Source: Acarospora socialis (lineage: Eukaryota > Ascomycota > Lecanoromycetes > Acarosporales > Acarosporaceae). Taken from it: DNA of 64,000 nt. Shown in pieces: positions 1 through 64,000 of the stretch (its first letter is position 1; every line of letters begins with the position of its first letter). The translations under genes and the position numbers were made by a program. The notes beneath the pieces were generated by a model that worked only from the letters and a program-made list of their open reading frames with translations, was not told the DNA's origin and searched no databases. The stretch covers positions 682,001 through 746,000 of the forward strand of contig JAMYGW020000005.1 in NCBI GenBank assembly GCA_025617375.2, in the 5' to 3' direction.

Positions 1-1320
1 AACATCACAATGATCTTTTTACAGAACATTTAATTACAGATCAAATCTATACACAAGTTCATGAGAAATACTGATGATCAGAGATGAAAAAACAAATTGA
101 AAACTATTATTTATTCTGTCTTGTATGTCTAAAAGCATAAATAATTTGTGAAAAGTTCACAGAGCAGTTACAGTTCTTAAAATACTCTATACAGTTTTAA
201 AACATAATTATAATGAACTTCATTACAGATCTGTTAGAGAGCAGAGTCTATGAAGATATTTATGATGTGATTTTGAATGTGATTGACAAATTTTTGAAGA
301 TGTGTCACTATATTTCATGTTGAAAGAACATAACTATGAAAAATCTTATGAAGATCTTTGTACAGAAAATAGTTCATTTACATAAAGTTTTAATTATCAT
401 AGTGTCAAATCAGAAATCACTATTTATCTCATGATTCTGAGTTAATGTGATGTATATTTTAAAAATTAAATAATGACTAAACATTATCTTTTATTCACAA
501 ACTAATGAGCAGACAGAGCATCAGAATAGTGTTTTTGAACAATATCTGTAAAGTTATGTCAATTATGAGCAAAATGACTGAGTAATATTATTGTTCTTGA
601 CAAAGTTTGTGTACAATGCAAGCAGACATTTTGCAACTCAAAAAATATCTTTCAAGATGATTTATAAATATCACTTAAGATTCAATTTGTTGTCTGTGAA
701 CAAGATAATTAAGTATACAGTGAAAAAGAATAGCTTCACAGAAGCTGAAACTCTTGCAGATTAACTTTACATCAGTTATAAAAAGACTCAAAGATTTCTC
801 ATAAAAGCTCAAGAGTATCAGAAGAAGTACTATGATAAGAAATGATGAAATATCATATTTAAACTTGAACAAAAGATTTAACTACATATTAAAAACATAT
901 TCATAAAGAAATTCTTGCAGAAGCTGAATTAACTACATTATGAGTTTTATAGAATTATTGATCAGATAGAGAATCAGATTTATAAGTTAAAGTTGTTAAA
1001 AACTCTTAATATTCATGATGTCTTTCATGTCAGTCTACTTTGAACTCATAGATTTCACAAAAATGATGAATTTTCAGAATCTGAATCTTTATATTTAGTG
1101 ATAAACTCAGATTTTTGTAAATATGAAATCATCATTATTTTGAACTCACAAATCATAACAATTCTTGATGAACAGTCAACATTACAATATCAAATTGCAC
1201 AAAAAAGATACACAGATCTAATCTGAAAATCAGAAATTAATGTGAAGAATGTTCAAAGATTAATTAATAAATTTCACAAGAAAAATTCTGAAAAACTCAA
1301 GTCAACACTTACAAAGCTCA
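1..1320 (+). pseudogene. B1 integrase/chromodomain end of pol (remnant)
   Basis: Three-frame reading shows short stretches like the end of a Gypsy-type integrase, followed by the conserved hinge before a chromodomain (around 960-1060, IHDVFHVSLL-like) and chromodomain-like residues around 1110-1310. The same segment appears in inverted orientation in B2 near 19190-19500. This is a fossil with many breaks and no intact frame. The domain assignment is inferred from short motifs and position. Confidence 0.55.
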
Positions 1321-4074
1321 AGAAATTAAAGTCTGACTTGATTTCACTTTTGCACTTACTCACAAAAATTACTTGTCACTCACACTGCATAGAAGTACAG
1401 ACTCTTACAAGTGTTCTTTACTCAGAGTATTGACATTGTGAAATTTTCAAGAAATCAAGATACTAATCAAAAAAACTCAGCAGAGCTTAGCAAAATAGAT
1501 TTGTGATGAAGATTTAACAGTATTGACAGATGTACTTTTACTGTTTGCACTTCTTAGAAAATTCACAAAAAACTGAGAAGAATGACTTGAAAATGATATT
1601 ATTAAACAAAAAAGTTGATATATATTTGATCAGAGAGCAAGAAGAAGATTTATTTTCTTCAATTACAGATGATATTACTTAAATCAATACTTTAAATTAC
1701 ATTTATTAGAAAGTATCTACAGAAAAGAAAGAAAATCAATATATTTTTTTCTGTTGAAGAAGATAAAGTTAATTTATTCTCTTTGATTAATGATGCTGTT
1801 CAGATTAATACTCTAAATCATATTAGTATGAAAGAAATTTACAGAAGAAAGAAAGAAAATGAATTATTATAGTAATGAAAGACATCTCTATTCTTCTAAT
1901 CATGATCTGTTAAAGTATTTTTATATTCTTCATTATTCATGAAGTTTCTTTTTAATCACAAACTATTATAAGATAGTTCACTATTTATAACATATACAGT
2001 TCTGCAGAAACAGACAGTGATAATGTAAAGAGTAAAGATGATGACATTAAATTCAGAGATAACAACTTAAGAAAAAGAAACAGTGACATTATCAGAGTTA
2101 ATGTACATAATCTCATCAAATAAGAAAATGAATCAGACTCTGAAAAAATACTTTCTTTATTTGTATCACTTACAGAAAGCAATGCAGAAACAGATGAAGC
2201 AGATAATGATGATAATAATGTAAAAATAAATAATGATGATGATACAGAAGCAGATGAAAACAATACAATATTGAGAATACAAAAATAATCAACTCAAAGA
2301 CAATCTACACACTTCTGAATATAATTTGAAACATTATTGTAATATTTTACAAACATCTTCTTCTTCTTACTGTTGAGAGCATATGCAACACACTTTAAAA
2401 TGCAAACAATATCTGTCTCAATGATTAGAACAGTCTGTTTATAATACTTATAATGTACAAAACATGACAAAGCATCAGTGATTCAGTACTGATGTTACTG
2501 AGATTGATTTCTCAATGTATACTCATTTTTTGAAGTTTGTGTCTGCAGAAACTGCACACTGAAAACAGTTTTGTGATCAATCAGTATATGACTGAAAAGA
2601 CTTAAATTAATAATTAAACTCAAGAATCACTAAACATTTACAAAGTAAAAAGTCATTATTTAGTTATCTGACACTCACAATGTTAATTAACATGCACATG
2701 ATTTAAAGTTCAAAACAAATCATTTACACATACTCAGTAATGACATTTTAAGTATGAATCAGAGAAGAATCTCTTCACAATTACTCACTGACTATATTTG
2801 ATCTGATTTTGCATGTATAAATGTTATAATGTGAAAAAAAGTTTAGAAAGACACATATTTTGTATGCAAAAAAATTGAAATTATTCACTTTTAATATGTT
2901 TTTGCATTCTGTTCAGAAACTCTTACTTAATTGTAAGTGAAAAGATTTGATGAAAATTTCATCACAATTATAATGATGAAGTTACTCAACTGTAAATGAA
3001 AAGTCTTAACATTTCATTGCAAAAAGATCATCTACTTATTCAGCATAGTCAGATAAGTTTATAAGACATTAAAAATGTTTATGACAGTCAAATAAGTTTG
3101 CAAGATATTAAAAACATTCATGATAGTCAGATAAGTTTGCAAAATATTAAAAACATTCATAATAGTCAGATAAGTTTGCAAGATATTAGAAACATTCATG
3201 ATAGTTAGATAAGTTTGCAAAATATTAAAAACATTCATGATAGTCAGATAAGTTTGCAAGATATTAAAGATGTTTGTGACAGTTAAGTAAGTTTGTGAAA
3301 TGTCAAAAATGTTCATGACAACTAAGTAAACTTGTAAGACATCAGAAACATTCACAACAGCTGAGTAAGTTTGTGAAACATCAAAGACATTTGTGACAGT
3401 CAGATAAGCTTGTAAGATATTAGAAATATTTGTGACAGTTAAGTAAACTTGTGAAATGTCAGAAATATTTGTAACAGTCAAATAAGCTTGCAAGACATTA
3501 GAAATGTTCACAACAGTTAAATAAGCTTGTGAGACATCAGAAATATTCACAACAGTTAGATAAGTTTGTAAAACATTAAAAACATTTATAACAGTCAGAT
3601 AAGATCTGCAGAACATCAGAAATGATTGCAAAATACTGAAGAAGATTTGTAAAATATTGTGAATAATCTCAAGACACTGAAGCAAGTTCACAAAGTATTA
3701 AAAAAAATCTGCAAAACATTATAAATAATTGTAAGACATCAGAAGCTGCTCACAAAAGATTAAAGAAAACTTGTGAGATATAGTGTTCACAAGACATCAA
3801 AAAATGTTTATAAAGTATTGAGACAAGTTCACAAAGCATTGACACAAGCTCATGAAGCATTAATACAAGTTTATAAAATACTGAGATTAAATTATGAAGT
3901 ATTGATTAAGTTAGAATGAGTTAAAGAACTGTCTCAATACTCTTTTTTTCTACAGAATTTTGAATATTGAAGAAGTTTTACTCACTATTTTTTTTCTCAT
4001 TGAAAAGTTTTTTCAACAGAGAGTCAGCTGAAGATAAATGTCATGAGAATGTGATACATAAAAGAAAAAATAAC
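1321..4074 (+). other. B1 long 3' spacer between pol and 3' LTR
   Basis: About 2.7 kb with no recognisable coding domain, ending at the 3' LTR start at 4075. It holds the 39-bp minisatellite (3048-3604) and, after it, a looser run of related AT-rich repeats up to about 3900. The equivalent stretch of B2 is about 16710-19190. Such a long stretch after pol is unusual for a Gypsy element and could be an acquired or untranslated region. Confidence 0.6.
3048..3604. repeat. 39-bp minisatellite inside B1 (about 14 units)
   Basis: Tandem array with a 39-bp period: successive units begin with GTCAGATAAG-like sequence at 3048, 3087 and so on to 3594, giving 14 periods. Because 39 is a multiple of 3, the minus strand reads as a 13-residue repeating peptide, but this is a by-product of the repeat and not evidence of a protein. 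Units differ mainly by C/T and A/G changes. The same repeat occurs inverted in B2 (about 17205-17450) with fewer units. Confidence 0.85.
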
Positions 4075-4146
4075 TGTAAATTCACTCTGATTTGTGAAGA
4101 ACTAGAGCTTTTTTGTGAGATCTTGCATAGTTAGTATGTTTAGTAA
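4075..4146 (+). repeat. B1 3' LTR, first piece
   Basis: The first 72 bp of B1's 3' LTR, starting TGTAAATTCACTC. It ends in the AGTAA target copy where A1 is inserted. The LTR continues at 16499-16515 and 24454-24559. Confidence 0.85.
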
Positions 4147-4477
4147 TGTTACAACCATAATCTATATCAGCTTAGCATAATTAAGAGTTTACAAAGACAA
4201 CATGATATAGAGCATGAGAATTTGATGCTGCAACACATCAAGTAATCAACTTAACAGATTAATCAGTCAAGTCATGAACTCAACAGTTCTGACAGTTAAG
4301 TTCTTTCTATATAGTAGAATTGTTTTTCTTATAAAAACAGTCATGTTCAACTTCAACATCTAGCAATAGAGTTACTATCTACTGATTTACTCAATCATAC
4401 TATACAAATCATTATATCAACAAGCACAAATCTCTAATTCTAACATACTCAAGATATTTTAGATCTAAAATGTAACA
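4147..4477 (+). repeat. A1 5' LTR
   Basis: 331 bp beginning TGTTACAACC and ending TGTAACA. Same family as the A2 LTRs read on the opposite strand. Confidence 0.9.
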
Positions 4478-4529
4478 CTTTAAACACTCTTACAATATAA
4501 TATGACAATGTCTGATACACAGAAGAACA

Positions 4530-7500
4530 TCTTCACTGTATTACTTGTAGCAAGTTAAATTGAAGTCACTCAACAGACAGATATGATTATCAATACATTT
4601 AAGATCAAAACATCTGACAACTTCATCAGAAAGTGTGAAAAGCTTCAATCATTTCTAACTTAACTGAATCTATACATTGACTTCAATGTACAGAAGTTTT
4701 CTAGTGATATAGACAAGATTCTGTTTGCAGCATTTTATCTTAGAAATATAGCATTTGATTGAATTAACTCACTTATGAGAAAATTTATTGACAAGACTTC
4801 TAAAAAAAAGCAAGAAGATACTGAGTTTATGTTCAACAACTACTCTAAGTTTAAAGAAGAAATAAGAAGAATCTTTGAGATCATTGACAAAAGAAGAGTG
4901 ACTAAGCAATATATTCACATCTTACAACAAAACAGATCAGCAGCACAATATGTAACAGAATTTCAACAAGCAGTGACATTAACAGAATGAAAGAACAATG
5001 CTTTGAACTTTGTATTCTATTGAGAACTCAAAGAATTCATCAAAGATGAAATTGTCAGATCTGATAGACTCAATGACTTATAAAGCATCATTGATTTTGT
5101 GATTAGTATTGACAGTCATGTGTGAAAAAGACAACAAGAAAGAAAGAAATTTCAACTCAGAAAATATATATCTGAATACACTCAAAGAAATATGTATAGA
5201 AGATTGTCACAGACACAATACTCAGACTCAATAAATCTCAATATAATCAATAGAAAATGACTATTGACACAGAGATTCAAAGAAGCATTAAAAGAAAGAA
5301 ATGATAGATTCATGAAGAAAAAACTCACAAACAAGATTGAAACTCACAAGTGCTACAATTACAATAGAATTGAACACATCACAAAAAATTGCTGAAGATC
5401 TCAAAAAGAAAGAAAGAAAGCTGCAATCACAACTAAGAAGATAGTGTATGACAATCTTAACTGAACAGCTTGTTATGATGACATGTGCTGAGTACACATG
5501 AGCATCAAGAATGAAGTCAAGCATTATTCAAAGAAGTCATGTCAGAAACAAGAAACTTACAATATTACAGAATGATCTAGATCAGATGACACTGTGAAGA
5601 AGAAATTGCATGTTTTTAATGTCAACATCAAAGAAATAGATAATTGAGAAACTCAGAAAATTAATTACTTCAAGATTAATACTGAGTCAGAAACACTTGA
5701 AGAAGACTTTATCTTTATTTGATTCAACTTTGACAGCAATGAAGACAGTAAAGACAGAGATTGAAAAGAATAAAAGACAATGCATGAAGACATAAGAATA
5801 AAAAAGCAAATTAAAGTCATAGTAGTCAGACAGAAACTTAAATCTTCACAGAATCAAGATACAACAATGATTTAAGAACAGTTTGAACTCTTTAAGATAA
5901 GAACAAGAGTAAAAGAACTTTGACATGAAATCAATTAAGAAAAAGCTCTACAGACTGAGAGAGATTGAAGTTAATGAATTGAGAAATTGCTAAAGAATGT
6001 TCAAGTGATGAAGTTTCACAATCAAATCATGCTCAGAGAACTGATATGAAAGATTAAGAGTTATAAGATAGAAATCTGACTATCAGAAAAATACATCACT
6101 ATCAATTAAAAACAATAAATCTGAACAGAAAAATACATCTCATCAGAATTTCTGCAGAGAGTAAGAACTCTAGAAACATGACTGCAGATGAAATATAATC
6201 AATATGAATCACAACTACATCTCAAGAAACAAGTCAGAAAAAACAGTACAGAGTATACAAGTTTACTGAGCAGTCAGAAGTCAATATGATTCAAAAAGCT
6301 ATGAAGAAGAGCAGAAGAAGTGATGAAATTAAAAAACTGCAAGCTTTCTCAATGAAACTAGAGAACAAGAAGCTTTTAATGTCTCACAGACACAGAAATA
6401 ACAAAATAATGATTAAGATGAACATTGAACAGAATGATCATCTGTTAAAAACAATAAAAGTTTTAGTTAATTCAGAAGCAACAAATAACTATATTTCAAA
6501 AGTAACAGTATAATATTTGAGACTTTGATCAATACAGACACTTTATTCAGCATGTGTACACATGATCAATGAAAGCTACAAGCACATTGACAAGAAAGTA
6601 CATGTACAAGCAGACATCAATGAAAAGTGTCAAGAGATGACACTAGATGTCATGAAGTTAATGAAGTACAATGTTATACTGAATATGTTGTACTTGAGAA
6701 ATTGAAATCTCAAGATTGACTGAATAAGCAAAGAAGTGTGCAAATTGAAACATACATATGAAATCTCAAAGCAATCAGAGATGTACTTGTCAGAACACAA
6801 GTCATGAAATCATGAGATACTGCTATTGAAGAAAGAACAATTTAAGTGAATGTCATTATATTCAATGAGTGAGAATTAACTCAAGAAAGTATAAGCTTAT
6901 CTTGATGAGAATCTCAAAAAAGAATTCATAAAATCATCAAAGTTACTGACAGAATATCTGATTCTGTTTGTATTAAAGAAAAATAACAAGAAATGATTAT
7001 GTGTTAATTATAAACAGCTTAATAACATAATCTGACAAGACAGTTATCTTTTATCATTGATAAAAGAACTGCAAGACTGACTAAACAAGACTAAGTGATT
7101 TATCAGCTTAGATCTTAAGAACATTTATTACTGAATAAGAATGAAGAAGAGTAAAGAATGAAAAACAGTATTCTGAATGAGATACAGACATTATGAGTAC
7201 ATTGTCATGCTGTTTAAGCTCAAGAATGCTTCAATTATCTTTTAGAGATTAATTGATGACATATTGAGAAAATATCTCAATGATTTTGTAATCACATATC
7301 TCAACAATATTCTGATATATTCAGAGAATCTTGAAAAACATCATGAGCATGTGCACAAGATACTGAACAAGCTCAAGAAGAAAGTCTTATATGTGAAAGA
7401 ATCAAAAAGCAGATTCAAAACTCAGAAAGTAAAATTTCTAGAATATGTGATTTGATCTGAATGCATTGAAAAGAATTTAGAAAAAACTGCAGCAGTTAAA

Positions 7501-9420
7501 CACTGATCAACATCAACAAGAATTAAGAAAGTACAGATCTTTTTAGAATTAATGAACTATTATTGAAAATTTATATCAAACTATTTAAGAATAGCAGAAT
7601 CTCTCATGTAATTAATACAAAAGAATGAAAAATAACATTGAGACAAAAAACAGAAACAAGCATTCAACATATTGAAGAGAAATCTTAGTGAAATGACTCA
7701 TCTCATTATATCAAATGCAGCATGTAAAAAGATACTGAAAACTGACACTTCAAATTTTACAGTTAGTGCATGTCTATATCAGATTGAAGATGAACAACAA
7801 AAACTCATAGTATTTTGATCTAGAAAACTGTCAGAACTCAAGAAAAGATATGAGATTCATGATAAAGAACTTCTTACAATAGTGAAAGCACTGCAAAAAT
7901 GAAGATCTTATCTTGCAGAAATGAAAAAATCAATTCAGATCTATACTGATCACAAGAATTTAAGAAACTTTGCAACAACTAAACAGTTAAACTACAAGCA
8001 GATTCACTGAACAGAGTTGTTAGCAGACTTTGAATTTCAGATTCATTACAAGAAAAATAATAAAAATGATGAAGCAAATGTCTTAAGCAGACAATCTGAT
8101 CATGAAGAAGTGAAATGAGTTCACACTGAAATTTTAAGTGAAGACAAAGAAGAAATTCTCACAAAAAAACTATCAGTGATATACAAAATAGAAAATGCTT
8201 TCTTATCAGATGAAAAACTCATCAAGATATGTCACTACAGCAGAGTCAAAGAATATCTAGAAGTCAAGTGCACAGAAGATCTTGTGCAAAAAAAACACAA
8301 CATTGACAATTTTAGAAACTGAATCATTCAGATGATTGTTATGTGCAATTCATACTAAAGAAATAAGATTAATTAAAACAAACAATATAATGAAATAACA
8401 TAACTAAATGCATCAGATGCATCATGAAAGTCAGTTATCATAAACTTCATCACAAAGTTATCATCATCAAAGAACTCAGCATGAGAAGTGAAATTTGATA
8501 GTATATTGACTATAGTGAATAAATTAATCAAGTACATCATGTTCATTTCATTCAGAGAAACTGTGACAGCATCAATATTGATATACATTATACTGTGAAA
8601 ATTAATTAACAACTATGAGCTATCAAAGAAGTTTATCATCAACAGAGACAAACTGTTCACAAGTAAGTTTTGAAAAATGCTCATGATGAAACTCAGAATA
8701 AAACACAAAATGTCAATAATATATCACTTACAGACAGATGAACAAAGTGAATGAATAAATTAGATAGTGAAAACATACTTGAAACACTATGTCAACAAAA
8801 ATCAGAACAACTGAGTATGACTGTTGTTTATGATACAGTTTGTGTACAACAACATGAAGAATGAGATCATAGAAGAAACATTCTTCTATGTGAATTATAA
8901 CTATAACTCAAAGATATGATGAGATTCACAAGAACATGAATTACAAAGTCAAAGAGTGATACTAGATATCAATGAACTAAAGAAACTACATTAAAACTTA
9001 ATGACACAAATCAGACAACAAACAGAACAAATAACAACAGCAGAATCATTTAAAGAGAAAAAGAAGATATACTTAAAAACAAACAACATATGCATTAAGA
9101 GAAGAAGCAAAAAGCTAAATAACAAGAGCATTGAATCATTCAGAATCAAATGAAACATCAAAGAACTAAGTTACAAATTAAATCTATCAAAAGAAATGAG
9201 AATACACTCAATATTTCATGCATTCATGCTACAACATTGCAATCAGTTCATATCATCTCAAATTTTTGAAACATCTGTCAAACTCAATGAAGAATATGAA
9301 ATTAAGAACATTTTAAAGAAGAGAATGATTAGAGAGAAAATTCATTATCTTGTTAAATGAAAAGAATATGATATCTCAGAAAACACATGAAAACTCAAGG
9401 AAAATCTTAAGAACTGTGTG
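4530..9420 (+). pseudogene. A1 gag-pol remnant with chromodomain
   Basis: Gag-like residues lie at about 4530-5400, including a capsid-type stretch (4775-4990) and a zinc-knuckle-like Cys/His cluster near 5346-5395. A protease-like motif (LVNSEATNNYIS) is near 6460-6500. RT is at about 6880-7480, RNase H at about 7700-8060, integrase at about 8150-9240 and a chromodomain-like segment (EYEIKNILKKRM) from about 9290 to 9420. The order is the Gypsy order (RT, RNase H, integrase) and the terminal chromodomain marks a chromovirus. This is a fossil with many breaks. Confidence 0.8.
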
Positions 9421-9978
9421 AGAATGCTTTGACATTTTAAGAAGAAAATAAAGAATTAGATTGTCAGAAATTGACTGACATTGCATTAAATAACTGAGAT
9501 AAGATCTTAGTAAAAGAATTTTCAACTGATTTCTCATTACTCAACAACTTCTGCACAAGACAGAGAGTTTTTGCTTTTGCACAATCTTTTGTTTGTTGCA
9601 ATATCTTGTGAAGATGATTTAATTTGACAGCAACACAGATCTACTCAGCAAGAAGTTAAAATTGTTCAGTTTTCATCTTCAAGATATCTGATTCAAGTTT
9701 ATTGCAGACTCTATTGAGAGTCTCTTATAAAACATCAATGCAAGAACATTTACAACAAGTGCATTCAGCACATTTCTTATAATCATTCATTACAATACAC
9801 AGATAAGATCAAGAGAAACAGTAATGACAGAACATCACTGAAGAATGATTTAGAAAGTTGATTTCTTTGACAGTACAAAGACAATTGTCAAAAAACATGA
9901 TGATGATGAAGCAGAAAGTGCTTATATACTCTTGCTTATAAAGATTTAGAGAATTAATGTCTAAGAGAGAAAAAATAA

Positions 9979-10114
9979 TGTTATGATCATGATTTATATC
10001 AACTTAGTGTAATCAAGAGTTCATAAAAACAGCATGATATAGAACATGAAAATTCAACACTGTAATATGTTGAGTGATTAACTCAACAGATCAATCAGTC
10101 AAGTCATTAACTCA
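9979..10114 (+). repeat. A1 3' LTR, first piece
   Basis: The first 136 bp of A1's 3' LTR, ending with the ACTCA target copy (10110-10114) where A2 is inserted. It continues at 16299. Confidence 0.88.
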
Positions 10115-10474
10115 TGTAACATTTTAATTTGAGATTTCTTGAGTATGTAGAACTAAGAATTTGTGCTTATTGATATACTGACTGATCTGAAACAGTTTTG
10201 ATCTTTAATTCTTAGATAATTATTTAAGTTGAACATGATTGTTTTCATAAGAAAAACAACTCTACTATATAGAATGTGCTTGATGCTTCTGTGTTGAGCA
10301 CTCTTGATGTTTTAATGTCTTGATGTTGAGAAATTGAGTCTCAGCTTGTCTGCTTGTCATCAAGTTATTATGTTATCACATGACTACTGTCTAACAGTTC
10401 TTCTTATACACACTTCAGATAAACTTCTGATCACAGATTTATGAGTTTCTTTCTCTTCAAACATAATTGTAACA
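10115..10474 (-). repeat. A2 3' LTR
   Basis: 360 bp starting TGTAACATTTT and ending TTGTAACA on the + strand. It pairs with 15934-16293. Confidence 0.9.
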
Positions 10475-10999
10475 TCATTTTTTCTCTTCAGATGTTAGTT
10501 CTCTAGAGTCTATTTAAACAAGAGTATATAACAATTTCATCACTAGCAACAATGCTTTCTAAAAATTTCAATTGTCTAAGAATCACAAAGAAAATTCAAC
10601 TCAGTGATAGTCTCATCACATTCTTTTGTGAATTCTGTACTGCTTGTGATCTTAATTGCTTTGTTATGATTGATGAAAGATCAAAATGTAATAAGTGTAT
10701 TCATCACAATTGTTCTTGTATTGCAGTTTTGTGAAAGTCTCTCAACAGAACTCATCTTTCTCTTCAAAAGAAAATAAATGATGCAAATACAACTCTTAAT
10801 ACTTTTACTGTTAAGATGATGCATCTTCAGAAAACTTTAAATCAGATAGATTGTTGTGCTGTGCAAAAGACTGACTGTTTTGCTGCTGAACTTGATAGTG
10901 ATAATGATGAAATTGAGAATGAAGATTCTCAAACAATGTTATAACTTGTTAACTCAATGTTGTCATTCTTCTGAACTAATATTGACTTCTTTTCTTAAA

Positions 11000-13900
11000 A
11001 CATTGAAGTGTTCTCACACAGTTCTTGAGATTCTCTCTGAATTTTCAGATGTTTTCTAAGATATTATAATTTTTTCACTTAATGAGATAGTGAACTTTTT
11101 CATTAATCATTCTCTTTTCTAAAATGTTCTCAACTTCATATTCTTCTTTGAGTTTGACAGACATTTCAGTGATTTGAAGTGATATAAATTGATTGCAATG
11201 CTGTAACATGAATGCATAAAATACTGAGTGTATTCTTATCTTCTTGAGTAAATCTAGCTCATAGCTTAACTCTTTGATGTTTTATGTGATCTTGAATGAT
11301 TCAATGCTCTTGTTCTTCAGCTTCTTGCTTTTTTCTTTAGTTTTTATATTGTTCATTTTTAAGTATATCTTTTTTTTTTTCTCAAATAGTTTTGTCTTTA
11401 TCATTTGTTCTGTCTGCTGTTCAATTTGTTTCATTAAATCTCAATGCAGTTTCTTCATCTAAACAATATTCAGAATCACTTTTTGACTTTGTGATCTGTG
11501 TTCTTTGAGATCTCATTATATCTCTGAATTATAATCATAGTTCACATAGAAAGATGTTTCTTTCATGATTTCATTTCTTGCATTGTTGTATGCAAACTGT
11601 GTCATTAATAACAGTCATACTCAGTTGTCTTAATTTCTGTTGACATAATGTTTCAAGTACATTTTTATCATCTGATTCATTCATTTACTTTATTCATTCA
11701 TCTGTAAATAATATGTCATCAACATTTTGTGTTTTATTCTGAGTTCTGCTGTGAGCATTTTTTAAAATTTGTTTGTGAACAGTTTGTTTCTATCAATGAT
11801 AAACTTCTTTAATAGTTCATAATTGTTAATCAATTCTTGCAGTATAATATACATCAATACTGATGCTGTCACAGTTTCTTTGAATAAAATGAACATTGTG
11901 TACTTAATTAATTTATTTACTATCATCAGTATACTGTTGAATCTTATTTTTCATACTGAGTTCTTTGATGATGATAGCTTCATGATGAAGTTTATGATAA
12001 TCAACTTTCATAGTGCATTTGATGTGTCTAGTTGCATTACTTTGTTATATTGTTTATCTTGATTGATCTTGTTTCTTCAACATGAATTGCACACAGTGAT
12101 CATTTTAATGATTCAATTTCTAAAATCACTAACATCATATTTTCTTTGCATTAAATTCTCTGTGCACTTGATCTCTAAATATTCATTAACTCTGCTGTAG
12201 TAATACATCTCAATAAGTTCTTTGTTCATCAAGAGAGCTTACTTCATCTTGTATATTGCTGCTAAACTCTTTGTGAGAACTTCTTTGTCATTTTTGCTTA
12301 AAATTTCAGCATGTATCATCTGTACATCTTCATGATCAGATTGTCTACTTAAGATATCTGTTTCATCATTTTTATTATTCTTCTTGTAATGAATCTAAAA
12401 TTCATAATCTGTCAACTGCTCTGCTCAATGAATCTGTTGTTGATTAAGTTGTTTTGTCATTGTGAAGTTTCTCAAATTCTTATGATCTGTATAGATCTAA
12501 ATTGACTTGTTTGTTTTTGCAAGATAAGATCTTCAATTTTATAGTGTCTTCACTATTGCAAGAAGTTCTTTATTATGAATCTCATATCTTTTCTTGAGTT
12601 CTGATAACTTTCTAGATCAGTATGCTATGAGTTTTTGCTGCTCATTCTCAATTTAATACAAATATGCTTTTACTGTGAAATCTGAAGTGTCAGTTTTCAG
12701 TGTTTTCTTACATGCTGAATTGAATATTCTCAGATGTGTTGTTCTGTTAAGATTTCTCTTTAATATGTGAAATGCATTCTTCTGCTTTTGATCTCAATGT
12801 TATTTTTTGCTTTTGTGCATCAAATGTGTTAGTGATTTTGCAATTCTTGTGTAGTTTGATACAAACTTTCAATAATAATTTGTTAGTTTTAGAAAGATCT
12901 GTACTTTCTTGATTCATTTTGATGTTAATCAGTTTCTGACTGCTTTTGTTTTCTTTGAATTCTTTTTAATTTGTTCAGATTAAATCACATAATTTAGAAA
13001 CTTAACTTTCTGAGTTTTGAATCTGCTTTTTGACTTTTTCATATATAAAACTTTCTCATTGAGTTTTATCAATATTTTATGCACATGCTCTCAGTATTTC
13101 TCAAGATCTTCTGAATATATCAGAATATCATTAAGATATGTGATTACAAAATCATTGAGATATTCTCTCAACATATCATTGATCAATCTCTAAAAGATGA
13201 CTGATACATTCTTCAATTCAAATGACATAACAATATATTCATAGTGTTTATATCTTGTTCAGAACATCATCTTTCATTCTTTATCTTTTTTCATTCTAAC
13301 TTGATAATAAATGTTTTTAAGATCTAAGCTTGTGAATCACTTAGTCTTGTTTAGTCAGTCTTGCAACTTTTCTATCAGCAGTAAAGAATAACTATTTCAA
13401 TAAGTTATCTCATTGAGTTGTCTGTAGTTAACACATAATTGTTTTTTGTCATTTTCTTTGATATGAACAGAATTGAATATTCTGCTGATGACTTTAATGA
13501 TTTTATGAATTTTCTCTTCAGATTCTTGTCAAAATAAGTTTTAACTTTCTTGAGCTGATTCTCACTCATTGAGTATAATGACATTTACTTAGATTGCTTT
13601 TCATTCAATAGCAGTATTTCATGATCTCATGACTTATACTCTAATAAACTCATTTCTGATTGTTCAGAAATCTTGTATGTGTTCTTGATTACACATATCT
13701 TTTTTGTAACTCAGTCAATTCTCAGATTTTTTCTGTGTAATCAGAGCATCTTTAGTACTGCATCATATTTAATTGACTTCATAACATTAAACATTATTTC
13801 TTGTGAGTTTTCAAGAATTGAGACTTTCACACAGATTTTCTCATCAATTCTTTCAATGACTTTATTCATCATTCATATGTTGAATAAATAACACACTCAC

Positions 13901-15941
13901 TGTATCTCTAATCTCAACATGCTGACTGTCTTTTAATTCATAATATTACTGTTTGCTTCAGAATTCATCAATGCATTGATTTGATGTTCATTGATTGTGA
14001 TCTTGATTCATATTTAATGATTGTTGTCTTGTCTTTGAGATGTCACTAGCTTTTTGTTCTCTAGTCTTATTAAGAAAGCTCTTCATTTTTTGACTCACTT
14101 GATCATTTGACTCATCTTCAAAGTTCTTGAAATTATCTTGATTCTCTTTCAATCATAAGATTCACATACTTTAAACTGTGTCACTCAATGTATCTTTTTA
14201 AGTGTAGTCAGAGTTTATACTGATTGTACTTTATCTGCAACTGACTCTTAAAGACTTTTACTCTTTGCAGAAATTCAGATGATATATATTCTCTGTTGAA
14301 AATTCATTTGTCTTTATTCTGTATGATATATTCTTCAGATAAGTGTATCTTAATCTTGTGACTCTTGATTTTTTACACAAGAAATTCAGATATTAATTCT
14401 TTTGTAACTATTTGTATGTCTCTCATCAGATCATCAAATTCTTTGTATATCTCTGCTTTTTGATTTTAAGTCTTTTGTTTTTTCTTCTGCATCATATTGT
14501 GATCTGATGTCATTTTTTTTTGAATACTTAAATTTCTTTTGATCTTTGTTCAGTACTCTCTTGAGAGTTCTATCTCAATATTGTTTAAACTTTCTTCTGC
14601 AAGTGCATCACTATTGAAGAATATTCAGAATTTGTTAATCTGAAATTTATGATCATCAGTTTCTTTGATGTCATCTTTGAGAACATTATTTTCTTTCTCA
14701 ACATCAAGAACTCTTTTCTTGATAAGAATAGCTAATTCTTTCTTGTAGATTGATCAATTCATTGTGTTGTATCTGTTCTTCACATCTTTATATGATTTCT
14801 GAAAATATTATTTGACTTCATCTTTTGTACTCATGTGTACTCTGCACATGTCATTGTAACAGACTGTTCAGCTGAGAATGTTATGCACTATGTGTGTATT
14901 CTTCTTAATTATCACTGCAATATTTTTTCTTTTCATCTGAGATCTATTGCATTCTTGAACAAGATGTTCAGATTTTCTGCAGTTGTAATATGTTCATATC
15001 TTGTTACACAGTGTTATCTGAGACTTAGTGAACTGCTCTGACTGATGTTCATACTTCACTCATTTAGTCTTTCATGACTTCTGATGATGCTTCTTGATTG
15101 TATTGAGATTTATAGAATTTGTCTTTCTATATCTTATTAATAAAACATATTGCTTTGTTCATAATCAGAAGCTTTCTTCTTGATCTTTTATCATAGATGA
15201 CATTCAATACTCTTTTTATTTCATCTGTCATTCTCACTGACAACTGTCAATATTAATACTCAAATTAATCATTCTCTGAAGATTGTCTGATTGTTCTGTT
15301 TGAATTATTTTATCTTTGATGAACTTTTTTAACTCACAATAGTACTGATAAATGAGTGCTTCATTATTTCATCTGATAAGTGTTGTTAATCACTGAAACT
15401 CTGTGATGTATATTGTTGCTGATTCACTCTGTTGCAAAATGTGAACTTATTTTTCAGCTGCTCTTTCTTTGTCAATTACTCTGAAGACTTTTCTTAATTT
15501 TTCTTTAAACTGTGCATAGTTATTGAACATAGACTCTGTGTCTGCATTGCATTCTTCATATTTTTTTTTTAGAAACTCATGCAGCTTAAAGTTGACTCAG
15601 TTGAAGACTGCATTCACAAGATAGATCATTACAAACAATGTTTTTTCTTGATTGATTTAAAACTTCAGTTGATTAAATTCAATGTACAGATTGAGTTTAG
15701 TCACAAAGATTTGCAGCTTTTCTCTCTCTTCATCAAAGATATCTGATATCTGTATCTTTGATACATTTAAAAGTAGTTGTATAGCTTGAGCTGACATCAT
15801 CACTGATTGTGTCATCATTCTATCTAAAGTAAATAATAGAGATGAATTTGTCTGAGTTTGTTTTAAGAATGAAGATGAGATGTTCTTTTGTGTGTCAGAC
15901 ATCATACTCATTATATCATAAGAGTGTTCAAAGTGTAACAT
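11000..15941 (-). pseudogene. A2 gag-pol remnant
   Basis: Read on the minus strand. The amino-terminal gag-like frame (15657-15941, ...SSFLKQTQTNSSLL...) starts just inside the LTR. The RT core lies around 12950-13500 and matches A1's RT in inverted order, RNase H at about 12380-12750 and integrase at about 11150-12330. A chromodomain start (EYEVENI-like) is near 11100-11135. Same gene order as A1. Many breaks; fossil only. Confidence 0.78.
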
Positions 15942-16293
15942 TCTAATCTGAGATTTCTCAGATATGTAAAGCTAAGAATTTGTGCTTATTGATATAACAA
16001 TTGATCTGAAATGATTCTGATCTTTAACTTTTAAATGATTATTTAAGTTGAATATGATTGTTTTCATAAGAGAAATAATTCTACTATATAGAACATGCTT
16101 AATGTTTCTGCATTGAGCATTCTTGATGTCTTGATGTCTTAATGTCAAGAGATTGAGCTTCAGCTCACTTGCTCATCATTAAGTTATTGTGTTGTTATGT
16201 GACTACTGTCTAACAGTTCTTCTTGTATGTGCTTCAGATGAACTTCTAATCACAAACTTGTGAGTTTTTTTCTTTTTAGACATGGTTGTAACA
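15934..16293 (-). repeat. A2 5' LTR
   Basis: 360 bp. It ends on the + strand at TTGTAACA next to the ACTCA duplication at 16294-16298. Confidence 0.9.
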
Positions 16294-16298
16294 ACTCA

Positions 16299-16493
16299 AC
16301 AGCTCTGACAATTAAGTTTTTTCTATATAGTAGAATTATTTTTCTTATGAAAATAATCATGTTCAACTTCAACATCTAGCAATAGAGTTACTATCTACTG
16401 ATTTACTCAACCATACTATACAAATCATTATATCAACAAGCACAAACCTCTAGTTCTAACATACTCAAGATATCTTAGATTTAGAACATAATA
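16299..16493 (+). repeat. A1 3' LTR, second piece
   Basis: Remainder of the A1 3' LTR after A2. It aligns with 4283-4477 of the 5' LTR and is followed by the AGTAA duplication at 16494-16498. Confidence 0.88.
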
Positions 16494-16498
16494 AGTAA

Positions 16499-16515
16499 GT
16501 TAGTCTTTGCAAAGA
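16499..16515 (+). repeat. B1 3' LTR, middle piece (17 bp)
   Basis: GTTAGTCTTTGCAAAGA continues the B1 LTR between the A1 and B2 insertions. Its last five bases are the AAAGA target copy of B2. Confidence 0.82.
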
Positions 16516-16709
16516 TGTGAGACTGATCTTGACAGTTATGTGATAATGAACTTTAAGAGTTGAAATGCATAGATAAAATTGTTGCTAGTCTTTGCAAAAG
16601 AAAAAGTGTGCACTTTTATCTCTTTGCAAAGACTGACTTACTAAGCATATTAACTACACAAGATCTCACAAGAAAGTTCTAATTCTTCATGAATCAGAGT
16701 GAGTTTACA
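16516..16709 (-). repeat. B2 3' LTR
   Basis: 194 bp starting TGTGAGACTGATC and ending GAGTTTACA on the + strand. It pairs with 24255-24448. Confidence 0.9.
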
Positions 16710-17204
16710 GTTGTTTTTTTTCTTATGTGTCACATTCTCATGATATTTATCTTCAGCTGACTCTCTGTTGAAAAAACTTCTCAATGAGAAAAAAAATAGT
16801 GAGTAAAACTTCTTTAATACTCAAAATTTGTGAAAAAAAAGAGTACTGAGACAGTTCTTCAGCTCATTCTAGCTTAATTAATACTCTGTAATTTAATCTC
16901 AATGTTTTACAAATTTGTGTCAATGTTTCATGAATTTATCTTAATACTTTGTGAGCATTCTTCAATGTCTCATGAGTGCTATGTTTTGTAAGTTTTCTTT
17001 AATCTTTTGTGAGCAGCTCTCAGTGTCTTACAATCATTTACAATATCTTGTGAATCTTCTTCAATACTCTGTGAACTTGCTCTCAGTGTTTTGCAATCAT
17101 TCACAATATTTCACAGATTTTTTTCAGTGTCTTATAATCATTTTTAATGTTCTGTGAGTCTTCTTCAGTATTTTGTGATTATTTATGATATTTCATAGAT
17201 TTTA

Positions 17205-17450
17205 TTCAGCTGTCACAGACATCTCTGATGTCTTACAAGCTTACTTAGCTGTCACAGACATTTCTGATATCTTACAAACTTACTTAACTATTGTAAATGT
17301 CTCTGATGTCTTATAAACTTATTTAACTGTTATAAACATTTTTAATATTTCACAAACTTACTCAGCTGTCACAAACATTTCTAATGTTTTATAAACTTAT
17401 TTAACTGTCATAAATGTTTTTAACATCTTACAAACTTATCTGACTGTGCT
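17205..17450. repeat. 39-bp minisatellite inside B2 (about 6 units)
   Basis: Inverted counterpart of the B1 array. About six units of the 39-bp repeat (…GTCACAGACATTTCTGAT…) can be read. The copy number is clearly lower than the 14 units in B1. Confidence 0.8.
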
Positions 17451-19189
17451 GAGCAAGTGAATAATCTAATTACAATAAAATGTCAAGACTTTCTGTTTAC
17501 AGCTGAATAACTTTATCATTATAATTATGATGAAATTTTCATCAAGTCTTTTCACTTACAGCTGAATAAGAGTCTCTGAGTGAAATGTGAAAATGTATTA
17601 AAAGTGAGCAATTTCAATTTTTTCACATACAAAATATATTTTTCTAAACTTTTTTCTGCACTGCAACATTTGTACACACAAAATCAGATTAAATATAGTT
17701 AATGAGTAATTGTGAAGAGACTCTTCTTTGATTTATGTTTAAAATATCATTACTAAATATGTGTAAGTGATTTATTCTGAGCTTTAAATCATGAGCATAT
17801 TGATTAACACTGTGAGTGTCAAATAACTAAATAATAACTTTTCACTTTGTAAATGTTCAGCAGCTCTCAAGTTTAGTTGCTGATTTGAGTTTCTTTAACT
17901 GTATACTGACTGATTACAAAATTACTCTTAATATGCAATCTTTGTGAACACAGACTTCAGAAAACAAACATATATTGAGAAATCAGTTTCAGCAACATCA
18001 ATATTAAATTATTGATACTCTGCTGTGTTTTACACACTGTAAATACTATAGACAGATTGTTTTAATTGTTGAGACAGATGTTGTTCACATTTTAAGATGT
18101 ATTGTGTGTACTTTTAACAATAAAAAAAAAAGATATTTGCAAAATGTTACAACAATGTCTTAAATTATATTCAGAAGTGTGCAGATTGTCTTTGAGTTGA
18201 TTGTTTTTGCATTTTTAATGTTGTGTCATCTTTATCTACTCTTACATCATCATCATCATTCATTTTTACATCATCATCATCATCATCTGCTTCATCTGCT
18301 TTTACATTGCTCTCTGTAAATAATACAAAAGAAAAAGATACTTTTTCAGAATCTGATTTGTTTTTTTATCTGATGATGATTATGTACACTAACTTTGATA
18401 ATATTGCTGTTTCTCTTTTCTGAATTGTCATTTCTGAATTTAATATTGTCACTTTCACTCTTCACATCATTGCTGTTTGTTTCTGCAGAGCTGCATATGT
18501 TGTAGACATTGAATTATTTTATGACAGTTTGTGATCAAGAAAAAACTTCATAAATAATGAAAAATATAAAGATACTTTAACAGATCATAATCAAAAGAAC
18601 AAAAGTGTCTCTTATCACTATAATAATTCATTCTCTCTCTTTCTTCTGTAAGTTTCTTTTATATTAATATGACTTAAAATATTAATCTGAACAGCATCAT
18701 CAACTAAAGAAAATATATTGATTTTCTCTCTTTTCTATAAATACTCTTTAATAAATATAATTTAGAGTATTAATCTGAGTAATATCATCTATAATTGAAG
18801 AAAATAAATCTTCTTCTTACTTTCTGATCAGATATGTGTTAACTTTTTTATTTGATGACATCATCTTCAAATTATTTTTCTTGATTTTTCACAAACTTTC
18901 TGAGAAGCACAAACAGTGAAAATACATTTGTCAATATTGCTAAATTTTCATCACAGATCTATTCTGCTAAGCTTTGCTGAGTTTTTTTGATTAGTATTTT
19001 GATTTTTTGAGAATTTTATAATGTCAATACTTTAAATAAAGAACACTTACAAGAGTCTGCACTTCTATGCAGTGTGAGTGACAAGTAATCTTTGTGAATG
19101 AACACAAGAGTGAAATCAAGTCAGACTTTAATTTTCTTGAGCTTTGTAAGTGTTGACTTGAACTTGTCAGAATTTTCTTTGTGAAACTT

Positions 19190-22100
19190 GTTAACTAGTC
19201 TTCAAGCATTCTTCATGTTAACTTTTGATTTTTAGATTAGATCTGTGTATCTTTTTTATGCAATTTGATATTGCAATGTTGACTGTTCATTGAGAATTAT
19301 TATGATTTACAAGTTCAAAATAGCAGTGATCTCATACTTGTGAAAATCTAAATTTATCACTAAATATAAAGATTCAGATTCTGAGAATTTGTTGTTTTTG
19401 CAGAGTTTATGAGTTCAAAATAGACTGACATAAAAAACATCATGAATATTAAGAGTCTTTAACAGCTCTAACTTATAAATCTGATTTTCTACTCAATCAA
19501 TAATTCTATAGAATTTATAATGTAGTTAATTCAGTTTCTGTGAGAGTTTCTCTATAAATATGTTTTTAATATATAATTAAATCTTTTGTTCAGACTTAAA
19601 TATGATGTTCTGTTATCTTTTATCATAGTATTTCTTCTGATACTCTTGAACTTTTATGAGAGATTTTTGAATTTTTTCACAACTGATGCAAAATTAATTC
19701 ACAAGAGTTTCAGCTTTCATAGAGCTACTTTTCTTCACTATATACTTGATCATCTTGTCTGTGAACAACAGATTAAATCTTAAGTGATATTCATAAATTA
19801 TTTTAAAAGATGTCTTTTGAATTATGAAATGTCTACTTACATTGTACACAAATTCTGTCAAGAACAATAGCACTGTTCAGTCATTTTGCTCATAGTTAAC
19901 ATAATTTTGCAAATATTGTTCAAAAACATTATTCTGATGCTTTGTCTGTTCATCAGTTTGTGAATAAAAGACAGTGTTTAGTTATTACTTAATCTTTAAA
20001 ATATATATCACATTGATTCAGAATCATGAAATAAACAATGATTTCTGATTTGACATTATGACAGTCAGAATTTCATGCAAATGAACTATTTTTTGTACAA
20101 AGATCTTCACAAGATTTCTCATAGTTATGTTCTTTCAACATGAAATATAGTGACACATCTTCAAGAATTTGTCAATCACATTCAAAATCACATCATAAAT
20201 ATCTTTATAGATTCTGCTCTCTGACAGATCTGTAATAAAGTTTATTGTAATTATGTCTCAGAGCTGTATAAAGTATTTTAAGAGCTGTAACTGTTTTGTG
20301 AGCTTTTCACAAATTACTCATACTTTTAGACATACAAAACAAAATAAACAATAGTTCTCAATCTGTTTTTTCATCTCTGATCATCAGTACTTCTTGTAAA
20401 TTTATATATAAATTTAATTTGTGATCAGATGTTCTGCAAGAAGATTATTGTGATGTTTTTGCAATATTTCATTGTGCAAAGCTTTTACATACAAAATATA
20501 CATCACATCATTAACATAGAGAAGATCTCTCACCTGCATTTAATTAAGATATTAACTCTCTTTTCTTAATGTCTCAGTAGTCTTCAGACTCTGAATCATC
20601 TTGTTTGTAAGAAAATTTACTCAAAAATACTCTGATAGACTTTCTAAAAGAGTTTTACTTATATTTTTATATGTAATTTTCTTTGCAGCAGCTTCACAAA
20701 CTTATTATTTATGATTTTTATTCTTTTAATCTGTGCAGTCTGCACTTAACAGCTGTTTAATTTGCATACAAACTCAAATATGCACTTCATAACTTACACT
20801 TGCATTCTGTTTGTTCTCTGCAGCAGTTATTGTTGTTAAGAATAGAATTTTTTTTAATGTTGAGCAATACTTTATAATAATATTCTTTACTTTAATCTTT
20901 CATCAGTAATTGACTCTCTGAGATGACTTATTTATGAAATTTATAATTTTCTTGCAATACATCATACAAAAATTGTATGCTAATAGCTGCAGAGCTCATT
21001 TTACATGTTTTTGTGACAGTTTATAAAATAATTTCACTATTTAACACAGATTGTCATGATCTGTAAGAATCTCAACTGTATGTTTTGTTTCTTTGAGATA
21101 ATATTATCAGTGATGAACACTTTCAACTATAACAAACAGCTCTTCATCATCAGTTTTATAATTTTTCTTCACAAATATTATCTTTCACAAGTAGTACACA
21201 ACTGATCTTCAATCATTGTGTCTTTACATTAAAATATCAGATATAACAAATTCTGAAACATCTATTTTTACTTGAATTTTTTTTTCTGAATTAAAGTGTC
21301 TTAGAAAAGATACTGTTGTAAAGATTTTGATTAGTTTGCAAAAAAAATGTGCAGTTTTCAAGATCAGAAATTCTGATATCTGCAAGATTAGTTTTTTCTT
21401 TAAAATGTTTTCACTGTCTTTCAGCATGCTTGTAAGTTTCACAGCAATGCAAGAAAATTTATTTATAAATCTTTTATAGAAGTTCATGAAGTCTATAAAG
21501 CTTTAAATTTCAAAAATATTTTTTGACTCTGATCAGTTGAGAATCATAATGATGTAATCTTTTTTCATCTTCACTTCTTTATTTATAATGATAAATCTCA
21601 CAAAAAATACTCTTTTCACAGAGAACTGATACTTACTGAACTTTACATACAATTTTACTTTTAAGAGTGCTTTTAAAATGATGTAAACATGTTGTTCATA
21701 TTTATTTTCATTTTTGAAATAAATCAGAATGTTGTTCAGAAATATTATCACAAAGATGTTTAGATATTTGTGAAGTATCTTGTAAATATATAACTGAAAG
21801 ATTGCTGATGCATTGATTAACTTAAAAAACATTATTAAGTACTTATACAGTTCATACTAAGTACAAAAGACTGTCTTTCATTCATCATCTTTGCAGATGT
21901 GAATTCAGTAGTAAATGTTCTTTATATTAATTTTTGTGAAGATCTTGATCTCATTTATATGATTTATGATTTTCTCAATTAAGAGTAAGAAATAATGATT
22001 CTTTGTAATAACTGCATTGAGTTCACAGTAATCAACACATAATCACAGCTTACTGTTGAACTTAAGTGCAAATAACACTGATGCTTTCACAGAAGACTGC

Positions 22101-24180
22101 AAGAATCAAATGAAATTATTTTTTAAATTTTTATTCAAATATCTTTGAAACTCTGTGAACTTCTTTTCTAAGAGATTATAAATAAAGCTGAAAAGTGAAA
22201 TCTGTTCATTAATTAAGTCAATGACATGATTCTGCTTGTAATGCAGAAACAAGTTATTAATTTTGCTTTCTGAAAATATCTTCACAAGATTACAGTACAA
22301 TTCTGAAATTTTTACTTGAGTTGTATCATTCTGATTCTCTGCATGCTCTATGTGAACTTGATATATTTGATTTGAATTTTTGAACTTTGACTTCTTCATG
22401 AAAACTTTAAAATTTAATTCATCATTATTCTCTGACTCTGCAGAGTCTTTCACATTTTTTCTTTAAGTGAAAGTTTGCTGAAAGTAGTTTATTACTAAAT
22501 TTCTTCAAGTTAGTCAGATCACTTTAAATATCATATTAGATTTTATTTCTGTGATTGTAAAAGATTCATGATGTTTACAAATTTTCTCATTGTCATTGCA
22601 GATGAAGATCTATTCATGATATACATTATATATGATCATCAGTTATTAATTGATATCAACAGCATTTCTCACAAAAAACAAAAATACTAAATTTAAAATT
22701 ATAACTATGTTCAGATGCAGAAAGTTGATGTTATTTTTGCTGTTCATCATTGTTTATAATTCTTACTTCACAAAATATATCACAATTTATAGAGCTTTCT
22801 TCTTAAGAAGATTCAACTGAGAAAACTTATATGTTTTGTGTACAGTTTCTTTCTTAAAAGACTCTGTCTTTGCAGACTTTTTCTTTGTCTTTTCAGTGAT
22901 ATTATTTTTTTTTGAGAATTCATATACTCTATAAAAACTTCACAAACTTTCTTTGTTTGCAATATTCACAGAAGATTTATTCTTCTTGATGTTTCAGCAG
23001 TTTTTTGTGAGATGATTAATTTTGTTGTAATTGAAGCACTTAATAGATTGATTTTTATCATTCTGAGAAACTTTTTTCTTGAGTTTTATTGTAGATTTAT
23101 CATTAATCTTTTGAAAAAACTCAAACTTCTTTTAATAGAATGATGCTTTTTTTTACTTACAAAAAAATAAATTGAGCTGTAATTTCTTCATGAAAACTAT
23201 TATGTTCTCTTTGATATTAAATAGCTCTGATTATTCACAAATCTTTTTGTACATAAGTTTGTTTAGATTGCAATAGAAGAGTATGATTTAAATCTTATTT
23301 ATCTTGTTTACTTCACTCTTTATCTGAAATTGAAGTTCATTATAATGACAAAAATATTTTTCATTTAACTTTTCATCTCTTTTACTCACTCACAATCACT
23401 TCATTCAGATATTATGAATTCAATTTGTTTTATTTTTTAATAAATTTTTTAAAAATTTCTTCAAGAGTTCTCATTCTTCTACAAGCTCTTTTTCTTTGCA
23501 GTATGTTTTTTATTGATTCATGATGAAGTAATGTAAATGATGAATTATCTTTGAATACTGAGTCTTCTTTGACATATTCTCTGTACTGATATTCATCTGA
23601 TGACAGAAATCATAATAATAACTGTAAATACTGCTTTTATAGAGATCTGTACTCAAGAGTATTTTTATGAATTAAGTTTATTTAATTTTACAATCTATCT
23701 TTAGATTTATAAATTCAAAATAATCATATTTAATTTGTGTGCAGAGTTGCAGATTTGTATGTTTTTGCTTTGTGAACTGAATTTTTAATTTTAATTTGCA
23801 AATCACAGTATTTTCTGAGAACTTCTCAGATTCTGATATCTTCATAAAAATATTTATTATTTTATAAAGAGATTCTTTACTTTTCTGTGAAGTATATTTG
23901 ATCTTGTGAACAACTTTTTCAGATTTATGAACTTGTTTGTTGATTTTGTAAAATATAATTTGCATTTCACAGACTTTAAGTTCATTCTCTTCTTTTTTTT
24001 CTTCATCATTCAATATTTGTAGTATAAAGTTCTCATTATTTTTAAGTTTGTCAGTAATTAATTCATGAACATTTTCAATAAAATCATTTACAAAAACTTC
24101 AAACTTCTTCAGATGCTCAGATTTCTCTTGTATTACAAAATTCTTTAATTTTATTTCTTTTACTTACATGATTCTTTCTG
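19190..24180 (-). pseudogene. B2 gag-pol remnant
   Basis: The clearest fragments are an RT fragment at 21533-21832 with a catalytic-box-like YLNIFVIIFLNNILIYF stretch, the RT/RNase H connection at 21224-21487 (NFYKRFINKFS) and the linker before RT at 22106-22453. A gag-like frame lies at 23678-24013 and a CCHC-like cluster near 22990-23060. The layout is that of fungal Ty3/Gypsy elements. Many breaks; fossil only. Confidence 0.78.
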
Positions 24181-24254
24181 TTCTCTATGAGAATTGTTTT
24201 GATTTTGAAGTCATTGTTGAATAACTGCTTCATGATAAATTAAAGTAACAATAT

Positions 24255-24448
24255 TGTGAGACTGATCTTGACAATTATGTGATAATGAACTTTAAGAGTT
24301 GAAATGCATAAATAGAATTGTTGTTAGTTTTTGCAAAAGAAAAAGTGTGCACTTTTATCTCTTTGCAAAGACTGACTTACTAAGCATATTAATTATGCAA
24401 GGTCTCACAAGAGAGTTCTAGCTCTTCACAAACTGAAGTGGGCTTACA
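24255..24448 (-). repeat. B2 5' LTR
   Basis: 194 bp, followed on the right by the AAAGA duplication (24449-24453) and then by the resumed B1 LTR. Confidence 0.9.
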
Positions 24449-24453
24449 AAAGA

Positions 24454-24559
24454 GATAAAAGCACACACTTTTTTCTTTTGCAAAGACTAGCAACAATTCT
24501 ATCTATGCATTTCAACTCTTAAAGTTCATTATCACATAACTGCCAAGATCAGTCTCACA
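24454..24559 (+). repeat. B1 3' LTR, last piece
   Basis: The final 106 bp of the B1 LTR, ending CAGTCTCACA. Together with 4075-4146 and 16499-16515 it gives 195 bp. It marks the right end of the LTR stack. Confidence 0.85.
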
Positions 24560-24599
24560 TGTACAGAGAAAGTCAGATAAGTCTTTTTCTCTGAAATTA

Positions 24600-25660
24600 C
24601 TGACTGATTAACAGCTACAAAAGATAGAAAACCTGTCTGAAGATTTATGAAGATCAATGAGGCTCTTGTTTGAAATAAGAACAAGAGAAAAATTGACTGA
24701 TATTGCTATCAGAAGAAGATTTTGAAGTTGAAACTTCTTTCTTTCATCATCAAATGCATGACAAAATGGTCTGACATCATTGTGCAGAAAGATTTAGTTC
24801 TCAGTCATGCTGTCAAGAAGCAGACTTCTGTCTATATGAACTGAGATATACTATGATTTTTCTGGTCAGACAACTCACTCAATTTGAACATGATTGAGTT
24901 CTGCTGACCTCATATGAAAAGAATGACTATGAGAAAAGAGTGTTACAGGACATGGTCACTTCACAACATGAGGTCATGCTGACTAAGCATGCTTACTAAG
25001 CATCCCTGCCGCATATATAGCGGTCACACCCCCCTTTACCCACTGTTACGGTTGTGTGCAACGCGCAACCTGCACATTCACTTATACATTCACTTAGAAC
25101 CTGACCTCAAGGTCAGGCGGGCCTTTTGCCTTAGTGGTCAAGATCCTATAACACCCACTTACTTCCATAACTTACTTATATATTATATCTTGAATCACAT
25201 AGCTTAGGTTTACACCCTAACAAAGGGGCACCCCATATGAGGCCTGCAATGATGACAGCATGAAAGGACTGCTGGGAGAACCTCAAGCAATGGTGAATTC
25301 AACAGTGGATTGAGTGAATTCCATGCCATATCAAGAAGGTAATCAAGTGTGAGGGAGAGAATGAGTATAAAGAGAGAAGACTAGATGTGAACACACATTT
25401 CAAGACAGTCAGGGCATTCACTACCACCAGAAAGAATGGGACCCAAATCTGAATATGGGTAGTTGGCAATGGGGAGGATGAGGATGACAGTGAGGGCAAG
25501 GAGGATGAGGATGATGAGGGCAGTGAGTCAAAGTGGGTTGATGTGAAGAGGAATGATGACAACGACAGCAACAATGTCTTCGTGGATTACAGGGACAATG
25601 AGAGGGTGAATGGCATTAGGAACTTCCTTTCTGATTACTATGGCATATCTACATAATTAT
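24600..25660 (+). pseudogene. Tc1/mariner-like DDE transposase relic
   Basis: Plus-strand reading gives scattered pieces of a fungal Tc1/mariner-like transposase: a stretch with the second catalytic region (about 24770-24830, reading TKWSDIIVQKDLVLSHA), then FFWSDNSLNLNMIEF (about 24855-24900), which resembles the SPDLNMIE block holding the last catalytic acid. The C-terminal part resumes near 25235 with IQQWIE (25294-25311) and HIKKVIKCEGENEYKE. An acidic tail with an open frame ends at a TAA near 25656. Many tryptophan positions read as TGA, fitting GG-to-GA mutation. The region between about 25000 and 25230 does not fit the transposase and holds a solo LTR. Family call is from motif memory; the element's ends were not found. 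Confidence 0.55.
25044..25153. mobile_element. Short solo LTR (110 bp) with CCCAC target duplication
   Basis: Begins TGTTACGGTTGTG and ends CCTATAACA, flanked by CCCAC at 25039-25043 and 25154-25158. TG...CA ends and a 5-bp duplication are the marks of an LTR left alone by recombination. It contains several CG and GG dinucleotides, so it escaped the mutation seen to its left. It lies inside the transposase relic. At 110 bp it is short, and no partner LTR or internal part is in the window. Confidence 0.6.
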
Positions 25661-25905
25661 ATAGTATACTAATATAAAACACCATGAATTCTATATATCC
25701 ACCTCGTTTTCCTATGATTTTGCCCGACATTCAGAATTAGCTGCGACGCTAGACTTTTAGCGCTGCGGCATTAGAAGTGGGCCACACCTCTGTATAGACT
25801 AGGACTTGATTCAACCCCTGAGCCTCAAACATGACTCCGGTCACCCCCTACCCCGAACCAGGCCTGAGCCCACATCTGCATCCATGTTTCACACCTCAAC
25901 TCACA
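25661..25905. other. Non-coding stretch between relic and repeat block
   Basis: Mixed base composition with a small hairpin at the CGCTAGACTTTTAGCG sequence (about 25747-25762). No gene is supported. Confidence 0.4.
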
Positions 25906-26154
25906 CCTAAATCCATGCCTAAATCCATGCCTAAATTCATGCCTAAATTTACGCCTAAATTCACGCCTAAATTCACGCCTGAGTTAAATTTGAACCTGAG
26001 TTTAGACATAATTCAAGGGGTCAGTTTAGGGTGGTTTAAGGCATAACTTTAGGAGTGGATTTAGGTATGAATTTAGGTCTGGAATTAGGTGTGGGTTTAG
26101 GTAGGCATTTAGGTAGGTGTTTTAGGGATGAGTTTAGGCATGCGTTTAGGCATG
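25906..26154. repeat. Two inverted 12-bp tandem repeat blocks
   Basis: Left block 25906-25977: six 12-bp units of CCTAAATYCATG/CCTAAATTCACG. Right block 26048-26154: nine units of about 12 bp of the form TTTAGGNATGNN, the reverse complement motif. About 70 bp of spacer separate them, so the RNA or single strand could fold into a long imperfect hairpin. The left block also reads as a 4-residue repeat (MPKF/TPKF), but the short frame looks incidental. Confidence 0.75.
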
Positions 26155-26657
26155 TTCGAGTCATTTTTTAAGACTCCGGGATCGAATTGAGTCCGAGTGC
26201 AAATTTCGGGGTTAATCGGAGTCATTCGCCGTTAATTATATTGGTCTGCATCATTTCTGACATTTGGAAGAAACTCGAGGACCAAGACTTGGTATAGGGG
26301 GGCTGGCATACGGGTGTAGCTCTTCAACCTGTACTTCGGTTCTAATCACCGTGCTTCGCTATCAAGAGTTCTCTGCCGTTAGGGCCCCAACCTTCCCTAC
26401 GACCTTTCCCGCTTTGGTTGCCTCACAGCTTTTGCATTGCGTTTGGCCGTATCACGAACAGTCAATGACCGAAACTTTGTGAGCTAGCTATATCACACAA
26501 AGCTACCACTGCCGCCATGGAGAACACACCGCCCCTTTACAAGAAAAGTGTCCGCTACGGGGCCTTAGATAAATCACTTCGAAGATGATAGCAAATACAA
26601 TACAAAGCCTCGAAGCAAATTCCCCAGTCTCAACTGAATCAAGGGTTTCAACGCTGC
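26155..26657. other. Gene-free stretch
   Basis: Normal GC content. Only short frames without family resemblance are present. Its right end is the 3' flank of the alpha/beta hydrolase gene. Confidence 0.5.
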
Positions 26658-27530
26658 TTAGGAGGTCGTGACAACGCCTCCACTACCCTCTCGCCTGAAC
26701 GCGTCCACAATGGTATCCACCATCCGGCCCGCTTCCTGCTCCTTCAGCCAGAAGGGAGCATTGTGACTTCCCTGCAACTCTTGCACGATCCACGGCTGGT
26801 TAGTCAGTTGCATCATCGCCTCCTGACCGGCTTTCGGAATCGCCTGGTCTTCGGTGCAGACGATGTACGCCAGCCGACCGCGAAAGGCGGGATCCGTCCA
26901 CGCGGCGGGCGGCGAGGGGGATTTGAACGCGAGGGTGGCGTGCGGCAGCAGATGGGCGGCGTTGGCTTGGGCCAAGGATGCCTCGACGTCGGCGGCGAGG
27001 ATCTTGATGGGATCGAGGGGCATGGTGAGACCGGCGCGGGGCTATGGGTGGTAAGGTGGACCTCGTCAGTCGAGCAGAGGGTAGAAAACCATGAGGGGAC
27101 GTACATCGTTTTCCAGGACCCAAGGTGGCAAAGCTCCACCTTGTCCGTCCGCCACACTCGCCCCTTCGGGTAACACGAAGCCGGAGATGAAGATCAGGCC
27201 CACGACTCCACTCTTCCCTTGTGGCGCGTGCGAGACTTCTCCGAGTCCTTTCGCGGCCACACTTCCGGGCAAGCCGCCGTAGGAATGCATGACGATCACG
27301 ACATCCTTTTTCTCCTTCTCGACGAGAGGGAGCAGGAATTTGTCGCGGATCGAGTTGGCGTCGGTAGCGATGTCGGCGGTAAGAGGATCGGCCGGGTTGA
27401 GAGATGGATACTCCGCACACCGTGTGGGATAGCCGGCTTTGTCCAGAACGTCGAGGAAGGACTTGTAGGCGGCGCAACGCAGCCAGGCGCCCGGCACGAA
27501 GAGGATGGTGGGCTTGGCGCGAGCCGGCAT
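26658..27530 (-). CDS. alpha/beta-hydrolase fold protein (269 aa)
   Basis: Two exons on the minus strand: 27105-27530 and 26658-27041. The 63-bp intron has a GTACGT donor, a CTGAC branch-like site and a TAG acceptor; the phases join cleanly (ENDPRAGLTMPLD). The protein starts MPARAKPTILFVPGAW, the usual opening of cytosolic AB-hydrolase-1 proteins. The nucleophile elbow is VMHSYGG with Ser83. The likely acid is Asp207 (CTEDQAIP) and the likely His is His235 (GSHNAPF). Length fits the ~250-270 aa fungal family of small esterase/hydrolase-like proteins, for which substrates are mostly unknown. The frame stays open upstream of this ATG, but the family normally begins here. It is the first intact host gene beside the repeat block. 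Confidence 0.85.
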
Positions 27531-30092
27531 GTTGTGTCTCTGCCCGGCAAGAACAGCTCCTGTGAAGATGAAAGCGTTAGCTTTTGTCCAAACCGCGCCA
27601 CGATGACACATGGAAGGCAGATGTGTACGGAAGGGGGAGTCGAACAAGTGAGTAGGAATTCTCTCGCCGATGACAATGAGGCGTGGCAAGAGTGGATTAC
27701 ATTCAGTACGTATACGCAACAGTGGGACTTGGTGATCGAGCAACACTAACACTAATCAACGCACCCTCTCACTCACCAGGAGTTATCGCTGTGGATGACA
27801 AACAAACGTTGTACAAGAACAGCAGCAGGAGCACTAGCACCATGTCGAATATGGGGTACGGCCAAGGCAACCAAGGTACCTACCTAGATAGGGCACATGG
27901 CTGTAAGGCAACGGGGTTCATATAAGGTGGTGGCTGCATACCGGTCCGCATCACTTTCAAAGATTGGGACGCTTCGCCTTCTCTCACTCTCTCCTTCATC
28001 CGAGTCGACATGGTTCGCCACTACTCCTATAGACCTGAATGGTTTCAGAGTCCCGTTAGATGCGATAGGCGTCATTGTCAGAGACTCGGTACAAGTCCCT
28101 TCATTATCAGTGAGGTCAATCATAGGTCTGCTTCGATCTCCCTACTCAAGTACATCCGCCAAGCGAGCAAAGCAGATGCGTACAACTATCACGTAGGTCG
28201 ATAGGGTTAAAGGAGAGGGCTGGACTGAGGTTTATGTAAGGTAAGGTATGACCTTGGTCGGATACAGGCGGAAAGGGAGCAGCAGCCGTCGAACGAGGTG
28301 GAGAAATCGTGACCGCGCCAAAGGAACCAATACTGGGGAATTCTATGGGCCAGGAAATCTCATCTTGTGAGATACACTATATGTCAGGTTGTAGCTCAAC
28401 GGTCTGGCAGTCCCGCATCGCCAGTCAAGTAGCCCTACGATAAGCGAATATCAGCAGTGTTGAGTTAGCAAGCCGCGGCTTGAACGATGAATTGCGACAT
28501 GCCCCTTTGCCGTCATCACGCCTGCGAGCCGGTCTGTAGTTGAAAACGTCGATTGAAGGTCAGAGTCGTTGCGTGCTTTTAGTGCACCCGCTCCTGGCCA
28601 GGACTTGACGTGCACAGGGACGAAGTTTAAAGTCTTGATCGTTGAGTTAGATGGCTGGTACGAGTACGAGAAAGGTAGTCGAGAGCGACGCACTAAGGTG
28701 AAGGTAAAAGTCTGGAATGACATGGTTGGGTTTGACCCTAAGGGACGGATGTAAGAACCTTATATATAAGGTACTATGTACTCTTAGTATGAGAAATGAG
28801 TTCTAGAAGATCGGATTGCGGGATGGGTTGCGGCACGGAAAGGCTGAAGTCTAAACTTGACTACGCCTCCTTCGTAGGTCAATAAACGGCCACCCATATA
28901 GGTAGCAAACAGACAGGCCCGACGCTATGATGCAATCTGTTATATATGATTCCGCTTACCGTGATACTACTACTGTTATAGGGTTCAGAGCGTCAAGACT
29001 GACCTTCAGCAGATCCCTGGTATCTGATGTCGCAAAGGCATTTGACAAGTCCTTGTCCGTATTCCGGTGACACACTGCTTTTGCGGCATCACGACTTCTT
29101 TCCCCGACCTCGGCCTGGCTTGAGGGGAAGATACCTGTACGAGTACCTATCGTGCGATAGGTAGGGAAGGAGACAGGTCAGGTAGGGTAGGAGAGCCACC
29201 GCCAGCCGCAGCTCGGTACTTTGAGAAGACCTCCCACATGTTGGGACGGGACAGCGGCGTGGCTGTGGAAAGCGGAAAGCGGAAAGCCCTACCAATCAGA
29301 TGGCGATGGTGTGTCACACAGCGGCGGGTCGATCAGTTCAATAATGCCCTCCACATAACTCCGGACCCAACGCACGTACCATGAACATATAACGACGAGT
29401 GCACCTTCAAGATAAGCTATTCGAATCCTTGCAAACCCGCTTTCTCATACACCCACGAAAGCAGTCCGTGCCATGATCTGGCACTACCTGACTACCTAGG
29501 TGTCTGAGACAGCCCACCACTCCTCACAGGCTACCTTATACATCAAGCACTGTATGAGCGGCAGCTGCGGCAGGCTTGAAAGATCCCGATGAGCCTTCGA
29601 GCTTGATGGCGCGATCCGTAACCCTACCTTACCGAGGTTGCCGAGCAACTCTCGTGGTGTCTCTACTCACTGATAGGATAGCTTCTGTGTAACCCTCTGA
29701 CATCTGTTTGAACCGCTGCAGTTGTGGGTAAACATACTGTCTTCCTTATCTACCGAAAATGCATCTTCGAAACTTACAGCGATGAAGAATACGGCGTGCA
29801 TCCAATGGTGCGACCTCATCTCATCTCCATCCCCTTGTGGAGGCCTTCACAATCTAAGTTATATCTTACTTTTGCAAACAAGCGGCACACCGAAGCCACT
29901 CGCGGTCTGACGACAGGGACCTATACCTGGTTATATTTCACCGTGGCGGGTTGCTTTTTCTCTTGGGCCAACTGCCCGTTTGTGCATGTCCATGACCTTC
30001 CAGAAGATCTTCCCGTCCCTTGTTGTTGACCGCGCCGCTGCCATTTTCTTCAACGTTCACAAGGCACTCAACCTGCTGATTCGTCCTTCTCA
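27531..30092. other. 2.6-kb intergenic region
   Basis: Lies between the starts of the divergently transcribed hydrolase (-) and SAT4 (+) genes. It holds several short overlapping frames on both strands without recognisable motifs or splice-linked continuation. A palindromic CTTATATATAAGG lies near 28758-28770. No gene is supported; presumably promoters plus decayed sequence. Confidence 0.5.
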
Positions 30093-31423
30093 ATGGCTTC
30101 GACGCCAGGCGGCGCGGACCTCTCAGAGTCGGAACAACCTCGATTGTACGGCGCTTACACTTCGACCTACTGTCTCGCCGTGACGGCGATATGTCTTCGA
30201 CTGTACTCTCGAAAGTACCTTTCCAAAGCCGGCTTCTGGTGGGATGACTATACCATCTGTTTATCTGGGGTATGAAGTGGACTTGTGACTGCGATTTCCG
30301 TGACGAGGGTTTCTTGGATGACCGCTGATTCCGCAAAAGGCTTTCGCCACGGCGAACTTCATCGATATGCTCATCTGTATGTCTCGGTCACTCACCTGTC
30401 CCCTACCCCGGGCTAAGGACCAGCAGGGGTACGCCGAGGAGTGGGAACGCACATTGCGCGTTACGGCCCGGAGGGCGTCAAGCACTTCTTCATCGGCCTC
30501 TTCGTGTGCGAGATCTTCTACACGCTGGTTTTGTGTTTCACCAAGTTCTCCATCCTCTTGTTTTACTGGCGCATTTTCGGCAAGACCAACATTCAATTCC
30601 CGGCCGCTGTCCTGGGGTCCGTCGTCACGGGTTGGGGCATTTCAGTGGTAAGTCGTGTCTTTTCTTGCCTTCGATCGACGATGATTTGAGAGGGAAACGA
30701 TGTATTGAGAAAAAACCAACGTAGGTGGTGACGACGATCTTCCAATGTGACCCCGTCCGCGGCTTCTGGGACCACACGGTGCAAGCCAGCTGCAAGGTCA
30801 ACGTCTACGCCTTCTTCATCGGCAACGCCGTCCCGAACATCATCACGGACTGGGCGCTGCTGATTCTCCCCATTCCATACGTCTGGCGTCTGCAAAAGAG
30901 TCGGGTGCAGAAGATCGCCCTCTGCGGCATCTTCCTGCTCGGTGGCTTGTAAGTGTCGCTCCGCTCCTCTCCTCTCCTCTGCCCCCCAACGGGCCCCCGG
31001 GCTGTAGGTTAGATAAGAAGTGAGCCCTGACGTCGCCGATCAAGCATCTGCATCATCTCGATCGTCCGTCTCTGCATCATGACGACGCAGCTGTTCGGCA
31101 CCGCCTCGACCGACTACACCTGGATCTTCATCGACTCGTCGACATGGACGGCCGTCGAAACCAACATCGGAATCGTCTCAGGTGCGTTCTCCCCACCCGC
31201 CCCTATCCCTCTATCAAGCATCTCGAGTTTCCCCTCGCTGAATCACAACTCTCGTGTAGCGTGCCTGCCTTCGCTCCGCCCCGTGCTCACGGCCTGCCTG
31301 GGCAGGAGGTCGAAAGCAAGCCAGCGGCGCGGCTATTCGAGCGGGACGGCGGAGAGCTATAAGGAGATACAGTTGCTCCCGCCCGTTTATTTGCGTAAAG
31401 TCGATTCCCCTTCCCCTCGTTGA
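30093..31423 (+). CDS. SAT4-family integral membrane protein (rhodopsin-like domain), 314 aa
   Basis: Six exons: 30093-30269, 30340-30376, 30442-30647, 30725-30948, 31045-31181 and 31260-31423. Introns have GTATGA, GTATGT, GTAAGT, GTAAGT and GTGCGT donors, and the phases agree throughout. The protein has the fungal SAT4/rhodopsin-domain pattern: WWDDYT after the first helix, GVKHFF, CEIFYTLVLCFTKFSILLFY, FQCDPVRGFW, CKVNVYAF, then WALLILPIPYVWRLQ and SACLPSLRP near the end. About seven hydrophobic segments suggest a polytopic membrane protein, and the tail is short and basic. The family resembles PTH11-like receptors and is common in plant- or host-associated fungi; function is mostly unknown. 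Start chosen because it directly precedes the first helix. Exon 2 (37 bp) is the least certain. Confidence 0.82.
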
Positions 31424-31848
31424 CGGCGTGGCTCGGGGCGGTGGTTTGTGTAGAAGTGTTAGATGGCGAGATTTCGTTGTAGACTGTAATGATTGATGTA
31501 TGATAAATATGCACCATTCAAATCGCAGTGTGTGACGCACCATGCTCCGAAGCACTCTTGGTACGAAGTCGGAGGACAGAAGTCCGCCACATGAAGTACG
31601 TGCAAATCGAGACGGCCAACTGCGGGGACTTCTGTTCACCGACTGCGGACAGTGCGCTGCAGCAATATGCACCGCGCAGAATCTCCACTGCCGCGCTCCA
31701 CTCAAACAGGTTCAAATGCTCTCTATTTACTTCAACCAATTTCACGCCGCGCGAAAAGAACCGATGTGGTAGCTCCAGCAAATCTACACCTTTCAACCCC
31801 AGCCCTCGCCTTCCACTCCACCCTTGCCAACCCCACAATCCCTCCAGC
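31424..31848. other. Intergenic, convergent 3' ends
   Basis: Separates the ends of the SAT4 gene (+) and the dehydrogenase/isochorismatase ORF (-). Frames present are shadows; nothing else is seen. Confidence 0.6.
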
Positions 31849-33639
31849 TCAAACCTCCATCGCGACCAACTCCTCCCACCCGACCGCCCGCGCCCCATAC
31901 ACCCTCCGCATAAACTCCACACACTCCCCCCCGTCCCTCACCAACCCCTCCACACAATCGCTCACAACCGTCACCCACACGCCCTTCTGGAACGCCGTGC
32001 GAGCCGTCGCGTCCACGCAGACGTCCGCATACACGCCCGCCAGCAGCAGATGCTCGACGCCGTGCTCGCGCAGGTGGCGCTCGAAGCCGGGGGCCAGGAA
32101 GGCGTCGAAGAGGGCGGGCTTGGTGAAGACGGCGTCGGTGCGGCCGGGCTGCACGAGGGGGTGGAAGGCGGCGCCGGGGGTGTGGGGGAGGCAGCAAGGG
32201 CGTCGGTGCTGGGTGACGTCGCGGTAGGCCCAGGGGGCGAGGTGGTGGGTGGGGGAGCCGTCATAGCGGAGGAAGATGATGGGGAGGGAGTGGGTGCGGA
32301 TGGAGGTGGTGAGGTGGGCGATGCGGGTGGCAAGGGAGGTGGTGGTGGTGGGGGCGGCGGTAGTAAGGAAGTCGTTTTGAAAGTCGATGATTAGGAGGGC
32401 GGTTTTTTTGCCCATTGTTATGCGGCGTTCGTCGGGGGGTGGGGTCGTGGTCGTGGTCGTGGGGTGTTGAGGCTGGAGGTTCGATGACCTGTTGTGGTTG
32501 ATCAAAAAGGTTGGGTCGGTGTCTGTGCTATTGGCGGGCTGGGATTGGACCTGGAACTGGCCGTTCGTCGGTGACGGGGTCACGGTTAGGTTTGCGAGGA
32601 CGATGTCGACGAACGCGGCGGTTGATAGGTTGCCTCCTTGGTCGGGCGTGGTGGCATTTTGTCGAAGTAGGGTTTGAAGGGTCCGGTTCGTGGCGTCTTC
32701 GATTCCTTTGCAGCCAGCGTGGCGGTCGAGGATGGCGGCCGCGGCTTTGATCGTGGCTGTAGGGTTCACGATCCCTTTCCCGACCAGATCGTCGGCCGAA
32801 CCGTGCACGGTCTGGTACTCGCTCAGGCAATGCAGTCGAGGGTGGAGGTAGACGTTCTCGGCGTAGCTGGTTTCCTGTACGCCTTGCCCGAACATGTCGA
32901 GAAGGATGACTTGCATAATGTCCGCGTACTCGTTGCCGGCAATCATCAATCGACGGCCTTGCACCTCGGACGCGAGTAAGTTTCTATTCATCGTGTCCGG
33001 TTGGATGAATTTGACGTCTATCGCGTACTCTTTCGACAACTCTTTGGCCCAAGTGTCGAAAATGCCGCCAAAGAGGTGATGCTTGTACACCATAAGTATC
33101 GAGTCAACAGCACCGGTGCCCCAAACCTGGGAAGCCCGCTCAAGAGCATACGAGACGATCCGACCAAAAACGTCTCTGCGGAAGTGACAGGTCCGAGAGA
33201 CAGTGCCCTCTCCAATGTCATTGGAGCCGGTATAGAAACCCTGTGCTTGGTCCCGGACGAGGAGAACGGAGGCCTGCCTGTGATCAAAGCGCTCGACCTT
33301 GATGGCCTCGAGATGCTGACGGACGAGGTACAAGGATTCTGCAGTGATGGCCGTTCGGAAGATAACACGGGTGCCACGCGCCGCTTCTTCTTCACAAAAG
33401 CGTTCATAGTGTATTGCATCCTCCATCGTCTCCTGGTGTATTTCGTCTTGGCTTTCCGTGGCCGACAGAAGCGAATGATAAGTGTGATAGGTCCGTGGCG
33501 AGCGGTGCAGCGTAATGTCGGTGGAATAACTGCTGGCCAGTTGGTGAATGAATCTCTCAAAGATATCGGCCAGCTCGGGACCGGTGCCATGTCCAACTGC
33601 CAGGCCAACCCTTAGAGTGGTGTGTCCGTTCGAACCCAT
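31849..33639 (-). CDS. isocitrate/isopropylmalate dehydrogenase-like domain joined to isochorismatase-like hydrolase (596 aa)
   Basis: One uninterrupted frame. Residues about 10-315 resemble the IDH/IMDH beta-decarboxylating dehydrogenases: GHGTGPE (16-22, in place of the usual GDGIGPE), VRDQAQGFYTG (128-138), catalytic-type Lys186, Asp215 and Asp240 (YADIM), and the NAD-site motif HGSADDLVGKGIVNP (279-293). The usual arginine-rich substrate loop is poorly kept, so the substrate may differ or activity may be altered. A Thr/Pro/Gln-rich linker (350-408) follows. Residues 409-596 are a full isochorismatase-family cysteine hydrolase with Asp419 (IIDFQNDF), Lys507 and Cys541 (YADVCVDA). The second domain begins with a Met (MGKKTALLIID, ATG at 32415) in a good context, so two separate genes without an intervening stop are also possible. 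Its promoter region (33640-34474) is shared with the methyltransferase. Confidence 0.78.
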   Translation of the reverse strand: MGSNGHTTLRVGLAVGHGTGPELADIFERFIHQLASSYSTDITLHRSPRTYHTYHSLLSATESQDEIHQETMEDAIHYERFCEEEAARGTRVIFRTAITAESLYLVRQHLEAIKVERFDHRQASVLLVRDQAQGFYTGSNDIGEGTVSRTCHFRRDVFGRIVSYALERASQVWGTGAVDSILMVYKHHLFGGIFDTWAKELSKEYAIDVKFIQPDTMNRNLLASEVQGRRLMIAGNEYADIMQVILLDMFGQGVQETSYAENVYLHPRLHCLSEYQTVHGSADDLVGKGIVNPTATIKAAAAILDRHAGCKGIEDATNRTLQTLLRQNATTPDQGGNLSTAAFVDIVLANLTVTPSPTNGQFQVQSQPANSTDTDPTFLINHNRSSNLQPQHPTTTTTTPPPDERRITMGKKTALLIIDFQNDFLTTAAPTTTTSLATRIAHLTTSIRTHSLPIIFLRYDGSPTHHLAPWAYRDVTQHRRPCCLPHTPGAAFHPLVQPGRTDAVFTKPALFDAFLAPGFERHLREHGVEHLLLAGVYADVCVDATARTAFQKGVWVTVVSDCVEGLVRDGGECVEFMRRVYGARAVGWEELVAMEV

Positions 33640-34474
33640 GATAGCCTCGGGGGAACTAAAGGAGTGGTCATGCTGGATGGCCTGAGGGTTCCAGGTTCTT
33701 TAAAGAATCGGCCGAACATGGTCAGCCAGCAGAGAGTAAACCCTTGTACCGCAGTATAAGCCACACAAGCATTTCTGAGTGTCAACCAGAACGCTAGACA
33801 ACAACGTCAAACTACTGAAAGTTCAAGTGTGGCTTCGAAAAAGAGTCTAGAAACAGGCATGTAGACGGAGTGCAACCTGGACTGAGTGGCAGCCCCCAGG
33901 CGCGCTTCAAGCTCATCGGATAAAAGAGGTTTTCTGGGTAGTACATTGTAAGATGGTGATACACACAGGATAACCTTGTAAATATGCAGGTGTAGTCAAC
34001 ATAGGCTTAAACCTAATGCAGTGTGACTGTGAGAACCTTGGCTCCATCACTGTCACCTTCCGATGACGTTCCAGCCCTGCAGAACGGGCTGTGCGTCCTG
34101 GGAATGCGTCTCTCGGCCCATCGCCGCGCAGCTATGTGCGTCGCTTGGAGTATTGAGTTTCATCCTCATCCGCACCGCGCTCATTGGAAGCAAAGATGCC
34201 AGCACGTGTTGATCTTCGATGCAGTTGCAGGAATCGCGGAAATTATCACCCAGACTAAATCCAGTCCAATCGGCCGGCAACGAACGCTCTGACCATCCAT
34301 TTGCCAGATGTTATCGTTGCGTTCTGCTACCTCTTGTAGCTACAGTATACGACAATACCAACAGGAGTCTATCTTCCGATGCTCGTTGTGGTTATATTTC
34401 GCTGTTTCGCCATCTCATAATCAGCTCCCTGCTCATCCGATCCTGATTCCACATCATTGCATAGCGATCTCAAG
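33640..34474. promoter_or_regulatory. Divergent promoter region
   Basis: 835 bp between the start of the dehydrogenase-like ORF (-) and the first methyltransferase (+). Contains only short incidental frames. A shared regulatory region is inferred from the divergent layout; no binding site was identified. Confidence 0.5.
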
Positions 34475-35347
34475 ATGGCAGAAGACCAGAAAGTCCCCGA
34501 CTTCAATCTGGTAGATGGACACGGATACATGCTGGACCGCAATTATGCAGCAGCCTCTCGTTTGAACTATCAGTATTACCTCTGGAAGGAATCACTGCAT
34601 TTTAACATACACCCGTCCATTCCAATCCCAGGCCACAATGCCCAGATCGCGGATGTCGCGACGGGGACCGCCATCTGGTTGATAGATGCCGCTCGCGACT
34701 TGCCAACAGCGCAACTGGATGGCTTTGACATAGACCTTGGCCAAGCACCACTCCAGCAATGGCTGCCTCCAAACGTCAGACTGAGAGAGTGGAACGTCTT
34801 CGACGACGTTCCCCACGATCTGCTGGGAAAGTACGACATCGTCCACGTTAGGCTACTTATCCTGGTCGTGGAAGGTAGTGATCCTCGGCCAATTATTCGA
34901 CAACTCATCAAGATGCTCAAACCCGGCGGCTATCTGCAGTGGGACGACCTCAACTACCCCGATACCTGTGTCAAAGCCATCGACTCATCGTTGCCAACAC
35001 CAGCGCTGCATGAATTTCGGAAACTGGCATACTCTCGAGGCAGACACGACTGGACGCTTCAGCTTGCTGACATCATGCGAGATGAAGGACTCGAGGAGGC
35101 CAAGCTCTACCACTTCGAAGATAGGATCGAGCTAGCAAAAGCTAATGGTGAGCAACACGTGCTCACCATGGAGGAGTTCGCATCCCGTTTGGCCACAGTC
35201 GGCAACAGAGACGAAGCGGCCAAGCTTTACCAGCTAATTAAGGACGTATATAAGGAATCTATGGAAGGCGCCGCACTGTCCATGCCGAGGGTCGTTTGTG
35301 TGGCAAGAAAAGCACCATCGCTCGATAACAGCCCGGTAGGGACATAG
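34475..35347 (+). CDS. SAM-dependent methyltransferase 1 (290 aa)
   Basis: Single-exon frame starting at ATG 34475 in a CAAGATGG context; an upstream extension uses only a TTG and was rejected. It resembles the fungal class I methyltransferases found in secondary-metabolite loci: GYMLDRNYAAASRLNYQ, then motif I IADVATGTAIWLID (58-71), an acidic FDIDLGQAP (84-92), FDDVPHDLLGKYDIVHVR, LLKMLKPGGYLQW-type motif (reads LIKMLKPGGYLQWDD) and a long C-terminal lid. Likely cytosolic small-molecule methyltransferase; substrate unknown. Only 51 bp separate its stop from the next methyltransferase's ATG, and a splice-compatible junction could join both (see findings). Confidence 0.87.
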   Translation: MAEDQKVPDFNLVDGHGYMLDRNYAAASRLNYQYYLWKESLHFNIHPSIPIPGHNAQIADVATGTAIWLIDAARDLPTAQLDGFDIDLGQAPLQQWLPPNVRLREWNVFDDVPHDLLGKYDIVHVRLLILVVEGSDPRPIIRQLIKMLKPGGYLQWDDLNYPDTCVKAIDSSLPTPALHEFRKLAYSRGRHDWTLQLADIMRDEGLEEAKLYHFEDRIELAKANGEQHVLTMEEFASRLATVGNRDEAAKLYQLIKDVYKESMEGAALSMPRVVCVARKAPSLDNSPVGT

Positions 35348-35398
35348 GTGACAATCCATCCTTTTTCCTGTCCGCTTACCAATCATAGATAGGCTGCA

Positions 35399-36272
35399 AT
35401 GTCCAGAATTGAGTGTCCATGGCACAAGGCAGCCATCGGTCCTCGTCTGAAGCCTGTAACAAAGAGAGTCTATGAAGTATGGAGTGGACTTACCGGGGAC
35501 GAGCTCGAAACCCACTTACACCGGATTGTGAGTGGCACTCACCACACGACAGTCTTGACAGCATGCTCACAAGATACATCAGCGCGACAGAGCATGGCCA
35601 CTTGGAGAGTACCCATGCATCGGGGAATGGATCTTTCTTCTCTCAAGCATCTCCGCTTTTCCGGAGTACCCCAAAATCCGTGACCGCGCAAAAGCAGGCG
35701 CCACAATCATTGACTTGGGCTGCTGTTTCGGACAGAACCTTCGCCTCCTGGCAGCCGATGGCGTCTCGACGCCCCAGATGTATGCGACAGATATCAGCGC
35801 GGAGCTCTGGGACCTTGGCTATGTTTTGTTCCGTGACAAGGACAAGATGAGGGCGACATTTATCCAGGCGGACATCTTCAACCGAACGTCGGATCTGCAG
35901 CAGTTAAACGGGCAAATGGACATCATCATCGCATGCCAGTTTCTCCATCTCTTCGATTGGAACAGGCAGGTGATAGCGGCAAAGCGGATCGTGGAGTTTT
36001 CCAGGCCTGGGTCGGTGCTTGTCGGCTATCAGCGAGCCCAGGTGCAGGCACAAGAGCTGGCGAGGCCCTGGGGTGCGATGTACTTCCACAATGTCGAAAG
36101 CTTCAAGAAGATGTGGAGCCAGGTAGAGGATGAGACCGAAACGAAATGGAGCCTCAGCATCTCTCTGGTTGATCTGCAAGAATGGGGTTTGGAGGAAGAG
36201 GATGTCGAGTGGATGCCTCCCGGTCGAAAAGGCATCAACTTTGTAATTACAAGACATTATCCAGATACCTAA
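35399..36272 (+). CDS. SAM-dependent methyltransferase 2 (272 aa)
   Basis: Two exons: 35399-35527 and 35583-36272. The 55-bp intron has a GTGAGT donor and CAG acceptor, and joining gives HRIRDRAWPLGEYPCIGEW, which matches the layout of fungal meroterpenoid/polyketide tailoring methyltransferases. SAM motif I is IIDLGCCFGQN (85-95), followed by YATDISAELWDLGYVLF, FIQADIF, IIACQFLHLFDW and SRPGSVLVGYQ. The protein belongs to a different methyltransferase subfamily from its upstream neighbour, so this is not a simple tandem duplication. Substrate unknown. It could be the second half of a two-domain protein with the preceding gene. Confidence 0.83.
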
Positions 36273-37240
36273 ATAATGAGCCTTTGGCCCTTTTATATGG
36301 GTTCTCTTCATGCTGGGCGTCACCCAGTTGGCTGAAACCAAACAGCCGCCTCAGATTGATCCGGCGAAGTTGTCCTTGATATTTCTGTCTCATTGTAATG
36401 TAATTTGAGTACTTGAGTCGATGCACTTCAGGCCAAGGGATGGATTCCGACCCATCAATTCGACATTGACCGTCTGAAGCGAAGGAAAGAGAGGAAATAG
36501 CGAGAGTAATAAATGAGCAAACCGAGAAAATGGATATCTTAGTTTCTGCTCAAAGTCCATGCCGACGGACGATACGCATAAGGAAGATGAGCCATTGCAT
36601 GATCCTCCTGACAGGGTCATCTTTCCTACCCGTGCGTGGCCCTAACCATACATTTATGCCAACAGTTCAAAACAGCGTCAAGATGGTTCAAATCATCCTG
36701 AAACTCTTGTTGAGTTGTCGGACTGTAACCAGGAAGAGTAGTGTCGGACTAGTCGGACTACCTTAAATGATCGGCCAGACCAATCGATAACGTTCTGAGT
36801 GTTGAGTGGTTCGCTTCGGAAGCTTTGGGCTTAGCGGAGTAAGTTAATAATAAATAATAATTATTTTGATGTGTCAATCTCAACAGCTCCGGAACAACAA
36901 CAACAACAGTTGTGGATGACTTTACTCCCTAAGTCATTGCTTTTTCGCAATTATTGTCAACCTCACAAGAAGCTCTTCTTCACCAGCTCTCGAAGATTTG
37001 AGCTCGGGTTGACTCAGTCACATTACCCGAACCAAAAGTCACCGCATCCGAGCCTGTGAGTTACGGTACAAGTACAGTACAACCTCTCCATCGCTTGAGT
37101 TCAGTCAGCCCTGGTGCGCCTGTCAGACATCGGAGCTTACCTTACTTCCTCCGTGATCATACATAGTCCGTTCAGGCAGCAGCTCTGCTAACTTAGTTTC
37201 AATTGATCTTAGCCCTCTTCGTAAACCTACCGAGTTCATT
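36273..37240. other. Intergenic region upstream of pyruvate kinase
   Basis: About 970 bp without a supported gene. It should hold the methyltransferase terminator and the pyruvate kinase promoter. A CAA-rich stretch (AACAACAACAACAACAG, about 36895-36911) is present. Confidence 0.5.
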
Positions 37241-39370
37241 ATGGCGAACTCGCTCGATCATCTTTCCAGCCGTACGCGGTTCGAGTGGCTTTCTGGCCTG
37301 GACACTGAATTTCGCCCAGCGAAAAATTACCGCCGCACATCCATCATTGGAACTATTGGTGCGTCTGAGGTGTTGGCAAGACAGAGCCTGCTTAGCAGAG
37401 CTCTTGAATCAAGGCTGATGTGACTTTTCGAACAGGTCCGAAGACCAACTCCGTCGAGAAGATCAACATCCTCCGAAAAGGTCCGGTTGCTTATGATTAT
37501 TACCTCATTGCCCGTGGCGTACTGACAACTCGTACAGCTGGCCTCAATGTTGTTCGCATGAACTTTTCTCACGGGTCATATGAGGTACGAATTCTTTGAC
37601 ATCGACCGGATGCTAACCGATCAAATCGCTCAACATCAGGAAGAGCCGTCGAATCTGGGGCAGTAGGGCTGACTGTTCCGTCTGGCATCAATAGTACCAT
37701 CAGTCCGTCGTCGATCATGCCAAGGAGGCAGAGCGGGTACAACAAGGTAGACCCCTGGCTGTGGCCCTCGATACGGTATGTTATATGACCGATCACGGTG
37801 TGGTGTCTTGCCCCACGCCATACTTATCTTAAACAGCGACTGATGCACATCGGTATCTTAGAAAGGCCCGGAAATCCGTACCGGTAACACGCCAAATGAC
37901 GAGGATATCCCGATTAGCATTGGTACTGAGTTGAACATCACAACCGACGAAAAGTATGCGGCTGCGAGTGACAACAAGAATATGTAGGTGACCCACTGCC
38001 ACTTGACCAGCTCGCTTTGCAGCGCGCAAAAGAAGATTACAGGATTTCATATTGGATCTAGTAGATTGATCGTTCTACTTCTCTAGGTACGTTGACTACA
38101 AGAACATCACCAAAGTGATTGAAAAAGGTCGTACGATATACGTCGATGATGGTGTTCTCTCGTTTCAAGTCCTTGACGTTGTCGACGAAAAGACGATCCG
38201 TTGCCGATGCATGAACAATGGCAAGATTTCTTCCAAGAAGGGGGTCAATCTCCCAAAGACCGATGTCGACCTTCCTCCGCTCTCGGAGAAAGACAAGCAG
38301 GATCTTCTTTTCGGGGTCAAGAACAATGTCGACATGGTCTTTGCCTCGTTCATTCGGCGTGGCAGCGACATCACCGCCATTCGTGAAGTCCTTGGGGAGG
38401 AAGGAAAAGAGATTCAGATCATCGCCAAAATCGAGAACCAGCAAGGCGTGAACAACTTCGATGAGATTTTGAAGGAGACGGACGGAGTGATGGTTGCTCG
38501 TGGTGATCTCGGCATCGAGATACCTCCTGCTCAAGTTTTCATCGCTCAAAAGATGATGATCGCCAAGTGCAATCTGGCCGGAAAACCTGCCATTTGCGCC
38601 ACTCAGATGCTCGAGTCGATGACGTATAATCCTCGACCGACCCGTGCTGAAGTCAGCGACGTCGGTAATGCCGTCCTGGACGGAGCAGACTGCGTCATGT
38701 TGTCCGGCGAGACTGCGAAGGGAAACTACCCCCAAGAAGCTGTTTCAATGATGCACGAAACTTGCTTGTTGGCCGAGATTGCCATTCCATACGTCAACCT
38801 CTTCGACGAGCTGAGGACTTTGACTCCAAGACCAACCGGCACCACGGAATCGTGCGCCATGGCCGCAGTGAGCGCCAGTCTCGAACTCAACGCCGGCGCT
38901 ATCTTGGTTTTGACCACCAGGCACGTCTCTCCCAACTCGGAGTAAACAGAGCACCACTAACATTACCACAGTGGAAGCACCGCCCGCCTCATTTCCAAGT
39001 ATCGACCCGTCTGCCCCATCCTCATGGTTACCCGTAACGGCAAGGCCTCTCGGGTATGCTAGCCTCCGCCTCCTCCTTGTCCCTGTCCAACAAGCAAGCC
39101 AATTGACTAAATACCGCACAGTACTCCCACCTCTACCGCGGCGTCTACCCCTTCCTCTTTCCCGAGAAAAAGCCCGACTTCAGCGAAACGGTGTGGCAAG
39201 AAGACGTCGACCGCCGGCTCAAGTGGGGCATCGAGCAGGCCATCCACCTCGGCGTCCTCAACAAGGGCGACAACGTTGTCTGCGTCCAGGGCTGGAAGGG
39301 CGGCATGGGCCACACCAATACCATCCGTATCGTGCCGGCGGAGGAAGACTTGGGGCTTGCTAAGGACTGA
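37241..39370 (+). CDS. pkiA: pyruvate kinase (525 aa)
   Basis: Eight exons: 37241-37358, 37436-37480, 37538-37584, 37695-37775, 37862-37983, 38087-38920, 38972-39053 and 39122-39370. Lengths sum to 526 codons including the stop, matching the usual ~525-530 aa fungal enzyme. It catalyses the last step of glycolysis, phosphoenolpyruvate plus ADP to pyruvate plus ATP, in the cytosol. Clear family blocks: [15 protein letters not shown] at the amino end, [27 protein letters not shown], the catalytic-Lys block [11 protein letters not shown], the Mg-binding [12 protein letters not shown], the [16 protein letters not shown] stretch, and the C-terminal domain ending [17 protein letters not shown]. Seven introns are clustered toward the 5' half. 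Intron 6 uses a GC donor (AG|GCACGT at 38921), the only choice that keeps the frame. The two neighbouring genes are unrelated to glycolysis. Confidence 0.97.
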
Positions 39371-41710
39371 ATCGGATGATGGCAGGAAGATTCGACTGGT
39401 GAGATGGGGAACCAGGGGTATGGAAGGCGATTGATAGATACTTAGACGATGGGGAATGATGGATTGCGTGCGCTTTGACGACAAACTCTCAGCTAGCGTG
39501 CTAGGATGATGAAGTTCTTCTCAGCCTGATGTAATGTCTTCGACACACGCCTTAAGACTTACGATAAATACGAAATGCTGGTGCAGCTCATATTTGACAG
39601 AGCACGTTACACAGCGCCGAATCCAACTCATGTGCTCTCGCACGAAGGCTTGTATAGCTTGCAACACCTGCTCCCACTCGCGAAGTAGTTCTCCGCACAG
39701 CGGTCAACGTCGTGAGACCAGGACACTAGGATATCATCCAATGCTAGCTCCCCTGACGAAAAGCACCGTCCGTTCTCAGCCTCCACACCCTCCACTCGAC
39801 TTGCAAAACCTCACATAAACACCCCCTCCAACAGATCTGGGTCCGTCGACCCCAGGTACTCCACCCCAATACCTAAGGTACCTTACCGACCAGCACGCCG
39901 AACAGGGCACCGTCCCGTCCTGTCTGTCTATCCTGTCCCATCGTCCTATTACAGCAGCAGCTATAGCGAATATCGCCATCACCATCGCCCACGGACCAGT
40001 CAGATCCCCGCGCTAGGGGCTGTGGCCGTCGAACGAAACACCTCACCTCTCCTCTCCTCACCTCCGAGCAACGTACAATTTTGTCGAGCGCAAGCAAAGA
40101 GACGGGTCTCTTTCTCCGCCTCCCTTCCGTTCATGCACACGCTCACTCATGTTTCCTTCCCCTTCCCATCCCCTCCCCTCACTTGCTCGAACGCTACCTA
40201 CCCATGCTTTGCTCTTCGCCGCTACGTACTGTGCTCGATGGATGGATGGAGATCCCCTCTCTGCGCCGTCGCTCTGGCTTCCTGTGCTGTGTCTGTGTCG
40301 ACGGCCTGCGGTTGGAGTAGAGTGTCTCCCCGTCCTTGTTCTTGTCCCGGGGACCGGAACCCGATCTTGGCGCTCTGCCTCTGCCTCTGCCTCTGCCTTC
40401 AGGCTTGATGGACGGACAAGGTTGTGGTAAGTTCAGGTACCTCGTACCTTTCGTACTCTGAGTGTTCGGATGGGCGGGGGGCGTGGGTGTGGTGCGGCAG
40501 CTGGGTTGGGTTTTGGGATTCGCGGGGCGGGGCTTGGAGAGGGGTGCTGTTGGGGGAATGGGCAGGGAAGGGGCGTGCTGCGGCTGGTAGGATGGATGGT
40601 ACGTAGGTGAGTTGTGTGGGCGTGTGTGGGGAGGGGAGATTAGTAGAGGGAGGGGAGTAGGGCGTGAGGGAAGTGGGCTGGATGGGTCTTTGCGTTACAT
40701 TGTGGGATTGTGATGGAGGCGGAGATTCGGACGGGGCCCGGATGTCTTGTTGATGGATTTTGCGGCACGGGGGTTTGGAGAGTGTTGTGAGGATCAAAAG
40801 ACCAGTGATGTGAAGACATGCATCGCATCTGGGCTAGCTGGCGAAAGGGTCAGATCGTGATACTTGATTTCATCTAGTGGATATGACGTAGGTCCTAACA
40901 GACAGGTCAGGCAATATGAATGTATATCATGTTCCTCGGTAATTGACTCGAGGTAGATTCCAAGCAAACAGTTCAATTTTAAGTCCATGTCAACCATAGC
41001 AATCTATTTTTGCCCGCTTGCAGTGACATGACAGAGACAAAGGAGATGATTAGATTTTAAAGAAACATCCGAAAAAGATGCGTGGGGAATAGCACACTAC
41101 ACCATCCATGCCCATAAGCACCCAGAAGAACATGTGAAGACGATGCGTAGGAAATAGCACATTACACCACCCACGCCCATAAGCACCCAATAATCGCCTG
41201 CCTAGCAGACGGTAAGCTATCAAAGTCGACGAGGCCGAGACATGTGAGCAGGATGTAGCAGGCACCGGTTTCATCGGTGAAGGAAGGTAGTCGCGCTGGC
41301 GTCCAGTAGCCAGGACGGTGAGCGTGGTGGTAAAGTGGTGTATAGAGTTGAGATTGTAAGCGTTCATGGTGTGCGAGGCTGCGTAGATGGTATTGGAGGT
41401 CAAAGGTCTGAGAGGCGATGCTGCTGCAGGTGTGACTGTATCGATAGCGTGGGCAAATTTTCGATGACATAAGATCGTATAGGCTTGGTAGCAAGCTCAT
41501 ATAAGCGGTAAAAGAGTCGTGTCCGGAGTGAGATCATATATCCCTATTGTCGAATTGACATTCTCGCCCCAACGCCTGTAGAGTTGCTCTCATTCCGTCT
41601 AAGAAACGACTGCCAGCCTGATCAGGGAGCAGAAAAGCACGTGGATAATCAGTATACTTGTTGAGCTTTTGGGATGACGAAGTCCTCCGCAGCAGAACGG
41701 AAGGTGTCCA
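39371..41710. other. 2.3-kb intergenic region with pyrimidine-rich tracts
   Basis: 3' flanks of pyruvate kinase (+) and the Zn2Cys6 gene (-). It contains CT-rich sequence at about 40030-40200, a CTCTGC/CTGCCT simple repeat near 40370-40400 and a GT/GA-rich stretch 40450-40700. The overlapping frames here have low complexity and no family resemblance. No gene is supported, although an unrecognised short or non-coding transcript cannot be excluded. Confidence 0.45.
41077..41190. repeat. 65-bp-period local duplication
   Basis: GATGCGTGGGGAATAGCAC... at 41077-41124 recurs as GATGCGTAGGAAATAGCAC... at 41142-41190, about 48 bp similar, offset 65 bp. The differences are mostly transitions. Confidence 0.7.
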
Positions 41711-43921
41711 CTAATTCAGCAGCGACGATATCTGCATGGATTTCTCGCTAGCGGGACTGCCTTCCTTGCTGGGGGAAGACGTCGTCTCGACGAGGTTCTG
41801 CCATTCTGTCGTGAGGTCTTGTGCGAATGTCGCGTTCAAGTGGTCCGTGATCAGGCCGACGGGTTGCACGTACGACAACCGGGTACAAGCGTCGAGCATG
41901 ATGTCCGGACCGTATTGGGAGGGCGGACCCACCAAGGCGAGAAGATCATCGGGAAGAGGGACGTTGCACTCGATGGCGCTCTGACGGAACATCTCCTGAA
42001 GGGGTCCGCAGATGGTGAAGGCGCCCCCACCGTCGTGGCACTCTTTCAGCACTTCCAGGCAGAAACGTACGACGTCTGTGGCGGGAGGTTGAGCGGGGCT
42101 GAAACGGATGAGGAGGTCACACATTTGAAGAAGGCAGAAGCACTGGAAAGGTAGCTGATAGCGACATGTGTATAGTCTCCTATACGTGTCTAGGATTTCG
42201 AGGCCCCTGAGTGCATTATCCACGGCAACCTCTCTCAAGCCATTGTGGATTTCGCTGGGTATATGATCAAGCTCTAGGAAAGGACGGAAAAGATTGACGA
42301 TCGTGGCGTGATATTGAATGCTAAACCGTCAGCCTCCCGAGTCGGGTGAAGATGGACTTGGACTTACTGCAGATACAACACATGTGGAAGTGGCTGAGTA
42401 CTCCCATCCGTGCTGGCCAGCTGGGGTGGAAGCTCCCCTCTCCACGTCAGATAGCGTCTGTACTGTTGGACTACCATCTTAGCTGTCAAGTTTTGACCGT
42501 CATAAAAACTCGTCAGGGTGTCGTGAACGATCCGGCAGAATTTCGCTTGTTCCCTCGCCGTAAGCATTGCCGAGTTCGGCGACGGGTCTTCATCAAAGTC
42601 TCCGGTGTGTCGGTAAAAGTGCCAGAGATTGTCGTGCCAATCCATATGAACATTGTGGAAGATATCTGACTCCGGCATTCTGCTCACGCTCGGCACTTGG
42701 TACGTGTTCGCGGCCCACGCGCTGCTAAGGTTAGCTGAAACTATCTTCTACCGAACCCTCTAGTCACGTACATGTTGATGACGTAGAGCCCCCACGAAGC
42801 TATCTCCGTCGCTTCTGTATAAGCTTGAGAACCGGCCCTACTGCTCAATTTGTCTGCCGCGATTCGTAGATACGATGATGCCCTGGAGCCCTTCCCAGCG
42901 CTCAAATCGACCAAAAACATGATCGCGAATGTCTGTAGGGTCGACATCTTGTAGTACACATTCGGCTTGATATGCGATCTGGCTTCCTCCATGAATTTGT
43001 CGCCTAAGGCAACGGGATCGATTCGCGGCTTAGTAGCATGTTCCGGTGCGGAGTCGAGAAAACGACACGCCATGGCACAGATGGCATTGACCAGTGGTGC
43101 TGAACAGTATAGATTCGAACGATTTCTGTAACTTGCCATGAAATGGACTTCGCTCAATATCAGGTGAACAGGATGCATCCAGGTAAAGTAGAGCGACAGT
43201 AAGTGGTCGACCAGGTCGTCGTCAGTGGTCACGTTTGTCCAGCGAGTATCATCCGTTAAATATAGATTCATTCCGGAGCTACCATCGGAGACGGCATTCT
43301 CTTGTAGATCCATAAACGCCTCCGACACCTGGCGCGCAGCCACGGGCGATTCCTTCATGATGTTTGCCAAGGCTCCTCGTCTCAATCTCGCAGATATGCT
43401 CTTATGTGATTCGCCGTTTTTGAGTCGTTCAAGGATATCCTGACCCTCCGTGCCGGACCGCAAAGCACGCAGAATCCTCTCCACCCAATCGTTCCTCTCC
43501 CGCAGCTCTCTCACCTCCCGTATCATCTCTTCCTTTGCGTTGTTGACATGCACCTCATACCGACATGAAGTTTCCGTCTTACGACTCTTACATCTGCTAC
43601 AACTCGGTTTCACCCCATCGCACTAGTGACGCTCAACGTTGGCGCGTTGGTTAGCGACGCGGACCATTAAGAGAGGAGCCAAGTGGCTGATATTGGACGG
43701 CATAGGCTTCACAGTACCTTTGATTTCGCCTTCTTGCAGTTGGTGCAGGCGTTGGGGGTGACAAACTTGGGGGCTCGTCGCCTCTTTCGCCAACTGTTGC
43801 TCGTTTCATCGCCACCGCCGCTGCTGGACTCGCCAGCAGTAGTAGCCTGGGTTGAATCTGACCGTAACGATTGTTCAGAGCTTTCGGGGCCGCTGCGACG
43901 TGAGAAGGGAGAGGTACTCAT
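41711..43921 (-). CDS. Zn2Cys6 transcription factor with fungal-specific regulatory domain (672 aa)
   Basis: Four exons on the minus strand: 43718-43921, 42772-43622, 42368-42721 and 41711-42320; phases agree and sum to 673 codons with the stop. The first intron splits the zinc cluster, a common place in this family. Joined, it reads CTNCKKAKSK then CDGVKPSCSRCK...TSC: six cysteines in the Zn2Cys6 arrangement, after a Ser-rich start and a basic WRKRRRAPKF stretch. A short heptad-like helix (about 85-125) follows, then the fungal-specific domain (LYFTWMHPVHLILSEVHF, HIQYHATIVNLFRPF). Nuclear DNA-binding regulator; target genes cannot be told. It could regulate the nearby methyltransferase/dehydrogenase group, but pyruvate kinase lies between. 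Ends in a Ser/Lys-rich tail. Confidence 0.92.
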
Positions 43922-45167
43922 AACTCATGACGGAGATGGTGATGGTAGAAACAACATGCCTTTGTGGGCTCATTGAGTGACTGGCATCTTAAGTAAGGCA
44001 AGGTAAGGTGCCTTGTTGCCAGGCAATGTGTGCCGGTGGGCGTGTGTGTGATTGACATTCCGTAATGCCTGGTAATTGAGTGGTCGTTAAGTGGCCTCGG
44101 AGTTTGCTCCGGCCAGAATCGCATCTTTCTCAGCATGGTAATCTTCCTTCCCGCTAACTAGAGGCTTCTGGTACGGGGGCCCTCCGTTGGCCTCGGAGCT
44201 TCCTCCGGGCAGAATTTCATCTTTCTCAGCATGGCAATCTTCCTTCCCGCTAACTAGAAGCTTCTCCGTGGCCTCGGAGGTTGACTCCGGGCAGGATCCC
44301 AACTAAAGGCTTCTAGGACGGGGCTGGGAATGTGGAATCAAATCCACTAAGCCTAAATAAAATGGTCCTACCGGAAAGGCCGTTCCTGTAATGACGTTGG
44401 AAAGCCAAGACAACCTTAAAGAGTCTCTGCCAGTACTCGAGCACTGTACGAGTGCCATGATAACTTGGTGTTAATCGAGGTGTGTGAATGATGCGAGAAC
44501 AAAGAAGTATATGGTGGGTGATAAGAAGAGCGGAACGATCGGTCGACCTTGAAGAACCTTAGAGAGGATTCTGGTTGGCCCTTTTCGATTCGGTCCTTCG
44601 AGTAGTTTGAGATACGACGAGTACACAAGTAAGAACCTGTCCTATTTTTCCAGCATCATCAAAGAAAGGAAGCGGTCAACCCCGCCCCTCGTCGTCCATG
44701 TGGAGTTATCTGTCCCAACGATGCTCGCAGTGGTCAGACATTCTTGAGGCAGCTTGACTTGTCTGCTATTAAGTGAGAAAATCCCCCATTCTTTCTGTTG
44801 AAAAGCCCATTGGATTTTTTGCTTTTGCACGAGTTATAGGTGGAATTTCAATAGCAAGCCATGTCCAAAACCCCCATCTCGTGTTCAAAGGCATATCGCC
44901 CCACAAAGATCAGTCCTGGCTCGGCATTCGGCTCCTGCTGGCTTGAAGGTGTACGAACGAGGCGCAACGATCGGAGCAGAGAAGTTTGTCTGGTGGCTAG
45001 ATTATCGGCTCAAGGTTTAAGCTGTACCTGGCAAGGCGCTGACCGGCTCAAGAGAATCATAGCATTTCACCCACCCGAGCTTGAGCTCCGCTTCCAACAG
45101 CCCAACGCAGCTGAAATAGCTCGACAACACTCGACACAGTCAACGATCGTTCACCCTCTCTTGGGAA
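43922..45167. other. Divergent intergenic region between TF and Med8
   Basis: 1.25 kb. It holds a three-copy tandem repeat (44091-44325) and otherwise only short frames, including a 146-codon frame at 44861-45301 in the wrong frame relative to Med8. Confidence 0.5.
44091..44325. repeat. About 91-96-bp tandem repeat, 2.5 copies
   Basis: Units start GTGGCCTCGGAG at 44091, TTGGCCTCGGAG at 44187 and GTGGCCTCGGAG at 44278. Copies 1 and 2 share the CATCTTTCTCAGCATGG and CTTCCTTCCCGCTAACTAGA blocks. The third copy is cut short. GC-rich, in the promoter interval of two divergent genes. Confidence 0.8.
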
Positions 45168-46033
45168 ATGTCGTCGGTCGGGCAACAAGACGTCAAACTC
45201 CTGGAGCAGACTCGCCAGCGACTTTTTCTGTTGACGCACTCGCTCGCTTCGTTACAGCAAAATATACTTCAGAGCGAGCTGCTGCCACCCTGGTAGGTTG
45301 ATCATCTGACGCGCCTTGCTTTCGGTACATGGTCCATGGACGTTAGCCTACTGATCTCTGAACCGTGCAAATTCCAAGGGCCTCTCTTCAGTCCCTCGCA
45401 TCAATCATCTCGCAGAATCTGACATCAGTCTCGCAACACTTGAGTACCAACCATGAACTCTTCGCTTCCATGGTCGCTTATCCGCTTCCGACCTTCCCGG
45501 GTCGGACACAAGAGAACCTGCTCGGTCAGCTACTACGGAAGAAGCTCGAGCCCGACGTTGAAGACTGGGTCTTGAGAGGGCGTGGGACAGCTACAGAAGC
45601 CATCAGACTAGATGGTGGCGACTTGAAAGAAGACGATTTACTGGCTTTGTGGGAATGGGCTGGAATGGCGGCTAACGAGCAGGCACGAAAGCATACGTGG
45701 GGAGGCGATTTTACCTTGGAAGAGAGCGAGATGGGAGTTGAGAACGTTGACACTGGGTTGCGGCGAAGGCACGAAGAAAGTGGCGACGAACCGTCCAACG
45801 ACAATACCGAGCCACTGGTAGATTTCAAATCAGATGATGATGAAATGGAGGTCGGGGGTGTCCAGCCGAAACCCGGTGCTGCTGGTGCCGAGTTTGAAGT
45901 CACTCAAGAGAGCGAACACGTTTCTTCAGCGGCATTGTCAAGGGTCTTGCCGATGGATGATGTCTTGAGGTTCATGATGACTGGAGTAGAGCCCAGTCGC
46001 GGCAATAAAATGGCGGCCGGCAACAAACTTTGA
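45168..46033 (+). CDS. med8: Mediator complex subunit 8 (259 aa)
   Basis: Two exons: 45168-45292 and 45379-46033; an 86-bp intron with a GTAGGT donor and AAG acceptor joins PPW to ASLQSLASII. The amino end MSSVGQQDVKLLEQTRQRLF...THSLASLQ is the typical fungal Med8 opening, followed by SVSQHLSTNHELFASMVAYPLPTFPGR and LLRKKLEPDVEDWVLRGR, both Med8 signatures. Med8 is a head-module subunit of Mediator in the nucleus that links activators to RNA polymerase II. The rest is acidic and low in complexity, as usual for filamentous fungi, and the length fits the family. The start ATG is the one before the conserved helix; longer upstream frames do not continue it. Confidence 0.93.
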
Positions 46034-46912
46034 TACATCAAATTGGCCTAGTTGGACTTGATAAGGATGTCTAATTCACTCTGCGAAATGACTCATCTGA
46101 GCGAGCCGTTTGTGCCTCAAGACGACTGAACATGAAATGCTTGGTCCAATCATAACATGCCCTAGCACCGCGGAGTGGCAAAAAGATTCCCTTGATATAC
46201 ATGTTCTTTGTACCGACCGACCTTTCCATTTATGTTAGGTACATACGTATCCCGCTTACAGCTTACAGTGACTTAACCTCTTCAGCTCGTACATCTCGTG
46301 ATGAGAAGAACTTTGCCTTAACCTCCGTAGCTACCTTAGTTCCAATGAATCTCCCACGCTGCTCTCACCTCCCAATGGTGGCACATCTTCTATAGCTGAT
46401 AGTCTACATCAGTAGCTTTCTAATTACAATAACTCCTCTTCTACCTCGGCACGAAGACCCATACCTCTTCCGCAACTCATCAGGGCCCATTCCACCGTAT
46501 GCCCTAAAGCTAGTCCATCGGGTATCAAATCCGAACTGTCATTGGCTCTACTCTACATCACACATATCAGTACCTTAGACATGGTGTGATGTGCAGACGC
46601 GCCTCTTAGTTACATGTGACATCAAAGGCCTGCATATATCTCCTCCATGTGTGGTACGAGTATCTACGTGTACGCAACAGTCGTGAGGATAGGAGTCACG
46701 TACTCTAAGCCTCGGCCTGAGAGAAGCACGAGTACAGATTAGTTTCAGGCCTTACAGTATTATTCAATACTATAAATACGCCCCGATTAGTCGCCCTAAT
46801 ACAACAAGCCTTTGGCCCTCCCGATGGATCACATCATCCGTCGTGAAGTGGCTTGGCTCACAGTCCTCGGAATTATGTACAAATATTCGATCATATTATT
46901 GGTCGAGATCTA
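46034..46912. other. Gene-free stretch upstream of the MITE pair
   Basis: 3' flank of med8 followed by about 0.8 kb of short incidental frames. No gene is supported. Confidence 0.45.
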
Positions 46913-47109
46913 CACAGTGTGAGGGGTTAGTTTCGTTGGCGTGCCACTAATGCATGGAAGGCTTGGCAGTGCTGGTTTTGCTGCTCCTAATAACAGATTT
47001 GGTGAGCGACATTATTTCTCTCAGAGATCATTTGAGTTTAGGATAAACAGCACTGCCAAGAACGCCATGCAGTAGCGGGCCGCCAACGTAACTTACCCTT
47101 CACACTGTG
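46913..47109. mobile_element. MITE-like element with long terminal inverted repeats and TA duplication
   Basis: 197 bp starting CACAGTGTGAGGGG and ending CCCTTCACACTGTG, flanked by TA on both sides (46911-46912 and 47110-47111). The inverted repeats extend about 65-70 bp inward, through TTGGCAGTGCTG, with scattered mismatches. TA duplication and CACAGTG ends are typical of Tc1/mariner-derived non-autonomous elements. No coding capacity. Confidence 0.8.
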
Positions 47110-47178
47110 TACTAATGACGACGGTAGGAACACCTGGTAATCACAGCCACAGCCACAGCCACCGATCCACAACACTAC

Positions 47179-47298
47179 TGGTGGATAGCCGCATACTGAA
47201 AATCCTCTAACTTAGCCCCGTAAAAGCTCCGGTCTCATACAAAATCTGTCCTGGACTTGCTCTTAATAGTGGTATTTTAATATGCGGCTATCCACCCA
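47179..47298. mobile_element. Second MITE-like inverted-repeat element
   Basis: About 120 bp bounded by TGGTGGATAGCCGCATA at the left and TATGCGGCTATCCACCCA at the right, inverted copies of about 20 bp. A clear target duplication was not found, so the exact ends are uncertain. Unrelated in sequence to the element at 46913. Confidence 0.6.
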
Positions 47299-47870
47299 CA
47301 ATGTCCTGACCCTGTAAAGAGGCCAACTGCTCCGTCCCCTCCAAAGCCTGCATGTGCCCAAGGCGTTTTCAGGATTTCAAGGGGTACCAAATACGCCTCA
47401 ACCCAATTACCTTACTCTCCAGCCCTTAGTTGAGAACGCGGCTGCGGCTATTGAGCCCGCTATTAAGCGCACCCGCGGTTGACTCAAGCACTCCATTTAA
47501 TTTACTTTTCGCCCATACTCACTCAGAGCTGAAGACTGAAGATTTAACCAATATCAAAGGTGTAGCGGTTAACAGTTCTCATCTATGCTTGTTGGAACAC
47601 CGCGCTATCATGACCCGATTAGGTGGAGTGGCAATACAAGCAGCTTCCATGATTGGCTTAATTGCATCAGGATCTCAGCCTCACAGCCTTCTTTTAACGT
47701 GCTTTCACGTCGCCAACATATAACTCGTAAATAGTCTTAATCGTACCTCTGCTCTAACTGCAGCGTTTGATTCTCTGAGTTCTCTACCCGCTATCGAATG
47801 ACGAGCCAGTTTGTGCAAGCGTTACGCTGGAAACAGAGCCAAGATTTTACATTCGCTTCCTCGACCCAGA
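47299..47870. promoter_or_regulatory. NLR gene upstream region
   Basis: 570 bp between the second MITE-like element and the NLR start. A 97-codon frame (47430-47723) lacks recognisable features. Probably 5' flank of the NLR gene. Confidence 0.4.
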
Positions 47871-50800
47871 ATGGATCCGCTGAGCATCAGTGCGAGCATC
47901 TGCGCACTTTTGCAAACTGCCGGGGCCGTGACGAGCTACCTGAACGCTTTGAAGGATGCCCCAAAGGAGCGAGCCAGATTGGCAACAGAGGTCTATAACC
48001 TATGCGGTCTTCTAACTAGGCTTCGAGATCGTGTGGACGAAGCTCGCTCGGAGGACCCTTGGTTCAACGTAGTTCAGAAACTCGGAGTTGAGAACGGTCC
48101 TCTGACCGACTTTGAGGTTACGTTGAAGCGACTGAGATCAAAGCTGGAACCGGTCGGAAAACTCAAGAAGGTCGGGAAGATCTTGACGTGGAAGTTCGAC
48201 AAGGTGGAGGTTAACGACATGCTGGCTAAGATGGAACGGCTGAAGACGCTTATCACCCTTGCACTAGCAGATGATCTTTTGTGCGTCTCCTACCAAGTTT
48301 GATCGACCTATCATGCTGACTGGTTAGCACATTGTCTCGGGCAATAAAGAATGATGTGGTGGAGATCAAAGGTGGAATTACAGAGATCACGGCAGGCGTT
48401 ACCCAGCTTCAGCTGGATCATCACGGTAAGGGCTACTCCATACTCAATACTAGAATGGAGCACTTTTAAGAGCCATCAGAGAAGGAACTCCGGGACATTG
48501 CAGACTGGCTATCGCCTCTTAACCCTTGGTTGACTCACAGTGACGTATTCCAAAGGCGGCAAAGCGGAACTGGACGATGGCTGCTCGAATCTGGCAAGTT
48601 CAAGCATTGGGTATATGGAGAGCGAGAGACTCTATGGTGCCCTGGTATTCGTAAGAAAGACCCCAGACGAGGATGGGACTATCCAACGTAACTGACAATT
48701 GTACAGCTGGTGGTGGCAAGACCGTGATTGCGTAAGAGCATCAAGCAGGCCGGAGAAGAATGACACACTGACAATGGCAGCTCCATTGTGGTAGATCACC
48801 TCCAGACGCTGTTCAAAGACCAAAATGTAGCGGTAGCATGCGTCTACTTCAACTACAAGGAACGGATTGAGCAAACAGATTGTAACATTGTCGCAAGCCT
48901 GCCAAAGCAGTTGATACAGATTCAGTCGGAGGCGTCTGCCGATATAAAATCGCTTTATCACAAGCACATCAGGCAGAACACCCGTCCAGGACTCGGTGAA
49001 TTGATCCAGGCACTACAGTCCGAGATTAGGGGCTATTCCAAAGTCTTCATCGTCGTCGATGCTCTGGACGAGTGTCCCGAAGACGATGGCATCCGGCACC
49101 ACATCTTGACAGCGCTCCGATCCTTGGGGGTTACTGTGAATCTATTGTTCACTTCACGCTATCTCACCACGATTGAACATGAGCTTCAAGGAGCCATGCG
49201 TCTAGACATTCAAGCGAATGATGAAGATATCCGCGAATATGTCAAAGGCCGGATATCTCGCGAGCATCGATTGGCACGACATATAAAAGCGGAAACAACA
49301 CTTCGAGACGACATAGAGAACAGCATAGTCGATAAAGCCAGGGGAATGTGAGACCCAAAACCTTCACTACCTTTCTTGTACCTGCTGTTGATCATGTCTA
49401 GGTTCTTGTTAGCCCAGCTGCACATGGATTCTCTGGTGAGCAAGACCAACCGTAGAGATGTCCGCAGAGCTCTCATAAACTTGCCAAAAGAAGTTGATAA
49501 GACATATGATGAAGCCATGAAACGGATTGAGGCACAGATTGATGACGATCGGGAATTAGCTACCCGAGTTCTTTCATGGCTCGCGTACACCCTTCGTCCA
49601 TTGTCGGTCCGAGAGCTCCAATACGCACTCGCCATTAAACCTATGCAAACCGAGATGGACTTCGATTCCATAGAGGATGAAGAACTTTTGACTTCTGTCT
49701 GTGCTGGCTTAGTTGTTATTGACGAACATAGTACAATCATCCACCTTGTTCGTTAGTATCACTAGTCCAAAATCGGAAGTGTTGACCGGAGGTTCTTGCT
49801 GATCTTGTGCAGATTACACGACACAGGAGTACTTCGAACGGATCCGAAATGTTCGATTTCCGCATGCTCAGGCGAGCATCGTCACGACTTGTCTTACCTA
49901 CCTCTCTTTCGATGCATTCCACAAGGATTACTGTCGTATCGACAAGGAGCTAGAAGACTTCTTGGAGAAAAGTCCCATGTATGACTACGCCGCTCGATTT
50001 TGGGGCCACCACGCTCGTGGAGAAATAGAAGAAACCAGCAAAGAGTTGGCCCTAAGTCTGCTTCGAGATAGTAAAAAAATGATTTGTGCAACCCAGGTCT
50101 TGTTCAATTCAGTTTGGCCATTCTATGGAATGTGGGAGTGGTCCCCGGTGAATTTTTCCGCGGTACATCTATCTTCATATCTCGGCTTATCCACGGTCCT
50201 GCGCAGTCTCATTGAGGAAGGGGCCGATGCGACTAAGGCGGACGGCAACGGATGGACACCACTACACTATGCCGCCCATGAAGGGCATGAAGCCACAGTG
50301 AGACTGCTGATGCAGCAGAGACATGTTGACATAAATAGTAGAGACCTTACCAATCAAACACCGCTCGCAGTCGCCGCAGAGCGTGGCCATGAGGCCGTCG
50401 TGCGACTGTTAGTTAGTGCCAACGACATCGAAGTCGACTCCGACGATATATATCAGAGAACAGCATTCTTTCGCGCAGCAAAGTATGGACGTGAGCCTGT
50501 GGTGAGACTGCTACTCGAGCAGACAAATGTCGACGTGAACTTTCTGAACATCGCAGATGTCTCACCTCTTTCAATTGCAGCAGAGAACGGCTATGCGGAT
50601 GTGGTGAAGTTGCTCCTTAGCGACGATCGTGTTGACGTCAATACCATGGACGGATTTGAACAGACAGCGCTCTCTATGGCCGTTTTACATGGGCATGTCG
50701 ATGTGGTGAAACCGCTGATAGACAGAGAAGATACTGATTTTGAGTTGAAGGATAGAACCAGGCACGGCTCACTGCTTTCTCTAGCGGCTGGGAACGGTCG

Positions 50801-51149
50801 AGAAGCTGTGGTGAAGCTGTTGCTGTGCCATAACAGAATTGCTGTGAACGATAGGAATGACAAAGGTCAAACAGCACTGGCTAGAGCAGCTATAGTCGGC
50901 TATGATGCTATAGTGAAGCTTTTGATAGATTACGGCTTCGACGTGAATGCCAGGGACGTCTGGGGCCAAACACCGGTCTTCCTAGCGGCTCAACACGGGC
51001 AAGCGGAGGTTGTGAGAGTATTGCTGAGTCACGACTCTGTCGATGTGGTAGCTGAGGATATATATGGAGATACGCCACTGTCTATGGCGGCTATGAGAGG
51101 GCATGAGGAGATCGTAAATCTCTTACAATCACATATCCGTACAGCATAA
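47871..51149 (+). CDS. NLR-type protein: PigL_N/HeLo-like domain, NACHT, ankyrin repeats (988 aa)
   Basis: Seven exons: 47871-48280, 48328-48425, 48471-48650, 48707-48731, 48781-49347, 49402-49751 and 49813-51149; phases agree and total 989 codons with stop. The start MDPLSISASICALLQTAG is the usual opening of the fungal STAND amino-terminal domain (PigL_N/HeLo-like), about residues 1-190. The NACHT NTPase follows: Walker A GIPGGGKT (about 229-236, split by an intron) and Walker B VFIVVDALDEC (about 335-345). A winged-helix-like part with HYTTQEYF and ARFWGHHA precedes about ten ankyrin repeats (657-988), e.g. GWTPLHYAAHEGHEATVRLL. Such proteins act in fungal non-self recognition and programmed cell death or intracellular sensing. 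The gene appears intact. The 25-bp exon 4 is short but required to keep the P-loop in frame. Confidence 0.9.
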
Positions 51150-51614
51150 AGCTTTGCTCTAGCTGGACGACGACGTACCTAGCTTGTGTCTGCTCTAGGA
51201 CCCTTGGTAGCTTTCAATTCCCACGATCTACTTCGATCCTTTTCACGCCACGCTCCGTCAACTCATTGAGAAGACAGCACCATCGTCGGCTCCTCGACAA
51301 CACTACAGCAAGAAGCTTGAAGACACAGTACCTCGCTATCCAATGCCTACAGTTTTTTGGCTCAACGAATACACATTACTCAGCACATCCATTGGATCTA
51401 GCCTCTTCAACCACCTCCAGCGCAATCAAAACCTCGGGCCTTAGAGTGGCATCAACAGGAGCACTGAGCTCAATATCTAGGTCAAACTTGTCCACACTTT
51501 GTTACGAGGTCTCCGAAACGGTAGCTGAGTAGCACGGAGCTGCTTGATTTTTAGGAAATGAAACATACAGCTGGTCGCTGCGAAGTAAAGACAAGGCCTC
51601 AGAAACAGAAAGCA
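51150..51614. other. Intergenic, convergent 3' ends
   Basis: 465 bp between the ends of the NLR gene (+) and the WSC-protein gene (-). Nothing else is seen. Confidence 0.6.
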
Positions 51615-52982
51615 CTAAAACGCCCGCGCATAGATTGCAATCGTCGACGAAGTCAGGAACCCACATTGTCCCGGCCCCGCAGCGTTACACGATCCACAAT
51701 TGTTATCTGGTGCCATACCTGTGCCCACCGAAATTACGCTCACATAATTCAGCGCATTACCACAATAGCAATCCCCGGCTGCTCCCGAGTTGACTGTCCC
51801 GAAGAAGTTGTAATTGAGACTGTTGCACGCTGTCGAGCACAGCTGGTTGATGTTCGAGGCGTACGTTGCTTGGTAGTTTGAGAGGACTTTGCCTGAGAGG
51901 AGCGTGGAGACGCCCGTTTGGTAAAAGCATCCGAGATACGAGTAGGCAATTCCGGTCGCCCCAGTCGGTCCGGGTATACCTTGCGCTCCACTGGGTCCAG
52001 GAGGAATTCCTTGCACTCCACTGGGTCCTGGCTGTCCTTGCGCCCCACTGGGTCCAGGAATTCCTTGGATACCTGTCGGTCCTGAAAGAGGCCCAAGTAT
52101 GATTGTGTCTGTTGAACTGGCGCAAGATGACAAGCCATGTGAAACTACACGGAGTCAGTGGACAACACAAGCCGGACTCCCAGTTTCCAAAGCTTACATC
52201 GCGTTACAGCCAGATTGATAAAGATACAACCTTCTGGCTGAGCGTTGAACTGGAAGACTGCCATTATTTGACCAGACTGGAGGATACAGAATAATGCGTT
52301 GCCGTTTGCAAATGCGGGGTTCGTCCACAACAGCGTGCCGACCTGGTCGATCGAGAACGTGGTCGTGATATCACCAGGTGAAGGCGAAGAAGATGGCACG
52401 AACGGAGCATACCCTGCGCCGGCGGGTGCTGAGAAAACCCCGGATGTTCCATTCGAGGTCGCCAGAAGTTGGCCATTAACAACGCTGTAACTGACGGGAA
52501 CGTCCGAGCAATTTACGGCCAATCCTTGAATACCAACAAAGGCCTGAGATTTGTCGACCTGGCGCTGGTTTAGATTTGATTTTCCGCTGCTAACTCGCAA
52601 GTTGAATGGGATGTGGGCGAAGATTTTGGACGGTCGGGTTTGGTGACTGCGCTGATGTCAGTATCTCAACGCAGTAGCCGGACTCATAGGGCGTTTACGC
52701 CGGAATGGTGTTGATGATGGTCTTTCTTGAAGCACCAATGGTGTTGTGAACAAGATGTGTTGGAGCGTTTTCAACTGTGATGCGAATGTCGTCGTTCACC
52801 GCAAGAGATGTGTTTTGCATCACATGCGTATTTATATACATCGGGTACTCCACAACAAATACTGTTGTGATGACCATCTGTACTAGCGACTCATGGCCAG
52901 AAACGGTGCTTGCGAACGCTGTTGCCAAGGAATATATAAGGCTCAGTCCAAAGACTGCCACGTAACTAGGGATGTAAGGCAT
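51615..52982 (-). CDS. secreted DUF7908 - collagen-like - WSC domain protein (420 aa)
   Basis: Three exons on the minus strand: 52699-52982, 52198-52646 and 51615-52144; phases agree, 421 codons with stop. The amino end MPYIPSYVAVFGLSLIYSLATAFAS is a signal-peptide-like segment. Residues about 115-243 resemble DUF7908 (RQVDKSQAFVGIQG, SYSVVNGQLL, YAPFVPSS, GNALFCIL). A Gly-X-Y collagen-like stretch follows at about 261-308 (GPTGIQGIPGPSGAQGQPG and on). The C-terminal WSC domain (about 312-420) has YLGCFYQTG, CSTACNSLNYNFFGT, GDCYCGNAL and a further three cysteines. WSC domains bind glycans, so a cell-wall or extracellular role is likely. No GPI signal or membrane anchor is seen after the WSC domain. 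First exon is less certain than the rest. Confidence 0.83.
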
Positions 52983-53210
52983 GACGGGACCCGACAATGC
53001 TCAAGTTGGAGACCACTGAAGGATCGTTAGCTGACCTTATATGAAATGAGAATGAGCCGCATTAGACCGTCACAACGACGAAGAATGTGGCCATGAGTAA
53101 CAGTTGTTGAGCTGCTTGGTTTAAGCCGTTGGAGATTCCGATTGTGGTATGTAAAACAACATAGCACGCCTGGACCTCTTGATCAAAGACACTGGTCTCC
53201 ACATCAACAC

Positions 53211-54348
53211 TCAGATATTCGACTTTAATTCCTTGGCGATATGCACGATTGCCTTTCCCCAAACCTTTCTATTTTCGACATCAATCATTGCTCTAACAAC
53301 ATCCTCAAGTCCACAATAAACTGCCTTATAAAGAACGGGCTTGACCAAGCGTCGGGCGATCAACTGAGAAAGCCCGCTCCAAACTCGCTTGGTCTCTTCC
53401 TGATCCCTCCTGTCGGTTTCACCGTACCGCTGTCATTCGATTAGTCTGCCGTGCTAGAACCAGTACTCTCAGCAGTCCACTTACGTATCCAATCACCCGC
53501 GCCTGCTTGAGTAAGATCCTGTTCATGGCAACCTTCTCGATGAGGCCGCCACTCCCCGCAAATCCCACTACAAGGACCCTCCCTCCATGCCTCAGGCATC
53601 TCAAACTTCTCCCAACCAGACCCACCGTATCAAACACCACATCAACACCCTCCCCACCACTCGCCTCCACCACAGCCTTCTCCCACCCATCCACACTGTA
53701 ATCCACGACCACATCCGCCCCAGCTCTCTGCGCCACCTCCATCTTCTCCCTCGACCCGGCCGTCGCAATCACCCTCGCGCCGAGCGCCTTCGCAATCTGC
53801 ACCGCCATCACGCCCAACCCGCCCGCTCCCGCATGTACCAGCACCGTCTCGCCGGCTTGCAACCTTCCCCGTTCCATTAACGCGCCATAGCTAACCGGCG
53901 CGGTCCCGCCCAGCGACGCTGCGCCCGCCAGATCCAGGCCGGCAGGAATCTCATGCAAACGGTCCTCGTCCACCACGATCTGTTCCGCGAAAGCACCCAG
54001 TCTTGCGCCAAAGACTCGGTCGCCGCATCTCCATCTTGACGAAGGTGCAGCGTCCGCGACGATGCCGGCGAACTCGAGCCCGAGCGTGAATGGGGGGCGC
54101 ACGAGCGAGGTGTTGTTCTGATGGGCGCCGCGGGCGTAGAGGAGGTCGACGAAGTTGATAGCGGTGTAGTGGATGGTAACGAGAACTTCGGAGGGGTGGT
54201 GGATGGTTGGCGAGGGGGTTGAGGAGATGGCTAGGTCGGTAAGGTTCTACAGATGGGTGTTAGTGCTGTTGCAAAAGATGCCATTTTGGAATTGGGAAGG
54301 GAGTCGGGCTCATACGTCGACGAATTTGTCGATCACGATGGCTTTCAT
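53211..54348 (-). CDS. MDR-family quinone oxidoreductase / enoyl-reductase-like protein (337 aa)
   Basis: Three exons on the minus strand: 54316-54348, 53485-54246 and 53211-53429; phases agree. The start MKAIVIDKFVD and FVDLLYARG are typical of zeta-crystallin-like medium-chain dehydrogenases. GLEFAGIVAD, then the Rossmann motif VHAGAGGLGVMAVQIAKALG (148-167) and VVDYSVDGWEKAVVEASGGEGVDVVFDTVG follow. The C-terminal exon ends with the family's GLEDVVRAM...GKAIVHI pattern. No structural-zinc cysteine cluster is seen, so this is the zinc-free, NADPH-using quinone-reductase branch; the true substrate is unknown. Its stop lies 228 bp upstream of the WSC gene's ATG on the same strand. Confidence 0.9.
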
Positions 54349-55423
54349 GCTGAGCGCATTCTCGGGGAGTCGCGGTGGTGATGCACGAGCTTGGGAGGTC
54401 ACATCCAGCTACGTCCGAAATTCGGGAGATAGTTCCTTGGTCGTTAGTGATAGGTAGCATGGCTGTGAGCCTTGAATCATATGCATAGCAGCGTGATTAT
54501 TCCGTTCTGTTACTCAAGAGTGCTATGCCTCGGTGGGGAGGACTCCATCGTCTCGCTCGTACCAACGGCTGGAAAGCTGATGTAGTAGCAGTGACGGTGA
54601 CAGTGCATTGCAGAGCAGGACTCGTACAGTGCTTACGCTTCTGCTTCGGGGTAAATCTTACTCGTCATATGGTTACATAAGGTATGCCTTGACGGTCCGT
54701 CAGTGGTGGTTGACATTACCATGCACTGATTACCCGGCTCTGAAGAATACCGTCATGGTCATGGTGTTTAGCAGATGATCGAAGCCGGTATCTTTCCACT
54801 GACAAGCTTATGTATACACGCTGTTTCGGAAGGTTCTTCTGATCTTGAAATTGCATAACATGGGTAACATGGCCTGTCTTCGCAAGCTGGAGGTACGAGT
54901 ACCGGAACCCCTGCTCAAGTGTGACTTGCATAACGCAAGGTCCATTGTACAGTAAACCGAAGATACCTTACTTCGTGCTTTGTAACTCAAGGACCATAGC
55001 TCCGTTCTCATACCAGTGGCACTACACTACACAATTTAAATCAAATCCACTGGCTGCAGGTTCCCCTTACTCGAGTCCAAATCTGCAGGCGATCTGCCAT
55101 CCAGGCGGGGCTCCATTCGGGACTGCGCACCCGCTTGGTGCTTGCTTTGAGCGCAGAATTGTTAGACACGCCTGTAGGTTCCCGAACGAGACAGATCGGT
55201 TTTGCCAGGGCAATGGAGCTGACTATGCCCCTTCTGCAGGATCCAGAGGCCGCTGGCCGAAGGAGGCAGGGGCTAATACCGATTGACCGTGGGTGATATT
55301 GTAAAGGCTTGTGGTGGAGGCGATCACCTGGTTTATTTGCATAGAGTGCTCTCGTATGTGGCCTGGGGACAATCTTTCCTTTTTATAATCCCTCCCGGCA
55401 CCGTAGCAGAATAATTGGATTTT
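54349..55423. promoter_or_regulatory. Divergent promoter region (oxidoreductase / Mds3-like gene)
   Basis: 1.07 kb between two divergent starts. A TATA-like TTTTTATAATCC lies at about 55380-55391, some 35-45 bp before the Mds3-like ATG. Only short incidental frames otherwise. Confidence 0.45.
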
Positions 55424-58400
55424 ATGGTCTTATTTGCAAAGGACTCTCAACTCATGATGGTGCCTTTAGATCCACGCGAGAGGTGGGCGCCACTGCTATC
55501 CCAGTGTCCTGACCCGGTCAAGCTTCAACAGGCCGATATATCGCCAGGGCTACAGGTTTTCGCTACTCGTCTATCGCCTCAGAGGATCGTCGCGAATCAG
55601 TCTGCATCTCTACAAACAGCCCTTAGGCAAAACAAGTCGACCCCGCCGGGGCGCGCGGGAGCGGCGGCATTCAACGAGCGGAGGGCGAGGCATATCCCAA
55701 TAGTCATCACCCCAAGCATCATCCAGTCCGTTCTCAAAGACTCTCCGGTTTTACTGGAAGCTCCTGTCAATTGCGGTCACCCACCGCATAAGCCGACAAC
55801 CCCTAAGGCGGAAAGTGACGCTTCCGCCGGGATCAAATCAGCTCGCAGGAAACGGTATGTGCCAATAGTCATCCCAGAGTTTGCTCAGCCGGAAGGTCTT
55901 TTTCCACCAACGCCCCCAAGCGCAAAAGTCGAGGGAGACACCATCAAATCGGATCCTCTCAGTGCACCCGCCAGGTTCCAGCCCGATATGTCGCGACCAC
56001 CAACCAGCACCGGCAGGTCAAGTACCATGAATTCCGATGTTTCTGCTCCCTCGCCGACCAACTTCTACGCCGGGAGATTCAAGGATTCGTCAAGCACGTA
56101 TCTGGCAGACATGAACAGTAGTCAGTCAAGTCTAAATCGAGATATCGCACCCAATGTGCATCAAGACAACGAACACCCTAAGCCGGCCAGGACCGCTGGA
56201 CTACCATCACAATCGGCGAGCGCATCGCCGGCAGCGGTACTACCGAATGCGGCGAACTCTACGCCCATGATGGGCACTACCCAGCTATCCGGCTTGGTGT
56301 GTAATGAGTACAGGACGACAGGGAGAGAGCCACACCCTCTGGTGGGTGCAACGACGACCATTCTAGGCGACAAGCTTTATGTTTTCGGAGGCCGGGTCTT
56401 GTCAAGAACTAGACCGCGATTGACGTCAGATCTTTATGAGTTAGATTTGATCAAACGGTATTGGTCGAAGATTGAAACGACGGGCGATATTCCTCCGCCG
56501 AGGTATTTCCATAGCGTCTGTTCTCTGGGAGAGGCGAAGTTGGTCTGCTACGGCGGCATGTCACCCTCATCGCCGTCGAATCAGCCTTCAAGTACAATGT
56601 TACCGCAACCCGGCTCACAAGACTCGCAGCCTGAGGTGGTTGTGCTATCAGATATCCATGTCTATGACGTACATACGCGTGCTTGGACGTACATCCCCAC
56701 AGCAGACACGCCACAGGGACGATATGCACACTGCGCAACCATCCTGCCATCCACTGCGGCTTTTGCGTCGGCCAGTGCACCCTTGTCAGCAATCCACCAC
56801 AACCCATCCTCTTCGAACCCTAACCAAGGCTCGATTGGCGTTGCGCTGGATGGTTCCGGAGGCGCGGAGATGGTGGTGGTGGGAGGTCAGGACAGTACGA
56901 ATCAATACATCGAACAGATTAGCGTTTTCAATCTCCGCAGCCTCAAGTGGACCGCTACAAACTCCCTCGGTCGAAGCTGCGGTGCGTACCGCAGTGTTGT
57001 TGCGCCCTTGACTGGTAGAGAAGCGTCGAGGATAGGGAAGGGTCCGAGTCGAGATTCGGGTAACAGCGAAAAACAAAACCCATCAAGAAATTCAGAAACG
57101 GGCTCATCAATGTTGATATATTCTAATTACAACTTCTTGGACGTGAAGCTTGAGCTGCAGGTCAGGCTGTCAGATGGGACTTTGTCGGAGAAGCACATGC
57201 ACGGGCAATTCTCACCACCAGGTTTGCGATTTCCGAACGGTGGTGTACTAGATAATCACTTCGTGGTCAGCGGGACGTATTTAACATCATCAAAACAAGA
57301 ATATGCGCTGTGGGCGCTGGATTTAAGAACGCTCACTTGGGCTCGGATCGACGCTGGTGGTACCGTGTTCACTCAGGGGAGCTGGAATCGAGGCGTTCTC
57401 TGGAATAGAAGGAATACCTTTGTCATCTTAGGGAACCGGAAGAGGAGTCTCGTTGAGGATTATAATCATCGACGGATCAACTTTTCCAACATATGTATGG
57501 TTGAGCTCGAAGCTTTCGGTATATACGACAACCCACGGCGAACAAATCCGACGTCCGGCTACGTCTCTGTCAGCTCGCCCAGAATCCCTGCTTCGCCCCC
57601 GTCCAGTAAAACGGCGTGGCTAGCAGGCGGTCGTCCTCATCTCACAGCCGCAGAAGAACTCGGTCAGATGGCACTTGGCCTCCGCGAACTCGCCGACATG
57701 GACCTTCTGGCCATTGGCGGCGAACGTGTCCCTGTCAACTCCAACCTCCTCGCCCACAGGTGGGGTCCGTACTTCATCCAACTCCTGTCTGATTGTGCCG
57801 CTACGAACGACGGTGAAGACGTCGCCACCCTCCGCGGACACATGCATTCGCAAACGTCGCGCAACTCCAGCATCACCATCACCGGCAGCATTCGCACCAA
57901 CCACTCAGCGGCCGCAACGCTGACGAACAACAAACACGACGCCTCTAACCTTCCAACCGACCTCCGCAACCTCCCCGCCACTTCCCGTCCTCGAACCCTC
58001 TACCTCCCACATACCTATCTGACCCTCCAGACCCTCGTCCACTACCTCTACACCTCTGCCCTCCCTCCCCCTTCCTCCCCGTTCAGCACGCCGCAGATCC
58101 TCTGCTCTCTCCTCCAACTCGCCCGCCCCTACCAGATCGACGGCCTCCTCGAAGCGACGATCGAGCGACTCCATCAGGTCCTCGACGGCCGCAACGCCGC
58201 TGCCATCTTCAACGCCGCAGCCATGGCGGCGGGCGGCGGGCGTGGCATCGGCGTTGGCGTTGGCGTTAGAACGGTAAACGGCTCCGGCGCTCTCACCTCC
58301 TCACAACCACCCACAACCAGCAACATCAGCACCGCCGCCGAAGAAGACGATGACGACGGTGACGGCGACGAAGAACCAACCTCCTTCGCAACCAACCACG

Positions 58401-58927
58401 TCCCAAACACAGACACCAACCCCACCCTCCCCGCCACCACCCCAAGCACCAAACCCCACGCCCTCCGCATCAACACTTCCTTCCCCATCACCGCCTCCAC
58501 GAACGGCACCCACCACCCCCCCGCCCTCCACCGCGACGACCCCAACGCCAACTTTCCCCCACCCACCTCCGCCAGCACGACGACCAGCACCGGCATCAAC
58601 AGCGTCGCCGGCTCCTCCTTCGCCGACACCGAAACCGCCTCCGTCTCCGAGTCCGGGGGCGGCGGCTACGACGATCTTTCCGCACGGGAGGGGCCGGGAC
58701 GCGAGAAGGAAAGAGAAAGAGTGGGACCGTGGACGGGCGAACTGTCTGCCGTTGTGGGGTTGCAGAAACGGGGGCTGAGGGGCTTGATGGAGGGGCGAAG
58801 GATGCGGGAACGCGGGAGGAGTTTGGGGGCGGGGGTGCTGGCGAATGGGAATGGGGTTGGTCATGGCGGGAGCGGGGGCGGGGGCGGGGGGGTGGAGGGG
58901 GGGAGGGTTGGGTTGGGGATTGCGTGA
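55424..58927 (+). CDS. mds3: Kelch-BTB protein, Mds3/Pmd1-like (1167 aa)
   Basis: Single exon of 3.5 kb. Residues about 287-720 form a Kelch beta-propeller opened by LSGLVCNEYRTTGREPHPLV and LGDKLYVFGGR, with LVCYGGMSP, VVVGGQDS and FVVSGTYL repeats. A split BTB-like region follows: LLAIGGERVPVNSNLL (about 760) and LYLPHTYLTLQTLVHYLYTSALP (about 855), then CSLLQLARPYQIDGLLEATIERL and AAAIFNAAAMAAGGG. This combination is characteristic of Mds3/Pmd1 proteins, which in yeasts are negative regulators of sporulation linked to TOR/pH signalling. The C-terminus is disordered and Gly/Ser-rich. The ~280-residue amino-terminal part is Ser/Pro-rich and of unknown role; a start at Met282 (ATG 56267) would give a more typical protein. 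Track start uses TTG upstream; ATG 55424 is preferred. Confidence 0.9.
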   Translation: MVLFAKDSQLMMVPLDPRERWAPLLSQCPDPVKLQQADISPGLQVFATRLSPQRIVANQSASLQTALRQNKSTPPGRAGAAAFNERRARHIPIVITPSIIQSVLKDSPVLLEAPVNCGHPPHKPTTPKAESDASAGIKSARRKRYVPIVIPEFAQPEGLFPPTPPSAKVEGDTIKSDPLSAPARFQPDMSRPPTSTGRSSTMNSDVSAPSPTNFYAGRFKDSSSTYLADMNSSQSSLNRDIAPNVHQDNEHPKPARTAGLPSQSASASPAAVLPNAANSTPMMGTTQLSGLVCNEYRTTGREPHPLVGATTTILGDKLYVFGGRVLSRTRPRLTSDLYELDLIKRYWSKIETTGDIPPPRYFHSVCSLGEAKLVCYGGMSPSSPSNQPSSTMLPQPGSQDSQPEVVVLSDIHVYDVHTRAWTYIPTADTPQGRYAHCATILPSTAAFASASAPLSAIHHNPSSSNPNQGSIGVALDGSGGAEMVVVGGQDSTNQYIEQISVFNLRSLKWTATNSLGRSCGAYRSVVAPLTGREASRIGKGPSRDSGNSEKQNPSRNSETGSSMLIYSNYNFLDVKLELQVRLSDGTLSEKHMHGQFSPPGLRFPNGGVLDNHFVVSGTYLTSSKQEYALWALDLRTLTWARIDAGGTVFTQGSWNRGVLWNRRNTFVILGNRKRSLVEDYNHRRINFSNICMVELEAFGIYDNPRRTNPTSGYVSVSSPRIPASPPSSKTAWLAGGRPHLTAAEELGQMALGLRELADMDLLAIGGERVPVNSNLLAHRWGPYFIQLLSDCAATNDGEDVATLRGHMHSQTSRNSSITITGSIRTNHSAAATLTNNKHDASNLPTDLRNLPATSRPRTLYLPHTYLTLQTLVHYLYTSALPPPSSPFSTPQILCSLLQLARPYQIDGLLEATIERLHQVLDGRNAAAIFNAAAMAAGGGRGIGVGVGVRTVNGSGALTSSQPPTTSNISTAAEEDDDDGDGDEEPTSFATNHVPNTDTNPTLPATTPSTKPHALRINTSFPITASTNGTHHPPALHRDDPNANFPPPTSASTTTSTGINSVAGSSFADTETASVSESGGGGYDDLSAREGPGREKERERVGPWTGELSAVVGLQKRGLRGLMEGRRMRERGRSLGAGVLANGNGVGHGGSGGGGGGVEGGRVGLGIA

Positions 58928-60185
58928 TTTGCTGGTTGGGATACCCGATTCGTCGGAGCGCAAGAGTGGAGGGAGGAGAGAGGGAGGGAGAGACGGGGAT
59001 TGCTTGTTTTTTCTGGGGATTCGGCTTCCTTCGATTTGGATGGGAGGGAGATTTGTGCACGGCTTCATGATATTGGAGAGATTCGGCGAGAGGAATGAGA
59101 GTGGTTTATCGTAAGGTTTGGGATTTTGAAAGGGGTTTGGTGCGGGAACGGGGGGGTGAACGCCTAGTCCTTTGTATAGTCCAGATTTTACTATCATACC
59201 GTATCGTATACCTCCGTACAGCGAAGTTGTTGAGGTGCTTTGTGGGGCGGAAGTGTCTGGTGCATGAGATACTACCTACGGCTAAGGTATGGCAATACGC
59301 GTGAGTGGCATCGTTACGTTCGCATCACGGGTATGTAACTCTAGGGATGGCCTTATGGCATGCCAGACTCGTATCAAGGTTGGTCTCGTGGCCATTGGAG
59401 TCACATACGGAGTGCACCACTCCACTCCACTCCACAAGAACCGGCAACTCAACCCCTGGCCCGAACCCTGGCAGTACTGTACGAAGTCTGCCCCGTTCCT
59501 CTCCTGCCTCTGAACCGACCAACAAGGAAACGAACATCGAGACTCACGTTGCTTGCAAACAGATGGCAAAACACAAAATAGCGGGAATTCGCTGGTTGTC
59601 ATTGGGCTGCTTTATATTGGATTTGCAGATCTACGAATAAGGCGTATGGGTGGCGGAGCGGACGGGATGCGTGGGAGAGGTGGAGACCGAGGCGGGGTAT
59701 ATGGCAGATGGTAAGGTAGGGCGTAGTAGGGATGGACTTAGAACACGACGGTACACTGTTTTTGATTGCCTAGGTATGCTGCTGGGAACGGCAAAAGTGC
59801 TCTGCGTTGGTTCTTGTTGGAAAGACATTAACATTATGAATTAAGAATTAATCTAAGAATAGTCTGGGTTTCTTTGTGAGTGCTGTGTTCTCTTCGGTCT
59901 GGTTCGGTCTGGTGGTGCACGACAGGTGGTCGGAGTTGCTTCTGTTCGTCTGATTGCTTGACGGCAGACATAGGACGGTTTGTAGAGGGACGGAGATGTA
60001 TCGTGTTGGTGAGAACAAAAGGTCGTTCAGTAGAGGCGTTGGATTAATTAGGGTCGTCGTCAGGTGAGTCTGTAAAGCTCAAGCCGTGTGAATTCGTCAC
60101 GCATTACTCCTATTTCCTATCATCTTATCAGCACTTCTCCTTCTTAAACTACCCCCTAACCAAAAGAAAGAGAGTAAAAGCAAAC
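58928..60185. other. Intergenic, convergent 3' ends
   Basis: 1.26 kb after the Mds3-like gene. Contains a CCACTCCACTCCACTCCAC run near 59418-59436. Frames here lack recognisable features, and no gene is supported. Confidence 0.5.
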
Positions 60186-60906
60186 TCACCCCCAAACCAC
60201 CAACTCCACACACGTGTCACTGCCCGACCCCGCACAATCCGTATCCGCCCGATCGTACGCCCCGTTTTTATAGATACAATACCAGCTATAATCGCCCTCG
60301 TTGTTGACGTTCTCCACATACACAGTCTGACAGCCGTCCGTGGCGGAGCAGCGCTGCTTGCAGATCTCCGACGCCTGCGTCTGCGTGTAGGTCGAGGCCG
60401 CGCCGACGAGAGAGTAGCCGGCGAAGGCGCAGCAGAGGCAGCAGGGCGTTTGGTGCGCGAGTTGCGCGTAGGGGCGAGCTGTGGGGGAGGGCGTTGGGGT
60501 GGAGGTTGGTGTGGAGGTCACTGGGGTCTTGGGTTGGGGGTGGTGATGTTAGCTTTGGGTATTGTGCTATGGGGTTTGTAAGGGGTTGGCTGGAGGGATG
60601 ATGGTGGGTTAGATGGTTTGTGAAACTTACGGAGGAGAGGAGGCATTGGCACGCGCTCGAGATGCGGGATGGGACCTGGGAGCATGCTGCCGTGGCGAAG
60701 GCCGGGAGGGTGGCGGTGGATGCCGGTGCGGTCGAGAGGTACGAGGAGCAGAAGGGCGCGATCTGGGCGCTGGACCGTTTGGCGGAGCGGAGGCAGTTGT
60801 CCGCGTTGCAGCTGGACTGAGCGGTCGTGGAGCATATGAGAGATAGGAGGCCTAAGGTGAAGAGGGAGAACAAGGAAATTGTGGTGGAGGACATGGTAGG
60901 AAACAT
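60186..60906 (-). CDS. small secreted Cys-rich protein with apple-like C-terminal part (205 aa)
   Basis: Two exons on the minus strand: 60631-60906 and 60186-60527. The intron has a GTAAGT donor and AAG acceptor and joins CLLSS to TPVTSTPTSTPTPS. A signal peptide is likely (LFSLFTLGLLSLICSTTAQ). The first part SCNADNCLRSAKR...CSSYLSTAP...ACSQVPSRISSACQCLL is a Cys motif seen in many fungal secreted proteins. After a Thr/Pro/Ser linker (likely O-glycosylated), a second Cys-rich part (CCFAGYSLVG-like, ICKQRCSATDGCQTVYVENV, YSWYCIYKNG) resembles PAN/apple-like folds. Start at the first ATG (60906); a second ATG at 60894 is also possible. Extracellular, function unknown. Confidence 0.78.
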
Positions 60907-62060
60907 GTTTGTCTGATACTGGATATCATTGGAGAGTCTCTGAATTCGGTGCGTCTGAATTCGGTGCGGACGAGGGAGAGCGCTTGAAGAGATGGAAGGG
61001 AAAAGCTTGATGAGATGCTGCCATCAAGTCCATTTATACGGACACAACCAGCGGGCAGAGACCGAGTAAGCCGTACAATCGAGGCGGAGCATACATTTCA
61101 GCTTGGGGCCATTTGACTCCGAGATAGGCAGTCAGTCAATAGAAGCCACGAGGCTCATGGCTCTGTCGCATCGGAGAGTTCCCGAAGTTCCATTACGGCA
61201 ATCAAGTGTGTTGTCGTTCGAGTGATGATGCTCCGTAATGGTGTAGCTCAAGGTACGATGATGGATGTGGTCATGAAAGCTTTGCAGCAAGATGTCCAAA
61301 AAAAGGTACGGGATCTACGGCAGGACACGGTCTCTAACCTGATTGGGATTAGATGATTTTCCGGACGCGAAAGCCTGTGCATGGCCTCCTGGGGCAGAAG
61401 TCCTTGCTGGGAGTCTGTAAGTGTTGGACAGTATCCGCTCCAACCATTCGTGTCACATCGACGACCGGACACGGAAAGCAGATCGTATCTGCATGAGATA
61501 TGCAGATATGCAGGACAGTCATGCAGAGACGCAATGGAAGTCCCGCTTCTAGAGATCATGAGGCATCATGCCAGATACGGTGTACCGAGCTGGGGCTCTT
61601 CCGAGTTCTTTTCGAATTGACTTTCTCCCACTGGGCCTATGGCTGCGCAATAACTTTCCCTACGCAAGATTCCGACGGACAGGAGCATTGGTGTACGGTG
61701 TCTTAGAGAGGGAGACGTAGCATGATGACAATCCATTGCTCTGTGCAAATGACTCGATGTAACCGGACACGTTGCCCGGTGACAACTCATGGGTGTTGCA
61801 TTGCTCCCGAAAATCTGGTGCGAGAAGATACCAGTGGAAACGATTCGAGGCCTGAACTAGTCTTGCTGCAGTATATAAAGGCTTCTCGAAAACGAGATAG
61901 TGAAAAGTCCCACCGCCCAGCACTTGGTATGATGGAAACATATACGGACAAACACTTCCGGTGTGCATTACGCCTTGCACCAACTGATGTATTCTCCCGC
62001 CTGCAGCGGCATGAGCATCCTCCATACAGAGTAGTCCCTCATACACGAAGCATGTAACGT
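60907..62060. other. Gene-free interval
   Basis: 1.15 kb upstream of the small secreted protein and downstream of the membrane protein. It contains an imperfect duplication GAATTCGGTGCGTCTGAATTCGGTGCG near 60952-60969. Frames such as 61660-62046 (-) show no family resemblance. No gene is supported. Confidence 0.45.
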
Positions 62061-63314
62061 CTATTCAAACAAAGAATTTGCATTTGTATTCCACCCATTA
62101 TGTCCATGATGCACGTTCCGTGTGTCAACTGTCACCGCCGGTAGGGGTCGCTTTGGCCTCGGCACAGGCATGTCCTGTAAAACAACCCTTTCATGAAACC
62201 CTCCACCATCTCCATGTTTGGGCGCATTCGATTTGTGTGGTGGCGCATAGTAGTTGGCTGAGCCCTCGTCCTGCCACACGGTTTGCTCCGCGTCTGCTCG
62301 GCGTTGACTCCAGCCTGGCAAGGGACTCGATATGTATCGATCACCCCATCGCTCATCCATGCGCTGATGTCCTGTTGGACGGGTTCGTCTCCTCGAGTAC
62401 CAGAAGACGAAGACGAGTAAGATGCTCAACACAGCGGCGGGAACGCCGAGACCGATGCCGACCTTTGCGCCCACGGAGAGTCCGGACTGCGCCGTTGATT
62501 CGGCGGAGGAAGTGGACGTTGCGGAGACAATGGGGGTTGAGGAGAAAATCGACCCGGTAATTCCTAGCGACGCGCCAGGTTGTGGTTGCTGTTGACAAGC
62601 GGCCTTGAGGATTTTCAGGACTGTAGGCTTCATGTCAGACAACGATATTACGATAAAGAATTGGAGATGCGTGATGGTTGACATACAATTGGAAGGATAG
62701 CTCTGGTCGTCGACCAGAGCATTGCAGGAAGCGCATAGATCCACCCCAGCCATAAAAGATCCATCTTGACAGTATCCATAAGCCGTATTGGAAGTTGGGT
62801 CGGTCAGGTTGGCCTTGAGGGTATCCTGGACGCTTTTGCATGAGCCAAGGCATGGAGTCGATACAGCATCGTGATTGTCCGGGTACCCAAATATACACCA
62901 GTCGATGGCATATCTTAGGTTATCTTCCTCTCGAAGGACCAGAAATCAGTCATGATTATTCTTCCTTCAATGACGATATGCAAGTCAGGAGGCAGTGGAA
63001 GCTCTTGTACACTCACATAAAGCCCAACCCAGATTGGTCTGACCGGTCGCCTTATCCACGGCCGCACTATTCAACTGACAGTCGATGCAGCCTTGAAACC
63101 TTGTGCCATTGGTCGTGCTGTTATACTGAGAATCCTTGCACACGATATCGTAGCCAGATGTGCCGGGAGCGGATGAGTTTTGCGGATCATCGAGGCATAT
63201 TGACGAACAACTCGAGCTAGGTACGACTTCGAGGGTTGACGACGAGGAGATGAAGGCGCTGGCGAATAGAACCAAGTATGAGAGAGAATGACGGTAGGAT
63301 AAGCAGGGGATCAT
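62061..63314 (-). CDS. Cys-rich single-pass membrane surface protein (364 aa)
   Basis: Three exons on the minus strand: 63017-63314, 62687-62923 and 62061-62620; phases agree and sum to 365 codons with stop. Signal peptide at about 1-25, then a Cys-rich outer part (CSSICLDDPQN, CKDSQYNST, FQGCIDCQLNS, WALYNLRYAIDWCIFGYPD, CLGSCKSVQDTL, DLCASCNALV). A Ser/Thr-rich stretch leads to a membrane helix at about 231-253 (VGIGLGVPAAVLSILLVFVF), followed by basic YSRRR and a ~110-residue cytosolic tail. The pattern WALYNLRYA...CxxCxxL is that of a common fungal surface-protein family of unknown function with possible sensor or wall-anchoring roles. Several N-glycosylation sites are present in the outer part. 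Confidence 0.85.
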
Positions 63315-63590
63315 ATTGAATGTGACATTTATAGGTACAGTCGCAACGCTTTAGCCTACCGCTATCAACCATAAGCAGCCGCTACAGCGGCGCACACAAG
63401 GTATGGCGGTAGGGCTGAGACTTGTCGCAATGCCAAGAGCTGAGAGTCATTGAAAGAAGCTCAATGACATGAATTCTCGACTCAGAGAGCGAAAAGAACA
63501 AGACCAAGTAAGGAAGAAGCTGAGTGGCGTTGAAAAGGTAAAGCTTTATCAGAAGGGTGCCCTCGTCCCGACTCCACTGCGCCGCACGCT
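63315..63590. promoter_or_regulatory. Upstream region of the membrane protein gene
   Basis: Short interval with no supported gene. The short frame at 63469-63651 (+) lacks features. Confidence 0.35.
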
Positions 63591-63595
63591 CGCGT

Positions 63596-64000
63596 CTATC
63601 CATGCGCAGCTATATGTAGGTGTGCCGGGACGCAGCTCGTCCAGCAATTAGACATAACGCGGATGCAATCAGTTCTGTCAGTTGTTACGCCCAGCACTTC
63701 TTCCGAGAAGCTGAAAGGGCATGTGCTGGCAACCCTGCTGACAACCTCTAGGTCGGGATCCATGGAGAGATCACTATCTAGCGCCATGAGCAGGTGTTCG
63801 TCTTGGAATCCACCGCTGAATTCCTTGTCAAGTTCATCGTCTGAATACCCTTATGGTTTTCGGAGACACCGCTCTCGAACCAATGTAAAGTCGACAGGTG
63901 CCAGTTGCTGCTCCTGAATGACGGCATTCCCCGCTGCACAAACGGGTGATCCGCAATGGTGGGTTTCACAAGCGCCTCGACACTGGACGGGTCGCTTGTT
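63596..64000 (-). pseudogene. 3' end of an unidentified minus-strand gene, probably broken, running off the window
   Basis: The minus strand shows coding-like residues in one frame (VIQEQQLAPVDFTLVRE, then after an in-frame TAA, YSDDELDKEFSGGFQDEHLL, then MALDSDLSMDPDLEVVSRV) down to a stop at 63596. Further upstream a different frame looks better (SDPSSVEALVKPTIADHPF). A stop and a frame change within 300 bp suggest a pseudogene, although an unseen intron cannot be excluded. Family not recognised. Confidence 0.3.

Follow-up and report, generated by a model that had tools for sequence, protein, structure and literature searches.

Nested retroelements, AT-rich and heavily mutated, form a block at the beginning of the analyzed window (a 64,000-nucleotide stretch of the Acarospora socialis genome, positions 682,001 to 746,000 of contig JAMYGW020000005.1). 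This block is best explained, with a probability that we put at roughly 70%, by a RIP-like defence that would turn C into T in repeats, on either strand, when the next base is G or C, i.e., with a CpG/CpC target. In the copies examined, the direction of change, the dependence on the 3' neighbor, the saturation in old copies, and the same rule in recent LINEs were all observed, and the effect is limited to repeats and a few hundred bases of their flanks. RIP is usually detected by indices built on the loss of CpA and the gain of TpA. The repeats described here are saturated yet index-negative, and genomes scored as RIP-free merit re-screening.

Composition of the AT-rich block

Within positions 1–24,559 there was no CG and only five CC and five GG, while ~464, ~488, and ~441, respectively, were expected from base composition; CpG and CpC/GpG were removed from both strands, and the GC content of the block is 27.5%. 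CA (1885 occurrences, 1.52 of expected) and TG (1815; 1.50) were enriched, with CT at 1.24 and GC at 0.98 of expected. In the host control region all 16 dinucleotide ratios lay between 0.72 and 1.15 (CG 2427, CC 2364, GG 2571). The TA/AT ratio was about equal in block and control (0.71 vs. 0.70), so TpA is not raised, and (CA+TG)/(AC+GT) was 1.54 vs. 1.15. Both standard RIP indices, with the thresholds quoted in PMC3828140, gave "no RIP" for the block. Classical CpA-type RIP is rejected on the CA excess and the TA/AT ratio, and equally on the direction of change and the stop codons presented below. CpG-only loss was ruled out because CC is lost as fully as CG.

These counts bear out an earlier note on this DNA, which had reported few CC/GG and no clear CG in 24.5 kb, with CpA not depleted, and had expected standard RIP indices to miss the block. 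Its hand tallies (~2:1 for (CA+TG):(AC+GT) and ~1:2 for TA:AT) were right in direction and slightly too strong in size. That CA and TG are kept also stands (they are in fact enriched), with the addition that CpA and CpT mutate too, far more slowly. The block end that it had given, 24,559, proved to be the end of a repeat; the run with almost no CC/GG stops at 24,401.

Organization and extent of the block

Table 1. Features of the analyzed window and the RID-like gene. Coordinates are window positions unless a contig (C) or locus (L) is named.
Feature	Coordinates	Strand	Basis or remarks
AT-rich block, nested heavily mutated retroelements	1–24559	.	dinucleotides, repeat searches
Rest of second element B copy, strand opposite to first	1–3310	+	
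Gypsy-type relative of element A	4400–9443	-	outer limits approximate
Element A, LTR retroelement, ~6.19 kb	10112–16297	+	LTR pair, second copy at C5:672557
Element A LTRs	~10115–10474 and ~15934–16293		
Element B, retroelement with fragments of RVT_1 and (weak) RNase H	17181–24559	-	
Flank, partly mutated	24560–25000	.	CG 0, 13.3 expected
Host gene region, unmutated control	26600–63500	.	host ORFs with Pfam domains
RID-like gene	C2, two exons, L006:1757–4216 and 4254–4661		PF00145 at 2–160 and 253–324 only

The block (Table 1) extends upstream of the window to about C5:671,800 and totals ~35 kb; the remaining part of the second element B copy lies there, interrupted by an inserted element A. 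The first 2.5 kb of element A has at least 41 other near full-length matches at 78–86% (40 of 659 candidates scored), and the terminal segment of element B (24,449–24,559) is 88–96% conserved at many sites. All searched stretches of the block were many-copy, and the host part of the window was normal, which, together with leakage into near flanks, agrees with the confinement to repeats that belongs to RIP in the broad sense. On each side ~0.4–0.6 kb of flank is affected, the copy search having covered the right one, where CC+GG numbered 8 (27 expected) and CA+TG 75 (50 expected), and no second copy of 24,581–24,940 appeared among the matches listed (40 of 175 candidates scored). We read this partly mutated flank as leakage. 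In both flanks CG is lost before CC, and CG loss reaches farther out.

Screening of the first 10 kb of contigs detected the signature in parts of C1, C2, and C5 and partially in C3 and C12; it was absent from the same region of C15, C20, C30, and C38, and C37 reads N there. Among six 2-kb samples from chromosome interiors, one carried it. A composition native to organelle or centromere-type DNA, or an artefact of assembly, might be considered, as 27.5% GC resembles organelle DNA, but the AT-rich starts of C15 and C38 lack the signature and copies on many contigs agree with each other, by which this explanation is already contradicted and its probability is negligible.

Directional comparison of old copies

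Window positions 5718–8214, within the Gypsy-type relative of element A, were compared with L030 (C14:278000–280500), the one less-mutated relative that aligns without gaps (2497 bases). From L030 to the window there were 533 C>T or G>A changes, 79 reverse changes, and 20 transversions, and the 89 CG of L030, none of which survives, became CA (39), TG (38), TA (10), or other (2), i.e., C-to-T change on both strands of repeats, as in RIP in the broad sense. MIP (methylation without mutation) is rejected, the sequence being mutated vs. L030. None of the 291 CC of L030 survives in the window, vs. 253 of 358 CA. Where the 3' base was unchanged, C>T affected every CC (164/164) and every CG (77/77), vs. 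65/318 CA and 89/332 CT; L030 is itself partly mutated (CG 0.65, CC 0.98 of expected), so true CpW mutation can amount at most to the 20–27% seen at CA/CT. Such a tabulation by 3' base, with CC and CG saturated and CA and CT much lower, upholds the claim made from the letters alone that C changes to T when followed by G or C, and the ten LINE copies and the LINE silent sites described below support it further.

The 91 CCA of L030 turned into TCA 68 times and into CTA three times, which means that the mutating C has C or G as its 3' neighbor; a 5'-neighbor rule was rejected on the same counts. The 5' base had little effect at CC and CG (at CG: ACG 23/44, CCG 27/46, GCG 14/27, TCG 33/61), and basidiomycete TpCpG hypermutation was rejected since there is no 5' T preference (TCG vs. 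ACG). C-to-T change of retroelements in the CC context resembles APOBEC3G, and editing of retroelement DNA by an AID/APOBEC-like cytidine deaminase was therefore weighed. Deaminases of this type take their context from the nucleotide preceding the edited base, and it is the first C of CCA that mutates here, the 5' base matters little, and CG yields CA and TG equally, which makes such editing highly improbable.

In the 8-copy alignment of element A (5' 2.5 kb), 919 of 965 variable columns were C/T or A/G, and opposite 32 residual CC before A/T the other copies carried TC (123), CC (64), CT (24), or TT (12). The stop codons in the 150 RVT_1 matches listed were mostly TGA (418/499), with 60 TAA and 21 TAG. 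It should be stressed that an excess at CC was not found between L030 and L031, both less mutated (C>T at CC 0.11–0.14, CA 0.10, CT 0.17–0.20, CG 0.19–0.22), and this counts against the CpG/CpC-targeted defence.

Recent LINE copies

Ten near-identical LINE copies (96.7–99.8% identical to one of their number) allowed low-frequency differences to be polarised. C>T columns amounted to 58/125 at CC, 6/10 at CG, 13/440 at CA, and 10/348 at CT, with 14/1729 in the reverse direction (Fisher p = 4e-41).

Because CG goes first, two processes may be envisaged, ordinary deamination of 5-methylcytosine (maintained by DNMT5 or DIM-2) removing CG and a separate mutation, driven by RID, removing CC. This is in line with the farther reach of CG loss in both flanks, with the composition of L030, with 45 windows of 500 bases at 34–42% GC, many of them in LINEs (CG 0.11, CC+GG ~0.75 of expected), and with a DNMT5-like gene in the genome. 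However, CC and CG fractions are alike in the recent LINEs, both are 100% changed in old copies, and the same gradient is explained by one enzyme favoring CG over CC; we regard two processes as unlikely. Slow deamination of permanently methylated CG/CC in silenced repeats, without premeiotic repeat sensing, appears still somewhat less plausible. DIM-2-like and DNMT5-like genes do exist, and in the published Neurospora DIM-2 complex C adjoins the target cytosine 3', as described in PMC11315935; according to the same source, Neurospora DNA methylation occurs in all contexts, so slow deamination leaves the sparing of CA unexplained, and LINEs less than 4% diverged already carry the contrast between CC and CA columns.

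LINE clusters are present on most large contigs, and one copy (L026) retains a long open frame of 1000 codons. Its silent third-base C amounts to 82/161 before A, 38/100 before T, 8/90 before C, and 1/99 before G, a pattern not found in two host ORFs. Because the silent sites obey the same 3'-neighbor rule, the LINE was likely transmitted for a long time under such mutation while selection kept its coding sites, which makes it an example of a mobile element persisting under this pressure. Whether the silent sites reflect active recoding or passive decay receives a mixed answer. Third-base C before A/T, not itself a target, is scarcer after second-base C (16/61) than after other bases (104/200; p = 0.0004), which favors avoidance, whereas for third-base G a following codon that begins with G brings no significant drop (14/75 vs. 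42/157; p = 0.19), which does not favor it. We tentatively suggest, as a possibility somewhat short of even odds, that a RIP methyltransferase inverted its target from CpA to CpG/CpC and that the LINE, which would gather at the centromere of each chromosome, recoded itself in answer. Under recoding, CpG would be nearly missing from its silent sites and avoidable CpC scarce there, and the targets left would be largely CC/GG forced by proline, glycine, and tryptophan codons. If true, this would be a dinucleotide-level arms race within one genome, with RIP specificity as an evolving trait.

Methyltransferase genes and proposed mechanism

PF00145 matches in the genome correspond to three genes, i.e., RID-like, DIM-2-like, and DNMT5-like. 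Of the types proposed beforehand for a search, RID and DIM-2 were thus recovered, and no Masc2-type (class IIA) gene was recognized among the three. The RID-like gene supplies the RID-type (Dnmt1 class I) methyltransferase of RIP in the broad sense, and its PF00145 pattern resembles the shortened class I domain reported in PMC4352252. That source also links RID with CpA/CpT, and Masc2-type enzymes with CpG bias, which counts against the reading preferred here. The best solved chains for the DIM-2-like protein were 9bap/9baq, and its nearest named proteins are called Dim-2; for the RID-like protein no close solved structure was found (best E-value 1e-11). The nearest named relative of the methyltransferases is Pleopsidium flavum (Acarosporales), by which they likely belong to a lichen-forming fungus.

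RID-like and DIM-2-like proteins were each compared with 120 relatives among the matches listed. In the N-terminal part of RID, 11 residues depart from those that at least 85% of 109 more distant relatives have in common; R759 (for K) and L776 (for R) are found in all 11 nearest relatives, and others in most of these. The C-terminal piece, locally aligned with the 23 relatives covering it, has one unusual residue, absent from its nearest kin, and looks ordinary. The DIM-2-like protein has nine unusual positions (90% rule), some common to nearest kin, and, counted along the alignment, every DNA-contacting residue of the Neurospora structure is retained. No residue change was tied to specificity among the proteins compared, which counts against the proposed mechanism, and the unusual positions, without placement on DNA, may serve as leads only.

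According to the proposed mechanism, a cytosine methyltransferase, probably of RID type, would do the mutating before meiosis, in a single process for CG and CC. CG is lost first and farthest out, then CC, and changes at CT and CA are roughly 15 or more times less frequent. A simulation with a 30-fold CpS preference, its rates hand-chosen in one try, gave GC 0.277 and TA 0.63 vs. the observed 0.275 and 0.63. Judging from sequence, it is probably the RIP/methylation machinery itself whose context preference differs, as the earlier note had proposed. A CpG/CpC variant would imply that the target rule can be turned nearly around in an ascomycete carrying a RID-type gene, and would offer a natural comparison for finding the residues that set RIP specificity.

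Comparison with known systems

The phenomenon is probably a form of RIP whose target has changed; a CpC target may have been reported earlier, in Coccidioides or in a 2011 survey of ascomycete RIP. As in Neurospora crassa, repeats undergo C-to-T change on both strands and homologs of RID and DIM-2 are present, but the preference quoted for that species in PMC5496416 is CpA>CpT>CpG>CpC, whereas here CpG and CpC are hit far more than CpT and CpA. A strong CpG target is shared with Trichoderma reesei, where, in the account of PMC5496416, CpA is about equal to it and CpC comes last. In the description given in PMC2621366, CpG is likewise the strongest target in MATE elements of Aspergillus nidulans, with CpA second and CpC not named; repeats of Stagonospora nodorum are depleted of CpC, GpG, and CpG as well, but there CpA/TpG is depleted, TpA is raised, and CpA to TpA dominates. 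Retroelement CpG targeting is shared with Microbotryum and other basidiomycetes, where the relevant parts of PMC2621366, PMC5381629, and PMC4352252 describe a preferred 5' T for Microbotryum and do not name CpC as a target. Rhizoctonia solani AG8 shows a CpG bias, and in Table 2 of PMC4014442 CpC has the shortest spacing of changes among the four CpN, yet the hypermutation reported there affects genes and repeats alike.

A survey from 2025 that covered 1,239 fungi (PMC12543289) presents CpA preference as common to RIP-like defences, and the four classes to which it assigns 130 species with strong recent signals do not include Lecanoromycetes. The lichen fungus Cladonia rangiformis shares sharp-edged AT-rich retroelement blocks and RID and DIM-2 (PMC12542154), but the GC content of its repeats peaks near 16%, and the main text of that paper uses none of the terms CpA, CpG, and dinucleotide.

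Composition of the AT-rich block

The complete dinucleotide count of window 1-24559 gave no CG, five CC and five GG, CA and TG each at 1.5 times expectation, and a TA/AT ratio equal to that of the host control (26600-63500), which bears out the near-absence of CG, CC and GG, the retention of CA and TG and the lack of a TA/AT rise described in the earlier note. Within the repeat, whose end lies at 24,559, CC/GG return from 24,401 onwards; upstream, the mutated block extends to about C5:671,800 on the same contig. The block is built of retroelements (see the table), and one of the two element B copies is interrupted by an inserted LTR element A. For the first 2.5 kb of element A, at least 41 other near full-length matches (78-86%) were found, with 40 of 659 candidates scored. 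At its terminus, element B forms an imperfect palindrome. Many sites carry the final 110 bases of B at 88-96% conservation, and longer B matches are 78-86% alike. Within the host control, a single ORF of 596 aa carries an unusual-looking pair of domains.

Features of the window and of the host genome
Feature	Location	Strand	Description
Element B	AT-rich block	opposite strands	two copies; RVT_1 and weak RNase H fragments
Element B terminus	24255-24559		imperfect palindrome
Second element A	10112-16297		LTR retroelement, ~6.19 kb
Gypsy-type relative	between element A/B copies of the block	-	
ORF, 596 aa	31849-33639	-	isocitrate/isopropylmalate dehydrogenase (residues 120-347); isochorismatase (413-566)
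LINE clusters (Mb)	C1 2.65-2.80; C4 1.99-2.00; C5 1.54-1.59; C6 0.65-0.69; C7 1.32-1.36; C9 1.25-1.26; C10 0.19-0.26; C14 0.01-0.09; others		long open frames
DIM-2-like gene	C3		best solved relatives 9bap and 9baq
RID-like gene	C2, L006:1757-4216 and 4254-4661		two exons
DNMT5-like gene	C8, L007:3904-4695		our own label, from methylase and SNF2 matches

Host DNA mutated in silico with a 30-fold preference for C before G or C (CpS), at rates chosen once and unfitted, yielded GC 0.277, CA 1.60, TG 1.63, TA 0.63 and TC 1.45 (observed: 0.275, 1.52, 1.50, 0.63 and 1.36, respectively). A CpS-only model, without mutation at C before A or T (CpW), fitted more poorly (GC 0.352, TA 0.38).

Direction and sequence context of the mutation

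A less-mutated Gypsy-type copy, L030 (C14:278000-280500, GC 0.473), was aligned without gaps over 2497 bases to window 5718-8214 (minus strand). From L030 to the window copy there were 533 C>T or G>A changes, 79 reverse ones and 20 transversions. None of the 89 CG was left (39 CA, 38 TG, 10 TA, 2 other), and CC survived in 0 of 291 cases. CCA became TCA at 68 of 91 sites and CTA at 3, which places the mutation at the C that precedes another C. Where the 3' base was the same in both copies, change affected 164/164 CC and 77/77 CG, as predicted by the earlier proposal of C-to-T change at C before G or C, and 65/318 CA and 89/332 CT. Because L030 has itself been partly mutated (CG at 0.65 of expectation), a share of these changes at CA and CT represents second hits on former CG or CC sites. 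The identity of the 5' base had little influence on CC and CG, and CA and CT were hit somewhat more often after a pyrimidine.

Noisier comparisons of L030 with two element A copies, and of another less-mutated relative, L031, with one, showed the same order (CC 0.74-0.75, CG 0.50-0.53, CT 0.37-0.40, CA 0.23-0.32), the CG fraction being about one half because mostly one C per CG is lost. By contrast, L030 against L031 gave no CC excess (CC 0.11-0.14, CA 0.10, CT 0.17-0.20, CG 0.19-0.22); both are little affected, and it is the mutated copies and the LINE that support the CC rule.

Recent changes were counted in ten LINE copies, each from a different site and together spread over nine contigs; nine copies are 96.7-99.8% identical to the tenth, L026. 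The ten are a young, non-random subset, chosen from 150 listed RVT_1 matches for no or few stops (five with 0, five with 1-2), and columns with the minority base in at most two copies were counted. Tabulated by 3' neighbour, C>T columns again followed the proposed context: 58/125 CC, 6/10 CG, 13/440 CA and 10/348 CT (CpS versus CpW, p = 4e-41), with reverse T>C at 14/1729. A five-LINE count over all ordered pairs gave the same context order. Each large contig has roughly one cluster of LINE matches with long open frames, a distribution suggesting that these clusters mark centromeres.

Stop codons and silent sites

Among the 150 RVT_1 matches listed, 23 were stop-free, and the remainder carried 499 stops (418 TGA, 60 TAA, 21 TAG). 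CGA>TGA and TGG>TGA are the changes that a CpS rule set by the 3' neighbour would produce; CpA-type RIP is expected to yield TAA and TAG (PMC3828140).

The frame of L026 stays open for 1000 codons and contains RVT_1 and RNase H, and the other nine fragments have 1-9 stops in the best frame, some perhaps beyond the gene or past a frameshift. Third-position C:T in L026 was 82:79 before A, 38:62 before T, 8:82 before C and 1:98 before G, a pattern not seen in two host ORFs, and NCG codons numbered 0 versus 130 NCA. Codons for proline, glycine and tryptophan make CC or GG unavoidable; L026 has 103 of them against 158 CC/GG (in three host ORFs: 167/436, 72/330 and 215/602). Most of the silent-site pattern is expected from silent decay under the same mutation, with the protein held by selection. 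Of two tests for active avoidance, one was positive (p 0.0004) and the second not significant (p 0.19); the authors of a Microbotryum study propose that selection may favour elements shedding target sites (PMC5381629).

Flanks and genome-wide trace

CG is lost first in both flanks of the block. On the left it is 0 from C5:671,201, and CC+GG per 200 bases falls through 14, 11, 3 and 3; on the right, 24560-25000 has no CG and eight CC+GG. No second copy of 24581-24940 was present among the matches listed, and this right flank is therefore read as leakage from the block; less probably, it is an old unrecognised repeat. The signature was carried by one of six 2-kb genome samples. AT-rich DNA of C38 (L017), C15 (L021) and the C1 start (L014:1-4000), with 24-34% GC, contains CC, GG and CG, has a TA/AT ratio near or above 1 and lacks the CpS signature; of these contigs, C15 and C38 may be organellar. 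L019 (C30) has 66-72% GC over its first 10 kb, and C30 is possibly a bacterial contig; the same stretch of C37 (L018) reads as N.

Methyltransferase genes

The search for RID/DIM-2-type genes in the 31.1-Mb assembly (38 contigs) succeeded, with PF00145 matches in three genes, including a RID-like and a DIM-2-like one. The nearest named proteins are those of Pleopsidium flavum, a lichen fungus of Acarosporales (DIM-2-like 74%, RID-like 70% identical in the region used), and further proteins reach 92-93% and 86%, respectively. In the DNMT5-like gene, FSC stands at the place of PC, the usual motif of the catalytic loop. The RID-like sequence gave only unplaced leads: R for K at 759 and L for R at 776 set it apart from more than 85% of 109 distant relatives, and all 11 nearest ones share both residues, which makes these a possible lead for the changed target. 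All six residues described as DNA contacts around the target in Neurospora DIM-2 (R1145, T1164, T1166, T1167, D1173 and R1175; PMC11315935) are identical in the DIM-2-like protein (alignment counted by hand); with these kept, RID seems the likelier carrier of the target change.

Comparison with published targets

In the literature searched, key subscription papers aside, no paper was found that describes CpG and CpC being targeted together with CpA spared. The ten-genome survey describes CpA, CpT and CpG signatures, linking CpG to Masc2-type genes, and the term CpC is absent from its main text (PMC4352252); the survey of 1,239 fungi reports a shared CpA preference (PMC12543289). Repeats of S. 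nodorum also lose CpC and CpG, but together with CpA (PMC2621366), and those of Monacrosporium haptotylum keep CpA undiminished, but with TpA raised (PMC3828140). The preference is CpA>CpT>CpG>CpC in Neurospora, and in T. reesei CpA is about equal to CpG, with CpT>CpC; CpC comes last in both (PMC5496416).
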